From positions 1 to 64,000 of the forward strand of contig JAFTUI010000004.1 of NCBI GenBank assembly GCA_017466345.1: a stretch of DNA of 64,000 bases. The letters are read 5' to 3'. Origin of the DNA: Tidjanibacter sp. GTDB taxonomy: Bacteria; Bacteroidota; Bacteroidia; Bacteroidales; Rikenellaceae. A program made the position numbers and the translations under genes. The notes under the pieces were generated by a model, which saw only the letters and a program-made list of their open reading frames with translations, did no database searches and had not been told where the DNA came from. Of this stretch, positions 1-64,000 are shown piece after piece. Each line of letters starts with the position of its first letter. Within the stretch, counting starts at the first letter, position 1.

Positions 1-205
1 GATAGGTAGATGCCAACCGCCTGCCTACGGCAGTCGTGGCAAGACGGACAGACCTCTCCCCCGCTTCGCGGACCCTCCCCTAACTTAGGGGAGGGATAAA
101 ATACTCGCAGGCGTAGCCTGCACCATAATTTTCAATTCTCAATTCTCAATTCTCAATTCTCCTATAAGCCTTAGGACTATTGACGTTAGACCTTAGACGT
201 TAGAC
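1..205 (-). repeat. Family 1 intercistronic element, copy A (cut by window edge)
   Basis: Read on the minus strand this starts at 205 with the left-end heptamer array (GTCTAAC-type units). It continues through the nonamer CTATAAGCC, a TCAATTC heptamer array at about 132-162, the palindrome GCAGGC..GCCTGC and the hairpin CCCTCCCC..GGGGAGGG. The same blocks occur in copies B, C and F. The right end lies before position 1. Its left end points away from the 3' end of uvrB, as if following uvrB transcription. Confidence 0.8.
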
Positions 206-233
206 CCTAAAACCGCGAGTGGGTTTTGTGAGG

Positions 234-318
234 AGATTTTTGTGCCAAACAAGCGAACAACTCCGCAGTTTGCTCAGCGCAAATGAGGAAGTTGCGATGC
301 GCGGTTTGGTGCAAAAAG
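234..318. repeat. Family 2a conserved-core hairpin downstream of uvrB
   Basis: The outer arms TTTTTGTGCCAAAC (about 237-250) and GTTTGGTGCAAAAA (304-317) are inverted. Inside them CAACT..AGTTG (258-294) brackets a core of CGCAGTTTGCT..GCGCAAATGAGG. The copy at 15549 has the same outer arms but different inner stem bases, and its core pair TTTAC/GTAAA replaces TTTGC/GCAAA here, a compensated change. It lies just after the uvrB stop, so a role in 3' end formation is plausible. That role is inferred. Confidence 0.7.
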
Positions 319-354
319 CACCCACAAGGCACGCTCGCCCACAAGGCACACTCG

Positions 355-2355
355 CTATTTCTTCCCTTGCAACTCGTACATCCTATCTCGCCACAGTGCC
401 GCTTGTGCAAAGTCCAAAGCCTTAGCAGCCTCCTCCATACGGCGGCGGGCATCATTGATGGCACCCTCCCTCTCCTCGGGCGAGTAGACACTCCTCTTGT
501 CTGCTGCCATCTGCGCTCCTCCCACACCCAGCGGATAGGGCTCTGCGCTCTCGGAGGTAACTCCCGCAATGGTGGTGCGGGCATAGCGGCGTATCTGTGT
601 GGGCGTTATGCCGTTAGTCTCGTTATAAGCCATCTGTTTTTCGCGTCTGCGGCGGCTCTCGTTGATGGTCGCCTGCATAGCATCGGTTATGGTGTCGCCA
701 TACATAATAACCCTACCCTCGACATTCCTCGCAGCACGTCCTGCGGTCTGCGTCAGCGCCCTCTCGCTACGCAGGAAGCCCTCCTTATCGGCATCCATAA
801 TAGCCACCAGAGCCACCTCGGGTAGGTCCAAGCCCTCCCTCAGCAAGTTCACGCCAATGAGCACATCGAAAGAACCCGCTTTGAGGTCCTCCAAAATCTG
901 CACCCTATCGAAAGTCTCCACATCGGAGTGGATGTAGCGGTTGCGGATGCCTATGCGGTCGAAGTACTTGGAGAGTTCCTCCGCCATACGCTTCGTAAGG
1001 GTTGTAACGAGCACCCTCTGTCCCTTATGCACAGCCTCCGAAATCTCCTCCAAAAGGTCATCAACCTGATTGTCCGTAGGGCGCACCTCTATCTCGGGGT
1101 CGAGGAGTCCTGTGGGGCGCACAAGTTGCTCTACAACAGCCCCTTCGCTCTTTATGAGTTCGTAGTCGGCAGGGGTGGCACTACAATACAAAACCGTATG
1201 TCCGAAGCTCTCGAACTCGGCAAAAGTGAGTGGGCGGTTGTCGATGGCTGCGGGCAGGCGGAAGCCATACTCCACAAGGTTTTCCTTGCGCGCCCTATCG
1301 CCGCCGAACATTGCCCTCACCTGAGGTATTGTAACGTGGCTCTCATCGACCACCAGCAAAAAATCTTCGGGGAAGTAGTCGAGTAGGCAGAAGGGGCGTT
1401 CGCCCGCCTTTCTACCATCCATATAGCGCGAGTAGTTCTCAATACCCGAGCAGTAGCCGAGTTCCTTTATCATCTCCACATCGTACTCCACCCTCTGTTT
1501 AATGCGTTGAGCCTCAACACTCCTACCAGCCTGCTCGAACTCAGCAATCCTTTCGCCCAAGTCGAGTTGTATTTGGCGGATAGCGTCTTCGGTGCGCTCC
1601 TTGGTCGTAACAAAGAGGTTGGCAGGGAAGATACTCACCTCCTCCACGCTCTCCAATCTTGCGCCCGTAGCGGGGTCTATTCTCCACATAGCCTCCACCT
1701 CATCGCCAAACATCGACACCCTCCAAGCATCACTCTCCGAGTAGGCGGGCATAATGTCTATGGTGTCGCCCTTCACGCGGAACGTGGCAGGCTCCAAATA
1801 TCTCTCGGTGCGGGTATAGAGCGCATCCACAAGGCGGTACAAGAGTCTGCGCTGAGGTATCACATCGCCCACCTTTATGGTAATGCTATTGGCGTGGAAG
1901 TCCGAAGGGTTGCCGATACCATAGAGGCACGACACACTCGACACCACAATGACATCCCGTCTGCCCGAAAGCAGCGAAGCCGTAGTGCGCAGTCGGAGTT
2001 TCTCTATCTCGTCATTGATGGCGAGGTCTTTTTCGATGTAGGTGTCGCTTGCAGGCAGATACGCCTCGGGCTGGTAGTAGTCGTAGTACGACACGAAGTA
2101 CTCCACAGCATTCTCGGGAAAGAACGCCTTGAACTCACTATAAAGCTGTGCTGCAAGAGTCTTATTGTGGCTCAGCACAAGCGTGGGACGGTTCAGACGC
2201 TCCACAACATTCGCCACCGTGAAAGTCTTGCCCGAACCCGTAACACCCAACAACGTATTGTGGGGCTGACCGCCCTCAATAGAGCGCACCAACTCCTCAA
2301 TAGCCTCGGGCTGATCACCCGTGGGCTTGTAATCCGACACCAACTTGAAGTTCAT
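355..2355 (-). CDS. uvrB: UvrABC excision nuclease subunit B
   Basis: Damage-recognition helicase of nucleotide excision repair. It is loaded onto DNA by UvrA and then recruits UvrC. The 666 residues match the usual family length. Visible motifs are Walker A GVTGSGKT near residue 40, the beta-hairpin region YYDYYQPEAYLP near residue 95 that inserts between strands at a lesion, the Walker B-like box VVDESH near residue 338, helicase motifs through RALTQTAGRAARN, and a C-terminal UVR domain (about 625-660, EEREGAINDARRRMEEAAK) that contacts UvrC. The ATG at 2355 lies 36 bp downstream of the terminal hairpin of repeat copy B. No uvrA or uvrC is nearby. Identification is firm. Confidence 0.98.
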   Translation of the reverse strand: MNFKLVSDYKPTGDQPEAIEELVRSIEGGQPHNTLLGVTGSGKTFTVANVVERLNRPTLVLSHNKTLAAQLYSEFKAFFPENAVEYFVSYYDYYQPEAYLPASDTYIEKDLAINDEIEKLRLRTTASLLSGRRDVIVVSSVSCLYGIGNPSDFHANSITIKVGDVIPQRRLLYRLVDALYTRTERYLEPATFRVKGDTIDIMPAYSESDAWRVSMFGDEVEAMWRIDPATGARLESVEEVSIFPANLFVTTKERTEDAIRQIQLDLGERIAEFEQAGRSVEAQRIKQRVEYDVEMIKELGYCSGIENYSRYMDGRKAGERPFCLLDYFPEDFLLVVDESHVTIPQVRAMFGGDRARKENLVEYGFRLPAAIDNRPLTFAEFESFGHTVLYCSATPADYELIKSEGAVVEQLVRPTGLLDPEIEVRPTDNQVDDLLEEISEAVHKGQRVLVTTLTKRMAEELSKYFDRIGIRNRYIHSDVETFDRVQILEDLKAGSFDVLIGVNLLREGLDLPEVALVAIMDADKEGFLRSERALTQTAGRAARNVEGRVIMYGDTITDAMQATINESRRRREKQMAYNETNGITPTQIRRYARTTIAGVTSESAEPYPLGVGGAQMAADKRSVYSPEEREGAINDARRRMEEAAKALDFAQAALWRDRMYELQGKK

Positions 2356-2391
2356 ATTCTTTTTTTCTCTTTTTTCGCGACTTTCTTTTTC

Positions 2392-2975
2392 GCACCTTTT
2401 TGTAAAAAGGTGCTACCAAAAACTTTTCGTGTACCGACCAATTGTGGTACTACCTACCGTTTTGCTTAGGAGTGGCTTCGGAGCCACCTACACAAAAGCG
2501 TCACTCTGACGCCCTTGCGGTGGTGTGACTGCCTTGCGGCAGGTCTGAAATGAGCAAAGCACCAATCTCTTTCAAACAAGTTTGAGAGATGGTGCTTTCC
2601 TCATTTCTGCTCCTTCGGAGCATCCCACACCACCGAAAAAAGACTCCTCTCAAACTCCCCTGTAATCCTTGTTACACCTGCTACCCTTGTTATCCCTGCA
2701 AGAAAAACAAGATAGGTAGATGCCAACCGCCTGCCGCAGGCAGGCGTGGCAAGGCGGACAGACCTCTCCCGCCTTCGGCACCCTCCCTGCTCGGCGGGGA
2801 CGCCGAGCGCAATTTCGACCACCCCTCCTATCCTCCCCTTTCGTAGGGGAGGAACTACTTAGGGGTGGGATAAATTACTCGCAGGCGTAGCCTGCACCAT
2901 AATTTTCAATTCTCAATTCTCAATTTTCAATTCTATCATAAGCCTTAGGACTATTGACGTTAGACGTTAGACCAA
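2392..2975 (-). repeat. Family 1 intercistronic element, copy B
   Basis: On the minus strand it starts directly after tRNA-Arg with GTCTAACGTCTAACGTC (2975 downward). It passes through a TCAATTC heptamer array, the GCAGGC palindrome, CG-rich hairpins, a nonamer array (2660-2702) and the four-way-junction block (about 2519-2635). It ends with a hairpin of GCACC-T5 and A5-GGTGC at 2392-2413, 36 bp before the uvrB start. Compared with copies C and F it has an extra stretch at about 2425-2510 with its own palindrome GTGGCTTCGGAGCCAC. A short open frame here (2589-2846) has no protein-like features. Confidence 0.85.
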
Positions 2976-2979
2976 ATTG

Positions 2980-3051
2980 TAACCCCGAGCGGAATCGAAC
3001 CGCTATCGTAGGAACCGGAATCCTAAATTTTATCCATTAAACTACGGGGTC
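2980..3051 (-). tRNA. tRNA-Arg (anticodon CCG)
   Basis: The minus strand folds as a complete 72-nt cloverleaf. The acceptor arms are GACCCCG and CGGGGTT (first pair a G-U wobble). The anticodon stem is TAGGA/TCCTA with loop TTCCGGT, giving anticodon CCG, which reads CGG. The T-loop is GGTTCGATTCC, followed by discriminator A. CCA is not encoded. A run of T follows on the plus side at 3055-3059. Confidence 0.96.
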
Positions 3052-3117
3052 GGGTTTTTGCATCTATGAGAGAGAAACGCATTTTCCGCTCTCTACATTG
3101 CAAATATCGTGGTTTTA

Positions 3118-3149
3118 TTTGAGAAAACCGCAAAATTTGTGTAGTTTTG
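3118..3149 (+). promoter_or_regulatory. Bacteroidota-type promoter of the S24 regulator
   Basis: TTTG at 3118-3121 and TAGTTTTG at 3142-3149 match the -33/-7 consensus TTTG and TAnnTTTG with a 20-bp spacer. The box covers the upstream TTG at 3147, so that codon cannot start translation. The ATG at 3183 is the start. Confidence 0.75.
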
Positions 3150-3182
3150 CTCTTTCGGCAGACAAAACGCAATCTCCCACTT

Positions 3183-3794
3183 ATGGTTAGACTCACCGCA
3201 AAAGAGAGAATAGAAAAGGTTGTTTGTTGGGCAGGGCTCAGCACGAACGCCTTTGCTATGCAGATTGGGCTCTCTTCGCCGCAGACTCTCTACCAAATAA
3301 AATCCGAAAAACACCAAATATCGCGCCCACTTGCCGAGCGCATCTGCACACGCTATCCCGAAGTGGATTTCGGCTGGCTACTGACGGGCGAGGGAGAGAT
3401 GTTGCGCCCACAAGAGCGTCAAATACCCTACTATGAAATTGATTGTACGGATGTGGCTCTCGGCACACATCTCACACCTTCGGGCTTGGTGGCAATGCCC
3501 CGTTGTGGCGAGTGCGACTTTGTGGCGCCCTACAACTTGCGCGATATGGAGCCCGCCATAAAGCAAGGCAGTATGCTCTTTTGCAAGAGGTGCGAGGTGG
3601 AGGATGTGCGCGTGGGCGACATTGTGGTGGTAAGTTGCACTCGGAAGGCGATGGTGCGCAAAGTGGCAAGGGTTGAAGAGGCGGAATTATTGCTTGGGAT
3701 GGAGTCTTCGGAGCCCCACACAGTGCGCCTCGATGTTACACTCATCAAAGCCATTTATGAGGTTGTGGCGGTTTTAGAATGGAAAAACAGATAA
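3183..3794 (+). CDS. HTH / S24-like (phage-repressor type) transcriptional regulator
   Basis: A 203-residue protein with an N-terminal helix-turn-helix (about residues 3-65, including STNAFAMQIGLSSPQTLYQIKSE with its expected helix spacing). The C-terminal LexA/CI-like beta-domain is about residues 110-200 (APYNLRDMEPAIKQGSMLFCK..., VRVGDIVVV). Such proteins repress genes and may cleave themselves on RecA-ssDNA. The usual Ser is replaced in the DMEPAIKQGSML segment, where the family has DSMxPxIxxGD, so self-cleavage is doubtful. The start at 3183 follows from the promoter at 3118-3149. It lies divergent from tRNA-Arg, and an orphan histidine kinase begins 11 bp after it. It is either a host regulator or a domesticated phage repressor. 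Confidence 0.8.
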   Translation: MVRLTAKERIEKVVCWAGLSTNAFAMQIGLSSPQTLYQIKSEKHQISRPLAERICTRYPEVDFGWLLTGEGEMLRPQERQIPYYEIDCTDVALGTHLTPSGLVAMPRCGECDFVAPYNLRDMEPAIKQGSMLFCKRCEVEDVRVGDIVVVSCTRKAMVRKVARVEEAELLLGMESSEPHTVRLDVTLIKAIYEVVAVLEWKNR

Positions 3795-3805
3795 TTTCTT
3801 AGTAT

Positions 3806-4855
3806 ATGAAAATCAAAACGATAAATGCTGCGGCCTTCATTGTTGGCATAATCACAATCTTCTGCGTGGCGGTAGGTTTGCTGATGGGGCGTTTCTTTGG
3901 CACCGATGGTTGGTGGTGGGGTTTCATCTTCGCCATAGGTAGCGGTGTGATAGTCTTTGTGGGCGACAAGTTTGTGATGAAGCGTTTCTTTTTGGAGCGC
4001 ATCAAGCCCCTCTATCGCATAGTGCTCGGCAGGGACATCAAGACCACCGAACTTGCAGCCGAATTGGAGCAGACCGACCACCCCGAGCGTTCGGTAAGTG
4101 CCGAGCTAAACCGCTGGGCAGACCAGAACCAGAAGGAGATTGCACGCCTAAAAGAGAACGAGAAGTACCGCAAAGAGTTCGTGGGTAATGTGTCGCACGA
4201 AATTAAAACCCCTATTTTCAACATTCAAGGCTACATATCCACACTCCTCGATGGTGGTATGAACGACCCTGTGATGATGCGCCGCTACTTGGAGCGCACC
4301 GAGAAGAGCATAGACCGCCTGATAAACATCACAAACGACTTGGAGGCTATCTCTAAGCTCGAATCGGGCGTTCTGAACCTCAACTACGAGCGTTTCAACA
4401 TTGTGGCTCTGACGCGCGACATTGTGGATACCATAGAGTTTGAGGCTACGAAGAAGAATATCAATGTGGTCGTGGGCTCGTCCTACAATGTACCCTACCC
4501 TCCCGTATGGGTTAAGGCCGACCGCTACTACATCGAGCAAGTGCTCATAAACCTCATCATCAACTCCATACGCTACGGCAACGAGGGTGGCGAGACGTTC
4601 ATTAAGTTCATAGACCTCTTCGACAAGGTGTTGGTGGAGGTGAGGGATAATGGCAGGGGTATTGCTAAGGAGGATATACCGCGCGTCTTCGAGCGTTTCT
4701 ACCGCACCGACAAGGGGCGTTCGCGCGAGCAGGGTGGCACAGGATTGGGACTTTCGATTGTGAAGCACGTCTTGGAGGCGCACGGCGAAACCATCAATCT
4801 GCGTAGCGAATTGGGCAAGGGTAGCACTTTTTCCTTCACATTGAGTAAAAATTAG
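3806..4855 (+). CDS. Membrane sensor histidine kinase (PhoR-like)
   Basis: 349 residues. There are two membrane segments near residues 8-28 and 37-53 with almost no periplasmic loop, then a short linker. The dimerisation/phosphoacceptor box is VSHEIKTP (about residue 130), and the ATPase domain has the N box NLIINSIRYGN, G1 DNGRGI, F box RVFERFYR and G2 GGTGLGLSIVKH. It should autophosphorylate on the His of SHEIK and pass phosphate to a response regulator. No response-regulator gene is beside it, so the partner is encoded elsewhere. It starts 11 bp after the S24 regulator and is probably co-transcribed with it. With so small a sensor region it may read the membrane itself. Confidence 0.92.
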   Translation: MKIKTINAAAFIVGIITIFCVAVGLLMGRFFGTDGWWWGFIFAIGSGVIVFVGDKFVMKRFFLERIKPLYRIVLGRDIKTTELAAELEQTDHPERSVSAELNRWADQNQKEIARLKENEKYRKEFVGNVSHEIKTPIFNIQGYISTLLDGGMNDPVMMRRYLERTEKSIDRLINITNDLEAISKLESGVLNLNYERFNIVALTRDIVDTIEFEATKKNINVVVGSSYNVPYPPVWVKADRYYIEQVLINLIINSIRYGNEGGETFIKFIDLFDKVLVEVRDNGRGIAKEDIPRVFERFYRTDKGRSREQGGTGLGLSIVKHVLEAHGETINLRSELGKGSTFSFTLSKN

Positions 4856-4909
4856 CGGTTTTTTGCTACCTTTACCTGCCACAAATAAGAATTAAAGATT
4901 TTTTGTGAT

Positions 4910-5776
4910 ATGAACCATTTTCTTTCAGTTGTATGGAATGCCAACCCCGTAGCCTTCTCGCTCTTTGGCTTGGAGATTAGGTGGTATGGTATCTTTTGGG
5001 CTTTGGCTTTCATTGCGGGTATCTACTTTTTCACGAACTTTGTGCGCCGCGAGAAGTTGCCCGAAAAACTCGTGGATTCGCTCTTTTGGTATGCCACCAT
5101 TCTCGGCATCCTCGGCGCAAGGCTCGGACACTGCCTCTTCTATGAGCCTGAGGTGTACTTGGCAGACCCGCTGCGTATGCTCAACATCCGCGAGGGTGGT
5201 ATGGCTTCACACGGTGCGGCAATAGGATTTCTCATTGGTCTTATTCTCTTTTCGTGGCGCAACAAAATGCCCTTCTGGTGGGCTGCCGACCGCATAATGA
5301 TACCCGTAGCCATAGGTGGTGCGGGTGTGAGGCTCGGCAACCTTATGAACTCCGAGATTTACGGCAGACCTACCGACCTGCCTTGGGGTTTCATCTTCGA
5401 GCGCAATGGCGAAACGGTGGCTATGCACCCCACACAGATCTACGAGGCACTCTTTTATATTGCGGTCTTTGTGGTTCTTTTGGTGCTCTACTATAAGGGC
5501 GATGCAGGTCGCAAGCACCCCGCGTTGATGTTCGGCGTTGGTCTTATTGGAATCTTCCTCTCGCGCTTCTTCTTGGAGTTCATAAAGAACGACCAGGTGG
5601 CTTTTGAGGCTGATATGACACTCAATATGGGACAGCTGTTGAGTATTCCTTTTGTCATCGCAGGCGTGGTATTTATCGTTATGGGCTTGAAGAGCAAGCC
5701 CCAGCGCATTGCTTGGGCAGAGGAGCCCAAGAAACCTGCCGCCAAAAAAGCAGCACCTCCCAAAGCAAAGAAGTAA
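4910..5776 (+). CDS. lgt: Prolipoprotein diacylglyceryl transferase
   Basis: Inner-membrane enzyme that transfers diacylglycerol from phosphatidylglycerol to the lipobox cysteine of prolipoproteins, the first step of lipoprotein maturation. 288 residues with several hydrophobic helices. The family signature is seen as REGGMASHGAAIG (about residues 93-105), with further conserved GVRLGNLMNSEIYGRPTDLPWG and HPTQIYEAL. The C-terminus has an extra Lys/Ala/Pro-rich tail (about 265-288) that is probably cytosolic. The window encodes many lipoproteins that would be substrates. The start ATG is preceded by a 54-bp gap from the kinase gene. Confidence 0.97.
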   Translation: MNHFLSVVWNANPVAFSLFGLEIRWYGIFWALAFIAGIYFFTNFVRREKLPEKLVDSLFWYATILGILGARLGHCLFYEPEVYLADPLRMLNIREGGMASHGAAIGFLIGLILFSWRNKMPFWWAADRIMIPVAIGGAGVRLGNLMNSEIYGRPTDLPWGFIFERNGETVAMHPTQIYEALFYIAVFVVLLVLYYKGDAGRKHPALMFGVGLIGIFLSRFFLEFIKNDQVAFEADMTLNMGQLLSIPFVIAGVVFIVMGLKSKPQRIAWAEEPKKPAAKKAAPPKAKK

Positions 5777-5798
5777 CACATAATAAGCATTTCACAAT

Positions 5799-6584
5799 AT
5801 GAGCAACCCAGTAAACAAACTTATCTTCAACTGCCTTGTGCAGTATGGCAACGTGGCACTCCCCGAGGTGGGCTCGTTGAAGGTTGAAGGAACACCTAAA
5901 CACGTCTTCTTCTCGGAGAAAATCTCCGACGATCACATCCTTGTTACCGACATCATTGCCGAGCAGGGCAACATCTCCGCAGAGGAGGCTCTTGCCCTCT
6001 ACAATGATTGGCTCGCAGCTGCACGCCGCGAGGATGGCTCCATCTACGCCGAAGGAGTGGGCACAATCACACCCCGCCACTTCGATATAGACGATGAGCT
6101 GCACCGCGCACTCAATGGCAACGACATCCCCGTAGCAACACTCCGCAAACGCTCCTCGTTGGGCTGGGTATGGTGGCTTGTGGGTATTATAGTTGTTGTT
6201 GGCGTAGCAATCTACTGCATCAGCAACTGCGACTGCTGTTCGCGCCAATGCGAAGCCCCCGTAGTGGAAGAGGTGGTTGCAGAGGAGCCCGCCGAGGTGG
6301 TGGTAGAGCCCGCACCCGCAGTGGAGACTGCGCCCGTAGTGAATACCCCCGCAGCCGACAAACGCTACAATGTTATGGTGGGTGTCTTCACTATTAAGTA
6401 CAACGCACGCGCGTGCGCGAAACAAGACCCCCTTGGCATCGGCAAAGAGAACTACCTCATAACCCCCTACCCCAGAGGTTTGTGGGCGGTGGTGGCTTAC
6501 TCGACAAACTCGCCTGCCAAGGCCGAAGAGATGCGACTCAAATACCGCAAACTCCAAAAAGATGTGTGGGTTTGGAAGCGCTAA
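5799..6584 (+). CDS. HU/CCDC81-like and SPOR domain membrane protein
   Basis: 261 residues. The N-terminal 110 or so (VNKLIFNCLVQYGNVALPEVGSL..., GVGTITPRHFDID) resembles the bacterial HU-CCDC81 domain pair. A single membrane helix (about 122-142, GWVWWLVGIIVVVGVAIYC) follows, then a Cys-rich spot, a Glu/Val/Pro/Ala linker (about 155-190) and a C-terminal SPOR-type domain (about 193-261, YNVMVGVFTIKYNA...). SPOR domains bind denuded septal peptidoglycan, so the protein may link a cytosolic DNA- or protein-binding module to the division site. It lies 22 bp after lgt. The domain names come from general fold memory; the architecture itself is clear. Confidence 0.8.
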   Translation: MSNPVNKLIFNCLVQYGNVALPEVGSLKVEGTPKHVFFSEKISDDHILVTDIIAEQGNISAEEALALYNDWLAAARREDGSIYAEGVGTITPRHFDIDDELHRALNGNDIPVATLRKRSSLGWVWWLVGIIVVVGVAIYCISNCDCCSRQCEAPVVEEVVAEEPAEVVVEPAPAVETAPVVNTPAADKRYNVMVGVFTIKYNARACAKQDPLGIGKENYLITPYPRGLWAVVAYSTNSPAKAEEMRLKYRKLQKDVWVWKR

Positions 6585-6610
6585 ACCCCGATAGTCGTAA
6601 GACAACACAC

Positions 6611-6643
6611 AAAAAAGGCTCTCCGCAGTGGAGAGCCTTTTTT
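6611..6643. terminator. Bidirectional intrinsic terminator
   Basis: The inverted arms AGGCTCTCC and GGAGAGCCT are flanked by an A6 run on the left and a T6 run on the right. It lies between the convergent HU/SPOR gene and the permease gene and can serve both. Confidence 0.9.
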
Positions 6644-6670
6644 GTGTGCCGTAGGGCGAGTCGGGAGTGA

Positions 6671-7957
6671 CTACTCTACGGGGATGTCTTTGTTCACGTT
6701 CTTGCTGCCTACGAGTGCGTAGAAGAGCAGGTATGCAAGGCAAGCGAAGGGCAACCAATAGCTGCCGAGGTAGCCAACGCCGTCTGCCAACAAGCCCTGG
6801 AAGAAGGGGATGATACCACCACCGCAAACAAGTGCCATAAAGATACCCGAAGCCATAGGAGTGTATTTGCCAAGACCTTCGGTGGCGAGGTTGAAGATTG
6901 CGCCCCACATAACCGAGGTGCAAAGACCCGTAAGTGCCATAAAGAACATACCCAGAGGAACCTTAACGCTCACGATAGGAATGGTTACCAACATAGTCTC
7001 GGGGATGTACATAATGCAGAGCATAAACGCCATAGCGACCATACATACGGTGGTCATCATTGCGCGGCTCGACACCTTAGCACCAACAATGGCACCAATG
7101 GTACGACCAACGAGCATCAAGAACCAATAGACACCCACAACGGTACCCGAAATCTCGGGACCTACCTCGGCGAGTTTCGACATATAGAGGTCGGCGGTGC
7201 TGGGGATACCCACCTCGATACCAACGTAGCAGAAGATAGCCACTGCACCCAAAGCAAAGTGGCGGAACGAGAGTGCGCTATATTTCTCCTTCTTACCACT
7301 CTTTTTAGCCTCCAAACGTGCTGCCTTCTCCTCGGCGGTCTCCATATGGGGCTCGGGGATACGGGTGAGTGTGATAACAACAAATGCCAAAGCAAAGGTT
7401 GCCATTGCGATAATCATAACGGGCGATGCATCGGCAATGGTTGCAGTATCAACACTACCGCCCACAAGATAACCCACCAAGATAGGGGTAATGGTGCCAC
7501 CGAGTGAGTTGAGAGTACCGCCCGTCTGCACGAGTTGGTTACCCCTATTGCCACCACCACCGAGGGTGTTGAGCATAGGGTTCACAACGATATTCAAAAG
7601 ACACATCGAGAAACCTGCCACGAAAGCACCTGCAACATAAACGGCAAATGCGCTCTCGGGTGCAGCCGAGCCAGCCAAGAATTGGATACCCACACCCACA
7701 AAGCCGATGACTACTGCCAGGAGAGAAGTGAATTTGTAACCCTTGCGTTTGAGGATGATACCTGCGGGAATACCCATACAAGCGTAGGCGATGAAGTTGG
7801 CAAGGGTGCCAAGTTGTGCCAGAGCGTTGCTAACCTCAAATTGGTTCTGCAAAATTTTGCCCATCGAGCCTGCCAAGTTGGTAACAAAGGCAATCATAAA
7901 GAAGAGCATAAACATCACCAAAATAGGCAACGTGAAGTTTTGTTTTTTCTGCATCAT
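6671..7957 (-). CDS. MFS sugar permease, FucP-like (fucose/glucose/galactose:H+ symporter family)
   Basis: 428 residues with about twelve hydrophobic segments. The start (QNFTLPILVMFMLFFMIAFVTNLAGSMGKILQNQF) matches the FucP/GluP branch of the major facilitator superfamily, in which helix 1 is followed by a loop containing conserved Asn and Gln. A central cytosolic loop (about residues 205-230, EEKAARLEAKKSGKKEK) separates the two halves. Proton-driven import of a monosaccharide is likely, but the exact sugar cannot be read. No fucose genes are adjacent. ruvB starts upstream on the same strand with a 54-bp gap. Confidence 0.85.
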   Translation of the reverse strand: MMQKKQNFTLPILVMFMLFFMIAFVTNLAGSMGKILQNQFEVSNALAQLGTLANFIAYACMGIPAGIILKRKGYKFTSLLAVVIGFVGVGIQFLAGSAAPESAFAVYVAGAFVAGFSMCLLNIVVNPMLNTLGGGGNRGNQLVQTGGTLNSLGGTITPILVGYLVGGSVDTATIADASPVMIIAMATFALAFVVITLTRIPEPHMETAEEKAARLEAKKSGKKEKYSALSFRHFALGAVAIFCYVGIEVGIPSTADLYMSKLAEVGPEISGTVVGVYWFLMLVGRTIGAIVGAKVSSRAMMTTVCMVAMAFMLCIMYIPETMLVTIPIVSVKVPLGMFFMALTGLCTSVMWGAIFNLATEGLGKYTPMASGIFMALVCGGGIIPFFQGLLADGVGYLGSYWLPFACLAYLLFYALVGSKNVNKDIPVE

Positions 7958-8011
7958 AACTTCTTTTGTTTTTGTGTTAATGTATTAAGTTTTTGTTGTT
8001 TAGTCCAAAGT

Positions 8012-9022
8012 CTAAAAGAGCACTCCACTCTCAGGGTTTTTGGTGTAGCCCAAGTGTGAGTAGGCGAGGTCGGTAGCCTCCCTGCCTCGGGGGGTGCGTT
8101 TGAGGAAGCCCTCTTTGATGAGGAATGGCTCGTAGACATCCTCCAAGGTGCCAGCCTCCTCGCTCACCGAGGTTGCAATGGTGTTGATACCCACAGGACC
8201 GCCACCAAATTTCTCGATGATGGTGCGGAGTATCTTGTTGTCCATCTCGTCCAAGCCACGCGAGTCGATATTCAGAGCCTCCAACGCTCGGCGAGCAATG
8301 GGTAGGTCAATGGAGCCATCGCCCTCTACCATCGCAAAATCCCTCACGCGCCTCAGTAGCGAGTTGGCAATTCGTGGTGTGCCACGACTGCGCAAAGCCA
8401 CCTCGTGCGCCGCCTTGTCATCTATCTTCACTCCCAAAATCCCTGCCGAACGCTTCACAATACCGCTCAACACATCCGTATCGTAGTATTCGAGGTGGCA
8501 GGTGATGCCAAACCTTGCCCTTAGGGGCGAGGTAAGCAAGCCGCTGCGGGTGGTAGCACCAATCAGCGTGAAGGGTGCAAGTTCTATCTGTATGGAGCGT
8601 GCCGAAGGACCTTTGTCGAGCACAATATCAATCTTGTAGTCCTCCATCGCCGAGTAGAGGTACTCCTCCACAATGGGGCTGAGGCGGTGTATCTCGTCAA
8701 TGAAGAGCACATCGCCCTCCGAGAGGTTTGTCAGCAGACCTGCCAAGTCGCCGGGTTTGTCCAACACGGGTCCGCTTGTCACTTTTAGTGTTGAGCCCAT
8801 CTCGTTTGCCACAATGTTGGCGAGGGTGGTCTTGCCCAATCCCGGAGGACCGTGGAACAAGACGTGGTCGAGCGACTCGCCTCTCATAAGTGCCGCCTTG
8901 ATGAAGATGCGCAGGTTGTCCACAATCTTCTGCTGACCGTGGAAGTTTTCGAGTTCCTGTGGGCGGATTTTGTTCTCAAAATCCACATCGGTCTCTATAT
9001 TCCGAATAGTCGATGTAGCCAT
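8012..9022 (-). CDS. ruvB: Holliday junction branch migration ATPase RuvB
   Basis: 336 residues, a typical length. AAA+ motor that drives RuvA-bound Holliday junctions during recombinational repair. Walker A is GPPGLGKTT near residue 61, Walker B is LFIDEIHR near residue 107, and sensor 1 ([18 protein letters not shown]) and the C-terminal winged helix ([17 protein letters not shown]) are present. It overlaps the end of the upstream helical-repeat gene by 28 bp, so the two are probably translationally coupled. No ruvA or ruvC is nearby. Confidence 0.98.
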
Positions 9023-10614
9023 TTTTTATTATCGGGTTTATTTGTTTCCTTTGCTTGTGATGCCTCAAATTTTGCCCTCACAATCTCGCCCATACTCTTG
9101 TCTGTGATTTTACTCTCCAACCACGACAGCAGGTCGATGTAGTAGAATGTACGGCGTTCGTAGGGGTGGTTCTCGTAGGGTTTAAGCCTTTCGTGGAGTA
9201 TTTTGAGCTCTTTTTTGAGGTCTATGGCATTCACACTGCCAAAGCTCTTGAAGAACGACAACAGTTCGTCCTTCATCTCCGTCATATCCCTCATCTTCAC
9301 AATGAAGGAGTAGACCGAGCGTATTTGGTAGTCAATGTTGAAGTCCATACCCGCATCGTAGAGCGCCATAAGGTTCAACATTCGGGCATAGCACTGCAAG
9401 TCGCGGCGTATGTTGTGGTCCTTGACGGAGATGATATACGACAGGTACTCTATGCACTTGGCGTAGTTGCCATCGCCAAAATAGAGTGTTGCCACCTTGT
9501 AGTAGAGCGGCATCTTTTCTTGGAGAGTCAGTCGGTCGCCATACTTTTTCAGGTAGGAGTCGATATTCTTGGCAATCCACAAACCGTCCTTATAGGTGCC
9601 CGCCATCAGACACTTGTTGAGCTGCCCCGTGAAGAGTATGCCCTGCGAAATCATTGCGGCGTTGTCGTTGAGTGTGCCGAGGGTTTGGCTCTCCCTCTCG
9701 AACTCTTCGAGTGTGCGGACAAATGCCGAATACTTGTGCATAAGAAACATTCCGTCCAACACCTGCGAGTAGCCACGGATGTAACTATCGTACATCAACT
9801 CCTTCATATCGGGACGGGCGGCAAAGTGAGCAACCCATTTGAGGGCGTAGCGATAAGAAAGCCCCGTCTTGTGGCAAATGTAGTAATACCACGCCTTCGC
9901 CTGATAGAAGTAGAAACGCTCCGTAAAGCCCATCTCCTTACCCTCGAAAGCCTCTATGCGTGGTTTGAAGTAGCCATCGAGTTTGTCGAGATCCTTCTGT
10001 GAGCGGGCAAAGCCGATACTCTGGTGGAGGGCATAACACTGCACCGCCAGGCGCGAGAGATTTGCCACATTGTTGAGGTGGTCGGCAATGACAACAGCAG
10101 CCTTAGCCGTCTGGTCGGCAGCTTTGGTCATCTCGCTCGAATAACTGAGCACTTTGAGTTGTCGCTGCAACTCCACCACATCTAAATAGTCCGCCATCAG
10201 TTCGCACTCCTTAACCCTCTTCTCAACCTTGTCGAGCAACTTCTGAGCCTCGCCATAGAGTCCTTTGTTGAAAAGAATCTTCACAAAGTCTATCTGCTCG
10301 CGTATTTCGAGTGCTGCGGAGTGCTGCACACTGAGCATACGGAGCGAAATGAGAATTTGCCTATAAAGGTGTGCTTTCAGATTGGGGAGTTGTTGCTTGC
10401 TGATGGTGGGGCAGAGCGCAAGTACCTTAGCCTCGTCATACTGCTCCATTGAGTCGAAACAGTCAAAAAGGAGCAAGAATTTCGCACCCTCGTTGCTACC
10501 CAATCGTGTAGAGTAGAGCTTAAAGTTGCGCTTTTCCGATTTGCTCATCAGCTTCACAAGGTCGAAAACACCCTCCCTTTTGTCACTTTTTCGATTATTT
10601 GTCGTTTTTTCCAT
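8995..10614 (-). CDS. Alpha-helical (TPR-like) protein of unknown function, upstream of ruvB
   Basis: 539 residues from the ATG at 10614, where [15 protein letters not shown] begins. A longer reading frame to 10680 has an unlikely start peptide. No signal peptide or membrane helix is seen. The composition is helical throughout, with repeated pairs of helices (for example [24 protein letters not shown]-free spacing of 35-40 residues, [17 protein letters not shown]) that suggest solenoid repeats. I do not recognise a named family or catalytic motif. The 28-bp overlap with ruvB suggests a shared transcript, but this need not mean a repair role. Confidence 0.8.
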
Positions 10615-10823
10615 CTGGAAATTCTTTTGTACACAAAAATCACTACGTTGTCCGACACCTCTCCCTTGCCAACCTATCACACTGACAATCAGTTATAAAA
10701 AGAGCCAAAAAACCCTTTTTGCTCCGATGTCCAACTTTGCCGAACAACCCTACAAAGGTATAAAAAAAGCCGTAAGTTGTACATACCAAACCCCTATTTT
10801 TTGCATCTCTCGCCACCTAAGGG

Positions 10824-10854
10824 GTTGCAAAGTCGCCACAATTTGCTAACTTTG
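10824..10854 (+). promoter_or_regulatory. Promoter of the DUF456 gene
   Basis: GTTG (10824-10827) and TAACTTTG (10847-10854) fit the -33/-7 pattern with a 19-bp spacer. The ATG follows 40 bp later. The 10615-10823 stretch between the divergent genes is AT-rich with no gene visible. Confidence 0.65.
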
Positions 10855-10893
10855 TAGAAGTATTATGTTAACCCCAACAAAAATTTTATTGCT

Positions 10894-11361
10894 ATGGAAA
10901 TTCTCGAAATTGTTGCCATTGTTCTAACCATTGTAGGTGTGGTGGGTTGCGTTGTGCCCATACTGCCGGGTGTGCCCATCTGCTGGGTGGGTATGCTGCT
11001 GTGCCACCTCTCCTCAGGAGCATTCACCACGAGCGACCTTGTTGTGTGGGCGGTTGTTGCAGGAGGTGTCACGCTGTTGGATAACTTCCTACCCGCAGTT
11101 ATGACAAAACGCTTTGGTGGCTCAAAGGCGGCGACCAATGGCTCGCTGATTGGTATTGTTGTCGGCTTCTTTATGGGACCCCTGGGACTTATCTTGGGAC
11201 CTTTCTTTGGCGCACTTGTGGGCGAACTTACCCACAACGGCTCCGATAGCGCCCGCGCCTTCAAAGTTGCATTTGGCTCCTTTGCGGCGTTCATCTGTGG
11301 CACCGGAATTAAACTTATTGCCGCTGTGCTTATTACCATCAAAATCTTTGGGGTAGTATAG
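10894..11361 (+). CDS. DUF456 family small membrane protein
   Basis: 155 residues, strongly hydrophobic and Gly-rich, with four or five membrane segments. It has the family pattern VGVVGCVVPILPGVPICWVGMLL at the start, then DNFLPAVMTKRFGGSKAATNGSLIG and MGPLGLILGPFFGALVGE in the middle. The Gly-rich helical pairs resemble glycine-zipper proteins. Function is unknown. It is monocistronic, with its own promoter and a terminator 25 bp after the stop. Confidence 0.85.
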   Translation: MEILEIVAIVLTIVGVVGCVVPILPGVPICWVGMLLCHLSSGAFTTSDLVVWAVVAGGVTLLDNFLPAVMTKRFGGSKAATNGSLIGIVVGFFMGPLGLILGPFFGALVGELTHNGSDSARAFKVAFGSFAAFICGTGIKLIAAVLITIKIFGVV

Positions 11362-11385
11362 CAATACTCGGTTGTTGTTCATATA

Positions 11386-11421
11386 CAAAGAAGGCTCTCC
11401 AATGTGGAGAGCCTTCTTTGT
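11386..11421. terminator. Bidirectional intrinsic terminator
   Basis: The arms ACAAAGAAGGCTCTCC and GGAGAGCCTTCTTTGT surround a short AAT loop between the convergent DUF456 gene and the fimbrillin-like gene. The stem core GGCTCTCC is the same as in the terminator at 6611. Confidence 0.88.
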
Positions 11422-11438
11422 GTTTGGTATTGGAGGAA

Positions 11439-13115
11439 TTATTTGGTACTCCAAGTGCCGGTTGCAGCGTTCCACTCGCCCTCTTTAACGGTAAACATAT
11501 TTTTACCATCAGTAGGAATGTTAAGGTCTGCGGTTTGGTCCCACTTATTGTCCCAACTGTTTGCTGTGGTTGCGGGATTCATACGGCAGAAAATAACACC
11601 GTCGCCAAACTCATAACCAACGGGAAGACCGCACTCATAGATACCGTCAGCATCTGCATCGGTCAAAGTTACCCAAACATTACTGCCTGCATTGAAGAAA
11701 TAAGCGGCAAAGCGCGCACCGTCGGCTTTCCAGTTTGCATTGGGAGCAAAGTAGATAACATTCTCTGTCACCTCAGGCTCCTCAACAACAGGCTCATTAC
11801 CACTTACAGTCTGCTCGGTAGCCTCTGCAATGTCGGTACCTGCAACCATAACATAAACAACGCTGGTGTTCTGGTTGTAATAGATGTCATAGGTGCCAGC
11901 CAACTCAACAGTGATATTCTTGGCTTCCTCAACCTCAGAATTCTCAATAACGGCAATGTATTTATTCTCCTGAATATAGTTTACAGTATTCGCACTACGA
12001 CCAATGTTTACACCATCCCAAACACCTACGGTGCGGATTTTGAACGAATCGTAAGCGGCAAACTCGATGTTTGTTGCTACGAACAAACCCTCGGTAGGAG
12101 TAGTCATCAGAAGAGCATCGTTATTCCAGCCACTTGCAGCAAACGAGCCAACTACGCCAAGACCCGACTCAGCAGGAACGAATACCTCGGGCTCCTCGGG
12201 GAGTTCGGGATCTTCGGGGAGTTCGGGATCCTCGGGCTCGGAGGGAAGGTTCTCCTCGCTGGGGTTGAACTGCAACTCGCTGTCGCCTACCCAGTCGGTA
12301 ATCTCAGCCGAGAACTCGGTACCAACGAGCTCTTTGGTAATGGTAATGTTTGCGGTAGCAACCTTACCAGCCTCAAACTCGGTAGCAGCTGCGATATTGA
12401 AGTTGTACTGCTTGTCGCCCTCAACGGTTACGAGGATGCGAGGAGTAGCCTCTGCCTGGGGAACAATGATAAGGGTGTAGGACTCTGCACCAGCAACCTT
12501 TGCGGCTTTGATGGTGCCTTTCTGGCCCTTAACGGTGGCAGTACCCTCTTTCAGATCAACAACAGCCGAGCCATAAACATCGGCAAACATAACACTCTCA
12601 ACAGCCTCCTCCAACTCGCTCTCGATGTTGATGACAACTTTCGAGAGGGCGTGTTTGAAAGGAAGAGCAACAGCCTCTTTGGTAGGACGCGAAGTGGTTG
12701 CAGCAACCAAAAGGTCGGATGCAGCATAACCACCCTCAACACTCTGGTCAGCCTCTACGGTAAAGGTAAGACCCTCTGCCTTGTAGGTTGCAGTTGCGCT
12801 ATAAGGATAGTAAGCCAACACGTCTGCTACGGTAGTTTCGTCTTTATACCAATAGTTTTCGTTCTCCGAAACAAGAGCACCTGCGGTGTAGGTGTATTTT
12901 GCATTGTTGAGGTAAGCACCCGAAGTTACAATGTGAAGACCAATCTGGTCGCCCTCCTCAAAGGCGGTGTCGGTAGCCTTTGTGAAGTTGTACATCTGCG
13001 CACTTACTGCGATCTCCATACCTGCATTGGGAGTCACATTCTCCGCGGGCTCTTGGCAAGCGGTAACGGCTGCCATAAGGCACATAGCCGCTGCGAAAAG
13101 TTTTGTGAATTTCAT
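11439..13115 (-). CDS. Chimeric surface lipoprotein: fimbrillin-like domain plus starch-binding-like modules (Mfa-Y-X)
   Basis: 558 residues. Signal peptide with lipobox ending ...AAVTAC (Cys about residue 20). Residues about 30-270 form a fimbrillin/Mfa-like domain (TKATDTAFEEGDQIGLHIV, ITDWVGDSELQF at its end). A Pro/Glu hinge of PELPEDPELPEEPE repeats follows (about 280-305). Next is a SusE/SusF-like module (about 312-430, VVGSFAASGWNNDALL, AGTYDIYYNQNTSVVYVM), then another module with VIYFAPNANW and VIFCRMNPATTANSWDN (about 450-558). It is a paralogue of the gene upstream with the last modules in a different order. Probably exposed on the outer surface, where it would bind glycans or serve as a fimbrial accessory. 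No Sus transporter genes are adjacent. Confidence 0.8.
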   Translation of the reverse strand: MKFTKLFAAAMCLMAAVTACQEPAENVTPNAGMEIAVSAQMYNFTKATDTAFEEGDQIGLHIVTSGAYLNNAKYTYTAGALVSENENYWYKDETTVADVLAYYPYSATATYKAEGLTFTVEADQSVEGGYAASDLLVAATTSRPTKEAVALPFKHALSKVVINIESELEEAVESVMFADVYGSAVVDLKEGTATVKGQKGTIKAAKVAGAESYTLIIVPQAEATPRILVTVEGDKQYNFNIAAATEFEAGKVATANITITKELVGTEFSAEITDWVGDSELQFNPSEENLPSEPEDPELPEDPELPEEPEVFVPAESGLGVVGSFAASGWNNDALLMTTPTEGLFVATNIEFAAYDSFKIRTVGVWDGVNIGRSANTVNYIQENKYIAVIENSEVEEAKNITVELAGTYDIYYNQNTSVVYVMVAGTDIAEATEQTVSGNEPVVEEPEVTENVIYFAPNANWKADGARFAAYFFNAGSNVWVTLTDADADGIYECGLPVGYEFGDGVIFCRMNPATTANSWDNKWDQTADLNIPTDGKNMFTVKEGEWNAATGTWSTK

Positions 13116-13164
13116 TGGTTTTTGGTTTTAATTGTGAGTTTTTGTTAAGTTCTATTCTTTGAGC

Positions 13165-13201
13165 AAAAAAACGGCTTCTGTACAAAAAAGAAGCCGTTTT
13201 T
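13165..13201 (-). terminator. Intrinsic terminator between the two chimeric lipoprotein genes
   Basis: The arms ACGGCTTCT and AGAAGCCGT have a T run on either strand. It lies after the 13219 gene, so the 11439 gene probably has its own promoter or depends on read-through. Confidence 0.85.
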
Positions 13202-13218
13202 GTCTGTTTCGATATTTT

Positions 13219-15213
13219 TTACAACTTGGGTGCGGCTGCGCCTACGCTCTTAACCCAAAGTTTAGCATTGGCTTTGAGGTTTTTGGTGTCATACCAGAAG
13301 TAAACATCGTAGGTACCTGCGGTAATGGAGCAGTTGCCACCATCGTTATACAGAGTGGTTGCACCTGCTTGATCAACCACAACAGGACCATTCGAGCCAA
13401 AGTTGGTAGACCACGACTCATCAGCACGAACCTTGAACTCAGAACCGAGAGTTGCACCCTTAGCAACATACATACTGCAAGTGCCGTCCCAAGTAAGAGC
13501 GATGTCGCCCGAACCCCAATCGTTGTGTGCGCCAACCAAGCCCCAACTCATTGTCGAGGGATCGGGTGCATTACCGTTTGTGGTCTGCTCGGTAGCGGTG
13601 GTATAGTCTACACCTGCCGCCATAAGGTAAACTTTGGTGGTGTTCTGGTCAAAATAGATGTCATAGGTACCAGCAGCCTCAACGGTGATGTTGTTTACAC
13701 TGCCTGCAACAGCGGTGATATATTTGTTTGCCTGAATATAGTTAATGTCGCCTGCGCCAAGGTTTACTTCGCCCTCCCAGGTGCCAGCAGTACGAATCTT
13801 GAATGCATCGTATGCCTTAAACTCAATGCCCTTAGCCACAAAAACTCCCGCAGTGGTGGTGGAATAGAGCAGTGCGTCATTATTCCAGCCGCTTGTTGCG
13901 AACGAACCTGCAACGCCCAAGCCCGAAGCGGTACCGGTGTTACCACCATCGCCGGTGTTACCACCGCCATTAGCATCACGCCACTCGCCACCTTCCCACG
14001 ATGTTACATAGAAGTGATTGTTGGGTGCTACGCCAATGGTAAGGTTGCCAGTCTGGTTCCAAACGCGTTTGTTCTCATCGGTCATAGTATCATCGTTCCA
14101 ACCGAAATCGGTGTAAGCGGGGTTCATGCGGCAGAAAATGATGCTTGTGGAGGCTGCCGAAACGGTGCACTCGTACACACCATCGCCATCGTTGTCGGTA
14201 AGAGTAATGTCCTGATCGCCATCGCCCCAAACATGAGCCGAGAACCATGCGTCATCAACATTCCAGATACCGGGGTGGAGATAAACTACGCCATTGGTGC
14301 TATCGCCACCACCGGTGTTGCCACCAGTGTTGTCGCCACCCTCGAAGCCTTCGCCCTGACCAAACTGCAACTCGTTGTCGCCAACCCAATCAGTGATGGT
14401 GGGAGTAAAAGCAGTAGCGATGCTGTCGTCCGAAATGGTAATAGGAGCGGTGCTAACCTTGCCCGAAGTGAAGCTAATGTTACCTCTGAGCTGGTAGGTG
14501 TACTGCTGAGTTGCGGTCTTAACAATGAGTTTGGGGCTTACATTCTCCTGAGGAGCAACAATAAGAACGTATGCAGTTGCGCCCTCTGCGGTGGTAACCT
14601 TTGCGGTCTTGATGGTACCCTGTTTGCCTGTGGTGGCGATGTCGCCACTCTCAAAGTTCACAGTTACCGAGCCATAGACATCCGAGAAGTAGATGTCCTC
14701 AATCTCCTCCTCCAACTGGTTGTCTACGTTGATGATAATCTTCGAGAGAACGTGCTGGAAGTTGAGCTCAATAGCCTCTTTGGTGGGTTTCGATGCGGTC
14801 TTTGCAACCATAAGGTCGGAGGTGGTAAGACCCCTCTCCTTGCTCTGGTCTGCATTTACCGTGAAGGTGTAGCCAGCTGCTTTGTAGTTTCCACTCTCGC
14901 TGTAAGGATAGTAAGCATAAACATCTGCCTCTTTGCTCTCGTCCAAATACCAATAGTTGGTCTGCTCGCCAACAAGAGCACCTTCGGTGTAGGTGTATTT
15001 AGCATTGTTGAGGTGCACAGCACCAGGAACAATGTGAAGACCAATCTGGTCGCCCTCCTCAAAGGCGGTGTCGGTAGCCTTTGTGAAGTTGTCTACATCA
15101 ATTGCGAGATTGATGACCTTACCCTGTGCAGCAGGCTCCTCAAAGGGCTGCTCACAAGCGGTTGCAACGGTTGCAATGCACAACACTGCTGCGAAAAGTT
15201 TTGTAAATTTCAT
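13219..15213 (-). CDS. Chimeric surface lipoprotein: fimbrillin-like domain plus three starch-binding-like modules (Mfa-X-Y-Y')
   Basis: 664 residues. Lipoprotein signal ends ...VATAC. The fimbrillin/Mfa-like domain (about 30-275) is close to its neighbour's (TKATDTAFEEGDQIGLHIV is identical). A Gly/Asp/Asn-rich hinge (GGDNTGGNTGGGD) leads to module X (VYLHPGIWNVDDAW, IIFCRMNPAYTDFGWN). A second Gly-rich hinge leads to module Y (LGVAGSFATSGWNNDALL, AGTYDIYFDQNTTKVYLM) and a last module Y' (WGLVGAHNDWGSGDIALTWDG, AGTYDVYFWYDTKNL) that looks like a further SusF-type domain. The pair arose by duplication with shuffled or gained modules. A terminator follows the stop. The function, carbohydrate binding or adhesion at the cell surface, is inferred. 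Confidence 0.8.
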   Translation of the reverse strand: MKFTKLFAAVLCIATVATACEQPFEEPAAQGKVINLAIDVDNFTKATDTAFEEGDQIGLHIVPGAVHLNNAKYTYTEGALVGEQTNYWYLDESKEADVYAYYPYSESGNYKAAGYTFTVNADQSKERGLTTSDLMVAKTASKPTKEAIELNFQHVLSKIIINVDNQLEEEIEDIYFSDVYGSVTVNFESGDIATTGKQGTIKTAKVTTAEGATAYVLIVAPQENVSPKLIVKTATQQYTYQLRGNISFTSGKVSTAPITISDDSIATAFTPTITDWVGDNELQFGQGEGFEGGDNTGGNTGGGDSTNGVVYLHPGIWNVDDAWFSAHVWGDGDQDITLTDNDGDGVYECTVSAASTSIIFCRMNPAYTDFGWNDDTMTDENKRVWNQTGNLTIGVAPNNHFYVTSWEGGEWRDANGGGNTGDGGNTGTASGLGVAGSFATSGWNNDALLYSTTTAGVFVAKGIEFKAYDAFKIRTAGTWEGEVNLGAGDINYIQANKYITAVAGSVNNITVEAAGTYDIYFDQNTTKVYLMAAGVDYTTATEQTTNGNAPDPSTMSWGLVGAHNDWGSGDIALTWDGTCSMYVAKGATLGSEFKVRADESWSTNFGSNGPVVVDQAGATTLYNDGGNCSITAGTYDVYFWYDTKNLKANAKLWVKSVGAAAPKL

Positions 15214-15449
15214 CGACTTAGTTTTTTTATGTTTGTGAATATAATTAGTCTAAATTCCTACAAATATAGGTGTTTTTTTTGAAAAACATCCTCCATCCCA
15301 CCCAAAAGCAATGATTTTGAGATTGTTTGGGTGTTTTGGGGGATGAATGGAGCAAAAATGCAGCCAGAGTGCAAATTGTGTACTATGAGCACTTTGGGGA
15401 GAGCGGTGGGAGAAATGGGGATGATGAGAGATATGAGAGAGAGGGGGGG

Positions 15450-15515
15450 CATTACTCCCATTACTCCCATTACTCCCATAAGCCTTATAAGCCTTATAAG
15501 CCCTATAAGCCCATA
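15450..15515. repeat. Nonamer tandem arrays
   Basis: Three or four copies of CATTACTCC are followed directly by CTTATAAGC-type nonamers. The second set is the same nonamer found inside family 1 copies D and E. The rest of the 15214-15784 gap holds no gene but carries two family 2 hairpins. Confidence 0.85.
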
Positions 15516-15548
15516 AACACACCACCAAGAGTGCATATCGTGGAGGGA

Positions 15549-15628
15549 TTTTTGTGCCAAATGAAAAAGCGGCTCCGCAGTTTACTGAGCGTAAATGAGG
15601 AAGCCGCTTTTGAAGTTTGGTACGAAAA
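15549..15628. repeat. Family 2a conserved-core hairpin
   Basis: The outer arms TTTTTGTGCCAAA (15549-15561) and TTTGGTACGAAAA (about 15615-15628) surround a stem of AAAAGCGGCT (15565-15574) and AGCCGCTTTT (15602-15611). The core between them is CCGCAGTTTACTGAGCGTAAATGAGG. It has the same plan as 234-318 but different stem bases. Confidence 0.75.
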
Positions 15629-15688
15629 GCACCCGCGAGATGTGCTCGTTACACCAAATGCCCAGAAAACGCAGATAACGAGATGAAT

Positions 15689-15765
15689 GCAAGGCTTGCG
15701 AAAAAAATCCTCCCGCAGTTTACTTGACGTAAATGAGGGAGGATTTTTTGAGTATAACGCAGCAG
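15689..15765. terminator. Family 2b conserved-core hairpin after nrdJ
   Basis: The stem AAATCCTCCC (up to 15714) and GGGAGGATTT (from 15737) has an A run before and a T run after, and encloses the core GCAGTTTACTTGACGTAAATGAG. The flanks GCAAGGCTTGCG (15689-15700) and GAGTATAACGCAGCAG (15750-15765) recur at 32479-32555. It is placed as a terminator for the B12-dependent reductase gene that ends at 15784. Confidence 0.8.
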
Positions 15766-15783
15766 TCGCTCGTTATATGCGTT

Positions 15784-18342
15784 TTATGAGCATTTGGACC
15801 AGCCGCAGGAGTGACAGGTGGGACAGCCGTTCTGATAAACAAGACTCTCGCTGCCGCAGTTGGGGCATTTTTGTTTGCTCTTGGTGCCGTCTTTGATGTA
15901 CTGTTTCAGCGCACGAGCAACACCAGCCTTCCAAACATTGATGCCATCGCTGGTGAACTGCAAGCTATCCACAAGGTTTACAACATCAACAATGGGCATA
16001 CCGTTGCGCAACACGCCCGAGATAAGTTTGGCATAGTTCCAGAACTCCATATCGAACAGACGCGAGATACCACCAATAACGTGGGGGTAGCCACCCTTAT
16101 CGTTGAAGCGGAAGTCGTAGCGTTTGGTGCCATCGTCCTCGCGCACCTTCACAATCCAACCCTTCTTGATGCTCTTGGGGATGTAGAGCTCCTCTTCGTC
16201 AATCTGACCGGTGAAGATCTCGTAGGGTTTGCCATCGTGCATACCCACAAAGGCAATCCACTCCTCCTTGCCGTTGCGGAAGCGTACCACATCGGCCTCC
16301 AACTCTGCGGGGCGTTTGATGGGTGCTTTTGCCTCGGCGGGGGTAGAGGTCTTGCTCTTGGTATCCACAAGCACACCACTGCGCGAGCCGTCACGATAGA
16401 CCGTAATACCCTTACAGCCACACTCCCAAGCGGTCTTATAGACATCTGCCACAAGCTCTTCCGACACATTGTTGGGGAGGTTTACGGTAACCGAGATGGA
16501 GTGGTCAACCCACTTCTGAATTGCACCCTGCATCTTAACCTTAGCCACCCAGTCGATGTCGTTGGCAGTGGCGTGGTTGTAGGGTGAAGCGGCAACCAAA
16601 GCGTCAATCTCGGCATCGCTCATCTCGTTGAGTTTATCTACATTGTGACCCGTAACTTTCAACCACTCAACAAACTTGTGGTGGAATACATAGTACTCCT
16701 CGAAGCAGTCGCCCACCTCGTCTTTGTAGGTAATCTTCACATTTTGGTCGGTGGGATTAACTTTGCGGCGGCGTTTGTATACGGGGCGGAACACAGGCTC
16801 GATACCCGAAGTGGTCTGCGACATAAGCGAAACGGTGCCGGTAGGAGCAATGGTAAGCATTGCGATATTCCTACGACCATAGCGTACCATATCCTCGTAG
16901 AGTGCGGGGTCTGCCTCGCGGATGCGGGCAATCATTGGGTTACCCTCCTCTTTGAGGTTGTCGTACATTGGGAACGAGCCACGCTCTTTGGCGAGTTTGA
17001 CACTTGCGCGGTAAGCGTTAAGGCACAACTCCTTCTGGATGCTAACGGCAAAATCGATAGCCTCATCGGAGCCGTAGGTCAAGCCCAGAGCGGCGAGCAT
17101 ATCGCCCTCGGCGGTGATACCCAAACCCGTACGGCGACCTTTCAGAGCCTTCTCGCGGATTTTCTCCCACAAGGAGAGTTCTACGCGGCGAACATCCAAC
17201 TCCTCGGGGTCCCTGCCGATTTTTTTGTGTATAAGGTCGATTTTCTCCAATTCGAGGTCGATGATGTCGTCCATCATCCTCATTGCCATCTCGATATGTT
17301 TTGCAAACTTCTCGTGGTTGAACGAAGCCTCGGGGGTAAATGGCTTATCGACATAGCTGTAAAGGTTCAGAGCCAAGAGGCGGCACGAGTCGTAGGGGCA
17401 CAAAGGAATCTCGCCACAAGGGTTGGTAGAAACTGTGCGGAAGCCCTCGTCTGCATAGCAATCGGGCACACTCTCGCGCAATACGGTGTCCCAGAACAAG
17501 CAGCCGGGCTCAGCACTCTTCCAAGCGTTGTGAATAATCTTCTGCCAGAGAGCAGTAGCGTCAATCTCCTTGCGGTAGAGGGGTTCCTTAGCATCGATGG
17601 GGAACTGCTGCACATACTTCTCGCCCGACATCACACAGCGCATAAACTCATCATCAACCTTGATGGACACATTGGCACCCGTAACCTTGCCCTGCACGGT
17701 CTTGGCGTCAATAAATCGCTCAGCATCGGGGTGTTTGATGGAAAGGGTAAGCATCAAAGCACCACGCCTACCGTCTTGTGCAACCTCGCGTGTGGAGTTG
17801 GAGTAACGCTCCATAAAAGGAACGATACCCGTAGAGGTAAGTGCGCTGTTGAGAACGGGTGTGCCTGCGGGACGCAAGTGCGAGAGGTCGTGACCTACAC
17901 CACCCCTACGCTTCATCAACTGCACCTGCTCCTCGTCCATACGGATGATACCACCGTAGGAATCGGCGGGGTTGCGGTGACCTATCACAAAGCAGTTCGA
18001 GAGCGAAGCGATCTGCAAATTGTTACCAATACCGGTCATAGGACCACCCTGAGGGATGATGTAGCGGAATTGGTCCAGCAGACCGAAAACATCCTCCTCG
18101 CTCATAGGGTTCGAGTAGTTGTTCTCGATGCGGGCAATCTCGCGAGCGATGCGGTGGTGCATCTCTTCGGGCGAACCCTCATAAATATGGTTAAACGAAT
18201 CCTTCAAGGCATACTTATTAACCCACACCATTGCGGCGAGGTCATCACCCTTGAAATACTCTTTGGTCCTTGCCAACACATCCTCGTATTTCAACTCTTT
18301 GAGTTCAGAGGATACGTTCCCTTTCTCCATCTTTTCAGACAT
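15784..18342 (-). CDS. nrdJ: Adenosylcobalamin-dependent (class II) ribonucleoside-diphosphate reductase
   Basis: 852 residues. It reduces ribonucleotides to deoxyribonucleotides, using coenzyme B12 to make the active-site thiyl radical, and so needs no oxygen. Recognisable are ASLSNCFV (first active-site Cys region), KRRGGVGHDLSHLRPAG, the loop NPCGEIPL (radical Cys and Glu), APTGTVSLMSQTTSGIEPVF, and a C-terminal zinc-ribbon-like tail CPNCGSE...CPTCHSCGWSKC that re-reduces the active site. The NrdJ-type tail and the lack of an NrdB-like neighbour separate it from class I. It implies a B12 requirement, in line with the cobalamin riboswitch locus at 60.9-64 kb. The upstream gap (18343-18524) shows no riboswitch. 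Confidence 0.95.
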   Translation of the reverse strand: MSEKMEKGNVSSELKELKYEDVLARTKEYFKGDDLAAMVWVNKYALKDSFNHIYEGSPEEMHHRIAREIARIENNYSNPMSEEDVFGLLDQFRYIIPQGGPMTGIGNNLQIASLSNCFVIGHRNPADSYGGIIRMDEEQVQLMKRRGGVGHDLSHLRPAGTPVLNSALTSTGIVPFMERYSNSTREVAQDGRRGALMLTLSIKHPDAERFIDAKTVQGKVTGANVSIKVDDEFMRCVMSGEKYVQQFPIDAKEPLYRKEIDATALWQKIIHNAWKSAEPGCLFWDTVLRESVPDCYADEGFRTVSTNPCGEIPLCPYDSCRLLALNLYSYVDKPFTPEASFNHEKFAKHIEMAMRMMDDIIDLELEKIDLIHKKIGRDPEELDVRRVELSLWEKIREKALKGRRTGLGITAEGDMLAALGLTYGSDEAIDFAVSIQKELCLNAYRASVKLAKERGSFPMYDNLKEEGNPMIARIREADPALYEDMVRYGRRNIAMLTIAPTGTVSLMSQTTSGIEPVFRPVYKRRRKVNPTDQNVKITYKDEVGDCFEEYYVFHHKFVEWLKVTGHNVDKLNEMSDAEIDALVAASPYNHATANDIDWVAKVKMQGAIQKWVDHSISVTVNLPNNVSEELVADVYKTAWECGCKGITVYRDGSRSGVLVDTKSKTSTPAEAKAPIKRPAELEADVVRFRNGKEEWIAFVGMHDGKPYEIFTGQIDEEELYIPKSIKKGWIVKVREDDGTKRYDFRFNDKGGYPHVIGGISRLFDMEFWNYAKLISGVLRNGMPIVDVVNLVDSLQFTSDGINVWKAGVARALKQYIKDGTKSKQKCPNCGSESLVYQNGCPTCHSCGWSKCS

Positions 18343-18524
18343 AGTTTACAGCGTGTTTATATGTTTTTGTAATTTCTTACAGACAAAAACAACTGCCCAT
18401 CAAGCAGTTAGCAATTTGGCACACATAGCGCCGACTTTGGTACAAAGTTGCACCAAATTTTTGGAGTTTTGCCAACAAATTGTTCACACTTTATAAACAA
18501 GTTATAAACACTTTTGTAAGGCTC

Positions 18525-18878
18525 TTATTTAGACAAGATTACACTCACTTTTTCGACCTTACCACTGAGGGGTGGTGCGAGCTTAGAAACTTTGATTGTG
18601 GAGGTAACTATTTGAGGAAAAGCGCGGTGGATGCGCTCCAAGATGCGCCACGCCACGTTTTCGAGAATGTCGGAGGGTTTTTGCATCTCCTCTGCCACTT
18701 GCTCATAGACCGAGAGGTAGTTGACACTTTTCAACAAATCGTCCTGCTCGGCAGCGGAGCCAATTTCGGCATCCATCGTGAGAGTGACTTCATAGCGGTT
18801 TCCGACCACCTTTTCGAGGTCGTAGCAGCCGTGCGGAGCACGAAACTCCATATTTTCGAGTTGTATGGTAGCCCTCAT
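18525..18878 (-). CDS. folB: Dihydroneopterin aldolase
   Basis: 117 residues. It catalyses the aldol cleavage of 7,8-dihydroneopterin to 6-hydroxymethyl-dihydropterin in folate synthesis. The family features are ENMEFRAPHGCYDLEKVVGN at the start (the Glu and the HG-Y segment), VNYLSVYEQVAEEMQKP in the middle with conserved Tyr, LLENVAW-type ILENVAWRI, and a terminal IKVSKLAPPLSGKVEKVSV with the catalytic Lys and Pro. It starts 1 bp after the PfkB kinase stop, so the two form an operon. Confidence 0.93.
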   Translation of the reverse strand: MRATIQLENMEFRAPHGCYDLEKVVGNRYEVTLTMDAEIGSAAEQDDLLKSVNYLSVYEQVAEEMQKPSDILENVAWRILERIHRAFPQIVTSTIKVSKLAPPLSGKVEKVSVILSK

Positions 18879-18879
18879 A

Positions 18880-19890
18880 TTAGAACAAGCATTTTTGTGC
18901 CTTCACATCCTCCACGAGCGAGAAAATATCATTCCACGACTCCTCGCCAAAGGTTGTGCCGACAACCTCAATAACCTTACCGGCGGCGATGGCACCAATG
19001 GTACCACACTGGCGCAAATCTAAGCCCTCGCACAAGCCCGCCATAAAGCCCGCAGCATAGAAGTCGCCCGCACCCGTAGTATCAACCCTTTTGGCTGCTG
19101 CCATAATACCAACGTGGATGCGCTCGGAGCCCTGCTCTTTGATGAGTGCGCCACGAGTTCCAATCTTCACAACCGCCAACTCACACCTTGCGGCTATGAA
19201 TTCCAGAGCCTTCTCGGGGTCTTGCTCGCCACTGAAAGCGGCTGCCTCCTGCTCGTTGGCAAAGATAATATCGACATATTTATCCACTATATCCAAGAGG
19301 AACGCCCTATTCTCCAAGACCACATTGTAACTCGCAAGGTCTATTGCCACCTTCAATCCATACTGTTTGGCGGTCTTAATGGCGTGGCGTATAACAGCGT
19401 GGCTCTGCACCATAAAGCCCTCAATATAGAGGCAGTCGTAGTCATTGAACATTTCGGGGGTAATATCTGCCTCACAGAGTTCGAGCGCGGCGCCCAAATA
19501 AGTTACCATAGTCCTCTCGCCATCGGGCGATACGAGCGACAAACACCTTCCCGAGCGATTTTTGCCGTGGGTGATGTAGGGGGCGATGCCAAGGTTGTCG
19601 AGTGCCTGCTCATAGAAGTGCCCCGTAGAGTCCTTGCCCACCTTGCCAATGTAACCCACCTTTGTACCCAAACGTGCCATACAACGTATGGTGTTGCCTG
19701 CACTACCCCCAAGCGAAAGGGTGTGTGGCAGGTCGGCGGTCTCGCCCTGAATCTCGCGTTGCAACTCTGCATCCACAAGGTTCATACTCCCCTTGCCAAG
19801 GTTGAGCCTTGTGAGCACCTCATCATTACGAAGGTTTACCAAAAAGTCGGTCAGTGCATTACCAATACCTATTACTCTCTTAATCTGCAT
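18880..19890 (-). CDS. PfkB-family sugar/nucleoside kinase (adenosine kinase-like)
   Basis: 336 residues of ribokinase fold. PfkB signature 1 is seen as LGGSAGNTIRCMARLGTKVGYIGKVGKD (about 61-88). Signature 2, VDTTGAGDFYAAGFMAG (about 267-283), holds the catalytic Asp. FANEQEA and the N-terminal IGNALTDFLVNL are typical of the adenosine-kinase-like branch seen widely in Bacteroidota. The substrate could be adenosine or a sugar; sequence reading alone does not decide. It is co-transcribed with folB. Confidence 0.88.
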   Translation of the reverse strand: MQIKRVIGIGNALTDFLVNLRNDEVLTRLNLGKGSMNLVDAELQREIQGETADLPHTLSLGGSAGNTIRCMARLGTKVGYIGKVGKDSTGHFYEQALDNLGIAPYITHGKNRSGRCLSLVSPDGERTMVTYLGAALELCEADITPEMFNDYDCLYIEGFMVQSHAVIRHAIKTAKQYGLKVAIDLASYNVVLENRAFLLDIVDKYVDIIFANEQEAAAFSGEQDPEKALEFIAARCELAVVKIGTRGALIKEQGSERIHVGIMAAAKRVDTTGAGDFYAAGFMAGLCEGLDLRQCGTIGAIAAGKVIEVVGTTFGEESWNDIFSLVEDVKAQKCLF

Positions 19891-19947
19891 AGCTTCCTAA
19901 TTTGTTTGTTTGGGTTTGTGGTTTCTGGTGGGCAAATGTACCCATTA

Positions 19948-19982
19948 TAATTCAAAATTCAGAATGCAAAATTCAAAATTAT
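19948..19982. repeat. Heptamer tandem array (ATTCAAA-type)
   Basis: About four 7-bp units (ATTCAAA, ATTCAGA, ATGCAAA, ATTCAAA) lie in the gap between dtd and the PfkB kinase. The same 7-bp period is used by other arrays in the window (TCAATTC, TTTTCAA, GTCTAAC). Confidence 0.7.
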
Positions 19983-19989
19983 TCCTTAT

Positions 19990-20439
19990 TTATCTCTCTT
20001 TACTGTCTATCCAAATAGTGACGGGTCCATCGTTGAGGAGTTCCACCTTCATATCCGCGCCAAAGCGACCACAAGGAATGGGTTTATCGAGGGCGGTGGA
20101 GAGTTTAGCCTTGAAAGACTCATAGAGCGGCACAGCGACAGCCTCGCCCGCCGCGTGGATATAACTCGGGCGGTTGCCTTTGCGAGTTGCGGCTTGGAGT
20201 GTGAATTGACTCACAACCAAAACCTCTCCATCCACTTGTCGCACATCCAAATTCATAACTCCGTTTTCGTCATCGAAGATGCGCAGCCCAGAGGTCTTTT
20301 TCACAAGGTAGTCCACATCCTCTTCGGTGTCATCGGTAGCCACGCCCACAAAGACCAGCAACCCTTTACCAATCTCCGCAACTCGCTCTCCCTCAATGGT
20401 TACACTTGCGCGTGTAACCCTCTGTATAAGTACTCTCAT
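19990..20439 (-). CDS. dtd: D-aminoacyl-tRNA deacylase
   Basis: 149 residues. It removes D-amino acids, and glycine mischarged on tRNA-Ala, from tRNA. The hallmark motifs are SQFTLQAATRKGNRPS (catalytic Thr in SQFTL) and the cross-subunit Gly-cisPro motif NDGPVTIWID near the C-terminus. It lies 12 bp after polA and is probably in one transcript with sppA-polA. Confidence 0.96.
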   Translation of the reverse strand: MRVLIQRVTRASVTIEGERVAEIGKGLLVFVGVATDDTEEDVDYLVKKTSGLRIFDDENGVMNLDVRQVDGEVLVVSQFTLQAATRKGNRPSYIHAAGEAVAVPLYESFKAKLSTALDKPIPCGRFGADMKVELLNDGPVTIWIDSKER

Positions 20440-20451
20440 AGGTGGTATTCT

Positions 20452-23325
20452 CTAATGCGCGTCCAACCAATTTTCGCCCTCGCCAACATCTACCGTAAGG
20501 GGTACACTAAGCATAGCGGCACCCTCCATCTCTTGGCACAAAATCTCCTTAACGCGCTCCTTTTCGCTCCTCAGGGTATCGACAATAAGTTCATCGTGCA
20601 CTTGCAGTATCATCTTTGAGCGCAAACCCTCCTCGCCCAGGCGGCGGGCAACCCTCACCATAGCTATTTTTATAATATCGGCAGCCGAGCCTTGCAGGGG
20701 CGCATTTATGGCGTTGCGCTCTGCCAGCGAGCGCACATTGGCGTTGGCGGAGTTAATGTCGGGCAGGAAGCGTTTGCGACCAAATATGGTCTGAACATAG
20801 CCGTTGCCCTTCGCCTCGCGGATGGTGTTGTCGATATACTCCTTAACCTTCGGGTAGGAGCGGAAGTAGCCCTCGATAATCTCCTTAGCCTCGCCCATAG
20901 ACATATCGCCACCCATCCTCTGGCGCAGACCAAATGCCGAGATGCCATAGATAATGCCGAAGTTGGCAGTCTTTGCTTTGCGCCTTTGGTCGGAAGTTAC
21001 CTCTTGGGGCTGTGTGTGGAAGAGTCGTGAGGCGGTATCGCGATGGATGTCTTCGCCAGAGCGGAACGCCTCAATCATTCCCTCATCGCCGCTCATATGC
21101 GCCATAAGCCTCAACTCCACCTGTGAGTAGTCTGCCGAGAGCAGCAGGTGGTCGCTATCGGACGCAACAAAGGCTCGGCGTATGGGGCGTCCCAACTCAT
21201 CGCGCACAGGGATGTTTTGGAGATTGGGGTTGGTCGAAGAGAGCCTGCCCGTTGCTGCCACCGCCTGGTTGTAGGAGGTGTGGATATGCCCCGTTGCGGG
21301 GTTTATCAACAGCGGTAAAGCCTCAACATAGGTCGAAAGCAACTTTTTGATACCCCTATACTCCAAAATCTTGGGCACTATGGGGTGGCGCTCCGAGAGG
21401 AACACAAGGTACTCCTCTTCGGTGCTATACTGCTTTGTCTTGGTCTTTTTGGGCTTGGGGTCTATGCGCAACTTCTCGAAGAGCACCACACCGAGTTGGC
21501 GCGAGGAGTTCACATTGAGCGTAGGCTCGCCCGCCAAGGCGCGAATTTGCTCTTCGAGCATCGCCATTTGGGCGTTCAACTCCTCGGCATAGACGGCAAG
21601 TTGGTTGCTATCCACCCTCACTCCCTCACGCTCCATATCGGCAAGGGTTTTTATTAGTGGCTCTTCTATGGTTTTATACAACTCCTCGGCTCCCTCTTTT
21701 CTCAGGCGGGGCAGAAGGTTGTCGAAGAGTTGAAGGGTTACATCGGCATCCTCGGCGCAGTAGGGCGCAACAAGCTCCTCCGCCACCCTATCCATTGTAA
21801 GTTGCTTGGTGCCACGACCAATAAGGCTATCTATCTCAATTGGCTGGTAGCCGAGCAAGGTCTGCGAAAGATGGTTTAATGAGTGTCGGCCATCGGGATC
21901 GAGAAGATAGTGCATAATCATCGTGTCCCACAGGAAGCCAGCAACCTCCACACCCTCGTGGCGTAACATCTGTATGTCGAACTTAATGTTGTGACCAATC
22001 TTCTCGGTTGCGGGGTTTTCGAGCAGTGGGCGCAGAGAGTCCATAGCCCCCGCCACGCTTGTGGGCACATAGTATGCCTTATGAGGCTCGGCGCACAAGC
22101 CAACACCCACCACACGGTCGCCAAAGTAGTCAAAGCCCGTAGTCTCAGTGTCGAACGAGAGCCTTGTTGCGCGAGAGAGTTCCTCCACTGCTGCCGCCAC
22201 CTTTTCGGGGGTGTCGCAGAGAGAGTAGGAGTGTGGGGTGGTGTCTATGGTGTTATAAAGTGGTGTCACAGGAGCGAAGAGGTCGCCCATTGCCATAGTG
22301 TCGGCTGGGTTGCTTTTCGTGGGTGCCGCAACCTCTATGGGGTTGCCAAAGAGGTCGAGCGATTGGGGTTGTGTGGGCTGAGTGGGTTGTTCGCACCTTG
22401 CCGCCTTTTGGTAGCCCACAGCCTCGGGACAAACCTGCGTGTTGAAGGGCGAGAAAGCACCCGCCTCCATCTCACGCAGGAACATATTGAAGTCCAACTT
22501 TTTGTATATCTCGCGGAGTGCCTCGCAGTCGGGGGCGCACATCGCAAGCTCCTCTGGCACAAACTCTATGGGGGCGTCCAATGCGATGGTTGCCAACACT
22601 TTTGAGAGTCGAAGTTGCTCGGCTCCCACCTCCACATTCTCCCTCTGTTTGCCTTTGAGCTTGTCAAGGTTGGAGAGGATTTCTTCCACCCCACCAACCT
22701 TATTTACAAGTTTTATTGCTCCCTTTTCGCCAATGCCCTTCACGCCGGGGATGTTATCGGCAGCGTCACCCCACAGAGCAAGAATATCTATCACTTTGCG
22801 GGGATCTTCAAACCCGTAATGCTCTTTGATCTGCTCCAAGCCCACAATCTCCACACCCTCGCCACCTTTGCGTTGTTTGTAGATGCGCACATTGGGGGCA
22901 ACGAGTTGTCCAAAATCCTTGTCGGGAGTGACCATATAAACATCGTAGCCTGCCGCGGCAGCCTTATGCGAGAGGGTGCCGATGACATCGTCTGCCTCGT
23001 AGCCTGCAACCTCCAAAATGGGAATACGCATAGCCTTCAACACCTCTTTAATATAGGGCACAGCAGCAACAATATCCTCGGGTGTCTCGGAGCGGTTTGC
23101 CTTATACTCTGGGAAGAGTTCGTTGCGGAAATTACCACCGTGGGGGTCGAACGCCACACCGAGATAGTGGGGGCGTTCGTTGATGATAATGTCCCTCAGG
23201 AACTTCACAAAGCCAAAGATGGGCGAAGTGTTGAGCCCCTCGCGGTTGCGCATAGGGCGACCTGCAAAGGCGTAGTAGGCGCGGAAAATCTGCGCGTAGG
23301 CGTCTATGAGAAAGAGTTTTTCCAC
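20452..23325 (-). CDS. polA: DNA polymerase I
   Basis: 957 residues from a GTG at 23325 (VEKLFLIDAYAQIFRAYYAF). The longer frame to 23439 would run into sppA and encodes an unlikely leader, so I reject it. The 5' nuclease domain is about 1-290 (KDFGQLV, GDAADNIPGVKGIGEKGA). The 3'-5' exonuclease domain is about 365-560 with intact FDTETTGFD, so proofreading should be active. The polymerase domain has DYSQVELRLMAHMSGD (motif A), RRKAKTANFGIIYGIS (O helix) and VHDELIVD (motif C). It fills gaps in excision repair and removes Okazaki primers. It lies 22 bp downstream of sppA. Confidence 0.97.
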   Translation of the reverse strand: MEKLFLIDAYAQIFRAYYAFAGRPMRNREGLNTSPIFGFVKFLRDIIINERPHYLGVAFDPHGGNFRNELFPEYKANRSETPEDIVAAVPYIKEVLKAMRIPILEVAGYEADDVIGTLSHKAAAAGYDVYMVTPDKDFGQLVAPNVRIYKQRKGGEGVEIVGLEQIKEHYGFEDPRKVIDILALWGDAADNIPGVKGIGEKGAIKLVNKVGGVEEILSNLDKLKGKQRENVEVGAEQLRLSKVLATIALDAPIEFVPEELAMCAPDCEALREIYKKLDFNMFLREMEAGAFSPFNTQVCPEAVGYQKAARCEQPTQPTQPQSLDLFGNPIEVAAPTKSNPADTMAMGDLFAPVTPLYNTIDTTPHSYSLCDTPEKVAAAVEELSRATRLSFDTETTGFDYFGDRVVGVGLCAEPHKAYYVPTSVAGAMDSLRPLLENPATEKIGHNIKFDIQMLRHEGVEVAGFLWDTMIMHYLLDPDGRHSLNHLSQTLLGYQPIEIDSLIGRGTKQLTMDRVAEELVAPYCAEDADVTLQLFDNLLPRLRKEGAEELYKTIEEPLIKTLADMEREGVRVDSNQLAVYAEELNAQMAMLEEQIRALAGEPTLNVNSSRQLGVVLFEKLRIDPKPKKTKTKQYSTEEEYLVFLSERHPIVPKILEYRGIKKLLSTYVEALPLLINPATGHIHTSYNQAVAATGRLSSTNPNLQNIPVRDELGRPIRRAFVASDSDHLLLSADYSQVELRLMAHMSGDEGMIEAFRSGEDIHRDTASRLFHTQPQEVTSDQRRKAKTANFGIIYGISAFGLRQRMGGDMSMGEAKEIIEGYFRSYPKVKEYIDNTIREAKGNGYVQTIFGRKRFLPDINSANANVRSLAERNAINAPLQGSAADIIKIAMVRVARRLGEEGLRSKMILQVHDELIVDTLRSEKERVKEILCQEMEGAAMLSVPLTVDVGEGENWLDAH

Positions 23326-23347
23326 AGCAGAAAAAGGGGTTTGTGGA

Positions 23348-25102
23348 TTAGTAAATTGTAATATCGTAGGGCATACGAGCCTGAACAGAGGAGCCCTCTT
23401 TAAGGGTGTTGAGAAGCCTCTCGGCACTCTTGGTTGCAAAGGCCGCCTCGCCCTGCAACTTGGGAGCTTTTGCGGACATCAGTGTTTTGAGCATTGCGGT
23501 AAGCTCATCGTCCTCTTCGAGAATCTCCACCACGCGCCAATCGGTGCCCAACTCCGCCTTCTCAGCAGCCACCACAAGGGCTTTTTTGAGTCCGCCAAAA
23601 TCATCGATCAGACCTATCTCGGCAGCATCCACACCAGACCATATCCTACCCTCGCCAATGGCATCAACAGCCTCGCAGGTCATACCCCTACCCTCGGCAA
23701 CGTGACCAACAAAGGTGGCATAGACATCCTCTACGGAGCGCTGCATAAAGCCCATCTCGGAAGTGGTAAGGGGGCGGAACATTGTGCCCATATCGGCGTG
23801 GGGAGCCGTTTTGGCGACATCTACGGTAATGCCGAGTTTGTCTTCCAACACCTCGCCACCACTCACAATCAGACCAAAGACACCAATGGAACCCGTGAGG
23901 GTTGTGCGGTTTGCGATGATGTGGTCGGCAGGCGAAGAGATGTAATATCCGCCCGAGGCGGCGTAGTTCGACATTGAGACAACGATGGGTTTCTCCTCGC
24001 CCAATAGTTTCAGCTCGCGCCACATTACCTCCGAGGCGAGTGCGCTGCCGCCGGGGGAATTTACCCTCAACACCACAGCCTTCACACCCTCATCCTCGCG
24101 GGCTCGGCGAATTTGGTCGGCAGTGGTTGCGCCACCGACAATTCCCTCGCCGCCTTTACCATCTATAATCTCGCCATCGGCGTAGATAATGGCGATCTTA
24201 TTGGGGGTTATCTTTGTTTGGCGAACAACGGTGTTATACTCGCCAAAGGTTACGCAGTTCAACTCCTTGGTTCCTACAAGGGTTGTCAGCTCACGCTCCA
24301 CCTCGTCCCGATATTTCAATCCATCCACAAAGCCACATTGGAGCGCCTTTTGGGGAGCATCAATAGCCAGCGTGGAGGCGTAGAGGTTGAGTTGTTTGGG
24401 GGAGATGTTGCGCGAAGAGGCGACATCCTCCACAAGCGCACCCCACAAAGCCTCTACCATTGCCTCGGTCTGACGGCGGTTGGCGGGGCTCATCTCTTTG
24501 AGCATATAGGGCTCAACAGCTGATTTATAGGTACCGTGGCGCACAATCTGCACATCCACACCGAGCTTGTCAATAGCACCCTTGAAGAAGAGCGACTGCG
24601 AAGCCAAGCCTCGCCAATCGAACGAGCCTGCGGGATTCATATAGACCTTGTCGGCAATAGAGGCGAGCCAATAGGTGCCCTGGGAATAGTTCTCTTGGTA
24701 GGCAACAATGGGTTTGCCCGACACCTGACGAAATTCGGCAAGCAGTGAGCGCAACTCCTCAATCTGTGCAGTGCCCTCGATGGTTCCTGCGCCCGTCATA
24801 TTGATGTAGAGTGCCGAGATGTTGGCGTCCTTTGCAGCGGCATCCAACACCTCAACAATATCGAGCATTGAGAGTGTTTGCAACACCTCGAACGAAGAGG
24901 ACGTCCCCACTGCAAAAGTCGGGATGCGGGGCGAGTCGGCAATGCTTTCATCGAGGTTTAGCACCAACACCGAGCCAGGCTCTACGACCACAGGGGCCGG
25001 TTCGAGCGAGGAGAAGAGCGAGCCCACGAGCCAAACTAACAACAAAGGAAGTGTTATCATTGCCAACAACACAGCCAAAAACGTCTTAAAAAATCCTTTC
25101 AT
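23348..25102 (-). CDS. sppA: Signal peptide peptidase SppA (long, 67K type)
   Basis: 584 residues with an N-terminal membrane anchor (LAVLLAMITLPLLLVWLVGSLF). Membrane serine protease that digests cleaved signal peptides. Two SppA half-domains are present. The first carries the general-base Lys (DWRGLASQSLFFKGAIDKLG, about residue 185). The second carries NSPGGSALASE and the nucleophile Ser in SMSNYAASGGYYIS (about residue 385). It heads an apparent sppA-polA-dtd operon and is divergent from mrp, with -7 boxes only about 25 bp apart. Confidence 0.96.
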   Translation of the reverse strand: MKGFFKTFLAVLLAMITLPLLLVWLVGSLFSSLEPAPVVVEPGSVLVLNLDESIADSPRIPTFAVGTSSSFEVLQTLSMLDIVEVLDAAAKDANISALYINMTGAGTIEGTAQIEELRSLLAEFRQVSGKPIVAYQENYSQGTYWLASIADKVYMNPAGSFDWRGLASQSLFFKGAIDKLGVDVQIVRHGTYKSAVEPYMLKEMSPANRRQTEAMVEALWGALVEDVASSRNISPKQLNLYASTLAIDAPQKALQCGFVDGLKYRDEVERELTTLVGTKELNCVTFGEYNTVVRQTKITPNKIAIIYADGEIIDGKGGEGIVGGATTADQIRRAREDEGVKAVVLRVNSPGGSALASEVMWRELKLLGEEKPIVVSMSNYAASGGYYISSPADHIIANRTTLTGSIGVFGLIVSGGEVLEDKLGITVDVAKTAPHADMGTMFRPLTTSEMGFMQRSVEDVYATFVGHVAEGRGMTCEAVDAIGEGRIWSGVDAAEIGLIDDFGGLKKALVVAAEKAELGTDWRVVEILEEDDELTAMLKTLMSAKAPKLQGEAAFATKSAERLLNTLKEGSSVQARMPYDITIY

Positions 25103-25128
25103 AGCGACAAAATTTTCTTTTTATATTA

Positions 25129-25136
25129 CAAAGGTA
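25129..25136 (-). promoter_or_regulatory. -7 box upstream of sppA
   Basis: On the minus strand this reads TACCTTTG, matching TAnnTTTG, 26 bp before the sppA ATG. I see no clear -33 element. Confidence 0.55.
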
Positions 25137-25159
25137 TGCTTTTTACTGCAAAGAAAGAG

Positions 25160-25167
25160 TATCTTTG
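25160..25167 (+). promoter_or_regulatory. -7 box upstream of mrp
   Basis: TATCTTTG matches the Bacteroidota -7 consensus, 73 bp before the mrp ATG. It is divergent from the sppA box. Confidence 0.6.
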
Positions 25168-25240
25168 TAGAGTTATTTTTGCAAATTCTCTCCCTTTGGG
25201 AGAGTGGTAGGCTGAGTATAAACAACAAAAAACACAAAAT

Positions 25241-26296
25241 ATGATAACCAGAGAAGAGATTGTTGAAATCCTAAGAGGTATAACCCACCCCGAGACGGGC
25301 AAAGACGTTGTGGAGGGTGGCATTTTACAGGAGGTAACGGTTGAAGAGGGTGGTAAGATCCATCTCACGCTCGTCTTTCGCCGCCGCCGCGACCCCTTCG
25401 CAAAGAGTGTCGCTATGCGCTCCAAACTCGCCATTGAGGCTGCTGCCGAGGGTGCCGAGGTGGAAATTCTCATCCGCGAGGGCGAGGATGCTCCCAAGCC
25501 CCGCCAGCACGAGGGTATAAAGAGTGTCAAAAACATCATCGCTGTTGCTTCGGGCAAAGGCGGTGTGGGTAAGTCGACTGTGACCGCCAATCTTGCTGTT
25601 TCGCTCCACAAACTCGGCTACAAGGTAGGTGTGCTGGATGCCGACATCTATGGTCCCTCTCAGCCCAAACTCTTTGGCGTGGAGGAATACGCCCCTGTGG
25701 CAGAAAATGTGGACGGGTTAGACTATATTCTTCCTGCCGAGTCGAACGGAGTGAAAGTAAACTCCATCGGCTTCTACATCAACCCCGAAGACGCGCTGAT
25801 TTGGAGGGGTCCGATGGCGACCAACGCCCTTAAACAGCTTATCAACCAAACACTTTGGGGAGAGTTAGACTTTTTGTTAATAGATATGCCTCCCGGAACG
25901 GGCGATGTGCAGATTTCCGTAGCCGAAAACCTCTCTCTTACGGGCGCTATCATTGTGAGCACACCTCAGAGGGTGGCAACAGCCGATGTTCTGAGGGGAA
26001 TGAAGATGTTTGAGGCAGAGGGAATTGGCGTTCCCGTGCTGGGTGTTGTGGAGAATATGGCATACTTCTCGCCTGCCGAGCTGCCTGGCAGCCGCTACTA
26101 CATCTTTGGTAAGGGCGGTGCCCGCGAGTTGGCAGAGAAAGAGGGTGTCGATTTCTTGGGCGAAATACCTCTAATTCAGTCTATTGCGGAAAATTCCGAC
26201 AACGGAACACCCGTAGCACTCGGTAGTTCGGACGAAGAGAAATACTACGCCGAGATTTGCCGAAAAGTTGTTAGTAAAATGACGAAAACGTGTTGA
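25241..26296 (+). CDS. apbC: Iron-sulfur cluster carrier ATPase (Mrp/ApbC/NBP35 family)
   Basis: 351 residues. An N-terminal MIP18/DUF59 domain (about 1-90) is fused to a deviant Walker P-loop ATPase (GKGGVGKST about residue 107, [22 protein letters not shown]). It binds and delivers Fe-S clusters to apoproteins. The C-terminal CxxC pair used for the bridging cluster in E. coli Mrp is absent: the segment reads [24 protein letters not shown] believe this is usual in Bacteroidota members. A client, the Fe-S enzyme NadA, is the next gene. Confidence 0.94.
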
Positions 26297-26693
26297 TAAC
26301 CCCCACAAAAACCTGTTGAAAGATATTAACTTTTCGAGAGGCGGAAAATTTGGAAAAAAGCAACTTCCATATAAGCCAGAGTCGTTTGGAAAAAGCAAGA
26401 AAAATCTTTTATTTTTTCTCCTCAAATTACCAACAAACCCCAAACGAGCAAAGTTGATTTTTCGGAGGTGTTAGTTTGTTGATAAGGTTATTAACAAGGT
26501 GTTGAAAAAAGAGGGTAACTCTCTCATTTAGGAGCAAAAGTAGCACACCTCCTAAGAGGATATTTTTTAGCATTTTTACCCCCACCGAAAAACCAAAAAG
26601 TTACCAACACAACTAACAGCGTTTATTATTATTGTTATCTTATTTTAATTTATAATTAAAGAAAGAAATTAATATAAATAAAAAATTGTGACG
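26297..26693. other. AT-rich intergenic region with loose DnaA-box-like sites
   Basis: No gene is visible in this ~400-bp gap between mrp and nadA. It holds TGTTGATAA at 26291-26299 and again near 26478, then TTATTAACA close by. Each is one or two mismatches from TTATCCACA. A very AT-rich block lies at about 26620-26690. No clean TAnnTTTG promoter was found for nadA. Confidence 0.45.
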
Positions 26694-27617
26694 ATGGATG
26701 TTCGTGAAAAAATTGACATTCTCAAACGCGAGAAGAGAGCCATAATCCTCGCCCACTATTACACCTCGCCTGAGGTGCAGCAGGTGGCAGATTTTGTGGG
26801 CGACAGCCTTGCGCTGTCCGAAAAGGCGGCAGTTGCAGACGCCGACATCATCCTCTTTGCAGGCGTGAGGTTTATGGCAGAGACCGCCAAGGTGCTCTCG
26901 CCCTCGAAGAAGGTGTTGCTGCCCGTTGTGGAGGCAGGTTGCTCGCTTGCCGACTCGTGTGATGCGGCAGAACTTGCCAGAGTTAAGGCTGAAAACCCCG
27001 ACCACCTCGTGGTGTCGTATGTAAATACCTCGGTGGAGGTAAAGGCGCTGACCGATATATGCTGCACCTCCTCCAATGCTCTGAAAATTGTGGAGTCGCT
27101 GCCCAAGGACCAAAAGATACTCTTTGTGCCCGATAGGAATCTCGGCTCTTATATTAATAGGTGTACGGGAAGGGATATGAAACTCTGGGATGGCGCGTGC
27201 CTGGTCCACGAGGAGTTCTCGGCAGAGAAGATTAGAGCCCTGAAAGCGCTCCACCCCGAAGCGGTGGTGCTGGTGCACCCAGAGTGTAAGGCGGAGGTTG
27301 TGGCGCTGGCAGACTATGCAGGCTCAACAGCGGGCATTCTTGCCTACTGCGCACGCCCCGAAGTGCAGGAGGTTATTGTTGTTACCGAGAGCGGTATCCT
27401 CTACGAAATGGAGAGTCGTTATCCTGACAAAAAGTTCTACCTCGTGGAGCCCGAAAAGGGGTGCGAGAGGTGTGTGTCGTGTAAGGATATGAAACTCGTA
27501 ACACTCGACAATATCTACCAAACCCTGCTCAATGAGAGCCCTGAGGTGGTTATTGACGAGGAAGTGCGTACCGCCGCCGAAGGGTCTATACGCAGGATGC
27601 TGGGGATTATGGTCTAA
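26694..27617 (+). CDS. nadA: Quinolinate synthase
   Basis: 307 residues from the ATG at 26694. An in-frame GTG lies 6 bp upstream. It condenses iminoaspartate with dihydroxyacetone phosphate to quinolinate in NAD synthesis, using a [4Fe-4S] cluster. The three ligand cysteines appear in EAGCSLADSC (about 84), VHPECKAE and GCERCVSCKDMK. AHYYTSPEVQQVADFVGDSLAL is the substrate-binding start. nadB and nadC are not adjacent. The last codons, GTC and the stop TAA, coincide with the first unit of repeat copy C, so the repeat seems to have set the C-terminus. Confidence 0.97.
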   Translation: MDVREKIDILKREKRAIILAHYYTSPEVQQVADFVGDSLALSEKAAVADADIILFAGVRFMAETAKVLSPSKKVLLPVVEAGCSLADSCDAAELARVKAENPDHLVVSYVNTSVEVKALTDICCTSSNALKIVESLPKDQKILFVPDRNLGSYINRCTGRDMKLWDGACLVHEEFSAEKIRALKALHPEAVVLVHPECKAEVVALADYAGSTAGILAYCARPEVQEVIVVTESGILYEMESRYPDKKFYLVEPEKGCERCVSCKDMKLVTLDNIYQTLLNESPEVVIDEEVRTAAEGSIRRMLGIMV

Positions 27618-28062
27618 TGTCCAACGTCCAACGTCCAACGTCAATAGTCCTAAGGCTTATAGGAGAATTGAGAATTGAGAATTGAGAATTGAAAATTGTG
27701 GTGCAGGCTACGCCTGCGAGTATTTTATCCCTCCCCTAAGTTAGGGGAGGGTCCGCGAAGCGGGGGAGAGGTCTGTCCGTCTTGCCACGACTGCCGTAGG
27801 CAGGCGGTTGGCATCTACCTATCTTGTTTTTCTTGCAGGGATAACAAGGGTAGCAGGTGTAACAAGGATTATAGGGGAGTTTGAGAGGAGTCTTTTTTCG
27901 GTGGTGTGGATGCTCCGAAGGAGCAGAAATGAGGAAAACACCATCTCTCAAACTTGTTTGAAAGAGATTGGTGGTTTGCTCATTTCAGACCTGCCGTAAG
28001 GCAGTCACACCACCGCAAAGGCTACACTAAAAGTTTTTGGGCGACTTTTTATAAAAAGTCGC
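27612..28062 (+). repeat. Family 1 intercistronic element, copy C
   Basis: Probably the most complete copy. In order: a heptamer array of GTCYAAY units (27612-27651), GGCTTATAG, a GAATTGA heptamer array (27662-27698), the palindrome GCAGGCTACGCCTGC, the hairpin CCCTCCCC/GGGGAGGG, CCGC-GAA-GCGG, the TGCCA..TTGGCA hairpin with CTGCC-GTA-GGCAG, and a nonamer array (27837-27890). The four-way-junction block (27900-28014), AAAAGTTTTTGG and the hairpin GCGAC-T5/A5-GTCGC at 28041-28062 close it. It fills the gap between nadA and the S46 peptidase and is oriented with both. Confidence 0.9.
27900..28014 (+). other. Predicted four-way junction inside copy C
   Basis: The outer stem is GGTGGTGTG (27900-27908) with CACACCACC (28006-28014). 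Hairpin 1 is TGCTCC-GAA-GGAGCA (27911-27925). The central arm is AAATGAG (27927-27933) with CTCATTT (27979-27985), extended by CACC/GGTG, ATCTCT/AGAGAT and CAAAC/GTTTG. Hairpin 2 is CTGCC-GTAA-GGCAG (27991-28004). Copies B and F keep this sequence. Copy D keeps the shape with changed bases. Confidence 0.8.
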
Positions 28063-28136
28063 AAAGAGGAAAGTCGCAAAGAAGAAAGTCGCGAAGAAAA
28101 AGAAAAACATATTAACCTAAAATAAAAGAGAAAAAG

Positions 28137-30266
28137 ATGAAAAAAGTTATTATTAGTGCTCTTGTGGCGATGGTGTCGCTTGGTGCATTTGCTGACGAGG
28201 GTATGTGGTTGTTGCCTCTGCTCGAAAAACTCAACCTGAAAGATATGCAGGCTAAGGGTTTGGAACTCTCGGCAGAGGATATTTATAGCATTAACGGCTC
28301 TTCATTGAAGGATGCCATCGTTATTTTTGGTGGCGGCTGTACGGGTGAGATTGTGTCGCCTGAGGGATTGCTCTTTACCAACCACCACTGCGGTTTTGGC
28401 TCTATTCAGGCTTTGAGTAGCGTGGAGCACGACTATTTGAAAAATGGTTTCTGGGCTATGAACCAGAAAGAGGAGATCCCTGCTCCGAACCTCAAAGTGA
28501 CCTTTGTGCGCCACATTGAGGATGTTACTAAGCAGATTACAAAAGGCGTAAAACCCTCAATGAGTGAGGCTCAGAGGTCGGAGAAGGTAAATAAGAATGC
28601 AAAAAACCTGAGGAGTAAGTTGGAGAAGAAGAACGAGGGTAAGACCATTACTATCAAGGACTTCTTTGGTGGCAACCAGTACTTTGCTTTCGTTACAGAG
28701 GTATATGAGGATGTGCGCCTTGTGGGTACCCCTCCCTATGCTATTGGCAAGTTTGGTGGCGAGACCGACAACTGGATGTGGCCCCGCCATACGGGCGACT
28801 TCTCGGTGTTTAGGGTTTATGCCGCTCCCGATGGTAAGACCCCTGCAAAGTATGCTCCCGAGAATGTCCCCTATAAGGCAGATAAGTACCTCACAATCTC
28901 CACCGAGGGCTACAAAGAGGGCGACTATGCGATGATTATGGGCTTCCCCGGCACCACCACTCGCTATATGACCTCCTATGAGATTGATAAGATGCTCACG
29001 GTTGATAACCCCAACCGCATCTATATTCGTGGCGAAAGACAGGATATTTTGAAGGTAAGAATGGCTGCCGATGACGCTATCCGCATCAAATATGCCTCGA
29101 AATATGCCTCCTCTTCGAACTATTGGAAGAATTCGATTGGTAAGTCGAGAGGTGTGGAGAAACTCGGCGTGAAGGCACAGAAAGCCGCCGAGGAGGAAGC
29201 CTTCACCGCTTGGGTGTGGGAGAATATGGACAAGAAACGCATAGAGAAATATGGCAATGCACTCCCACTTATTGAGAAATATGTTAATGAGGCTACCCCC
29301 TATGAGAGCGATGCTCAGATTTTGAGCGAAACACTGTTCCGTGCTGCGGAGATTCTCAACGCCTCGACAACCTTCTACAATACCTACAACCGCACCGATA
29401 GTATGGACGAGGCGGTGGAGCGCACAAAGGCTTTCTACAAGGACTATGACGAGGCTACCGACCGCCTTGTGACTTGCCGTATGATTGAGGTGCTGAGGGA
29501 GATGATTCCCGCCGAGCGCCGCCCCCAGAGCCTTGCAGTTATCGACACCGAGTGGTCGGGCGATGTGAAGGCATTTACCGAGGACCTATTCAATAGGTCG
29601 GTCTTTGCCAACGAGCAGAAGTTCTTGGGGGCAGCAGCTGCAAACAACATTGAGATCTTCGAGAATGACCCCGCACTCGCCATTATGATTGACGCCTCGA
29701 AACTTTATAAGGAACTGCTCGAAAAGGTTGCACCCCTCAAAGAGGAGTATCGCAAAGGTCATAGGCTCTACATTGCGGGTTTGATGGAGATGAATCCCGA
29801 GAAGAGCTACTACCCCGATGCAAACTTCACTTTGCGCCTTACCTATGGCACCATTCTCCCCTACTCTCCTGCTGATGGCGTGCTCTACAAATACTACACC
29901 ACCATCGATGGCGTTGTTGCCAAAGAGGATCCCAACAACCCCGTAGACTTTACCGTTGATGAGGGACTTAAAAAACTCTATGCCCAGAAGAATTGGGGTG
30001 GCTATGAGGATAAAGACGGCTCGCTCCATACCTGCTTCCTCTCGACCAACGATATTACGGGCGGCAACTCGGGTAGCCCCATTATGAACTCCAAGGGCGA
30101 GCTTATCGGCTTGGCATTCGATGGCAACTGGGAGGCTATGAGTGGCGACATCGCCTTCGAACCCAACGTGCAAAGGACTATCAACGTGGACATCCGCTAT
30201 GTCCTCTGGTGTATCGACACCCTCGGCGGAGCGGGTTGGTTGCTTGACGAGATGACCATAAAGTAG
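28137..30266 (+). CDS. S46-family dipeptidyl peptidase (DPP7-like)
   Basis: 709 residues with an N-terminal signal peptide (KKVIISALVAMVSLGAFA). Periplasmic serine exopeptidase that releases dipeptides from peptide N-termini and feeds amino-acid use. Chymotrypsin-type catalytic residues are His in TNHHCGFG (about 83), Asp in TDNWMWPRHTGDF (about 220-230) and Ser in TGGNSGSPIMNSKG (about 645). The specificity region reads AFDGNWEAMSGD. A Gly there is what I recall for DPP7 (hydrophobic P1), against Arg in DPP11 (acidic P1). Specificity is therefore inferred. It is flanked on both sides by family 1 elements in the same orientation. Confidence 0.94.
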   Translation: MKKVIISALVAMVSLGAFADEGMWLLPLLEKLNLKDMQAKGLELSAEDIYSINGSSLKDAIVIFGGGCTGEIVSPEGLLFTNHHCGFGSIQALSSVEHDYLKNGFWAMNQKEEIPAPNLKVTFVRHIEDVTKQITKGVKPSMSEAQRSEKVNKNAKNLRSKLEKKNEGKTITIKDFFGGNQYFAFVTEVYEDVRLVGTPPYAIGKFGGETDNWMWPRHTGDFSVFRVYAAPDGKTPAKYAPENVPYKADKYLTISTEGYKEGDYAMIMGFPGTTTRYMTSYEIDKMLTVDNPNRIYIRGERQDILKVRMAADDAIRIKYASKYASSSNYWKNSIGKSRGVEKLGVKAQKAAEEEAFTAWVWENMDKKRIEKYGNALPLIEKYVNEATPYESDAQILSETLFRAAEILNASTTFYNTYNRTDSMDEAVERTKAFYKDYDEATDRLVTCRMIEVLREMIPAERRPQSLAVIDTEWSGDVKAFTEDLFNRSVFANEQKFLGAAAANNIEIFENDPALAIMIDASKLYKELLEKVAPLKEEYRKGHRLYIAGLMEMNPEKSYYPDANFTLRLTYGTILPYSPADGVLYKYYTTIDGVVAKEDPNNPVDFTVDEGLKKLYAQKNWGGYEDKDGSLHTCFLSTNDITGGNSGSPIMNSKGELIGLAFDGNWEAMSGDIAFEPNVQRTINVDIRYVLWCIDTLGGAGWLLDEMTIK

Positions 30267-30312
30267 CGCTGCGAGCGTGCCTTGTGGGCGATTAGGTCGT
30301 TGCACTGCGATA

Positions 30313-30355
30313 AACCACCTTCGCAGTTACGAAAAGTAAACTGCGAAGGTGGTTT
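30313..30355 (+). terminator. Family 2c hairpin after the S46 peptidase gene
   Basis: A 17-bp perfect stem, AAACCACCTTCGCAGTT with AACTGCGAAGGTGGTTT, followed by TTCTT. Read on the minus strand its top keeps the family 2 core CGCAGTTTACTTTTCGTAA. It lies 46 bp after the stop and fits an intrinsic terminator. Confidence 0.85.
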
Positions 30356-30398
30356 TCTTGTGCGCCTAAAATCCACTAGCTTATATGCGTTTTTTTGT

Positions 30399-30671
30399 GT
30401 CTAACGTCTAACGTCAATAGTCCTAAGGCTTATAGGGCTTATATGGCTTATAAGGCATATGGGGCATATATAAGTAGGAGTTTGAGAGGAGTCTTTTTTC
30501 GGGGAGGAGTGAGGCTCTCCGAAGGAGAGTGGCAGGCGAAGAGTCAGCCCACTCAAACTCGTTTGAAAGTGGGCTGGCAGTTCGACTGCTAATCTGCCTG
30601 CAAAGGCAGCCACACCTCACCGCGAGGGTTGCACTAAAAGTTTTTGGTAGCACCTTTTTACAAAAAGGTGC
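30399..30671 (+). repeat. Family 1 intercistronic element, copy D
   Basis: Starts with GTCTAACGTCTAACGTC, then a nonamer array of GGCTTATAN units (30427-30474). It skips the C/G-rich hairpin part of copy C and goes straight to GGAGTTTGAGAGGAGTC. A restyled junction block follows: GTGAGG/CCTCAC, CTCTCC-GAA-GGAGAG, CAGCCCACT/AGTGGGCTG, the added hairpin GCAG-TTCGA-CTGC and CTGCC/GGCAG. It ends in CACTAAAAGTTTTTGG and the hairpin GCACC-T5/A5-GGTGC at 30650-30671. It lies between the S46 gene and glnS, co-oriented with both. Confidence 0.88.
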
Positions 30672-30746
30672 GAAAAAGCGGAGAAAGAAAAGCGCATAAA
30701 ATACCCAAATCTCAACTTTCATCTTTCAACTTTCAACTCAAATCAC

Positions 30747-30754
30747 TATCTTTG
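30747..30754 (+). promoter_or_regulatory. -7 box of glnS
   Basis: TATCTTTG matches TAnnTTTG 28 bp before the glnS ATG. The -33 area (30724-30727, TTTC) falls within a heptamer array of CTTTCAA-type units at about 30717-30738. The box lies downstream of the family 1 terminal hairpin. Confidence 0.6.
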
Positions 30755-30781
30755 CACTAATATACACTTAATAGGTTTGTT

Positions 30782-32464
30782 ATGGAAGTAAAAACTACTG
30801 AGGCGCCCAAGGAGAGGTCGCTCAATTTCGTAGAGGAGATTATCGAAAATTATATAGCCGAGACGGGTAACGCTATCCAGACACGTTTCCCGCCCGAGCC
30901 CAACGGCTACCTTCACATCGGTCACGCCAAGAGTATCTGCCTTAACTTCGGTTTGGCACAACGCTATGGTGGCAAGTGCAATCTGCGCTTCGATGATACC
31001 AACCCCGTGAAGGAGGATACCGAGTATGTGGACTCCATCAAGGAGGACATCAAGTGGCTCGGCTTTGAGTGGGCTGTGGAACGCTACGCTTCGGACTACT
31101 TCGACCAGCTCTATGAGTGGGCTATCTTGCTGATTAAGAAGGGTAAAGCCTATGTAGACGACCAGTCGCAGGAGGAGATTCGCCTCGGTCGCGGCACGGT
31201 GCAACAGCCAGGTACCGAGAGCCCCTACCGCAACCGTTCGGTAGAGGAAAACCTGAGGCTCTTCGAGGAGATGAAGGAGGGTAAGTATGCAGATGGCGAG
31301 AAGGTGCTGCGTGCCAAGATAGATATGGCGCACCCCAATATGCTCTTCCGCGACCCTATTCTCTACCGTATTCTCCACACCGAACACCACCGCACAGGCA
31401 ATAAGTGGTGCATCTACCCAATGTACGACTACGCACACGGTCAGAGCGACTCCATTGAGCGCATCACACACTCGATTTGTACTTTGGAGTTCGATGTTCA
31501 CCGCCCCTTGTACGATTGGTTCATAGAGGAACTCGGCATCTTCCCCAGCCACCAATACGAGTTCGCAAGACTCAACCTTACCTATACGGTTATGAGCAAA
31601 CGCAAACTCTTGCAACTTGTTAAAGACCAAGTGGTTACGGGTTGGGATGACCCCCGTATGCCTACCATTTGTGCCCTTAGGCGCAAGGGCTACACCCCCG
31701 CTTCGATTAGGGCTTTTGCCGAGAGGGTTGGCGTAGCAAAGAGGGACAATGTGATTGATCTCTCGCTCTTGGAGTACTGCGTGAGGGAAGATCTGAACAA
31801 GGTTGCCGAGCGCCGTATGGCTGTTATCGACCCCCTGAAGGTTGTCATCACTAACTACCCCGAGGGACAGACCGAGTGTTTCAGCTGCGTTAATAACCCC
31901 GAGGACGAGAGCGCAGGAAGACGCGATGTTCCCTTTGGCAGAGAGATTTATATCGAGCGTGGCGACTTTATGGAGGAGCCCCCCAAGGGTTACTATCGCT
32001 TGCGTCCCGGCGGCGAGGTGCGCCTGAGGTATGGTTACCTCATCAAATGCGAGGAGGTTATCAAGGGTGCCGAGGGTAATGTTGTTGAGTTGCACTGCAC
32101 CTACGACCCTCTGTCGGCAGGCGGTGGCTCTTCGGATGGTCGCAAAGTTAAGGGTGTTATCCATTGGGTGTCGGCTGCTGACGCTGTTGAGGCGGAGGTA
32201 AGACTCTACGACAACCTCTTTGCTAAGGAAGATCCCGATGATGTTGAGGAGGGCAAAGTGTTTACCGACTACCTCAATCCCAACTCGCTTGTTGTTAAGA
32301 CCGCCTATTGCGAGCGCTCGCTTGGCGAGGCAAAGGTTGGCGACAGGTTCCAATTTGAGAGGGTTGGTTATTTCTGCGTGGACAAAGACTCCTCGGCTGA
32401 TAAGATTGTCTTCAACCGTACCGTTACCCTAAAAGATACTTGGGCTAAGATGCAGAAGAAATAA
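30782..32464 (+). CDS. glnS: Glutaminyl-tRNA synthetase
   Basis: 560 residues. Class I synthetase that attaches glutamine to tRNA-Gln directly. The catalytic motifs are [15 protein letters not shown] (HIGH, about residue 45) and the KMSKS-like VMSKRKLL (about residue 278). The anticodon-binding beta-barrels follow (from about residue 350). Its presence means this organism need not use the amidotransferase route for Gln-tRNA. Its promoter and the neighbouring repeat lie upstream, and a family 2b hairpin follows 15 bp after the stop. Confidence 0.97.
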
Positions 32465-32478
32465 TTCTCGCAGGCATC

Positions 32479-32555
32479 TGCTGCGTTATACTCAAAGGCA
32501 ACAACCTTATTTACGCTAAGTAGACTCGGTTGTTGCCTTTTTTCGCAAGCCTTGC
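32479..32555 (+). terminator. Family 2b conserved-core hairpin after glnS
   Basis: The stem AAAGGCAACAACC (32495-32507) and GGTTGTTGCCTTT (32528-32540) ends in a T run. The flanks CTGCTGCGTTATACTC and CGCAAGCCTTGC are the reverse complement of those at 15689-15765, while the stem bases are wholly different. The core on the minus strand reads GTCTACTTAGCGTAAATAAGG, a mutated family 2 core. Confidence 0.82.
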
Positions 32556-32617
32556 ATCTGCTCTGCGACAATCATTTCTTTACTCCTGCCCCATCCCCGC
32601 TCTATATAAAATAATCA

Positions 32618-32701
32618 CCCCAATGTTCCACGAGGAACATTGGGGTTAATTCTCAATTCTCAATTCTCAATTCTCAATTCGATTTTGTTCCTCGTGGAAC
32701 A
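32618..32701. repeat. Paired parS-like palindromes flanking a heptamer array
   Basis: TGTTCCACGAGGAACA at 32624-32639 and its exact reverse complement TGTTCCTCGTGGAACA at 32686-32701 enclose four TCAATTC units. The first site is extended to a 12-bp stem, CCCCAATGTTCC with GGAACATTGGGG (32618-32645). The sites differ from the ParB site consensus TGTTYCACGTGRAACA mainly at the central step. The second abuts the mnmG stop codon. They may be terminator hairpins or partition-protein sites. Confidence 0.6.
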
Positions 32702-32702
32702 A

Positions 32703-34586
32703 TTATCTGCCAAAGTAAATCAACAATACGTTTATGTCGGCGGGCGAAACACCTGGTATGCGCGAGGCCTGACCAATGGTGGTGGGGCGAATGCGCGAGA
32801 GTTTTTGGCGAGCCTCAATGGTTATAGATGTAATATTCATAAAGTCAAAATCGGCAGGAATGCGAATCTCTTCGAGCCTTTGCAGCTTGTCGGCAATCGC
32901 CTTTTCGCGCTCAATGTAGCCGCTGTATTTCACCTCTATTTCTACTTGCTCAACAATCTCGCGACTCAGGTTGTGGCTTGTGACGAATTTTTTGAGCGGA
33001 GCAACAATTTCAATTAGGTCAAAAAGTGAAACATTGTTGCGAATTAATACATCTGCAATCTTCTTTTTCTGCGAAAGAGGTGCAGAATTGATGGTTTTGA
33101 GATAGTCCGAAATTTCGTCTGGTGCGACACCCTGTCTTTGAACGAAATTTTTAAGCGATTCTCCGAGCGATTTTTTTTGCTCAAAATCCACCCACCTTTC
33201 ATTATTCACAAGACCGATTTCTCTGCCAATAGGAGTAAGGCGAAGGTCGGCATTGTCTTGTCGGAGGAGGATGCGATACTCTGCACGGCTCGTGAACATA
33301 CGATAAGGCTCATCGACACCCTTAGTCACAAGGTCGTCAATCAGCACACCAATATACGCCTCGTTGCGTCCGAGTACAAAAGGCTCCTCTCCCCTACTCT
33401 TCCTCACTGCGTTCACACCTGCCACCAAGCCTTGCGCCGCAGCCTCTTCGTAGCCCGTGGTGCCATTGATTTGTCCCGCAAAATAGAGCCCCTTGATGAG
33501 TTTTGTTTCGAGGGTGTGGGTTAGCTGTGTGGGTGGGAAATAGTCGTACTCGATGGCGTATCCTGGGCGATAGATCTCCACATTCTCGAAGCCCTCTATT
33601 TGCTGCAATGCGGCACACTGCACCTGCCAGGGAAGGCTCGAAGAGAAGCCATTGAGGTAGTATTCGTTGGTGTCGGCACCCTCTGGTTCGAGGAAGAGTT
33701 GGTGGAACTCCTTGTCTGCAAAGGTGCGCAATTTGTCCTCAATGCTGGGGCAATAGCGAGGACCGATACCCTTGATAAGCCCCTGAAACAGAGGCGAGTC
33801 ATCGAAGCCCGTTCGCAGTGTGTTGTGAACCTCTTGTGAGGTGTATACCAAGTAGCAAGGTTGCTGATTTTCAATGGGTTGAATGCTACTTAGGAAGGAG
33901 AATTTCTGAGGTTCGCTGTCGCCATCCTGACGCTCAAACTTGTCGAGATTGAGCGAGCGGACATCAATCCTAACGGGCGTTCCCGTCTTCATCCTACCCG
34001 CCTCAAAACCGAGTTCGACAAGTTGCTCGGTGAGCCCGTGCGATGCGGCATCGCCAGCCCTACCCCCCTCGGCAGAGTTGCGACCGATGTGCATCAGACC
34101 CCCGAGGAATGTTCCGTTGGTGAGAATGACCGACTTGGCAGTGAAAACCACACCCATTTGGGTTCTTACACCCACAACACGCCTACTCTCCCCCACTCCA
34201 TCAATAATCAATTGATTTACAGAGTCTTGCCACAGCCTAAGGTTGGGGGTGTTCTCCAATGTCTTGCGCCACAGTGCCGAGAAACGCGCCTTGTCGCATT
34301 GTGCCCTGGGGCTCCACATTGCCGCGCCCTTCGAGCGGTTGAGCATACGGAATTGTATGGTGCTGAGGTCTGTGATGATACCCATTTGACCACCGAGAGC
34401 ATCTATCTCCCTAACAATCTGCCCCTTAGCCACGCCGCCCACCGCAGGATTGCACGACATATTGGCATATTTGGTCATATCCATAGTCACAAGCAGTGTT
34501 GCCGCACCAAGGTTGGCAGCCGCCGTAGCAGCCTCACAACCGGCGTGACCTCCACCCACAACTATCACATCGTAGTCAAACCTCAT
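32703..34586 (-). CDS. mnmG: tRNA uridine-5-carboxymethylaminomethyl modification enzyme MnmG
   Basis: 627 residues. With MnmE it modifies the wobble uridine (U34) of several tRNAs using FAD and folate. The FAD-binding start is DVIVVGGGHAGCEAATAAANLG. CNPAVGGVAKGQIVREIDALGG and GYEEAAAQGLVAGVNA are family signatures, and the helical C-terminal domain (from about 555) contacts tRNA. The ATG at 34586 is 2 bp after the ybeY stop, so the ybeY-mnmG pair is in one transcript. The TAA stop directly follows the parS-like palindrome. Confidence 0.97.
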   Translation of the reverse strand: MRFDYDVIVVGGGHAGCEAATAAANLGAATLLVTMDMTKYANMSCNPAVGGVAKGQIVREIDALGGQMGIITDLSTIQFRMLNRSKGAAMWSPRAQCDKARFSALWRKTLENTPNLRLWQDSVNQLIIDGVGESRRVVGVRTQMGVVFTAKSVILTNGTFLGGLMHIGRNSAEGGRAGDAASHGLTEQLVELGFEAGRMKTGTPVRIDVRSLNLDKFERQDGDSEPQKFSFLSSIQPIENQQPCYLVYTSQEVHNTLRTGFDDSPLFQGLIKGIGPRYCPSIEDKLRTFADKEFHQLFLEPEGADTNEYYLNGFSSSLPWQVQCAALQQIEGFENVEIYRPGYAIEYDYFPPTQLTHTLETKLIKGLYFAGQINGTTGYEEAAAQGLVAGVNAVRKSRGEEPFVLGRNEAYIGVLIDDLVTKGVDEPYRMFTSRAEYRILLRQDNADLRLTPIGREIGLVNNERWVDFEQKKSLGESLKNFVQRQGVAPDEISDYLKTINSAPLSQKKKIADVLIRNNVSLFDLIEIVAPLKKFVTSHNLSREIVEQVEIEVKYSGYIEREKAIADKLQRLEEIRIPADFDFMNITSITIEARQKLSRIRPTTIGQASRIPGVSPADINVLLIYFGR

Positions 34587-34588
34587 TG

Positions 34589-35059
34589 CTATTTAGCTTT
34601 TTGTACGGGCTCGCTATCCACAAAGCGGGCGAGGTAGAAATTCTCTTTTTGGCGCATCTGGGCGGCATCGGAGTCGGTTTTGTCCTTGTAACCGCACAGG
34701 TGCAACACTCCGTGAATAATAACCCTCAGTTGCTCCTCTTCGGGGTTTGTGCCGAGTATTTTGGCGTTATCATCCACCGTAAAAGGGTCAATAAAAATAT
34801 CGCCACTAACCACCTTGCGTCCCTCTAAGTCGCTGTAATCAAACGTGATAACATCCGTATAGTAGTCGTGTCCCAAGTATTGGCGATTGATGCCAATGTG
34901 GTTCTCCGAGGAGCAGAAAATGTAACTAATCTCCCCCACCCTAAAACCCTCGTTGTGGATGCTCTCCCTTATCCAGCGGTTGATTCTAACTCTTCCTTTG
35001 GGCAGGTAGTCGGTATCTTGATTGTAGAAGTGTACAGCCATTATGTTGTTGTGTTTCAA
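34589..35059 (-). CDS. ybeY: Endoribonuclease YbeY (rRNA maturation factor)
   Basis: 156 residues, or 150 if the start is the ATG at 35041 (AVHFYNQDTDYLPKG), which I consider equally likely. A zinc-dependent single-strand RNase acting on 16S rRNA 3' processing and ribosome quality control. The metal motif reads HGVLHLCGYKD: the first two histidines of HxxxHxxxxxH are kept but the third ligand is Asp. My recollection is that Bacteroidota YbeY share this. DVITFDYSD and the GDIFI strand are typical. It is coupled to mnmG and lies 9 bp after the EnvC-like gene. Confidence 0.94.
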   Translation of the reverse strand: MKHNNIMAVHFYNQDTDYLPKGRVRINRWIRESIHNEGFRVGEISYIFCSSENHIGINRQYLGHDYYTDVITFDYSDLEGRKVVSGDIFIDPFTVDDNAKILGTNPEEEQLRVIIHGVLHLCGYKDKTDSDAAQMRQKENFYLARFVDSEPVQKAK

Positions 35060-35068
35060 AAGTTTATC

Positions 35069-36259
35069 CTAATCTGCCAACCAAATTTCGGGGTCTTGGT
35101 TGATGGTGTGGAACCACACCTCGAAGTGGAGCTGGTACTCTTCGGGGTTGTCGCCTGCCGAGATAGTGCCAAGTCGGGTGTTTGTGCCCACTTTGTCGCC
35201 AGCCTTTACACTCACAGTTGCAAGGTTGGAGTAGATGGTAAAATAGTCGCCGTGGCGCAACATCACACAGTTGTTGAGTCCGCTGATGAACATCACCCTT
35301 GCCACCTCGCCTTCAAATACGGCGTATACCTCCGAGCCCTTCGGGGCGGCAATGTTCACACCCTTATTAACCACCGTGACGTGTTTTTCGGTGGGGTGGG
35401 GGTGCTTGCCAAAACGCTCTATTATGACACCACCGTTTACGGGCATCAGCATTTTACCCCTATTTTGGTCGAACTTGCCATTCAGTGCCGTCACGGCCCT
35501 ACGCTCAGCATCGGTCATCTTGCGCTTGGTCTTGCGGGTCTCCTCATCTATGATTTTTTGAAGCGTCTGCTGTGCTTTTTTCTTCTCTTCGCGCCTCTTT
35601 TTCAACTCCTTAGAGATTTTCTTCTCGTTGGCGGCGAGTTTTTTGCCCGCAGCATCGAGCTCTTTTTTCTCTTTATTGAGGGTTTTAAGGCTCTTTTGGT
35701 GTTCTGCCTTGGTTTTGTCGAGCGAAGCCTGCTTTGCAGATAGTTCCCCAACCTCCGAGGCAATCTGCTGACTCTTTGCGGTTATCTCTTCGGCACGCTT
35801 GCCGAGTGCTTGGTTATAGCGCGTGAGCAGACCAACCCTGTGTGTTGCCACCGAAAGATCCTTGGAGGAGAAGAGAAAATGGAGTGGGGTGCCCACAAGG
35901 TGGTTTTTATACGCAACCCTAACCATTTGTGCATACTCCTCTTTGAGACTTACAAGCTGCTCCTGCATCGTGTTGATGTCGGTCTGTTTGTTTGCTATAT
36001 TGTTGGAAATTAGATTTATCTGCTTATTGAGCGATCCCACAACCTCTTGTCGTTTGTTGATTTTGTTTTGTAGGAGCTTAACCTCGGTTTGGTTGCTCTT
36101 TTTGGAGGCTGTGACCTCTTTTAGGAGTTTTTCGTTCTTGGCAATCTCCTTCTCGGCACGTTTGATTTGGGCGTCCAACTCCTCTACGGTCTGCCCATAA
36201 AGCCCTGCGACACCCAATGTCAAAATACCCAATATCAACACCAAAAACCTCTTCATCAC
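35069..36259 (-). CDS. EnvC-like murein hydrolase activator (degenerate M23/LytM)
   Basis: 396 residues. A signal peptide (FLVLILGILTLGVAGLYG) is followed by a long coiled coil (about 22-255, rich in Lys/Glu/Gln, with QTEVKLLQNKINKRQE). The C-terminal LytM domain is about 270-396. The zinc site is degraded: VVNKGVNIAAPKG stands where active enzymes have H-x-G-x-D-x-A, and QLHFEVW stands for HLHFE-type residues. So it probably activates a separate amidase at the septum, as EnvC does, instead of cutting peptidoglycan. An M23 enzyme with intact residues lies at 48064. It starts 10 bp after the TPR gene. Confidence 0.9.
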   Translation of the reverse strand: MMKRFLVLILGILTLGVAGLYGQTVEELDAQIKRAEKEIAKNEKLLKEVTASKKSNQTEVKLLQNKINKRQEVVGSLNKQINLISNNIANKQTDINTMQEQLVSLKEEYAQMVRVAYKNHLVGTPLHFLFSSKDLSVATHRVGLLTRYNQALGKRAEEITAKSQQIASEVGELSAKQASLDKTKAEHQKSLKTLNKEKKELDAAGKKLAANEKKISKELKKRREEKKKAQQTLQKIIDEETRKTKRKMTDAERRAVTALNGKFDQNRGKMLMPVNGGVIIERFGKHPHPTEKHVTVVNKGVNIAAPKGSEVYAVFEGEVARVMFISGLNNCVMLRHGDYFTIYSNLATVSVKAGDKVGTNTRLGTISAGDNPEEYQLHFEVWFHTINQDPEIWLAD

Positions 36260-36269
36260 TCCGCCGCTA

Positions 36270-38003
36270 TTATTGTTTCAACGCCTCAATTTTAGCCTCG
36301 ATTAGTTCTCTGTCCTCGCCCGCTTCGAGAGCTCTCTTGTAATAAATCTCTGCCATAAAACTATCGCCCTCTGCGGCGAGAATGTCGCCATAGTGGAGTA
36401 GGAGAGTGCTGTCGCCCTCGCTATCGAGCGAAATAGCTTGTCGCATAATCCTTTTTGCCTCCTCGATGTTGCCCATAAGGAAGAGAATCCACGCCTTTGT
36501 GTCGAGATATGTGGGGTTTGTGGGCTCCAACACACACGCCTTTGTGCTCATCTCTAAGGCACGAGAGAGTTGCTTGGGGCTATCCACAAGCATATAAGCC
36601 CAGTTATTCAGAGCCATAGCATTGTTGGGGTTGTTTTTCAGAGCCTTTTCCCAGAGCTTTGCCGCCTTGTCGGGGTTGAGCTCTAAATTGGCAAGAACGC
36701 CATATATATCACTTTTATCTTCGGGGTTTTTAGCCAATTTGAGGGCTTTTTTGAAGAGTTTTTGTGCCTCTGCTTCCGACTCTTTGTTGCCAACTGAGAG
36801 CAACTCATACGCCTTGCGCACAAGAGGCTCCGAGTTGTTGGGGTGGTGCTGTATGGAGAGGTCGAGATAGTGCATCACCGAATCCTTGCGGCCCAAATAA
36901 TCCTCACCCCCCAACACCATATACAAATCCTCATCGGGATAATAGTTGTAGTCGCGAACGATTTTTTTGAACACATCGAGCCCCCTTTCAACCTCGCCCG
37001 AGGCAATAAGGTGTTTGCCATAACACCTCTCCACACCAACATCGTCAGGATATTTAAGATAGAGAGAATTTATCAGCGAGTTGATGGTGAAGAAGTTGCG
37101 GCGCATAAACTCCTTGTCCTCAATCACATCCGCCTCAAAAATCTCCACTGCCTCATAGGGCATTAGCTCATCCGAAAGGAATAGAGTTTTGAGTGTCTGC
37201 AAAAACTCCTCTTCGAGCCCCTTTTGTTTATAGAGGGTTGCCAAACCCAACAATCCATTCTTGTCTTGTGGGCTTAGGGCGAGGGCTGAGTGGAAAGAGC
37301 TCTCTGCCAGCGAGTCTTGCTCGGTTTGCATATAGAGGTAGCCGAGCATTGTCTTGTACTCCACCTTGCGAGGGTGGTTGCCAACCTCTTTCTCCAACTC
37401 CACAATAGCCCTGTCGTAGAGGTTTAGAGAGTAGAGCAGGTTTAGTTTTTGCTCCAAAATATCCACCCTGCGCCCCAGTTTATACTCTGCGCTATCGAGC
37501 AACGAGAGAGCCATATAGGGCATATTGTTTGCCCTGTAAAGCGAAGCGAGCATCTGGTAGTTGTAGACATTGTGTGGCTCCAACTTTACAAGCCTCTCAT
37601 ACACCGTCCGCGCCTTTTGCAACTCACGATTGGAGACCAGAGCATAACCAAAGAAGCCCAAATAGTCGACATTGGTGCTATCGGCAGCATAGACAATAGC
37701 GCCGTGGCGCAACGCCCTCTCTGGGTCGTCATCGAGAACCATATCGCCAATCTGATAGTGGGAAGGGGCGTGGAGTGAGTCTATTTCGAGCACCTTCTCG
37801 AAGTAGGGGAGTGCCTCTGTGCGGTCTTCGGCAAGGGCAGCAACTTTTACACCTTCGGAGTAGAGGTATTCGGCACGCAAAGAGTCGGTGTTGTACCACT
37901 CTGGCACCTCCACAACAAACCCTTCGCTGCTCTTTTGTGGCTGGCGTGCGCACGATAAAAAGCAGAGAAATAGAAGGGTGTATTGTAGGGCTTTGTGCTT
38001 CAT
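36270..38003 (-). CDS. TPR-repeat lipoprotein
   Basis: 577 residues from the ATG at 38003. The first residues form a lipoprotein signal (LLFLCFLSC, Cys near residue 17). The rest is many 34-residue TPR units (for example YNYQMLASLYRANNMPYMALSLLDSAE, NNAMALNNWAYMLVDSPKQLSRALEMSTKA, DSTLLLHYGDILAAEGDSFMAEIYYKRALE). It probably scaffolds periplasmic proteins. The position upstream of the EnvC-like gene suggests an envelope task. No catalytic domain is seen. Confidence 0.9.
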   Translation of the reverse strand: MKHKALQYTLLFLCFLSCARQPQKSSEGFVVEVPEWYNTDSLRAEYLYSEGVKVAALAEDRTEALPYFEKVLEIDSLHAPSHYQIGDMVLDDDPERALRHGAIVYAADSTNVDYLGFFGYALVSNRELQKARTVYERLVKLEPHNVYNYQMLASLYRANNMPYMALSLLDSAEYKLGRRVDILEQKLNLLYSLNLYDRAIVELEKEVGNHPRKVEYKTMLGYLYMQTEQDSLAESSFHSALALSPQDKNGLLGLATLYKQKGLEEEFLQTLKTLFLSDELMPYEAVEIFEADVIEDKEFMRRNFFTINSLINSLYLKYPDDVGVERCYGKHLIASGEVERGLDVFKKIVRDYNYYPDEDLYMVLGGEDYLGRKDSVMHYLDLSIQHHPNNSEPLVRKAYELLSVGNKESEAEAQKLFKKALKLAKNPEDKSDIYGVLANLELNPDKAAKLWEKALKNNPNNAMALNNWAYMLVDSPKQLSRALEMSTKACVLEPTNPTYLDTKAWILFLMGNIEEAKRIMRQAISLDSEGDSTLLLHYGDILAAEGDSFMAEIYYKRALEAGEDRELIEAKIEALKQ

Positions 38004-38034
38004 TGTTGCGCCCAAAAAGGTGGTTAGGGGTGTT

Positions 38035-39063
38035 TTAGAGCACCGAGTCGAACTGACCGAGGAACCTCAAATCGTTCTCGAAATAGAGCCTCAGGTCCTT
38101 AACACCAAATTTCAACATAGCAATACGCTCCACACCCATACCGAATGCAAAACCGCTATACTTGGTGCTGTCTATGCCGCTTGCCTCCAAGACGTTGGGG
38201 TCTACCATACCGCAGCCGAGGATTTCGAGCCAGCCGGTACCCTTGCAGACATTACAACCCTTGCCACCACAGAGGTTGCACGATACGTCCACCTCTGCCG
38301 AAGGCTCCGTGAAGGGGAAATAGGAGGGGCGCATACGAATCTGAGTCTGCTCGCCGAAGAACTCCTTTGCGAAATACAACAAGGATTGCTTCATATCGGC
38401 AAACGACACCTTCTCGTCAATGTAGAGTCCCTCAATCTGGTGGAAGATGCAGTGTGCGCGAGCCGAGATAGCCTCGTTGCGGAATACCCTACCGGGGCAA
38501 ATCACGCGGATAGGGGGCTTTTGGTGCTCCATAGTGCGAACTTGAATGGAGCTCGTATGAGTACGAAGGAGTACATCGGGGTGTTTCTCGATGAAGAACG
38601 TATCCTGCATATCGCGCGCGGGGTGCTCGGGAGCGAAGTTCAGTGCTGAGAAAACGTGCCAATCATCCTCAATCTCCGGACCATCTGCAATGGTGTAGCC
38701 AAGGCGCGAGAAGATGTCACAAATCTCGTTCCTCACGAGCGAAATGGGGTGGCGCGAGCCGAGGTTTTCGGTCATTGCGGGGCGCGAGAGGTCGCCACTC
38801 GAAGCCGCTGCTACGGGTGCGCTATCGAGAGCCTCTTTGAGAGCAGCGACGCGCTCGTTAGCCTTGGTCTTTATGGCGTTAATTTGCTGACCAAGAACAC
38901 GTTTCTCCTCCGATGGAACGGTCTTGAACTCTTCCAATATGTCGTTCAATTCGCCTTTGCGACCAAGAATTTTCACACGAAAATCCTCAATCTCTGCTGC
39001 CGAAGTGGCGTTGAAATTCTCTATCCTGCCGAGCAGGTCGTTGATTTTGTCAATAAGTGCCAT
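38035..39063 (-). CDS. pheS: Phenylalanyl-tRNA synthetase alpha subunit
   Basis: 342 residues from the ATG at 39063 (ALIDKINDLLGRIENF). A longer frame to 39141 runs past the promoter box at 39090-39097. The coiled-coil tRNA-binding start (about 1-90) is followed by a class II catalytic core with motif 2 GRVFRNEAISARAHCIFHQIEG and motif 3 GFAFGMGVERIAMLKFG. A CxxC-containing insert CNLCGGKGCNVCKGTGW (about 265-282) is found in the alpha subunit of many anaerobes. pheT is not adjacent. Identification is firm. Confidence 0.97.
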   Translation of the reverse strand: MALIDKINDLLGRIENFNATSAAEIEDFRVKILGRKGELNDILEEFKTVPSEEKRVLGQQINAIKTKANERVAALKEALDSAPVAAASSGDLSRPAMTENLGSRHPISLVRNEICDIFSRLGYTIADGPEIEDDWHVFSALNFAPEHPARDMQDTFFIEKHPDVLLRTHTSSIQVRTMEHQKPPIRVICPGRVFRNEAISARAHCIFHQIEGLYIDEKVSFADMKQSLLYFAKEFFGEQTQIRMRPSYFPFTEPSAEVDVSCNLCGGKGCNVCKGTGWLEILGCGMVDPNVLEASGIDSTKYSGFAFGMGVERIAMLKFGVKDLRLYFENDLRFLGQFDSVL

Positions 39064-39089
39064 AGTTTGCTTTCTTTGTATTTTAACCA

Positions 39090-39097
39090 CAAAAATA
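39090..39097 (-). promoter_or_regulatory. -7 box of pheS
   Basis: Reads TATTTTTG on the minus strand, 26 bp before the ATG at 39063. A CAAA (TTTG on the minus strand) at 39121-39124 gives a slightly long 23-bp spacer. Confidence 0.5.
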
Positions 39098-39175
39098 GCA
39101 ATTATTGGCGAGTAAGAGTACAAAAAAGCGATTTTTCTCAAAGAAAAACCGCCTTTTTGTCGCCAATCAAAACTT

Positions 39176-39550
39176 TTATTTCTGCTCAGTGCCCTTTATG
39201 CAAATCGTTGCAATGCCTCCAACAACAAGCAACAGGGGCAAAATGAGCCTCTCGAAAGAGATGTAGATGTCGAAATAGTCCACCAAAACAAGCAGCAGAC
39301 CAAATGCAGTTATGATGCCTCCCGAGATATAGTTGCGCACGCAGAGCAACCAAGCACCCACAGCCACCACCAACATCTGCCACGATAGAATGGTGTCGAT
39401 GAGTTTGGGGCTCAGAAGATTGTAGTTGCTACACAGCCACACCAAACCACAAACAATCATAAGCACACCCGCAAAGTTGTAGGCACTGCGCGAGAGAGGG
39501 TGTTTCTCCTCGGTCGCTTTCTCTTGCTTTTCTTCGCTTAGAATTTCCAT
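39176..39550 (-). CDS. Small membrane protein with LiaI/LiaF-like transmembrane region
   Basis: 124 residues. A charged, Lys/Glu-rich N-terminus (about 1-20) is followed by four hydrophobic helices (about 25-45, 55-72, 77-95, 100-118). GVLMIVCGLVWLCSN and GGIITAFGLLLVLVDY resemble the LiaI/LiaF-type transmembrane domain. These proteins sense or restrain envelope-stress kinases in other bacteria. It is the last gene of a minus-strand operon with PspC and PadR genes (41.9 to 39.2 kb). Confidence 0.8.
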   Translation of the reverse strand: MEILSEEKQEKATEEKHPLSRSAYNFAGVLMIVCGLVWLCSNYNLLSPKLIDTILSWQMLVVAVGAWLLCVRNYISGGIITAFGLLLVLVDYFDIYISFERLILPLLLVVGGIATICIKGTEQK

Positions 39551-39565
39551 ATCTACAATTATTTA

Positions 39566-40594
39566 CTACTTAACAATCTGTGGTACAGACGAATTGAGTA
39601 TCCTCACGGGCGAGGTTACAACTGTGTCGCCATCGGGCGAAGAGATGGTTATGGTGCGATACATCCTATCGCCCTCGTAGTGGTTTTCGATTTTGACATC
39701 CACTTTTCCGCCACGCAAAAGATGCCATTCCAGTCTATCTTCATAGGGCTCCATCTCCTCGAAACGCTCGCAAAAACTATCGAACCTCATTGCGCCATCG
39801 AAGCCATCGAAACTAAGGGTGTAAGTGGAGTCCCACTCCTCAACACCGCGCATATTGATCACTGCGTCTTCCCACTCGCCCTCTACGCGATCCTCCCAAG
39901 CCTCAATCTCCTCTTCCCAGAGCTCAAATTGAGCCTCGGTGCGGTAAGCCCACTCTGCCCAATTGTCGGCATTGCGGATAGCAGCAAAAATGAGCCACAA
40001 AAGGAATACTACCCAGATGATAGCGGCAGTGAGTAATCGTTTGAGGTTTATGCGCCTACACCTAATCAGTGAGAATCCCAAGTCGGCAACAATACCCATA
40101 AATAACACCACTACGGCGCATACGAGTCCTGCAAAAACAATGGGCGAAACACCATCCATAGGCACCACGCTTGCCCACTCCTCGCCAATGGCTGCGAGCG
40201 AAATGAAGCCCACCAAAACTCCTAAGGCGGTAAGCAGCCAGCCCGCAAGAAATATGCCGAGTAACACCTTGGCGCAGACGATGATAACCCTGCCAAGGGC
40301 ACCTACGCCACTATTGTTGTCGGTTTGTTTGGGTGTTTGGGGTGGGGTGGTAGTTGGTTTTGAGGTGGTGTAACCCATAGAGAGCGCAACGCTCCTTACC
40401 AACTCTTCCTCGATAACGGTGTTTGCCGACTGCCTCTCCAATACTCGGGCGGCAAAATCACTCTCCGCCTTTGCGGCAGCCTCCTTGCCCTCACTCTTTG
40501 TAACCTCTTCGAGCAGAGCCGAGAGCACGCCATACGCCTCCTTGTCTATCGCAAAGGTTGCCTCGGCAACCCTCACCTTCAATACTTCCTTCAT
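39566..40594 (-). CDS. PspC-operon membrane protein of unknown function
   Basis: 342 residues. Its first 50 or so (EVLKVRVAEATFAIDKEAYGVLSALLEEV) match the start of the PspC protein at 41373 (LNVKIGTTAFVIEEDAFRALEIYL), showing a shared N-terminal module. Then come a Thr/Pro linker, three or four membrane helices (about 100-205), a Glu/Trp-rich coiled stretch (about 215-240) and a beta-rich C-terminus (about 245-342). No known enzyme motif is visible. The context suggests an envelope-stress sensor or effector under PadR control. Confidence 0.75.
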   Translation of the reverse strand: MKEVLKVRVAEATFAIDKEAYGVLSALLEEVTKSEGKEAAAKAESDFAARVLERQSANTVIEEELVRSVALSMGYTTSKPTTTPPQTPKQTDNNSGVGALGRVIIVCAKVLLGIFLAGWLLTALGVLVGFISLAAIGEEWASVVPMDGVSPIVFAGLVCAVVVLFMGIVADLGFSLIRCRRINLKRLLTAAIIWVVFLLWLIFAAIRNADNWAEWAYRTEAQFELWEEEIEAWEDRVEGEWEDAVINMRGVEEWDSTYTLSFDGFDGAMRFDSFCERFEEMEPYEDRLEWHLLRGGKVDVKIENHYEGDRMYRTITISSPDGDTVVTSPVRILNSSVPQIVK

Positions 40595-40623
40595 AACTCT
40601 TTTTTGTGTGTTTGATTGTTGGT

Positions 40624-40956
40624 CTATTTTTGTCTGATTTTACTTATCTGCCCTATGAGTTCATCCCACGACTCATCGAGCTGTCGGAGTGCCTCCCTGC
40701 CCTCGGGTGTGAGGGTGTAGTACTTGCGCGGAGGACCCTGTGGCGACTCCTCCCAGCGGTAGGTCAGAAGCCCCTGATTTTTCAGGCGTGTGAGGATGGG
40801 GTAGAGCGTTCCCTCCACCACAATCATCTGAGACTCTTTGAGTTCGGAGATGATTTTCGGGGCGTAACTATCCTCGCGCGAGAGTATCAACAGGATGCAG
40901 TATTCGAGTATTCCCTTGCGCATCTGCGCCTTGGTATTTTCTACGTTTATAGCCAT
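40624..40956 (-). CDS. PadR-family transcriptional regulator
   Basis: 110 residues of winged helix with family features: MRKGILEYCILLILSREDSYAPKIISEL (helix 1-2), the recognition region MIVVEGTLYPILTRLKNQGLL, the wing YRWEESPQGPPRKYYTLTPEGREAL and a short dimerisation helix. Members of this small-type class repress nearby transporter or membrane-protein operons and respond to small molecules or stress. It lies 3 bp after the small PspC gene and so probably autoregulates this operon. Confidence 0.95.
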   Translation of the reverse strand: MAINVENTKAQMRKGILEYCILLILSREDSYAPKIISELKESQMIVVEGTLYPILTRLKNQGLLTYRWEESPQGPPRKYYTLTPEGREALRQLDESWDELIGQISKIRQK

Positions 40957-40959
40957 TGC

Positions 40960-41160
40960 CTACTTGCTTTCGGGGATTAGAAGCCACGCCACAAGGTAGC
41001 ACAAAAACGCAGGAATGGCGGGGAAGAAAAAGAGCACTACGGCAACAACCCTCGCAAGCGTGGGGTCGATGTTGAAATACTCTGCCAATCCGGCACACAC
41101 ACCACCCAGCATACGATTTTTGCTGCGGTAGAGTTTTTTGGGCTCGTTCATTATCTCCAT
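40960..41160 (-). CDS. Small PspC-domain protein
   Basis: 66 residues made up almost wholly of a PspC domain: KKLYRSKNRMLGGVCAGLAEYFNIDPTLARVVAVVLFFFPAIPAFLCYLVAWLLIPES. It has one or two membrane helices after the GGVCAGLAEYF signature. PspC proteins act at the inner membrane in stress sensing. It is paralogous to the C-terminal half of the protein at 41373. Confidence 0.93.
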   Translation of the reverse strand: MEIMNEPKKLYRSKNRMLGGVCAGLAEYFNIDPTLARVVAVVLFFFPAIPAFLCYLVAWLLIPESK

Positions 41161-41198
41161 AGTTGTAACTGTTTAATATATAATAGTGTTGGGGTTTT

Positions 41199-41360
41199 CT
41201 ATCGGTTTTCGGGCTTGTTGAGGATTATGAGCGCGGCAATAACACCGGGCACCCACCCACAAAGCGTGAGTAGCAGTGTAATCAAAAACGATCCGCAACC
41301 TCGGCTGATGACCGCCAAAGGAGGGAATATGATTGATAGAATTACTTGCCAAATAGTCAT
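41199..41360 (-). CDS. Pmp3/YqaE-family small membrane proteolipid
   Basis: 53 residues, shorter than most ORF callers report. It begins MTIWQVILSIIFPPLAVISRG and continues CGSFLITLLLTLCGWVPGVIAALIIL. Two hydrophobic helices, the conserved PPLAV segment and the GWVPGVIHA-like segment (here GWVPGVIAA) match the Pmp3/YqaE family, which is induced by salt, cold and envelope stress. It sits between two PspC genes in the same direction, with 12 bp to the upstream gene's stop and 38 bp to the next start, so it is part of the operon. Confidence 0.88.
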   Translation of the reverse strand: MTIWQVILSIIFPPLAVISRGCGSFLITLLLTLCGWVPGVIAALIILNKPENR

Positions 41361-41372
41361 AATTATCTGTCT

Positions 41373-41870
41373 TTAAGCGTTTTGATGTTTTGTGTCGAGG
41401 GGCAGGAAGATCCAGAGGATGATGTAGATCCAAAGGCTCAGTCCGCCGAAGATTACCAGCAACATTGTGACAATTCTCAGCAAGGTGGGGTCGATGTTGG
41501 TAAAGCGGGCAATACCACCGCAAACACCACCAATAACCTTGTCCTTGCTGCTACGCGAAAGACGCTTTACCGCCTCCTCTTTGCCGAGATGACCGCTCTT
41601 GGGCTGACGCAACTCGCCAAACTCCTCGGGTCTGCCAATCTGCTCCTGCACCTTGCGCACAAGATAGATGTCCACCACATTTTCGGGATTTCCGAGCCAA
41701 CCGCTCAGCAGGTCGGCAATCCTCATCTCCAAGTCGCTCATCGTCTCGGTTGCCGAGTACTCTTCGAGTCGCTCGCGGATGTCGTCAAGGTAGATTTCCA
41801 ACGCACGAAAGGCGTCCTCCTCGATGACAAACGCCGTAGTTCCGATTTTTACATTGAGTTTTCTGTTCAC
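41373..41870 (-). CDS. PspC-domain membrane protein with N-terminal module
   Basis: 165 residues from a GTG at 41870 (VNRKLNVKIG). The longest frame begins at a GTG (41900) that overlaps the -7 box at 41900-41907, so it cannot be used. The N-terminal module (about 1-75, LNVKIGTTAFVIEEDAFRALEIYLDDIRERL, SDLEMRIADLL) is shared with the 342-residue protein of this operon. The PspC domain is about 100-165 (KDKVIGGVCGGIARFTNIDPTLLRIVTMLLVIFGG). It is the first gene of the operon. Confidence 0.88.
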   Translation of the reverse strand: MNRKLNVKIGTTAFVIEEDAFRALEIYLDDIRERLEEYSATETMSDLEMRIADLLSGWLGNPENVVDIYLVRKVQEQIGRPEEFGELRQPKSGHLGKEEAVKRLSRSSKDKVIGGVCGGIARFTNIDPTLLRIVTMLLVIFGGLSLWIYIILWIFLPLDTKHQNA

Positions 41871-41899
41871 TTTTACTCTAAGTTTGATTGTTTGTACCA

Positions 41900-41907
41900 C
41901 AAAGATA
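41900..41907 (-). promoter_or_regulatory. -7 box of the PspC/PadR operon
   Basis: Reads TATCTTTG on the minus strand, 29 bp before the proposed GTG start at 41870. No clear -33 element. PadR operator sites could lie in the AT-rich 41908-42063 stretch, but none is evident. Confidence 0.55.
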
Positions 41908-42063
41908 TAAAATTATTTTAGTACTATGCAATACATAGAACTAAAAATTTTCAACCACCCCCTCGCTTTTTTGCACCACACAAGGGTTATGTGTGTGATT
42001 ATTAATCTGTTGTGTTAAACGAAAAATTTGCTTTTTTCCACCTATTACTTGCAAAATTTGCCG

Positions 42064-42071
42064 TATCTTTG
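42064..42071 (+). promoter_or_regulatory. -7 box of the DUF4924 gene
   Basis: TATCTTTG, 27 bp before the ATG at 42099. It shows that the upstream in-frame start at 42012 is not used. Confidence 0.6.
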
Positions 42072-42098
42072 TCGCTACAAGAGAAAACCATACCTTAT

Positions 42099-42650
42099 AT
42101 GTATATAGCACAACAAAAGCGCAAAGAGAATATCGCCGAGTACATCCTCTACCTCTGGCAGTTGGAGGACCTGCTGAGGGCTTTGAAGTTTAGCCCCGAG
42201 GCGATTTACAACACCCTTGTGGAGCCCAACGGCTGTGACGAGCAGGAGAAACAGCAGATTTTTATGTGGTATATGAGCCTTGCGGGGCTTATCAAGGAGG
42301 AGGGCAAGAGCGAACAGGGGCACCTCAGTCACACTCTGCACCTTATTGCCGATATGGAGAACCTCCACAACCAACTCCTCAACCTGCCCGTGGGCGCAAC
42401 CTACCGCACATTGTGGGCTCCCCTGAAAGAGGAACTCTCTCGCCTGAGGATTGTGCTGGCACGCGATGGAGTGGGGGACATTGAACTCTGCTTCCGCGCT
42501 CTCTACGCCACAATGCTCTACCGCATAAAGGGCGACCAGAGCAAGTCGGGTGCCATCGAAGATGTCGTAACCCTCATATCGCCCGTCATTGCCACCCTCG
42601 CAGATATGTACCGCAAGGTGGAGTGTGGCGAGATAGACCTCTTCGGGTAG
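42099..42650 (+). CDS. DUF4924 family protein
   Basis: 183 residues from the ATG at 42099 (YIAQQKRKENIAEYILYLWQLEDLLRALKF). Entirely alpha-helical and soluble, with the family start KRKENIAEYILYLWQLED. I know it only as a Bacteroidota protein of unknown function. No signal peptide or membrane helix. It is monocistronic, with a family 2b hairpin after the stop and then repeat copy E. Confidence 0.85.
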   Translation: MYIAQQKRKENIAEYILYLWQLEDLLRALKFSPEAIYNTLVEPNGCDEQEKQQIFMWYMSLAGLIKEEGKSEQGHLSHTLHLIADMENLHNQLLNLPVGATYRTLWAPLKEELSRLRIVLARDGVGDIELCFRALYATMLYRIKGDQSKSGAIEDVVTLISPVIATLADMYRKVECGEIDLFG

Positions 42651-42678
42651 CGAGCGGCTGATTTCTGTGGGTGTTTTC

Positions 42679-42750
42679 TGCGTTACGCTTGCGCTCGAAA
42701 CCTCATTTACGCCTGAGTAAACTGCGGTTTCTCGCGCTGCGCAAGCCTTG
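42679..42750 (+). terminator. Family 2b conserved-core hairpin after the DUF4924 gene
   Basis: On the minus strand it reads CAAGGCTTGCG, then stem GAAACC, core GCAGTTTACTCAGGCGTAAATGAGG, stem GGTTTC, and CGTAACGCAG. It has the same flanks and core as 15689-15765 and 32479-32555, with another unrelated stem. It lies 28 bp after the stop. A T run is missing, so it may act through structure only. Confidence 0.75.
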
Positions 42751-42833
42751 AAAACCCCTCACATAAATCACCCGTAGGGTTGGGGGTAGTGGCACAAAAT
42801 TTCCTCCACAAAACCCACTCGCTGGAAATTTTG

Positions 42834-43117
42834 GTCTAACGTCTAACGTCAAGAATCCTAAGGCTTATAGGGCTTATAAGGCATATAGGGCTTATAGGAA
42901 TTTAAGGAGTTTAAGGGCTTTAATGTCCTTAATCTCCTTATCCTTCCTAATAACCCTCCCCTAAGTTAGGGGAGGGTCCGCGAAGCGGGGGAGAGGTCTG
43001 TCCGTCTTGCCACGACTGCCGTAGGCAGGCGGTTGGCATCTACCTATCTTGTTTTTCTTGCAGGGATAACAAGGGCTGCACGAAAAGTTTTTGGTTCCGC
43101 TTTTTACAAAAAGCGGA
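42834..43117 (+). repeat. Family 1 intercistronic element, copy E
   Basis: Starts with GTCTAACGTCTAACGTC, then about ten nonamers (GGCTTATAG, GAATTTAAG, CTCCTTATC and so on, to 42950). The CCCTCCCC/GGGGAGGG, CCGC/GCGG and TGCCA/TTGGCA hairpins follow, then TTGCAGGGATAACAAGGG. It jumps directly to CACGAAAAGTTTTTGG and the hairpin TCCGC-T5/A5-GCGGA (43096-43117), and so lacks the junction block. It co-aligns with the DUF4924 gene upstream. The gene after it (ssb) is convergent. Confidence 0.85.
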
Positions 43118-43133
43118 GAAAAGAAACATATTC

Positions 43134-43167
43134 AAAAAAGAACCTCGGAAAACATCCGAGGTTCTTT
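43134..43167 (-). terminator. Intrinsic terminator of ssb
   Basis: The arms AAAGAACCTCGG and CCGAGGTTCTTT have a T run after the stem on the minus strand (A run at 43134-43139). It lies just beyond the ssb stop. Confidence 0.88.
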
Positions 43168-43171
43168 CGTT

Positions 43172-43663
43172 TTAGAATGGCAGGTCATCGAGTGTATCTT
43201 CCATTGCGGGTTGGATGGCGGGTGCTGCCACGGCGGGCTGTGGTGCGGGGGTGTAGGTTTGTGCTGCGCCATAGCTTTGTGCGGGCGAGGCGAGCTGCTG
43301 TCCCTGTGGGGTTGTTGTGGCTGCTGTGCCGCCCTCGCGCTTGCCGAGGAGTTTCATATCGTCAGCCTGAATCTCTGTGGTGTAGCGTTTGTTGCCTGCC
43401 TGGTCGGTCCATTCGCGTGTGCGAAGACGACCTTCGATGTAGATCTGTGAGCCTTTGCGAACATAGCGATCCACCACATCGGCGAGGTTGCGCCAGAGGG
43501 TTATGGTGTGCCACTCGGTGTGCTCGGTAGCCTGCTGTGTTTCGCGGTTGTAGTACCTCTCGCTTGTTGCGAGCCTTACGCGGGCGGTCTTAACGCCGCT
43601 TTCGAGGGTGCGCACTTCGGGGTCGGCACCTACATTTCCTACAAGTATAACTTTATTAATCAT
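43172..43663 (-). CDS. ssb: Single-stranded DNA-binding protein
   Basis: 163 residues. The N-terminal OB fold is about 1-108 (INKVILVGNVGADPEVRTLESGVKTARVRLATSERY, TEWHTITLWRNLADVVDRYVRKGSQIYIEGRLRTREW). A Gly/Gln/Ala-rich linker leads to the acidic C-terminal tip DTLDDLPF, which recruits replication and repair proteins. It coats single-stranded DNA as a tetramer. Located 9 bp downstream of the second punA. Confidence 0.97.
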   Translation of the reverse strand: MINKVILVGNVGADPEVRTLESGVKTARVRLATSERYYNRETQQATEHTEWHTITLWRNLADVVDRYVRKGSQIYIEGRLRTREWTDQAGNKRYTTEIQADDMKLLGKREGGTAATTTPQGQQLASPAQSYGAAQTYTPAPQPAVAAPAIQPAMEDTLDDLPF

Positions 43664-43672
43664 AAGCGTGTA

Positions 43673-44476
43673 TTAGAGTGTTTTGAGTAATTCGGTAAAG
43701 AGTTTTGTCATATTTTTCTCAGCGAGTTTGCCATTTTCCTGCACCTCTTCGTGCGATATGGAGGTGTTGTCCATAGTGTCGGTGATGATTGACACACCAA
43801 AGACGGGAATATCCATATGGCGTGCGGCAATAACCTCGGGGGCGGTGGACATACCCACAGCATCGCCACCTATGAGCTTCACCCACATATACTCCTTGGG
43901 TGTCTCGAAGGTGGGACCCGTCAGGGCAACGTAGCAACCATACTGCAACTTGATGCCCTCGCGCTCGGCAATTTTGGTTGCCCTCTCGATGAGTTCGGGG
44001 TTGTAGGCATCGTTCATTGCGGGGAAGCGGGGGCCCAACTCGTCAATGTTGCGACCAATAAGAGGGTTGGGTATGAGGTTTATGTGGTCGTTGATGACCA
44101 TCACATCGCCCACACGGAACGTGGAGTTCATCGAGCCCGCAGCATTAGACACAAAGAGCGTCTTTATGCCGAGGAACTTCATAACCCTCACAGGGAATAC
44201 CACCTGCTGGGCGGTGTAACCCTCGTAGTAGTGGAACCTACCCTGCATAGCCACAACCTTCTTGCCCCCCAGCACGCCCATAATGAGCCTGCCGCTGTGA
44301 CCTTCTACGGTCGATACGGGGAAACCGGGAATTTCGGCATAGGGTATGGAGTGCTCAATCTCTATCTTCTCCACCAAGCCGCCCAAGCCCGTGCCAAGAA
44401 TAATACCAACCTCGGGGCTGAAACCTGCGGTGCGCTCGGCGATATACTGAGCCGCACCCTTTATAGCGTTAATCAT
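43673..44476 (-). CDS. punA: Purine nucleoside phosphorylase I (paralogue 1)
   Basis: 267 residues. Trimeric-type enzyme that splits purine nucleosides with phosphate to free base and ribose-1-phosphate. Motifs: GIILGTGLGGLVEKIEIE, EGHSGRLIMGVLGGKKVVAMQGRFHYYEGYT (phosphate and ribose binding), NAAGSMNSTFRVGD, GPTFETPKEYMW and MSTAPEVIAARHM. It is a tandem paralogue of the next upstream gene, with most motifs identical. The two Ser/Asn differences in NAAGSMN versus NASGGIN may reflect a change of base preference. That is inference. Confidence 0.94.
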   Translation of the reverse strand: MINAIKGAAQYIAERTAGFSPEVGIILGTGLGGLVEKIEIEHSIPYAEIPGFPVSTVEGHSGRLIMGVLGGKKVVAMQGRFHYYEGYTAQQVVFPVRVMKFLGIKTLFVSNAAGSMNSTFRVGDVMVINDHINLIPNPLIGRNIDELGPRFPAMNDAYNPELIERATKIAEREGIKLQYGCYVALTGPTFETPKEYMWVKLIGGDAVGMSTAPEVIAARHMDIPVFGVSIITDTMDNTSISHEEVQENGKLAEKNMTKLFTELLKTL

Positions 44477-44499
44477 AGTTTTTGTTTGTGGTTAGTTGA

Positions 44500-45303
44500 T
44501 TACATCCTTTCGAGCATACCCATAATCAGGGCGCTCATTCTCTTCTCTGCCTTTGCGCCCTCCTGCTGTACCTCTTCGTGGGTTGACTTCTGACCACTGA
44601 AAGCGGCATTGGTAATAATCGAAATGCCGAATACGGGCAGACCCATATGGCGTGCGGCAATAACCTCGGGTGTTGTGGACATACCCGCAGCATCGCCACC
44701 AATAGCCTTGAAATATCCATACTCCTTGGGGGTCTCGAAGGTAGGACCTGTGGTGCCCACATAGCAACCATATTGGAGTTTGATGCCTTTCTCGGCAGCC
44801 ACCTCTGTGGCAAGTGCGCCAAGTGCCTTACTGTAAGGCTCGCTCATATCGGGGAAGCGTGCGCCCAGCTCGTTGTAGTTCTTGCCTATGAGCACATTGG
44901 GAATGAGGTTTATGTGGTCGGTAATGACCATCAGGTCGCCCACGCGGAACGAGGAGTTGATACCTCCGCTGGCATTCGACACAAAGAGGTTCTCGATGCC
45001 GAGCATCTTCATAACCCTCACAGGGAATACCACTTGCTCGGGTGCGTAGCCCTCGTAGTAGTGGAACCTACCCTGCATAGCCACAACCCTCTTGCCACCC
45101 AGGGTGCCGAAGATAAGCCTTCCTGCGTGACCCTCAACGGTAGAAACGGGGAAGTTGGGAATCTCGTTGTAGGGGAGCGAGTGTGCAATCTCGATGTGGT
45201 TTACCAAGCCTCCCAAGCCCGTACCGAGGATGATACCCACCTCGGGGGTGAAGCCGACCTTCTGCTGGATAAATTCTGCTGTCTGTTTAATCGTTGTTAT
45301 CAT
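44500..45303 (-). CDS. punA: Purine nucleoside phosphorylase I (paralogue 2)
   Basis: 267 residues with the same motif set as the neighbour: GIILGTGLGGLVNHIEIAH, EGHAGRLIFGTLGGKRVVAMQGRFHYYEGYA, NASGGINSSFRVGD, GPTFETPKEYGYF and MSTTPEVIAARHM. Its ATG overlaps the lpxK stop (ATGA), so it is translationally coupled to lpxK. A 23-bp gap leads to paralogue 1. Two full-length copies side by side suggest specialisation for different purines. Confidence 0.94.
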   Translation of the reverse strand: MITTIKQTAEFIQQKVGFTPEVGIILGTGLGGLVNHIEIAHSLPYNEIPNFPVSTVEGHAGRLIFGTLGGKRVVAMQGRFHYYEGYAPEQVVFPVRVMKMLGIENLFVSNASGGINSSFRVGDLMVITDHINLIPNVLIGKNYNELGARFPDMSEPYSKALGALATEVAAEKGIKLQYGCYVGTTGPTFETPKEYGYFKAIGGDAAGMSTTPEVIAARHMGLPVFGISIITNAAFSGQKSTHEEVQQEGAKAEKRMSALIMGMLERM

Positions 45304-46346
45304 AGTTTTTTGTTTTTAAGTTCCTTTTTGAGCCTCTCGATGAAGAGGTGCGAGTCGCCATCGCGGAAGTTGAGCTCTATGGGTTGCACAAAGAGCCTCT
45401 TTTGGAGCGATTCGGGGATGTGTTTGCGCGAGGTAAGCTTCACACCATCCTTTTCAGTGGTCACAACCACAACATCCTCGCCATACTTCTCCACCAACTC
45501 AGCAACGCGCCTCACCTCTTTGACTTTATAGATGTGGTGGTCGCTGAACGCCAACTTCTCAACCACTTCATAGCGATTGGCAAGCGAGTCGAAGAACCTC
45601 TCAGGGTGGGCAATACCCGCCATAGCCACAACTTTGCTGCCAGAGGGAATCTTGGCAGGTGCTACGTCCGAGAAGATGGGACGAGGCTCACACTGCTTTG
45701 TATCCGTAAAGAAGATGCTCTGATAGGGCGATGGTTTGAGCTCCTTTTGGGCGATGTTTCGCTCTATGGGCGACATTGTCTTTGGGGTTTTGGTTATGAG
45801 CAAGATGTCCGCACGATAGAGTTGCGAAGGGGTGTCGCGCAGAGTTCCTGCGGGCAACATCCTGTTTTTGTAGGGCGGCAGGGAGTAGTCCGAGAGCAAA
45901 ATACTCGTCTTGGGAGTGAGTGCACGATGTTGGAAGCCATCATCCATAAGGATGAGGTTTACCTCAGGGTGCTCTGCCATAATGCGTCTAACGCCCTCAA
46001 CCCTCTTCTCACACACCACGACTACCGCATTGGGAAATTTGCGCTTAATCTGCTTAGGCTCATCGCCCACCCTGAGGAACGAGTCGCCAACCTCCACCTC
46101 GATATATCCCTTTGTGCGGCGGCGATAGCCCCTCGACAACACAGCAATGCGGTATTCGCCCAATAGCCTACTGAGCAGAAACTCCACCGTAGGAGTTTTG
46201 CCCGTACCCCCCACAGCGATGTTGCCCACGCAGACTATCGGAATGTCGAAGTGCTCACTTCGCAGTATCTTCATATCGTAGAGCCAGTTGCGCACACCAA
46301 CCCCCGCACCATAAAGACCTGCTGCTATGCTCTTTAATACTCCCAT
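45300..46346 (-). CDS. lpxK: Tetraacyldisaccharide 4'-kinase
   Basis: 348 residues from the ATG at 46346 (GVLKSIAAGLYGAGVGVRNWLYDM). The longer frame to 46514 lies inside the PH-domain gene and is rejected. It phosphorylates the 4' position of the lipid A disaccharide at the inner membrane. The P-loop is IVCVGNIAVGGTGKTPTVEFL near residue 50. LSRGYRRRTKGY and DDGFQHRAL are family motifs, and KDGVKL is near the end. It is coupled to the punA genes. The bond between lipid A and purine salvage genes is unexplained. Confidence 0.95.
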   Translation of the reverse strand: MGVLKSIAAGLYGAGVGVRNWLYDMKILRSEHFDIPIVCVGNIAVGGTGKTPTVEFLLSRLLGEYRIAVLSRGYRRRTKGYIEVEVGDSFLRVGDEPKQIKRKFPNAVVVVCEKRVEGVRRIMAEHPEVNLILMDDGFQHRALTPKTSILLSDYSLPPYKNRMLPAGTLRDTPSQLYRADILLITKTPKTMSPIERNIAQKELKPSPYQSIFFTDTKQCEPRPIFSDVAPAKIPSGSKVVAMAGIAHPERFFDSLANRYEVVEKLAFSDHHIYKVKEVRRVAELVEKYGEDVVVVTTEKDGVKLTSRKHIPESLQKRLFVQPIELNFRDGDSHLFIERLKKELKNKKL

Positions 46347-46402
46347 AACGCTTTTTATATCACTCAAACAATCTGTTTTTACCCTTTCTTTCGCCTCCTG
46401 CA

Positions 46403-46921
46403 CTAAGCCTCCTTGGGGTTGCGAGCCTTGGCGCTGAGTATCATCACTCTCAACATTTCGGGCGCCCCACAGCTGACCACATAGCGTTTTTTTGTGGTGT
46501 GTATGGTCACACACCCTTTGCGCCGCGTGGCATAAACTCTATACATACGCCACCCTCTAACATCCAAGTAGCGACCGTAGTAGCCCCAAAAGCCATAGAT
46601 GCCAACCAAAGGGAACTTACCCTTCATCGCACCCGTACTCACAATCTCCACATCAACAATGCTCGAAAGAGGTATGTAGGTTGTCTCCACAAGGCACCTA
46701 AGCTCCACCATCTCCTCGCCGACAATAATCCTCCTCGGCACCGACAGCAGGCATAGAGCCACCAATGCCACCAACATCAGCGTTACCCACGCTGCAAGGT
46801 AGTAGGCACCGTCCGCCAATATCCACAAGGCGCCACACACAAGCCCCAACAGCAACACGGTTATAGCGGAAATCCACCATACCCTGCCATCAAAACCCCC
46901 ATATCTAAACTTTACATTCAA
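46403..46921 (-). CDS. PH-domain membrane protein
   Basis: 172 residues. The start is a TTG at 46921 that overlaps the ispD stop (TTGA), so translation is coupled to ispD. Two membrane helices (about 15-33 and 38-60) are followed by a bacterial PH-like domain (about 65-165, PRRIIVGEEMVELRCLVETTYIPLSSIVDVEIV, CVTIHTTKKRYVVSCGAPEMLRVMIL). Such domains bind proteins or lipids at the membrane. Function is unknown. A GTA after the TTG gives no better start. Confidence 0.8.
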   Translation of the reverse strand: MNVKFRYGGFDGRVWWISAITVLLLGLVCGALWILADGAYYLAAWVTLMLVALVALCLLSVPRRIIVGEEMVELRCLVETTYIPLSSIVDVEIVSTGAMKGKFPLVGIYGFWGYYGRYLDVRGWRMYRVYATRRKGCVTIHTTKKRYVVSCGAPEMLRVMILSAKARNPKEA

Positions 46922-47610
46922 TGTATCTCTCTTGTTCCTTCTGTCTGCAAAGCTTTTGCGATAACCAAATCCTCAGGAGTGGTAATTTTAATGTTGCTCC
47001 TCTCGCCCTCGTAGTAGTGCATCTCCTCGCCCATAGCCTCCACAACCGTGGCATCATCCGTAAAACGCTCCTCTGCATCTCGTTGGTATGCCCTCCGAAG
47101 TAGCGAGGCGGAGAATATCTGTGGAGTCTGCACCGCCCTCAGTAGGCTGCGGTCCACAATCCTCAGCACCCCATCTTCCACAATACGGAACGAATCCACA
47201 GCTCCCACCGTAGGCACCGCCGAGCCATTCTCTATGGCGCACTCCAAGCCCCTGGCAATCATCGCCTCCGACACCAAAGGTCGTACCCCATCGTGTATGG
47301 CAACAATATCACACCCCTCGCCCAGAGCCTGCAAACCGTTCTGCACAGAGTGAAACCTTGTCGCACCACCCGCGCAAACACTATGTGTGCCCCACAAGTT
47401 GCACTCCTCAGCCAGACCTCGCCACAGTTCCATCTGGTCCTTTGGCAACACCACAACGATGTGGTCGGCATAGGGAATAAATCGGCGCACCGTAACAGCC
47501 AAAATAGGCTCCCCGCCAAGGCGCAAAAACTGCTTGGGAACATCGGCACCCATACGACTACCACTGCCCCCGGCAACAATCACAACGCCTATGTTTTTGT
47601 TTTTATACAT
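46918..47610 (-). CDS. ispD: 2-C-methyl-D-erythritol 4-phosphate cytidylyltransferase
   Basis: 230 residues from the ATG at 47610 (YKNKNIGVVIVAGGSG). A frame running upstream to 47784 goes through repeat copy F and is rejected. Third step of the non-mevalonate isoprenoid pathway, making CDP-methylerythritol from MEP and CTP. Motifs: VAGGSGSRMGADVPKQFLRLGGEPIL, IHDGVRPLVS and SNIKITTPEDLVIAKAL. The ATG is only 11 bp after the terminal hairpin of copy F, so this hairpin is in or next to its 5' leader. Confidence 0.96.
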   Translation of the reverse strand: MYKNKNIGVVIVAGGSGSRMGADVPKQFLRLGGEPILAVTVRRFIPYADHIVVVLPKDQMELWRGLAEECNLWGTHSVCAGGATRFHSVQNGLQALGEGCDIVAIHDGVRPLVSEAMIARGLECAIENGSAVPTVGAVDSFRIVEDGVLRIVDRSLLRAVQTPQIFSASLLRRAYQRDAEERFTDDATVVEAMGEEMHYYEGERSNIKITTPEDLVIAKALQTEGTREIH

Positions 47611-47621
47611 CTTCTTTTTTC

Positions 47622-48054
47622 TCCGCTTTTTGTAAAAAGCGGAACCAAAAACTTTTAGTGCAGCCCTTGCGGTGGTGTGACTGCCTTGCGGCAGGGCTGA
47701 AATGAGCAAACCACCAATCTCTTTCAAACAAGTTTGAGAGATGGTGCTTTCCTCATTTCTGCTCCTTCGGAGCATCCACACCACCCAAAAAAGACTCCTC
47801 TCAAAAACTCCCCTGCAATCCCTGTTACCCCTGCTACCCCTGTCACTCCTGTCACTCCTCCAAAAAAGGCAGACCGCTGAATGCTGATAGCTAAAAACAG
47901 ACCTCTCCCCCGCTGCGCGGACCCTCCCCTAACTTAGGGGAGGGATAAATTACTCGCAGGCGTAGCCTGCACCACAATTTTCAATTCTCAATTTTCAATT
48001 TTCAATTCTCCTATAAGACTTAGGACTATTGACGTTAGACCTTAGACGTTAGAC
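47622..48054 (-). repeat. Family 1 intercistronic element, copy F
   Basis: On the minus strand it starts at 48054 with GTCTAACGTCTAAGGTC-type heptamers. It continues with CTTATAGG, GAATTGA heptamers (about 47975-48013), GCAGGC/GCCTGC, CCCTCCCC/GGGGAGGG, a diverged middle, a nonamer array (47815-47860), the junction block (about 47668-47785) and AAAAGTTTTTGG. It ends with the hairpin TCCGC-T5/A5-GCGGA at 47622-47643. It sits between the M23 peptidase gene and ispD, co-oriented with both. Confidence 0.87.
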
Positions 48055-48063
48055 CAAAAGTTC

Positions 48064-49455
48064 TCAACTCTCAATTCTACCGAGTGCCTTATACAATGCG
48101 CTCTTCTCTGCCTTCATCCTCACCGAGTCAGCAGCGGTGAGCACCACTTCGGGGCGGGTTGAGGGGTAGAGGTCGTAGGAGTTTATCCTCTCGCTCTCCG
48201 ACACCTCGCCTTCGAGTTCTGCCAGAACCTTAGCCTTTATCTGCTCGAAAGCAGCCTCGTTTGCCTTTTTGATAGGTTCCACGGGGTTGGAGGGTATCTT
48301 CAAGGGGTCTATTGCCTTGCCATTTTTGTAGACGCGGAAGTCCAGATGGGGACCTGTCGATGCGCCCGTATTGCCCACATAGCAGATGGTCTGCCCTTGC
48401 GACACACGAGTGCCAACATTGATCCCCTTGGCGTACTTGCTAAGGTGGAGGTAGGAGCTTGTGTAGCCGTTGGTGTGTTTGAGTTTCAGCACATTGCCGC
48501 CACCCTTCTTATCCCAATACTTAGCCGTTACCGTACCATCGGCAATAGCATAGACGGGAGTCCCCGTAGGTGCTGCGTAGTCCACACCGAGGTGGGGGCG
48601 GCGCACCTTGTAGATGGGGTGGAGTCGGTTGGGGTTGAACTTCGAGCTGATGCGTGTGAATTTCAGAGGTGCTTTGAGGAACTGCTTGCGCATACTTGCG
48701 CCCTTTTCGTCCCAATAGCTCAGTTTGCCGCCCTGCTCGAAGGGTATTGCGTAGTAGTCCTTGCCCGCGTGTGTGAAGCGCGAGCCCCAAACGGTACCAA
48801 CACCGACACTCTTACCGTCAATGTATCGCTCGTCAAACACCACTGTGAAGGTGTCGCCTTGGTGCAGTGCAAAGAAGTCGACACTCCAACCATAGATGTC
48901 CTCCATCTTTATGGCGAGTTCGCCGGGGATATTCTGCGCCACAAGGCAATTCCAGAGTGAACTCTCAATAGAAGCCGACACCTTGCGCCTTACAAGCGTC
49001 TCCTCCTTCTGTTCGGAGTGGATGGCGAGGCTGTCGCCCTCTATTGACACAAAGAGCATATCGCGGTTGCTATACTCATAGACAAAGTGCCTCATATGCA
49101 GACCAAGCGAGTCGCTCTGTGCAAAGATTGTCCACTCGTCACCCACCTTCATTTTGCCGAAGTTGTAGATGGGTTTGGACTCTTTGTAGATGCGGTTAAT
49201 GTCCGCTTGCGAGGTGTAGCCATCGAGGAGGTGGGAGAGTGTTTGACCACTCCCCACCTCTCCGTGCAGTACCTCATATTTGCTCGTGTCAAAACCATAG
49301 AGCAACTCCACCTCCGGTTCCTTCTCAACGTGTTGTTTGTCGCCCTCGCCCGATGAACACTTCGAGCACAGTACGGACGTGACGATGATTGCCGAGATGA
49401 TAATCGCTGGGACCTCCCAACGGACATAAAGGTTTCCTATTTTGATTGTCTTCAT
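48064..49455 (-). CDS. M23-family murein metalloendopeptidase
   Basis: 463 residues. N-terminal membrane anchor or uncleaved signal (WEVPAIIISAIIVTSVLC, about 13-30). The middle (about 55-270) contains LysM/OapA-like beta structure. The LytM domain (about 290-400) is intact: RPHLGVDYAAPTGTPV (His, Asp), SYLHLSKY and GPHLDFRVY (HxD/HLDF). It should cut peptidoglycan cross-bridges or stems, and contrasts with the inactive EnvC-like protein at 35069. The last residues (GRIES and stop) are encoded by GAATTGAGAGTTGA, the same heptamer as in repeat copy F that follows. The C-terminus looks reshaped by the repeat. Confidence 0.92.
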   Translation of the reverse strand: MKTIKIGNLYVRWEVPAIIISAIIVTSVLCSKCSSGEGDKQHVEKEPEVELLYGFDTSKYEVLHGEVGSGQTLSHLLDGYTSQADINRIYKESKPIYNFGKMKVGDEWTIFAQSDSLGLHMRHFVYEYSNRDMLFVSIEGDSLAIHSEQKEETLVRRKVSASIESSLWNCLVAQNIPGELAIKMEDIYGWSVDFFALHQGDTFTVVFDERYIDGKSVGVGTVWGSRFTHAGKDYYAIPFEQGGKLSYWDEKGASMRKQFLKAPLKFTRISSKFNPNRLHPIYKVRRPHLGVDYAAPTGTPVYAIADGTVTAKYWDKKGGGNVLKLKHTNGYTSSYLHLSKYAKGINVGTRVSQGQTICYVGNTGASTGPHLDFRVYKNGKAIDPLKIPSNPVEPIKKANEAAFEQIKAKVLAELEGEVSESERINSYDLYPSTRPEVVLTAADSVRMKAEKSALYKALGRIES

Positions 49456-49491
49456 AGTTTTGACAAAGAGGGTGTTGCTGTGTTTTTGAAA

Positions 49492-51525
49492 TTAGTTGAG
49501 TGTGGGTAGGTTGGAGTAGTTCTGCGAGTAGTAGAGCATCTGCTCGATGTAGTTGTCGGGATACTCAATCTTAACATCTACAACCTTGCCATCCTCCTCT
49601 ACGAGAGTGTAGATGGGGTTGATGAAGCCCGAGTAGGGTTTGATGTTCAGCGAAGCGTAACGCTCCAATACCTCTTTGTGCAATTCAGGGTCAATCTTGA
49701 CGGCATATTTCTCAACGAGTGCCTTGCCTGCCTCATAGTCGCCCTCGGATTTGATACGCTGGATTTCGTAGAGCATCTCGCCAAAGAGCTCCCTCAGGCG
49801 TACAAAGTCGTTCACAACAACATAGGTCTTACCATCCTGCTTAACCCACTCAATAACATTCTCATCTTTGCCGCGCTCGTAGCACCATTCGGCGATGAGT
49901 TTGCGGTTCTGCATATGGCTCTCAACAACGTCTTTGCCGAGTTCGATACGCGAGAACTGAGTCATCATACCGTTCATAATGTACTTGGCATACTGAGCCT
50001 CGGCTGCCTCAAACGAGGGCACCAAGCCAAGTTCTACGAGTTTATCATCGCCAAGATAGTAGAGACCAAAGAGGTCGGCACGAGCCTCTTCGAGTGTTGA
50101 GGAGTATTTGCCAAGTTCGCCACCCTTCACACCAGGAGCAAGTTGTCCCGAGCCGTGACCGAGACACTCGTGGATGTCGGTGTGGAGGTTGTCGCTGAGT
50201 GTGCCGTATTTTTCGAGGCGGTCGCGGTCCTCCTGGCGGAGCATAAACTCCTCATTAAAACCACTACCCTTGCCACTCTCGGAGTAGGCTTCGGTGATGT
50301 TGTCGATGGTTACCGACTTCGAGCCGTGCTCCTTGCGAATCCAGTCGGCATTGGGGAGGTTGATACCGATGGGGGTTGCGGGATATGCGTCACCTGCGAG
50401 GGTTGCGGCGGTAATAACCTTTGCCGACACACCCTTAACCTCCGATTTGCGGAATGCAGGGTTGATGGGTGAGTTGTCTTCGAACCACTGTGCGTTGTTG
50501 CTTATAAGTTCGGTACGCTTGGACGCTTCGGCACTCTTGAAGTTTACAATACCCTCCCAAGCACCTTTCCTGCCAAGGGGATCGCCATAGTCCTCGGTAA
50601 AGCCATTCACAAAGTCTACAAGGCTCTCGGTGTCTTTGGTCCAAGCGATGTTGAACTCATCGAAGAGGCGCAAGTTGCCGGTCTGGTAGTACTCCACGAG
50701 TTTCAGGATGGTCGATTTCTGAGGCTCCTCGGCAACACCGGCTGCTTTTTCGAGCCAATAGCAAATCTGCTCCAAGGCGTTGGAGTACATACCGCCCACC
50801 TTGTAGGTCTGCTCGTAGATTTTACCATCTTTCTTCACGAGTTTGCTGTTCAGACCGTAGGAGATAGGTCGGGGGTCGTTCTGTGCAGCCATACCTGCAT
50901 AGAAAGCCTCCGCCTCAGGCTGTGTCAGCCCCTCATAGTAGTTCATTGAGGATGCTTTCAGCACATCGTCAACACCTGCCTGCACATTTTTCGAGGGGTA
51001 GAGCGCGGGGTCGAAGATGATGGGCACAATGGTGTCGAGCAACATAACCTTCGAGCCGAAAGCCTCGATGGGGAATTTGTTGGTATCGCTTTTTGCCACA
51101 AGTTCGCCCATAAAGTAGTCGCGACTGAACTCGGGTGCGAATTTATCGTTGCCATAGTGGTGGTGGATGCCGTTGGCAAACCACACTTTTTTGAGGTATT
51201 TTTCAAACGACTTCCACTCTTCGCACTCTTTGTCGCCCTTGTAGGTGGTGTAGATTGCTTCGAGTGTGCGGCGGATTGCGAGGTTATATTTGAAATTCTG
51301 GTCGAAAATCATATCCCTACCCCAGAGCGAAGCCTGATTGAGGTAGTAGATGAGCTCTTTCTCTTGAAGTGTCAGGTCCTCAAAGCCGTGTACTTTGTAG
51401 CGCAAAACCTTGATGTCATCGAAGGAGTCGATTTGCCACTGGAAATTGTCGGAATTGTTCGAGTTGCACGAAGTTGCCATAGCCATTAAAGATGCAAAAA
51501 GTGCCAAAATGGTTAATTTTTTCAT
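49492..51525 (-). CDS. Dipeptidyl peptidase III-like lipoprotein (M49)
   Basis: 677 residues. Lipoprotein signal ends ...MAMATSC (Cys about residue 20). Zinc metallopeptidase releasing N-terminal dipeptides from short peptides. The M49 signature is HECLGHGSGQ (about 452), with the second Zn-Glu in TLEEARADLFGLYY (about 480). A signal peptide puts it in the periplasm or on the surface, unlike the cytosolic eukaryotic enzyme. With the S46 peptidase at 28137 it forms a peptide-harvesting set, though the two are not adjacent. Confidence 0.93.
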   Translation of the reverse strand: MKKLTILALFASLMAMATSCNSNNSDNFQWQIDSFDDIKVLRYKVHGFEDLTLQEKELIYYLNQASLWGRDMIFDQNFKYNLAIRRTLEAIYTTYKGDKECEEWKSFEKYLKKVWFANGIHHHYGNDKFAPEFSRDYFMGELVAKSDTNKFPIEAFGSKVMLLDTIVPIIFDPALYPSKNVQAGVDDVLKASSMNYYEGLTQPEAEAFYAGMAAQNDPRPISYGLNSKLVKKDGKIYEQTYKVGGMYSNALEQICYWLEKAAGVAEEPQKSTILKLVEYYQTGNLRLFDEFNIAWTKDTESLVDFVNGFTEDYGDPLGRKGAWEGIVNFKSAEASKRTELISNNAQWFEDNSPINPAFRKSEVKGVSAKVITAATLAGDAYPATPIGINLPNADWIRKEHGSKSVTIDNITEAYSESGKGSGFNEEFMLRQEDRDRLEKYGTLSDNLHTDIHECLGHGSGQLAPGVKGGELGKYSSTLEEARADLFGLYYLGDDKLVELGLVPSFEAAEAQYAKYIMNGMMTQFSRIELGKDVVESHMQNRKLIAEWCYERGKDENVIEWVKQDGKTYVVVNDFVRLRELFGEMLYEIQRIKSEGDYEAGKALVEKYAVKIDPELHKEVLERYASLNIKPYSGFINPIYTLVEEDGKVVDVKIEYPDNYIEQMLYYSQNYSNLPTLN

Positions 51526-51644
51526 TGAAATTTAACTGAGTTTTAGTTTTGGTGTGTCTATTTGGGGCAAATATAGCAATAACTTTTGGATTTTCTATAT
51601 TTATATAGAAAAGAGCGGGTGCATTTTAGAGAATTGAGAAATTT

Positions 51645-51690
51645 CCTATAAGCCCTATAAGCCTTATATGCCCTATATGTCCTATATGAA
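51645..51690. repeat. Nonamer tandem array
   Basis: Five units of CTATAAGCC / CTTATATGC / CCTATATGT type, the same period and sequence as the nonamers of copies D and E. It lies just before the 3' end of the GNAT gene. The short gap 51526-51699 holds nothing else. Confidence 0.75.
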
Positions 51691-51699
51691 TTGTCGGTG

Positions 51700-52227
51700 T
51701 CAGATGTTGGGTGTTAGGCGTTTTTCGTATGCGAGTCGGGGACTTTCGTAGGTTACGGTGCCGCAATAGGTGTAGCCGAGTGAGTCGATGAGTGACTGCA
51801 TAATTCGGTTGTCGGGGTGGGTGTCCACACGAATGCTTGTCACTCCTCGTAGCGCAACTTCCCTCTCGACAAGAGCCATAAAAGCCCTGCCCGCACCCTT
51901 GCCAACCTCCTCATCTGCAACACATAGGCGATGTATGGTGGCGTAGGGTGTGCCCTCGGTGAGCCAGCTGCCACCTTGCAGATTGTCATAGGCACTCTCG
52001 CCCGTATAGACCACCACGCCATAGGCTACCGCACGACCATCAATGCACAGCACTCTGCCCACCCCTGCGAGCACATCATTCTCAATGCGCTCCCTGTTTG
52101 GGTAGCCGTTTTGCCATTGGTCGATGCCACTCTCGGCGAGCCTGCGTTGAGCACCCCGCACAAACTCCAAAATGGTCGCTATGTCCTCTGCCTCTGCCGG
52201 GCGTAAACTATATCCACAATCCTTCAT
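51700..52227 (-). CDS. GNAT-family N-acetyltransferase
   Basis: 175 residues. The acetyl-CoA motif is VADEEVGKGAGRAFMALVERE (about 103-123, with the R/Q-x-x-G-x-G/A pattern loosely as GKGAGR). DTHPDNRIMQSLIDSLGYTYCGTVTYE follows, a helix-strand pattern typical of the family. The substrate is not known. It begins 253 bp from the divergent MqnA-like gene. Confidence 0.9.
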   Translation of the reverse strand: MKDCGYSLRPAEAEDIATILEFVRGAQRRLAESGIDQWQNGYPNRERIENDVLAGVGRVLCIDGRAVAYGVVVYTGESAYDNLQGGSWLTEGTPYATIHRLCVADEEVGKGAGRAFMALVEREVALRGVTSIRVDTHPDNRIMQSLIDSLGYTYCGTVTYESPRLAYEKRLTPNI

Positions 52228-52358
52228 AAAACTCCTCGGAGGGCTAAACTCTCCGACAAGACAAAGTTACCACGATTATTCCAAACCCCAAACTTTACCC
52301 CTCTTTTTGTGACGCAAAACACCCCTCAAAAAACTTCAAAACCCCACTCTAAACATAA

Positions 52359-52405
52359 AATTTTCAATTTTCAATTTTCAACTTTCAATTTTTTGTGTAC
52401 TTTTG
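52359..52405 (+). promoter_or_regulatory. Heptamer array and -7 box before the MqnA-like gene
   Basis: TTTTCAA/TTTTCAA/TTTTCAA/CTTTCAA units (about 52363-52390) are followed by TACTTTTG at 52398-52405, a TAnnTTTG box. The array covers the place of the -33 element. The rest of the 52228-52480 gap is uneventful. Confidence 0.5.
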
Positions 52406-52480
52406 TAGGCTGGAAGGGGTGCTAAATGCGCCGCTTTCGCTCGAAACAAGAAGTTGAACTAATGGCAAAAATGGAGATGG

Positions 52481-53017
52481 ATGATGTCCCTGTCAGTAAA
52501 AATTGCAGCCCCTGCGACTCTCAGCGCAGTGCCATTGGTCTATGGCTTGCGCGTGGCTGAAAGGCTAACGGCAGAAGTCGCACTACTTTCACACAACGAG
52601 ATTGCCGATGCTCTTCGCGAGGGTCGTGCCGATGTGGCACTCCTTGCGTCTGATGTCGCACGCACCATCGAAGGCGTAAAAATCGTTACCGATTTTTGTG
52701 TTGCACCCGCCGAAAAGGGGGGCTCGTTGAGCCTTGCCGATGAGTGGGGTGTGGCTCCCGATGCGCCTGTTTATGGTGTGCTTGTGGCACGCGAGAACAC
52801 CTCTTTGGAGGTTCTTGACGAGATTGAAAAGGCTCTTACCAACGGCGTAGAGCGCATCTACGAGGCTCTGCTTTCGCAGGCAGAGTGTCCCAAAATAGAG
52901 GATTACAACTACCTCACCACAACTGTTGATTATCTGTTTGACCTCAAAAAACATACGGCATTGGAGGCACATTGGAAAAAACTCAAAAAGGCAGCCTCCC
53001 ACGCCAACCCGGGCTGA
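52481..53017 (+). CDS. Short MqnA-like (VitK2_biosynth / SBP-like) protein
   Basis: 178 residues, shorter than the usual 270 of MqnA. It has the pattern of the substrate-binding fold used by MqnA/MqnD: VKIAAPATLSAVPLVYGL at the start, LSHNEIADALREGRADVALLASDVART (the S/D-containing substrate loop) and ITDF-like IVTDFCVAP. The C-terminal half is short and ends in a Lys-rich tail. It may bind a small aromatic or chorismate-like molecule, but the identification is tentative. The window holds no other menaquinone genes. Confidence 0.55.
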   Translation: MMSLSVKIAAPATLSAVPLVYGLRVAERLTAEVALLSHNEIADALREGRADVALLASDVARTIEGVKIVTDFCVAPAEKGGSLSLADEWGVAPDAPVYGVLVARENTSLEVLDEIEKALTNGVERIYEALLSQAECPKIEDYNYLTTTVDYLFDLKKHTALEAHWKKLKKAASHANPG

Positions 53018-53028
53018 CTGAAATAAGG

Positions 53029-53114
53029 AGCCGCAGGGGGCGAAGATGCCCGACTGACGGCTGTCCATTCGGACAATTTAAGGAAAACACGTTCACCTCT
53101 AAATCCGAACAGCC
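53029..53114 (+). promoter_or_regulatory. Structured corA leader with two exclusive stems
   Basis: AGCCG (53029-53033) can pair with CGGCT (53058-53062) around an inner hairpin GGGC/GCCC (53038-53051). GGCTG (53059-53063) and TTCGGA (53068-53073) can instead pair with TCCGAA and CAGCC (53104-53114). The two stems share CGGCT, so only one can form. This resembles an attenuator or riboswitch expression platform for a Mg transporter. It is read from the sequence by eye and was not folded. Confidence 0.5.
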
Positions 53115-53122
53115 CACAAACA

Positions 53123-54067
53123 ATGATCACAATTTACCTCAAACAATACAACAAAATAGTACGCGAAGCCGACATCAAACTCTTTGATGAACTCGGCTAC
53201 GATGATATTTTGTGGATAGACCTTCTCTCGCCAACCATCCAAGAGCGTAAGGCGGTGGAGAATTTTATGGAACTCAACCTTCTGACACGTCAGCAGATTG
53301 AGGAGATTGAGTCCACATCTAAATACTCTGAAACAGAGAATGCAATCTTCTCCAACACAAACTTCTTTGTGCCTCAGGCAGACGGCTTTACAGTAGAGCC
53401 TGTGTCGTTCATTGTGAGCGAGGGTGTGCTCATCACTACCCGCAACGCAGAGTTCCGCACCTTCAACGAGGCAGCAAAGAGGCTTCAAATGAACGCGCGT
53501 GCATACAATACGGGCTACCACTTGCTCATCTCTATCTTGGAGGTGAGGATTGACGCGGACGCCGACCTTGTGGAGAATGTTGCAAAGCAGATTGCCACTC
53601 TCAGCAAAGAGATTTCGGTGGATGGCGAGGTTGACAAGCGCGACATCACACGCATCAACACCTTGCAGGAGCAGACAATGTTGATTCGCGAGAACATCTT
53701 TGACCGCCAGCGTATCCTCTCGGGCATCCAGCGAAGCGAACGCTTCCCCAACGATATTTACCCGCGTCTGCAACTAATGATGAGGGATGTGAACTCCCTT
53801 ATCTCTCACGCCGATTTCAGCTTCGAGCGTCTGGACTACTTGCAGGACACCGCGCTGGGTCTGATTACCATCGAGCAGAACAACTCCTCGAAGATTTTGG
53901 CACTCGCTTCGGTGGTCTTCCTCCCCGCAACCTTGGTGGCGAGTATCTATGGTATGAACTTCAAGAAGATGCCATTCCTCGATTGGGACAATGGTTGGAT
54001 TGTAGCAATGCTCCTAATCATTGCTCTGGCGGGCGGAACGTACCTTATTTTTAAGCGCATAAAATAG
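53123..54067 (+). CDS. corA: CorA-family magnesium/cobalt transporter
   Basis: 314 residues. A large cytosolic domain (about 1-250) with helical arms is followed by two membrane helices. The channel signature YGMNF (about residue 277) precedes the short loop DWDNGWI, which substitutes the usual MPE loop. A Lys/Arg-rich C-terminus (FKRIK) ends it. It forms pentameric Mg2+ channels gated by cytosolic Mg2+. The leader just upstream has alternative stems. A terminator follows 10 bp after the stop. Confidence 0.96.
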   Translation: MITIYLKQYNKIVREADIKLFDELGYDDILWIDLLSPTIQERKAVENFMELNLLTRQQIEEIESTSKYSETENAIFSNTNFFVPQADGFTVEPVSFIVSEGVLITTRNAEFRTFNEAAKRLQMNARAYNTGYHLLISILEVRIDADADLVENVAKQIATLSKEISVDGEVDKRDITRINTLQEQTMLIRENIFDRQRILSGIQRSERFPNDIYPRLQLMMRDVNSLISHADFSFERLDYLQDTALGLITIEQNNSSKILALASVVFLPATLVASIYGMNFKKMPFLDWDNGWIVAMLLIIALAGGTYLIFKRIK

Positions 54068-54075
54068 AACTAAAT

Positions 54076-54107
54076 TAAGGGCTAAACCAATGAGGTTTAG
54101 CCTTTTT
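54076..54107. terminator. Intrinsic terminator after corA
   Basis: The stem GGGCTAAACC with GGTTTAGCC is followed by TTTTTTA. It serves corA and may also serve the convergent barrel gene. Confidence 0.85.
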
Positions 54108-54142
54108 TATTTCTGTAACGTACCTTATTTTCCTATCCAAAT

Positions 54143-54802
54143 TTAGAAGCGGATGATGGTGCCGATTTGGAGCACCGAGTTACGATTGTCTGGCACCGAA
54201 ATGTAGTAGTTTCCGTTTAGGGTGTTGGAAATTCCGTTGTGTGTTTGGGTTATGCCGAGGGCATAACGTACCTCAATGGAGGTGTTACCTGTACCAAACT
54301 CAACCGCAGCCACAACGCCGAAGTCTGTGGGGTGGAAAGAGTCGCTATCGAGCCTTTCGCTACCGCTGACACACCCATCGCCCAACACCGAAGGGGCGGT
54401 ATAATCGCAACTTGCCGACAAGAAAATGCCGACCTGACCACCTGCCGAAAATTGGAGGAACTGCTCGGCGCCGATGGGTAGGCGGTAGTGAGCCATAAGT
54501 GGGATGTTGAGGTAGTGGAAAGAGTAGTCTGTGATAACACCCTCGCTATTCTCGTTGCAGAGTGCGCCCTGCTCGGCAAGGGTTACGTCCAAGCCCACGC
54601 CCAACCTGTCGCCAAAATAGCAGTCGCCCGTGATGCCCGCATAGAAACTCGCTTGTGGCAGAGTGTCGTCTATGCCCACCAACCACGAGAGCGAAAAACC
54701 ATCCCTCAGTCCAAACCGAAAGGTTTGTGCCGAGGCAGTCTGGCAGAGTGTTGCAATGGTGCCAAGCGCCACTATGAGTCGTATGAGGAGTCTTTTTGTC
54801 AT
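54143..54802 (-). CDS. PorT-like outer-membrane beta-barrel protein
   Basis: 219 residues from the ATG at 54802, which is the start of a clean signal peptide (LLIRLIVALGTIATLCQTASAQ). The mature part has alternating hydrophobic strands (FRFGLRDGFSLSWLVG, FHYLNIPLMAHYRLP, FLQFSAGGQVGIFLS, TSIEVRYALGITQ) and ends in Phe (VLQIGTIIRF), as outer-membrane barrels do. Two Cys occur in the loop around CDY...GC. Function is unknown. It shares plan and ending with the barrel at 54894. Confidence 0.82.
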   Translation of the reverse strand: MTKRLLIRLIVALGTIATLCQTASAQTFRFGLRDGFSLSWLVGIDDTLPQASFYAGITGDCYFGDRLGVGLDVTLAEQGALCNENSEGVITDYSFHYLNIPLMAHYRLPIGAEQFLQFSAGGQVGIFLSASCDYTAPSVLGDGCVSGSERLDSDSFHPTDFGVVAAVEFGTGNTSIEVRYALGITQTHNGISNTLNGNYYISVPDNRNSVLQIGTIIRF

Positions 54803-54839
54803 CTGTCCGAAAGGTTTTCTTGCCACAAATGTAAATAAA

Positions 54840-54871
54840 AACTCCGACACTCACAAAGGGGTGTCGGAGTT
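54840..54871. terminator. Intrinsic terminator between the two barrel genes
   Basis: AACTCCGACAC and GTGTCGGAGTT form an 11-bp stem. It lies downstream of the 54894 gene and upstream of the 54802 start, so the two barrel genes are probably separate transcription units. Confidence 0.8.
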
Positions 54872-54893
54872 GTGGTCTAACAGACGACTCTTT

Positions 54894-55577
54894 TTAGAAC
54901 TCGTAGAATACGCCAATTTGGAGCACACCCTGCTTACCATAGCCCTCGCGGGTAACCTCGCCCTCGTCATTTTTGAGTGTGGGGAATACGTTGGTAAGAC
55001 CGATGTTGTAACGAGCGTCAATGCCGATGTTGGCAGTCAGTTTGTACTGAGCACCAAGAGCCAGCGAGAGGTCGAAACCGCTGTAATCCTCAACAGCCTC
55101 AGGATCATACTCGGTAGTCTGGCCATCGGTGGTTACCTTGGAAGCCGAGTTGAAATCGGTTGCAAAACCAAGCTGGGGACCTGCATAGACAGCAATGTTA
55201 GCAAAGTGAGCCTTTGCAAGGATGGGGATGTTGATGTAGCCGGCACTCCAAGAGGTGGCGGTGGTAGAGGCTGCACCGAGAACGCTGCTGCTCGACTCAA
55301 CTTTGGTGTTTACACCCTGTGCCGAGTAGTTCAACTCTACCTGAACACCAAACATAGGCATTACCATATACTCTGCAAATGCGCCCACATTGAAGCCGAG
55401 TTTCATAGACTGCGAGGGTGTCACTTTTGCCAAGTCGCCCCAATCAAGACCACTACCCTCCGAGGTCATACCACTGATAGTCGAAAGGTTGCCGCCAGCT
55501 TTAACGCCGAAATTGAGTTGTGCAAATGCGCCGGTTGCTACAACCAACGCTGCCAAAGAAACGAAGAGTTTTTTCAT
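54894..55577 (-). CDS. PorT-family outer-membrane beta-barrel protein
   Basis: 227 residues. The signal peptide LFVSLAALVVATGAFAQ ends in a clear cleavage site. The mature part has the PorT-like pattern LNFGVKAGGNLSTISGM, LGFNVGAFAEYMVMPMFGVQVELNYSAQG, YINIPILAKAHFANIAVYAGPQLGF, LSLALGAQYKLTANIGIDARYNIGLTNVF, with a terminal strand VLQIGVFYEF. It is a small eight-stranded barrel, probably an outer-membrane structural or secretion-associated protein. Confidence 0.85.
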   Translation of the reverse strand: MKKLFVSLAALVVATGAFAQLNFGVKAGGNLSTISGMTSEGSGLDWGDLAKVTPSQSMKLGFNVGAFAEYMVMPMFGVQVELNYSAQGVNTKVESSSSVLGAASTTATSWSAGYINIPILAKAHFANIAVYAGPQLGFATDFNSASKVTTDGQTTEYDPEAVEDYSGFDLSLALGAQYKLTANIGIDARYNIGLTNVFPTLKNDEGEVTREGYGKQGVLQIGVFYEF

Positions 55578-55810
55578 TTTGTTTTTAGTTTTTTATTTGT
55601 GGTTTATGGTTGTTTTTCTTTTGCAGGGAGTCTTCAAGGCTCCTCTTTTACACAACGAAGATACAAAATAATTCTTGTGTTCCCACCATCTAAGTTCATT
55701 AAAAAGCACCAAAATTTCCATAAGAGAACAAAAAAGAGGACAAAAACAACACCCGCGCGACTAAAAAGAGGGTAAAAACATCGTTGTGCGATAAATTAGT
55801 TTGTGCGGAT

Positions 55811-55841
55811 TTTGAAAAACCAAATCTTATCCGTACTTTTG
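55811..55841 (+). promoter_or_regulatory. Promoter of lipA
   Basis: TTTG (55811-55814) and TACTTTTG (55834-55841) with a 19-bp spacer match the Bacteroidota consensus, 27 bp before the lipA ATG. Confidence 0.75.
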
Positions 55842-55868
55842 CGCTAATTGGAAAAATAGTATATTTTA

Positions 55869-56750
55869 ATGCCTAACCTCAATGACAAGGTAACGCGACA
55901 AATTAAGCCCGAGTGGCTCAAAATTAAACTTCACGATGGCGAGGGTTTTGCCGAAGTTGCGCACATTGTAGAACGTCACGGTTTGCACACAATTTGTAGC
56001 AGCGGCAAGTGCCCAAACAAAGCCGAGTGTTGGAGTCGAAAGACAGCAACCTTTATGATTTTGGGTGATATTTGTACCCGAGGTTGTAAGTTTTGCGCAA
56101 CGCCCACAGGCAAGCCGCTACCTATCGAACACAACGAGCCCGAAAGGGTCGCCGAGTCCATTCGACTAATGGGACTCCGCCACGCTGTCATAACCTCCGT
56201 AGACCGCGATGATCTTGCGGATGCCGGAGCAGAGCATTGGCGTAGGGTGGTTGAGGCAATCAAGACTATTAATCCAAAGACAACAGTAGAAGTGCTTTTG
56301 CCCGATTTTGACGGCAAGAGAGAGCTTATTGAGGTTGCACTTAGTGCTAAGCCCCATATTGTGGGACACAACCTCGAAACCGTTGAGCGCATAACCCCTC
56401 TGGTGCGTTCGAGGGCTAAGTATCGCACTTCGCTCGAAGCACTCCGCATAATGTCCGAGAGTGGCATCCCGACCAAAAGCGGCATAATGCTCGGTTTGGG
56501 AGAGACGCACGAGGAGATATTGCAGGCACTCAGGGACTTGCGCCAGGCAGGAGTGCAGATTGTGACGCTCGGACAATACCTCCGCCCTACCGCAAAGCAC
56601 TATCCGGTGGATAGGTATGTAACCCCCGAGGAGTTTGACCTCTTGAAGGAGGAGGCTCTGGCGATGGGCTTTAAGTATGTGGCAAGTGCACCCCTTGTGA
56701 GGTCGTCCTATTTGGCGGACAAGGCTGTGAGTGCGTGCCAGAAAGAGTAA
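55869..56750 (+). CDS. lipA: Lipoyl synthase
   Basis: 293 residues. Radical-SAM enzyme that inserts two sulfurs into octanoyl groups on lipoyl domains. The auxiliary cluster Cys set is CSSGKCPNKAECW (about 38-50). The radical-SAM cluster is CTRGCKFC (about 66-73), and the last ligand motif is RSSYLADK at the C-terminus. It overlaps an in-frame GTG of the following reading frame, but the real lipB start is 19 bp after the lipA stop. Confidence 0.98.
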   Translation: MPNLNDKVTRQIKPEWLKIKLHDGEGFAEVAHIVERHGLHTICSSGKCPNKAECWSRKTATFMILGDICTRGCKFCATPTGKPLPIEHNEPERVAESIRLMGLRHAVITSVDRDDLADAGAEHWRRVVEAIKTINPKTTVEVLLPDFDGKRELIEVALSAKPHIVGHNLETVERITPLVRSRAKYRTSLEALRIMSESGIPTKSGIMLGLGETHEEILQALRDLRQAGVQIVTLGQYLRPTAKHYPVDRYVTPEEFDLLKEEALAMGFKYVASAPLVRSSYLADKAVSACQKE

Positions 56751-56769
56751 TTTAGAAGACAATGAGGCT

Positions 56770-57477
56770 ATGGAGTTGGACGTTGTAGATTTGGGCACAA
56801 TGGCGTATGGCGAGTGCTGGGAGTTGCAACAGAGGCTCTTTGAGGAGTCCATAGCCCAGAAAGCAGCAGGCGAGAAGCCCTCGCAGAGGGTTCTGCTGGT
56901 GGAGCACCCACCCGTATATACCCTGGGCAAAAGCGGCAAGGAGAGTAACTTGTTGGTTGCCGAGGAGTATCTTAGGGGGCTGGGAGCCGAATTTTTCCAC
57001 ATCGACCGCGGGGGCGACATCACGTTCCACGGACCGGGTCAGATTGTGGGCTACCCCATCCTCGATTTGAGCCAAATGGGCATTGGTTTGAAGGCGTACA
57101 TAGACGCCATAGAGGGTGCGGTTATCGACACTATGGCAGAGTGGGGTATCACTTGCCAGAGAGTAGAGGGGGCTGCGGGTGTTTGGATTGTAGAACCCCA
57201 CAAGCCTATGAGAAAAATTTGCGCCATTGGCGTCAAATCCTCGCATTGGGTGACGATGCACGGTTTTGCCCTGAATGTGAACACCGACCTCAAATGGTTC
57301 GGACTTATCAACCCCTGCGGATTTACAGACCGCACAGCAACCTCGATGGAGCGAGAGTTGGGCGAAAGGGTTGATGCCCAAAGGGTTAAAGAGCGACTCC
57401 TCGGGCACTTGGCTAAGAAATTAGACGTTAATAAAATAAATACTAAAAGATTATGCCAATTGACAAACGTTGGGTAA
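56770..57477 (+). CDS. lipB: Octanoyl-[acyl carrier protein]-protein N-octanoyltransferase
   Basis: 235 residues from the ATG at 56770. A GTG at 56731 would overlap lipA and gives an unlikely leader. It moves octanoate from acyl carrier protein to target lysines, making the LipA substrate. Motifs: RGGDITFHGPGQIVGYPILDL (about 86-106), the catalytic Lys in GVKSSHWVTMHGFALNVNTDL and the Cys in NPCGF. The last 25 bp overlap the start of recJ. Confidence 0.96.
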   Translation: MELDVVDLGTMAYGECWELQQRLFEESIAQKAAGEKPSQRVLLVEHPPVYTLGKSGKESNLLVAEEYLRGLGAEFFHIDRGGDITFHGPGQIVGYPILDLSQMGIGLKAYIDAIEGAVIDTMAEWGITCQRVEGAAGVWIVEPHKPMRKICAIGVKSSHWVTMHGFALNVNTDLKWFGLINPCGFTDRTATSMERELGERVDAQRVKERLLGHLAKKLDVNKINTKRLCQLTNVG

Positions 57478-59213
57478 TCAAGCCACAGGGCGAGAGCGAG
57501 AAGGTGGCAAACCTCTCTTCTGCACTCAACATCCCCCCTGTGCTTGCCAACTTACTTGTACAAAGAGGCATAGAAACTTACAACGAGGCAACGAGGTTCT
57601 TCAACCCGAAACTCTCCGACCTCCACGACCCATTCCTGATGAAGGATATGGATAAGGCTGTCGAGCGTATCGACCAGGCTGTCAGAAGGGGTGAGAAAAT
57701 TATGGTCTATGGCGACTATGATGTGGATGGTTGTACGGCGGTTGCGCTGGTCTACACATTCCTGCGCAGCAGAGGACATCAAAACCTCACATTCTACATC
57801 CCCGACCGCTATACGGAAGGGTATGGCATCTCTATATCGAGTATAGATTATGCCGAGCGTAAAGGTGTGAGCCTTGTTATCGCACTCGATTGCGGTATTA
57901 AGGCCGTTGAGAAGGTTGACTATGCCAACACAAAAGGGATTGATTTCATCATTTGTGACCACCACCTGCCGGGCGACAAGATTCCAGAGGCGGTAGCAGT
58001 TCTCGACCCCAAGAGGGAGGATTGCCACTACCCCTTCGATGAACTCTCGGGTTGCGGTGTGGGCTTCAAACTCGTGCAGGGCTACGCCCAGAGGAAGGGT
58101 ATTCCTTTTAGCGAGGTGGAGAAACTCTTGGACTTGGTTGTGGTGAGTACCGCAGCGGATATTGTGCCGCTGACGGGCGAAAACCGCATCCTTGCTTACT
58201 ACGGATTGCGAAGACTCAACGAGTCCCCACGCAAGGGTCTGCACTCCATCATCCGCATCTGCGGGTTGGATAAACACCAGATTACCATTGACGACATTGT
58301 CTTTAAGATAGGTCCTCGCATCAACGCTGCCGGCAGGATGAGGGTTGATCCTGATGATCCCGATGCAGCTCCTTCGGGCGGTCATAAGGCCGTGGAGATG
58401 CTCATCGAGAGGGACGAGAAGGAGGCAGAGAAGTGTGGCGACATCATTGACGAGTTCAACCAGAACCGCAAGAGTATCGACCGCAACGTCACGCAGGAGG
58501 CGCACGACATCATAGAGAGCAACCCTGAGATGAAGTCCCACAAGAGTATTGTTATCTACAACCCCAAGTGGATGAAGGGTATTGTGGGTATTGTTGCTTC
58601 GAGGCTCATCGAGACCTATTATAAGCCTACGGTGGTGCTCACTATGAGCAACAATTTTGCTACGGGCTCGGCAAGGAGTGTCGCAGGTTTTGACCTCTAT
58701 CAGGCTGTGGAGTCGTGCTCGGACTTGTTGGAGAACTTCGGCGGTCATATGTACGCCGCAGGTCTGACGATGAAACCAGAGAATGTAGAGGAGTTTACTC
58801 GCCGCTTCCACGCCTACGTTGAGGAGCACATAGACCCCTCGCTGTTGGTGCCTCAGGTGGATATTGACTCCGAGTTGCTGTTTAGCGACATTACCCCCTC
58901 GTTTAGGGCTGTGCTGTCGCGCTTCCAGCCCTTCGGACCTGGCAATAACGCACCCGTTTTCGCCACTCGCGGTGTGAGCAATAGGGGTGATGCAAAACTT
59001 GTGGGCGCGGAGTGTGAGCATATCAAGATGGACCTCACTCAGAGGCAGAAACCCAACACCACCATCGGCTCTATCGCATTCCAGCAACCCACCCACTATG
59101 AATGGATTCGCAACGGACGCCCTGTGGATGTGTGCTACTCCATTGTGGAGAACCACTACCGTGGTGTGACAACCCCACAACTCCGCATCAAGGACATCAA
59201 GCCGCTCAAATAA
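57453..59213 (+). CDS. recJ: Single-stranded-DNA-specific exonuclease RecJ
   Basis: 586 residues. A 5'-3' exonuclease of the DHH superfamily used in recombinational and mismatch repair. It has YGDYDVDGCTAVALVY (motif I, about 88), CDHHLPG (the DHH motif, about 168) and ARSVAGFDLYQAVESC with the DHHA1 domain (about 400-470). The OB-type C-terminus is about 490-586. It overlaps lipB by 25 bp and is the last gene of a lipA-lipB-recJ operon with a terminator after it. Confidence 0.96.
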   Translation: MPIDKRWVIKPQGESEKVANLSSALNIPPVLANLLVQRGIETYNEATRFFNPKLSDLHDPFLMKDMDKAVERIDQAVRRGEKIMVYGDYDVDGCTAVALVYTFLRSRGHQNLTFYIPDRYTEGYGISISSIDYAERKGVSLVIALDCGIKAVEKVDYANTKGIDFIICDHHLPGDKIPEAVAVLDPKREDCHYPFDELSGCGVGFKLVQGYAQRKGIPFSEVEKLLDLVVVSTAADIVPLTGENRILAYYGLRRLNESPRKGLHSIIRICGLDKHQITIDDIVFKIGPRINAAGRMRVDPDDPDAAPSGGHKAVEMLIERDEKEAEKCGDIIDEFNQNRKSIDRNVTQEAHDIIESNPEMKSHKSIVIYNPKWMKGIVGIVASRLIETYYKPTVVLTMSNNFATGSARSVAGFDLYQAVESCSDLLENFGGHMYAAGLTMKPENVEEFTRRFHAYVEEHIDPSLLVPQVDIDSELLFSDITPSFRAVLSRFQPFGPGNNAPVFATRGVSNRGDAKLVGAECEHIKMDLTQRQKPNTTIGSIAFQQPTHYEWIRNGRPVDVCYSIVENHYRGVTTPQLRIKDIKPLK

Positions 59214-59240
59214 CCCCAAACTGAGGGGCGCAATACAAAC

Positions 59241-59280
59241 CAACGGGAGGACTAAGCAATTAGTCCTCCCGTTGCTTTTT
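59241..59280. terminator. Intrinsic terminator after recJ
   Basis: The 15-bp arms CAACGGGAGGACTAA and TTAGTCCTCCCGTTG are followed by CTTTTTG. It lies between recJ and the convergent aminopeptidase gene. Confidence 0.92.
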
Positions 59281-59299
59281 GAGCGGGTACTATCGCACC

Positions 59300-60703
59300 C
59301 TATCTATTCTCTGCCATATACGCCTCAATCTCCTCTACGGTGATGGGAATATGTTTGTTGCCACCGAGCATCTTGTTACCATCCTCGGTAATCAGCAGGT
59401 CGTCCTCGATGCGGATGCCGCCAAAGGTGTAGAACTCGCCAAGGCGGTCGTAGTTGATAAAGTCGCGGCACTTGCCCTCGCTCTTCCACTGCTCGATAAG
59501 TGCGGGAATGAAGTAGATGCCGGGCTCATCGGTCAGCACCGTACCGGGGCGCAAGCGCCACCTGCTGCGCATAATGCAGGTGTCAACCTCATCGGCACGA
59601 GCCAAAATTTTGGAGTAATCCCTCATACCCCTCTCGCCCATAGCCTCGCAGTCGTGCACATCCATACCCAAGCCGTGACCTAAGCCGTGGGGCATAAACA
59701 TCCACACTGCCCCCGCAGCCACAGCGTCATCGGCATTGCCCTTCATCAGCCCCATACCGATAAGTCCCTCGGCAAGTGTGCGGAGAGCGGTGTTGTGGAG
59801 GTCGATATACTGACCAGGGCGAGCCACCTTCAACACCTCATCGTGGGCGCGGAGTACTATATTATATATATCCCTCTGTACGGGGCTAAACTTACCACTT
59901 ACGGGGAATGTTCGAGTGTGGTCGGAGCAGTAGTTGTTGATACTCTCGCCACCCGCATCCACAAGGAGCAGGCGTCCATTCTGGCAGATGCCATCGTGGG
60001 AGTGGTTGTGGAGTGTCTCGCCGTGCTGCGACACGATGGAGTGGAACGACACGCCCTCGCCCAGCTGGTGGGTTACGCCCTCCATAGCACCCGCAATTGT
60101 GCGCTCCGATACACCCTCTTTCGTCAGACGCATAGCCGTAGTGTGCATTGCGTAGCCAATCTCGAAAGCCCTTTCGAGTTCCTCAATCTCCTCGGCGCTC
60201 TTCTCCTCGCGGAGTGCTGCCACGTTGATAATAAGGTCAGCAGAGCAGTGTGTGTAGTGCTGCGAGGGGTCGATGCCTGTGAGGTTGCTCATAAGGAGCG
60301 TGCCATCGCCACGATAGGGCACCAAATAGTGCACCTTGCGACCCTGGCGGAGTGCCTCCTGCACCTTGTCGCGTGCGGCAGCAAAGGGTGCAGTATCCTC
60401 CACGCCTACCTGCGCACCCAACTCCTTCACAGATGGCTGAGGACCCATCCAGATGATGTCATCTACGGTGTAGTCGTTGCCAAAGAGGTGGTCGCGCTCC
60501 TCATCGAGGTCAATGATACCCACAAGGTCGGCATTCTGCAAGCCGAAGAAGTATAGAAAAGTGCTGTCCTGACGGAAGGCGTAGGCATTGTCGAAATAGT
60601 TGCGAGGTGCCTCGCTGTTGCCCGGGAGCACCACGATACCCCCTTTGGGCATACGCTGCCTAAGAGCATTTCGGCGAGCGATGTAGGTCTGCTTTGAAAA
60701 CAT
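59300..60703 (-). CDS. pepP: Xaa-Pro aminopeptidase (aminopeptidase P)
   Basis: 467 residues from the ATG at 60703 (FSKQTYIARRNALRQRMPKGG). A longer frame to 60793 has no protein-like start. Cytosolic dimanganese enzyme that removes an N-terminal residue linked to proline. The N-terminal domain is about 1-170. The pita-bread fold carries metal ligands LLVDAGGESINNYCSDHTRTFP (two Asp), GLGHGLGMDVHD (His), LTDEPGIYF (Glu) and RIEDDLLI (Glu). It is divergent from the cobalamin riboswitch locus. Confidence 0.95.
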   Translation of the reverse strand: MFSKQTYIARRNALRQRMPKGGIVVLPGNSEAPRNYFDNAYAFRQDSTFLYFFGLQNADLVGIIDLDEERDHLFGNDYTVDDIIWMGPQPSVKELGAQVGVEDTAPFAAARDKVQEALRQGRKVHYLVPYRGDGTLLMSNLTGIDPSQHYTHCSADLIINVAALREEKSAEEIEELERAFEIGYAMHTTAMRLTKEGVSERTIAGAMEGVTHQLGEGVSFHSIVSQHGETLHNHSHDGICQNGRLLLVDAGGESINNYCSDHTRTFPVSGKFSPVQRDIYNIVLRAHDEVLKVARPGQYIDLHNTALRTLAEGLIGMGLMKGNADDAVAAGAVWMFMPHGLGHGLGMDVHDCEAMGERGMRDYSKILARADEVDTCIMRSRWRLRPGTVLTDEPGIYFIPALIEQWKSEGKCRDFINYDRLGEFYTFGGIRIEDDLLITEDGNKMLGGNKHIPITVEEIEAYMAENR

Positions 60704-60937
60704 ATTTTCTGTATAGTTTTTAGTTTTAGTACTTCTCTTGGCGTAAAGGTAAACAAAAAAAGGCAGAAGAACAAAAAATTTGCCACTTTGCAATATAGTA
60801 AGTCCCCCTCACAGGAGGGATAAAACGTTGGCAGAAGTATAAATGATGGCATAGTTACAAGTGGGTATTTTTGTTTACATTATAATCAATGGAGGTAAAA
60901 AAATTGGCGGAGGGGTGGTGGTGTCGAAATTAATTAC

Positions 60938-60945
60938 TATCTTTG
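60938..60945 (+). promoter_or_regulatory. -7 box of the cobalamin riboswitch transcript
   Basis: TATCTTTG ends 5 bp before the first bases of the riboswitch at about 60951, which is where transcription should start. No convincing -33 element was found. Confidence 0.65.
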
Positions 60946-60950
60946 CGTTG

Positions 60951-61163
60951 CAAACGGAGCCGTGAACGACCTGAGCGTCGGGAGCGGTGAAAAGGGAATT
61001 TGGTGAAAAACCAAGACAATACCAGTTGCTGTAAGTCCCATCCTGCGAGGTGATTAGCTCTTTAATCTGCCCTCCACAGAAAGGATGAATGTTGGACGCA
61101 CTCTTTGCCACTGATCGACAAGATTGGGAAGGCGCGACAACGGGACAAGTCAGAAGACCTGCC
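60951..61163 (+). ncRNA. Cobalamin (adenosylcobalamin) riboswitch
   Basis: The core elements appear in order. The P-stem region gives GGTGAAAAGGGAATTTGGTG with AAAACCAAGACAATACC. TTGCTGTAAG corresponds to the GCNACTGT box. The 3' domain has GCCACTGATC, GGGAAGGC and AGTCAGAAGACCTGCC, matching the conserved GCCACTG...GGGAAGGC...AGNCNGNAGACCNGCC pattern. It should close the downstream genes when B12 is abundant. An open frame at 61089-61298 starts inside it and is not a gene. The 61164-61318 leader after it holds no other clear element. Confidence 0.9.
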
Positions 61164-61318
61164 TTTGCATTATTGTTTCTTTGCCTGCTGGGATACGGGC
61201 TGGGAGCGACGATGAATTTAATCGTTTACATTTTTTTGTTTGACCAAAAAGCACTCGAAACAGGGGGCATTGTACCTTGTTTATTGGGTTGCTCATAAGG
61301 TCGAGTTGTGGGCGGTTA

Positions 61319-61873
61319 ATGTCGGATAAAAACCCTTATAACAGTTCCGTCAGGAGTATGGATTCGGTCCAAACCCAAGCCCACAAGGGGGAGAACTATA
61401 TTCTCAAAACCAACTTGTGGAAGTTTTTTAAGTCGTTGCGAGTGCAGGCAAACCCTCTCTATTGTTTGCTTGTGGCGAGTCCTGTCGATACTGCCTTTGT
61501 CGATATAGTCGGCAGGGGAGATGGGGTGCGCACTCGCAGGCTCTCTGTTGCGCAATTTGTGGCGTCACTCACCAAACTGCCCTCCAAGCAGGTTGCTTAT
61601 CGCATTAATATAAAGGTATGGGGAGAGGATGGCGAGGTCCTCTGGTCTGCCTCCCGTCGCGAGCACCTCTCGATGGATGTTGCCGCAGAACTTCTTCCCG
61701 CAATGATTATGCACCTCTGTCGCTCGGCGGCATCCGAGGGGCACACCTTTGTGCTCACCCCAGAGGTCATCAATCACTATCATTTCCGTCGGCGTTACAT
61801 CGAGGAGTTGGCGCTCCTTGTCTTGAACTGCAACGCACGAATAGCAAGCGAAAACCTTAATCAATTAAAATAA
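61319..61873 (+). CDS. Riboswitch-controlled protein of unknown function
   Basis: 184 residues from the ATG at 61319 (SDKNPYNSSVRSMDSV). A TTG 42 bp upstream also lies in frame. It has no signal peptide or membrane helix and is presumably cytosolic. It is beta/alpha mixed in appearance (YILKTNLWKFFKSLRVQANPLYCLLVASPVDTAFVDIVG, VAYRINIKVWGEDGEVLWS). I do not recognise its family. As the first gene behind a B12 riboswitch and before two surface lipoproteins, a role in cobalamin uptake or use is a reasonable guess only. Confidence 0.75.
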   Translation: MSDKNPYNSSVRSMDSVQTQAHKGENYILKTNLWKFFKSLRVQANPLYCLLVASPVDTAFVDIVGRGDGVRTRRLSVAQFVASLTKLPSKQVAYRINIKVWGEDGEVLWSASRREHLSMDVAAELLPAMIMHLCRSAASEGHTFVLTPEVINHYHFRRRYIEELALLVLNCNARIASENLNQLK

Positions 61874-61894
61874 ATCACTAAAAAACAAAGAGTT

Positions 61895-63340
61895 ATGAAA
61901 AGATTTTTATTTATCGCAGCAGCCACTCTGGTAGGGCTCTCGCTGGTGGGTTGTTCCTATGACGACAGTGCAATTTGGGATGCTATGGATGAGCTCGAAG
62001 AGAAGGTAGAGCAGAATGCCGAGGATATTGCCACCCTCTCGGCACTCATTGAGGCCTCCAATCAGGGCAAGGTAATCACCTCTACCGAGTACACTACTGA
62101 GGGTGTGGTGCTCAATTTCAGCGACGGCTCATCGGTTACTATCAAAAATGGCAAAGACGGAGCCGATGGCAAGGATGGCGAAAATGGTAAAGATGGTAAA
62201 GATGGTGCCGATGGTGAGAAAGGCGAGAAAGGCGATGCTGGCAAGGATGGAGCAGACGGTAAAGATGGTGAGAACGGCAAAGACGGTGCTGATGGCAAGG
62301 ACGGTGCTGATGGCAAGGACGGCGACTCGTTCTTTGTATCGGTAGAGGAGACCGACACCACCGTTATTATTACTCTTGCCGATGGTCGCGTCATCACACT
62401 GCCCAAAGCAACCGAGGGTGGCGAAGAGGGAGGTGAGGAGCCCGAACCCGAGTTGCCCTATGAGTTGCGTGTGCTCTCTTTCGAGGATGCAGATGCTCGT
62501 TTTGCGCCATACACTTTGGACTATGCCTATGATTGGGCGGGAGCAGAGATTACGACTTGGAGCGATTTGATTGACGATCCTCAATATGGCGGTCCTCTGA
62601 CCTATGCAGACCAGATGTCGGCAGAGTATCGTTGGTATGACGAGGGCAACACCGAGCTCACCCACACCTTCCCCTACAACTACTCCTACTGCTACTGGGG
62701 TGGTGGTCACGCCATCTCCAACTATTGGGGCGAGGGTTGGAGCGATGAGGACAGAGATCTGCACATCGCAAAGTATTATGGCGAGGACTATGTTGCGGAG
62801 AATGCTGGTAACGACTCGATGCTTGGTTGGTTCAACCTCCAATATATGATACCCGTAGAGGCTCATTCGGGCGACAACTTCGCAGTACACTACGGCTACA
62901 AAGACCAATACTCGTATGTCGAGAACCTGCCCGAGATTTCGTTTGGTGATGATGTGTCTCGTGTTATCGACCATATGTATGTCATCAACACCAACTATAC
63001 ACTCAATCAGCTTTACAACGGTGTGAAGAGTGAGGCGGGCAATAGCTTTGGTGGCAATTGGGAGGGTCTCACAGAGGATGCTTGGTTGAAGATTGTGGCC
63101 CAAGGCTTTGATGATGTTGAGGCCGATGCTTACGCCGAGCCTATCAGCGAGGTTGAGTTCTACTTGGTGCAGGGCGAAAATGTCGTAACCGATTGGCAGA
63201 AGTGGGATCTTTCGGGTCTTGGTGCAGTCAAAAAGGTTCGCTTCAACTTCCTCTACTCCGATGAGATGGGTGGTAAGTATGGTTTCACCATTCCCGGCTA
63301 CTTTGCCTACGACGATGTAGCAGTTCGTTTCGACAAGTAA
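61895..63340 (+). CDS. Surface lipoprotein: DUF4988-like coiled coil, collagen-like stalk and DUF4465 domain (B12-locus)
   Basis: 481 residues. Lipobox ends ...LVGC (Cys about 20). A short coiled coil (about 25-55, DAMDELEEKVEQNAEDIATLSALIEA) and strand (EGVVLNFSDGSSVTI) resemble DUF4988. About 19 Gly-x-y triplets follow (about 85-145, repeating GKDGADGKDGENG), then a second strand pair, a Glu/Pro hinge and a large domain (about 185-481). The end of that domain, WDLSGLGAVKKVRFNFLYSD...PGYFAYDDVAVRF, matches DUF4465. I recall that Bacteroides B12-binding BtuH-type lipoproteins have such a domain, so it is probably a cobalamin capture protein. I could not verify the BtuH link. Confidence 0.8.
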   Translation: MKRFLFIAAATLVGLSLVGCSYDDSAIWDAMDELEEKVEQNAEDIATLSALIEASNQGKVITSTEYTTEGVVLNFSDGSSVTIKNGKDGADGKDGENGKDGKDGADGEKGEKGDAGKDGADGKDGENGKDGADGKDGADGKDGDSFFVSVEETDTTVIITLADGRVITLPKATEGGEEGGEEPEPELPYELRVLSFEDADARFAPYTLDYAYDWAGAEITTWSDLIDDPQYGGPLTYADQMSAEYRWYDEGNTELTHTFPYNYSYCYWGGGHAISNYWGEGWSDEDRDLHIAKYYGEDYVAENAGNDSMLGWFNLQYMIPVEAHSGDNFAVHYGYKDQYSYVENLPEISFGDDVSRVIDHMYVINTNYTLNQLYNGVKSEAGNSFGGNWEGLTEDAWLKIVAQGFDDVEADAYAEPISEVEFYLVQGENVVTDWQKWDLSGLGAVKKVRFNFLYSDEMGGKYGFTIPGYFAYDDVAVRFDK

Positions 63341-63355
63341 ACACCTTCATTTATT

Positions 63356-64000
63356 ATGACCTTTCGTAAAGGATTTTTATTTATAGTTAGTTTGATTGTC
63401 GGGGTGGTCTGCTGGTCGTGCAATTTCGACCAGGAGATTACCACCGACATAGGAGGCGAGGAGGGTAGTGCTATGGAGCACTACCGTCCTGCCCTTGTTG
63501 GTAGTAGTCCCAATTGGAACAAGGTCTACGACTACACTCCCGCTCCGGGGCAGTTCATAAACGAAACCAAAACGGGTGGATTCGATGGCTCGCAGACCAC
63601 ATCCGAGGCAGCCGTAGCCTATGCCGAGAGCCGAATGAGAGATGACATTTGGGTGTCGCTCGGTGGTTTTGGTGGCTATATCGTTGTGGGCTTCGACCAC
63701 AGCATCGACAACTCCGGTGGATATGACATCGGTGTTATAGGCAACTCTTTCAGTGGCTCATCGGAGCCGGGTGTAGTGTGGGTTATGAGAGATGAGAATG
63801 GCAACTCGCTGCCCGACGACACTTGGTATGAACTTGCAGGCTCCGAGACGGGTAAGGAGGGCACCATACAGAACTACTCGGTTACCTACTACCGCCCCGC
63901 CGAGCCCCAAATGCCGGTGCAGTGGACCGACAATCTGGGTGGTAGTGGCGAGGTGGACTACCTCGTGCAGTTTCATCGTCAGGATTACTACTACCCTCTG
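63356..64000 (+). CDS. Cell-surface lipoprotein of the B12 locus (3' end beyond window)
   Basis: 215 residues seen, open at the window edge. The lipoprotein signal is FRKGFLFIVSLIVGVVCWSC (Cys about 22). The visible mature part (EGSAMEHYRPALVGSSPNWNKVYDYTPAPGQFINE, GGFGGYIVVGFDHSIDNSGGYDIGVIGNSF, SEPGVVWVMRDENGNSLPDDTWYELAGSE) is a beta-rich surface protein. I recall similar proteins beside btuB in Bacteroides. It starts 15 bp after the previous gene and continues past 64000. btuB probably follows outside the window. Confidence 0.85.
   Translation, partial: MTFRKGFLFIVSLIVGVVCWSCNFDQEITTDIGGEEGSAMEHYRPALVGSSPNWNKVYDYTPAPGQFINETKTGGFDGSQTTSEAAVAYAESRMRDDIWVSLGGFGGYIVVGFDHSIDNSGGYDIGVIGNSFSGSSEPGVVWVMRDENGNSLPDDTWYELAGSETGKEGTIQNYSVTYYRPAEPQMPVQWTDNLGGSGEVDYLVQFHRQDYYYPL

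Follow-up and report, generated by a model that had tools for sequence, protein, structure and literature searches.

The DNA analysed here (the window) is a 64-kb stretch of a Tidjanibacter sp. draft genome (G000; 1.82 Mb in 30 contigs; other G numbers denote relatives). An earlier note on this DNA had described six copies of a modular repeat, here named A to F, and all six are present. Copy B (2391..2975, minus strand) lies between a tRNA-Arg gene upstream (2979-3051, minus) and uvrB downstream (355-2355, minus) and is built of the modules L, M, N, O, K, J, H and R. Copy C (27612..28063, plus; L, M, N, O, K and R) occupies the gap between nadA and a dpp7-like S46 gene, whose family match falls below curated cut-offs, and copy D (30399..30672, plus; L, K and R) the gap between the latter gene and glnS. 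Copy E (42834..43118, plus; L, M, N, O and R) is located in the convergent region before ssb, which is on the minus strand. Copy F (47621..48054, minus; L, M, K and R) separates ispD from an upstream murein-endopeptidase-like gene (48064-49455, minus), named from matches below curated cut-offs. Copy A (1..205, minus) carries L and M; it has no R, as the contig (C19) starts at window base 1 and cuts the copy at its left.

The left end, L, contains GTCTAAC heptamers, and a motif scan placed its core at 161..184 (A, minus), 2935..2958 (B, minus, three mismatches), 27640..27663 (C, plus), 30413..30436 (D, plus), 42848..42871 (E, plus) and 48010..48033 (F, minus). With up to three mismatches allowed, these are six window matches against 0.00 expected from 100 shuffles. 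The right end, R, is a linker, AAAAGTTTTTGG, followed by a hairpin, and the R core with its hairpin is found in five of the six copies: B (2391..2427, minus; stem GCACC/GGTGC), C (28029..28063, plus; GCGAC/GTCGC), D (30636..30672, plus; GCACC/GGTGC), E (43083..43118, plus; TCCGC/GCGGA) and F (47621..47656, minus; TCCGC/GCGGA). The R hairpin lies 35 bp before the start of uvrB, 74 before that of the dpp7-like S46 gene, 110 before that of glnS and 11 before that of ispD, and in copy E 54 bp separate the hairpin from the 3' end of the convergent ssb. The earlier note was therefore right about a constant right end in copies B to F, about its lying 11 to 110 bp before the next start and about copy E being followed by a convergent gene. 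The K module, with its multi-arm fold, was delimited with a covariance model in copies B (2512..2639, minus; 133.3 bits), C (27895..28021, plus; 132.6 bits), D (30496..30628, plus; 138.9 bits) and F (47664..47792, minus; 132.2 bits), all four being training copies of that model. Copy B additionally holds the J hairpin, GGCGTCAGAGTGACGC (2498..2513, minus), and the H motif (2444..2457, minus). Copies A to F are best read as one family of Tidjanibacter mosaic interspersed repeats.

In the whole G000 draft the L motif occurs 98 times and the exact R core 53 times, with zero control matches for both. Contig C28, which carries one R copy, is 100% identical to part of contig C25 over the 7,290 bp compared and is thus redundant, leaving 52 independent R copies. 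Since several contigs end within or near these repeats, the true number of R and L copies is probably higher than the count. L and R share an intergenic region in 24 of the 98 L cases, and L, searched by its module pattern (regex), is present in 22 of the 50 R-bearing regions, so that the constant left end claimed earlier is not a genome-wide feature.

To describe the inner parts, eight modules (L, M, N, O, K, J, H and R) and two short leader motifs were chosen by eye and mapped in the 50 R-bearing regions, of which 49 were usable, a gene call masking the motifs in one. The modules were defined after the copies had been seen, their order was not imposed, and the redundant contig was counted once too often; on these terms, none of 121 pairs of different modules breaks the sequence L-M-N-O-K-J-H-R and none of 112 modules lies 3' of the last R. 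Two modules, one M and one J, are opposed to the direction of R. The gain and loss of middle blocks that had been noticed in the window takes the form of optional modules kept in a single order.

Orientation relative to genes was determined with our own gene finder, trained on G000 and checked in the window, where 8 of 10 ORFs had family matches, together with tRNA genes predicted by ARAGORN. Among the 53 R copies of G000, 38 are co-directional with the upstream gene, 12 lie in convergent regions, none is reversed or in a divergent region, and three have no assignable upstream gene. Counted per intergenic region (n = 50), 36 are co-directional (35 after dropping the redundant contig C28), 11 convergent, 0 reversed, 0 divergent and 3 unassignable. 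Likewise, the 32 R copies of G005, de-duplicated by contig coordinates, comprise 28 co-directional, 2 convergent, 0 reversed, 0 divergent and 2 unassignable ones, or, per region (n = 28), 25, 1, 0, 0 and 2, respectively. Gene maps without tRNAs gave a few R exceptions in G000, and none was left after tRNA genes had been added. L elements that share a region with R (n = 24) behave in the same way, 19 running with the gene direction, 0 against it and 5 lying in convergent regions. In contrast, those without R (n = 74) run with the gene in 14 cases and against it in 18, with 27 convergent, 4 divergent and 11 incomplete (Fisher p about 3e-5 for R-linked versus R-free elements, one redundant copy included). 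As L without R shows no preference while R is strict, the orientation rule is a property of the R-bearing elements and not of the left end; the earlier statement that the left end always follows a gene in that gene's direction stands for R-bearing elements (38:0) and falls for L alone (14:18). Replication direction was also considered as the cause and judged unlikely: R points -, +, +, +, - over 45 kb of the window, following the genes.

The pattern in G000 would also arise if the element were a selfish repeat that couples its insertion to transcription, entering only behind a transcribed gene, in sense, via the transcript or the transcription bubble, with no function for the cell needed. Such entry, which we regard as unlikely, would account for the lack of any exception among the 50 determinable G000 copies, and L elements sitting in both directions are in keeping with it. 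No mobilising enzyme was found to go with it, the one searched for (Y1 transposase, PF01797) being absent from 23 of the 24 genomes of the genus, and no target duplication could be defined. A third possibility, to our mind a somewhat unlikely one, is that insertion is blind and that reversed copies are lost through harm to the gene they face, by antisense, block or termination. It agrees with the divergent regions, which hold none of the 50 copies though 66 of the 469 neighbour pairs in the fetched regions (overlapping stretches counted twice) are divergent, and with the pneumococcal BOX repeat, described as over-represented between convergent genes in Streptococcus pneumoniae (PMC3049150).

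The sense rule is not universal for the R core, since two relatives depart from it. In G012, which has 37 R cores, 6 are co-directional, 5 reversed, 13 convergent and 13 without an assignable upstream gene, and in 24 of 30 loci a gene on the opposite strand has its 3' end 9-82 bp away from the R end. Most G012 R copies are a different class; the two hairpin-led copies recognised there are both in sense. For G021, 29 of 35 planned stretches were covered, with most of the 65 listed positions (77 R cores in all), and a rough window-based de-duplication gave 58 R copies in 36 regions, 11 of which hold both orientations as inverted pairs, while single-orientation regions are mixed (5 co-directional, 2 reversed). 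Among 46 named Tidjanibacter loci, mapped without tRNAs and from partly overlapping genomes, 20 are co-directional and 5 reversed. Outside the genus no orientation bias was seen (Acetobacterales, one with and five against; Clostridia, three and three; other Rikenellaceae, five and six), in a weak cross-taxon table for which the gene finder had few training sequences; it is weakest for Acetobacteraceae. The tabulation of orientation proposed in the earlier note yields a one-sided distribution in G000 (38:0) and G005 (28:0) and one that is close to even or mixed in G012 (6:5) and G021. Both departing genomes violate what transcription-coupled insertion predicts. G012 also speaks against the loss of reversed copies, as it tolerates reversed R (the 5 copies in co-directional regions) and has R close behind the 3' ends of opposite-strand genes in most loci.

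Signals for termination and initiation bear on the same alternatives. Between 27500 and 31000, five intrinsic terminators were called against 3.4 in shuffles, one of them inside copy C (27702-27718, plus); the R hairpin was called in neither copy C nor copy D, whichever strand was scanned, and this argues against reversed copies being lost through termination by R. A strict promoter scan (TTTG-N18-22-TANNTTTG) gave no match in 51 sense element bodies and none downstream in sense; it gave one downstream in reverse and misses the promoter-like site of glnS. That site, TATCTTTG, was noticed by eye downstream of the element, and glnS seems to keep its own promoter, so that not every copy need sit inside an operon. 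A reversed copy there need not kill, which favours orientation by insertion. Sense transcription, coupled insertion and loss of reversed copies give the same pattern; with strict R in G000 and G005 against tolerant L and G012, each of the three keeps some probability.

A conserved multi-arm fold of K is supported by the alignment of its copies. The module is present in 25 G000 copies (24 distinct, one being on the redundant contig), each with R at most 700 bp downstream on the same strand. Its consensus comprises the closing stem and two arms, of which one is short and the other long; a third arm comes in with the folds of the subfamilies. Pairing is retained in 97.4% of 840 cells against a shuffled mean of 82.3 and drops to 40.5-45.6% when the partner is slid; two-sided changes affect 18 of 35 pairs (shuffled mean 13.5) and 136 cells (52.6 in shuffles), and the 30 further pair types are not above shuffles (29.9). 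Many of the two-sided changes are differences between two or three subfamilies, so they are not independent events. Matched stems in K could also come from correction of one arm by the other at the DNA level. A covariance model, which the earlier note had suggested for the six copies, was built for K; it has matches in 10 other genomes of the genus (E <=0.001), among them G006, G014, G018, G019 and G023. For the 14 K-like matches checked, all in the other five genomes, R follows within 700 bp in 7: 3 of 4 in G013, 2 of 5 in G012, 2 of 3 in G008, 0 of 1 in G017 and 0 of 1 in G005.

Support for the sense strand as the folded RNA is weak. Over all K copies, with pairs predicted from both strands, G-U exceeds A-C (17 versus 5 cells; 10 versus 4 columns), and the sense strand has the more stable fold in 22 of 24 copies. 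Within the two K subfamilies, G-U to A-C counts are 2:1 and 6:3 for shared pairs and, for the union of pairs, 2:10 (subfamily a) and 23:7; the R stems of G000 have two of each. Tip and linker of R are set by the search pattern, leaving the stem alone as a test. At its first four pairs, Watson-Crick matches make up 188 of 200 cells in G000, which has six stem types, against 37 of 200 in the shifted control; outside the genus, with 17 stem types, they make up 194 of 196, against 51 of 196.

R cores are found in 16 of the 24 genomes of the genus and in two other genomes of the family (61 searched), at 0 to 77 copies. None was detected in 394 other genomes drawn from the phylum, none of them of the same family, or in viral contigs. 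In a wider scan, at least 109 stretches match the R core pattern; the 80 listed show that it also occurs sporadically in Acetobacteraceae, in Anaerotignum and Negativibacillus, and in single MAGs from other phyla. In most of the listed Acetobacteraceae copies, two hairpins are, by eye, flanked by AAAAGTTTTTGG and its near-complement, which makes a palindrome.

At orthologous sites the element is present in some species and absent from others. No R was found upstream of uvrB in any of 22 relatives (one locus comprising 263 bp), and 11 of the 22 also have tRNA-Arg upstream of uvrB (by eye, over 260 bp). With relatives that keep the tRNA-Arg-uvrB arrangement and have no R, copy B seems to have been added in the lineage of the window. 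R is likewise absent upstream of glnS in 22 of 22 relatives (three with less than 900 bp available). The nadA-dpp7 gap, on the other hand, holds R-like elements in the same orientation in 7 of the 12 other species that have both genes, in numbers from one to three; some were identified by eye, their core being different, and stems and flanks differ too. In G013 and G018 another gene follows. In the other 5 species the gap has no element, and 48-149 bp remain. This pattern points to gain or loss at some sites and to an old or recurrent presence at others.

The same observations bear on a purely DNA-level account, in which the stems result from palindrome correction by template switching, the order from recombinational copying of old mosaics and the orientation from a few ancestral copies. 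Tandem 3' arms, the inverted pairs of G021 and the Acetobacteraceae palindromes fit hairpin-driven copying; that many double changes separate a few subfamilies also favours this account. Descent, however, leaves unfixed the direction relative to dozens of unrelated neighbour genes, and the relatives without the element at uvrB and glnS do not fit either; we hold this account to be highly improbable.

Our preferred reading, to which we give a probability of roughly 0.45, is that R-bearing elements are mosaic interspersed repeats that are read in sense, act in cis on the message and have spread as a unit. A full element has the order L-M-N-O-K-J-H-R with each module optional, and its R-bearing form would be transcribed in sense behind the upstream gene, as part of that gene's 3'-untranslated or intercistronic RNA. 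The sense RNA is predicted to fold into the multi-arm K module, a linker AAAARUUUUUGG and, at the end, a hairpin with a fixed tip, CUUUUURYAAAAAG, on a stem of free sequence. Such a folded block would most likely, in cis, separate the fates of the upstream and downstream messages through decay or processing; candidate actions are a decay shield, a processing site or the splitting of two messages. The element, finally, most likely spread as one unit. We infer transcription, cis function and spreading; what the data show are the copies, their module order, the fold, the orientation and the absence from some orthologous sites. The proposal in the earlier note that the element is transcribed and works as RNA gains from the orientation in G000 (38:0) and G005 (28:0) and from the fold of K, and loses from the left end alone, from G012 and G021 and from the weak strand signal. 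Our confidence was lowered because the G-U and A-C counts within subfamilies are weak. A bolder version, which we think improbable, would make R-bearing elements mobile RNA elements that insert only behind transcribed genes, in sense, via the nascent transcript. The recognition end of that route would then be the R core, which Rikenellaceae share with Acetobacteraceae, with several Clostridia and with single MAGs of other phyla.

Interspersed repeats of bacteria are commonly regarded as selfish DNA that is loosely oriented. In the present family, one end module tracks transcription, with no exception seen in two species, whereas a second module, in one and the same genome, fails to do so, and the contrast between R and L isolates the part of the repeat that carries the orientation rule. 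About fifty natural insertions, together with element-free sites in sister species, offer a test set for the effect of a structured intercistronic repeat on operons, and the same set could tell orientation by insertion from orientation by selection.

We file the R-bearing family as a variant of structured interspersed repeats, with BOX, ERIC, MIRU and CIR compared by description rather than by sequence. Searches of the literature on oriented or intercistronic repeats and on repeats of Bacteroidales or Rikenellaceae found no paper naming this family, and a search with the R-core string found no related paper, judged by title. Among Rfam families, the window gives only a cobalamin riboswitch and a tRNA, neither of them in the element, copy C reaching at best 25.9 bits against a gathering threshold of 55.8. 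REP/RAYT membership was rejected, as the genomes lacking PF01797 include G000, G005, G012 and G021, whereas 5 of 14 control genomes gave a match. Of the traits of MITEs, inverted R pairs occur in G021 and Acetobacteraceae, and the R form of G000 has unlike left and right ends; relatives have R-free sites, but no target-site duplication is definable there.

BrickBuilt of Porphyromonas gingivalis, also in the Bacteroidales, is described as always intergenic, with long stem-loops and with leader and tail units (PMC4596501). It differs in its 23-nt tandem repeat and its IS5-like ends such as GAGACCTTTGCA (PMC4596501), and membership was rejected on 0 window matches to this end with up to one mismatch. 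Arrays of the TAACTGA heptamer, in Beggiatoaceae and some Bacteroidetes, are reported to be intergenic and mostly forward upstream of start codons (PMC4679880); here the heptamers alone (GTCTAAC in L) are comparable, and L alone is without direction. ERIC of enterobacteria is structured and co-transcribed, and its orientation is described as crucial for message stability (PMC2229807). At 127 bp and with short terminal inverted repeats (PMC2229807), it is set apart from the Tidjanibacter repeat by description. CIR of Caulobacter and Brucella is an RNA repeat whose two arms are connected by a linker and which has an exposed GANTC (PMC2229807), and the likeness, again by description, lies in the two arms plus linker in RNA. 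The earlier note had called consistent orientation unusual for a mobile repeat; MIRU and ERIC, published with start-codon insertion or with orientation mattering (PMC12548453, PMC2229807), call for a qualification of this statement. We now turn to the two closest families.

MIRU elements are co-oriented with their flanking genes. Here the counts relative to the downstream gene are 38 co-directional and 0 reversed copies, and 12 of 53 lie in convergent regions. MIRU of mycobacteria is described as a mobile repeat that inserts at start codons, its ORF being coupled to the gene there (PMC12548453). MIRU-like translational coupling is not supported for the Tidjanibacter repeat, a coupled ORF being found in 12 of 38 copies against a shuffled mean of 9.0 and maximum of 16. 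BOX of S. pneumoniae is modular with optional inner modules, is predicted to fold as RNA and is co-transcribed in the tested cases, and the effect of boxB depends on orientation (PMC3049150). It has three module types where the Tidjanibacter repeat has eight, and strict co-orientation with the upstream gene, found for R in two species, does not figure in the account of BOX drawn on here (PMC3049150). The BOX-like trait of optional modules in one order and orientation is seen in G000 (0 of 121 pairs out of order and two modules reversed, the modules having been set after inspection). Overall, BOX is the closest known family in layout and MIRU the closest in placement.

Contigs C11, C12, C14, C17, C25, C28, C29, and C30 of the draft genome containing the window (G000) end in a copy of the mosaic intercistronic repeat or no more than a few hundred bases away from one, and the same holds at window position 1, where contig C19 begins. 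Because so many contig ends fall in or near these repeats, the assembly was probably broken by them, and copies are probably missing from the count, which would accordingly be too low. The draft also holds a redundant contig: the stretches C25:147778-155067 (L143) and C28:6481-13770 (L147), which run in opposite orientations, show 100% identity across 7,290 bp.

Other repeats are present in the window. A second intergenic family, built around CTCATTTACG...GTAAACTGCGG, occurs at 212-291, 15524-15613, and 15713-15751, and was also found to the left of the left-end module L in several of the printed copies of the mosaic repeat. Arrays of a 9-bp unit resembling those that follow module L, here without the right-end (R) core, are located at 15447-15516 and 51626-51686. 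Repeats of 9 bp are likewise found at 62141-62324, inside the open reading frame 61985-63340, where, read by eye, they appear to encode a collagen-like Gly-X-Y stretch. The window further carries a cobalamin riboswitch (60937-61180; 64 bits) and two related tandem genes of the same length (43673-44476 and 44500-45303), with ∼78% identity over two ungapped stretches.

In another species of the genus (G021; fetched stretches L446-L471 and L483-L485), R cores often occur as tandem copies and as inverted pairs, many of which are spaced by ∼70-100 bp. In Komagataeibacter and Novacetimonas, the R core, judged by eye, takes the form of a two-hairpin near-palindrome (stretches L168, L187, L195, L214, L220, and other Acetobacteraceae loci); in Anaerotignum and Negativibacillus, it is one-sided.
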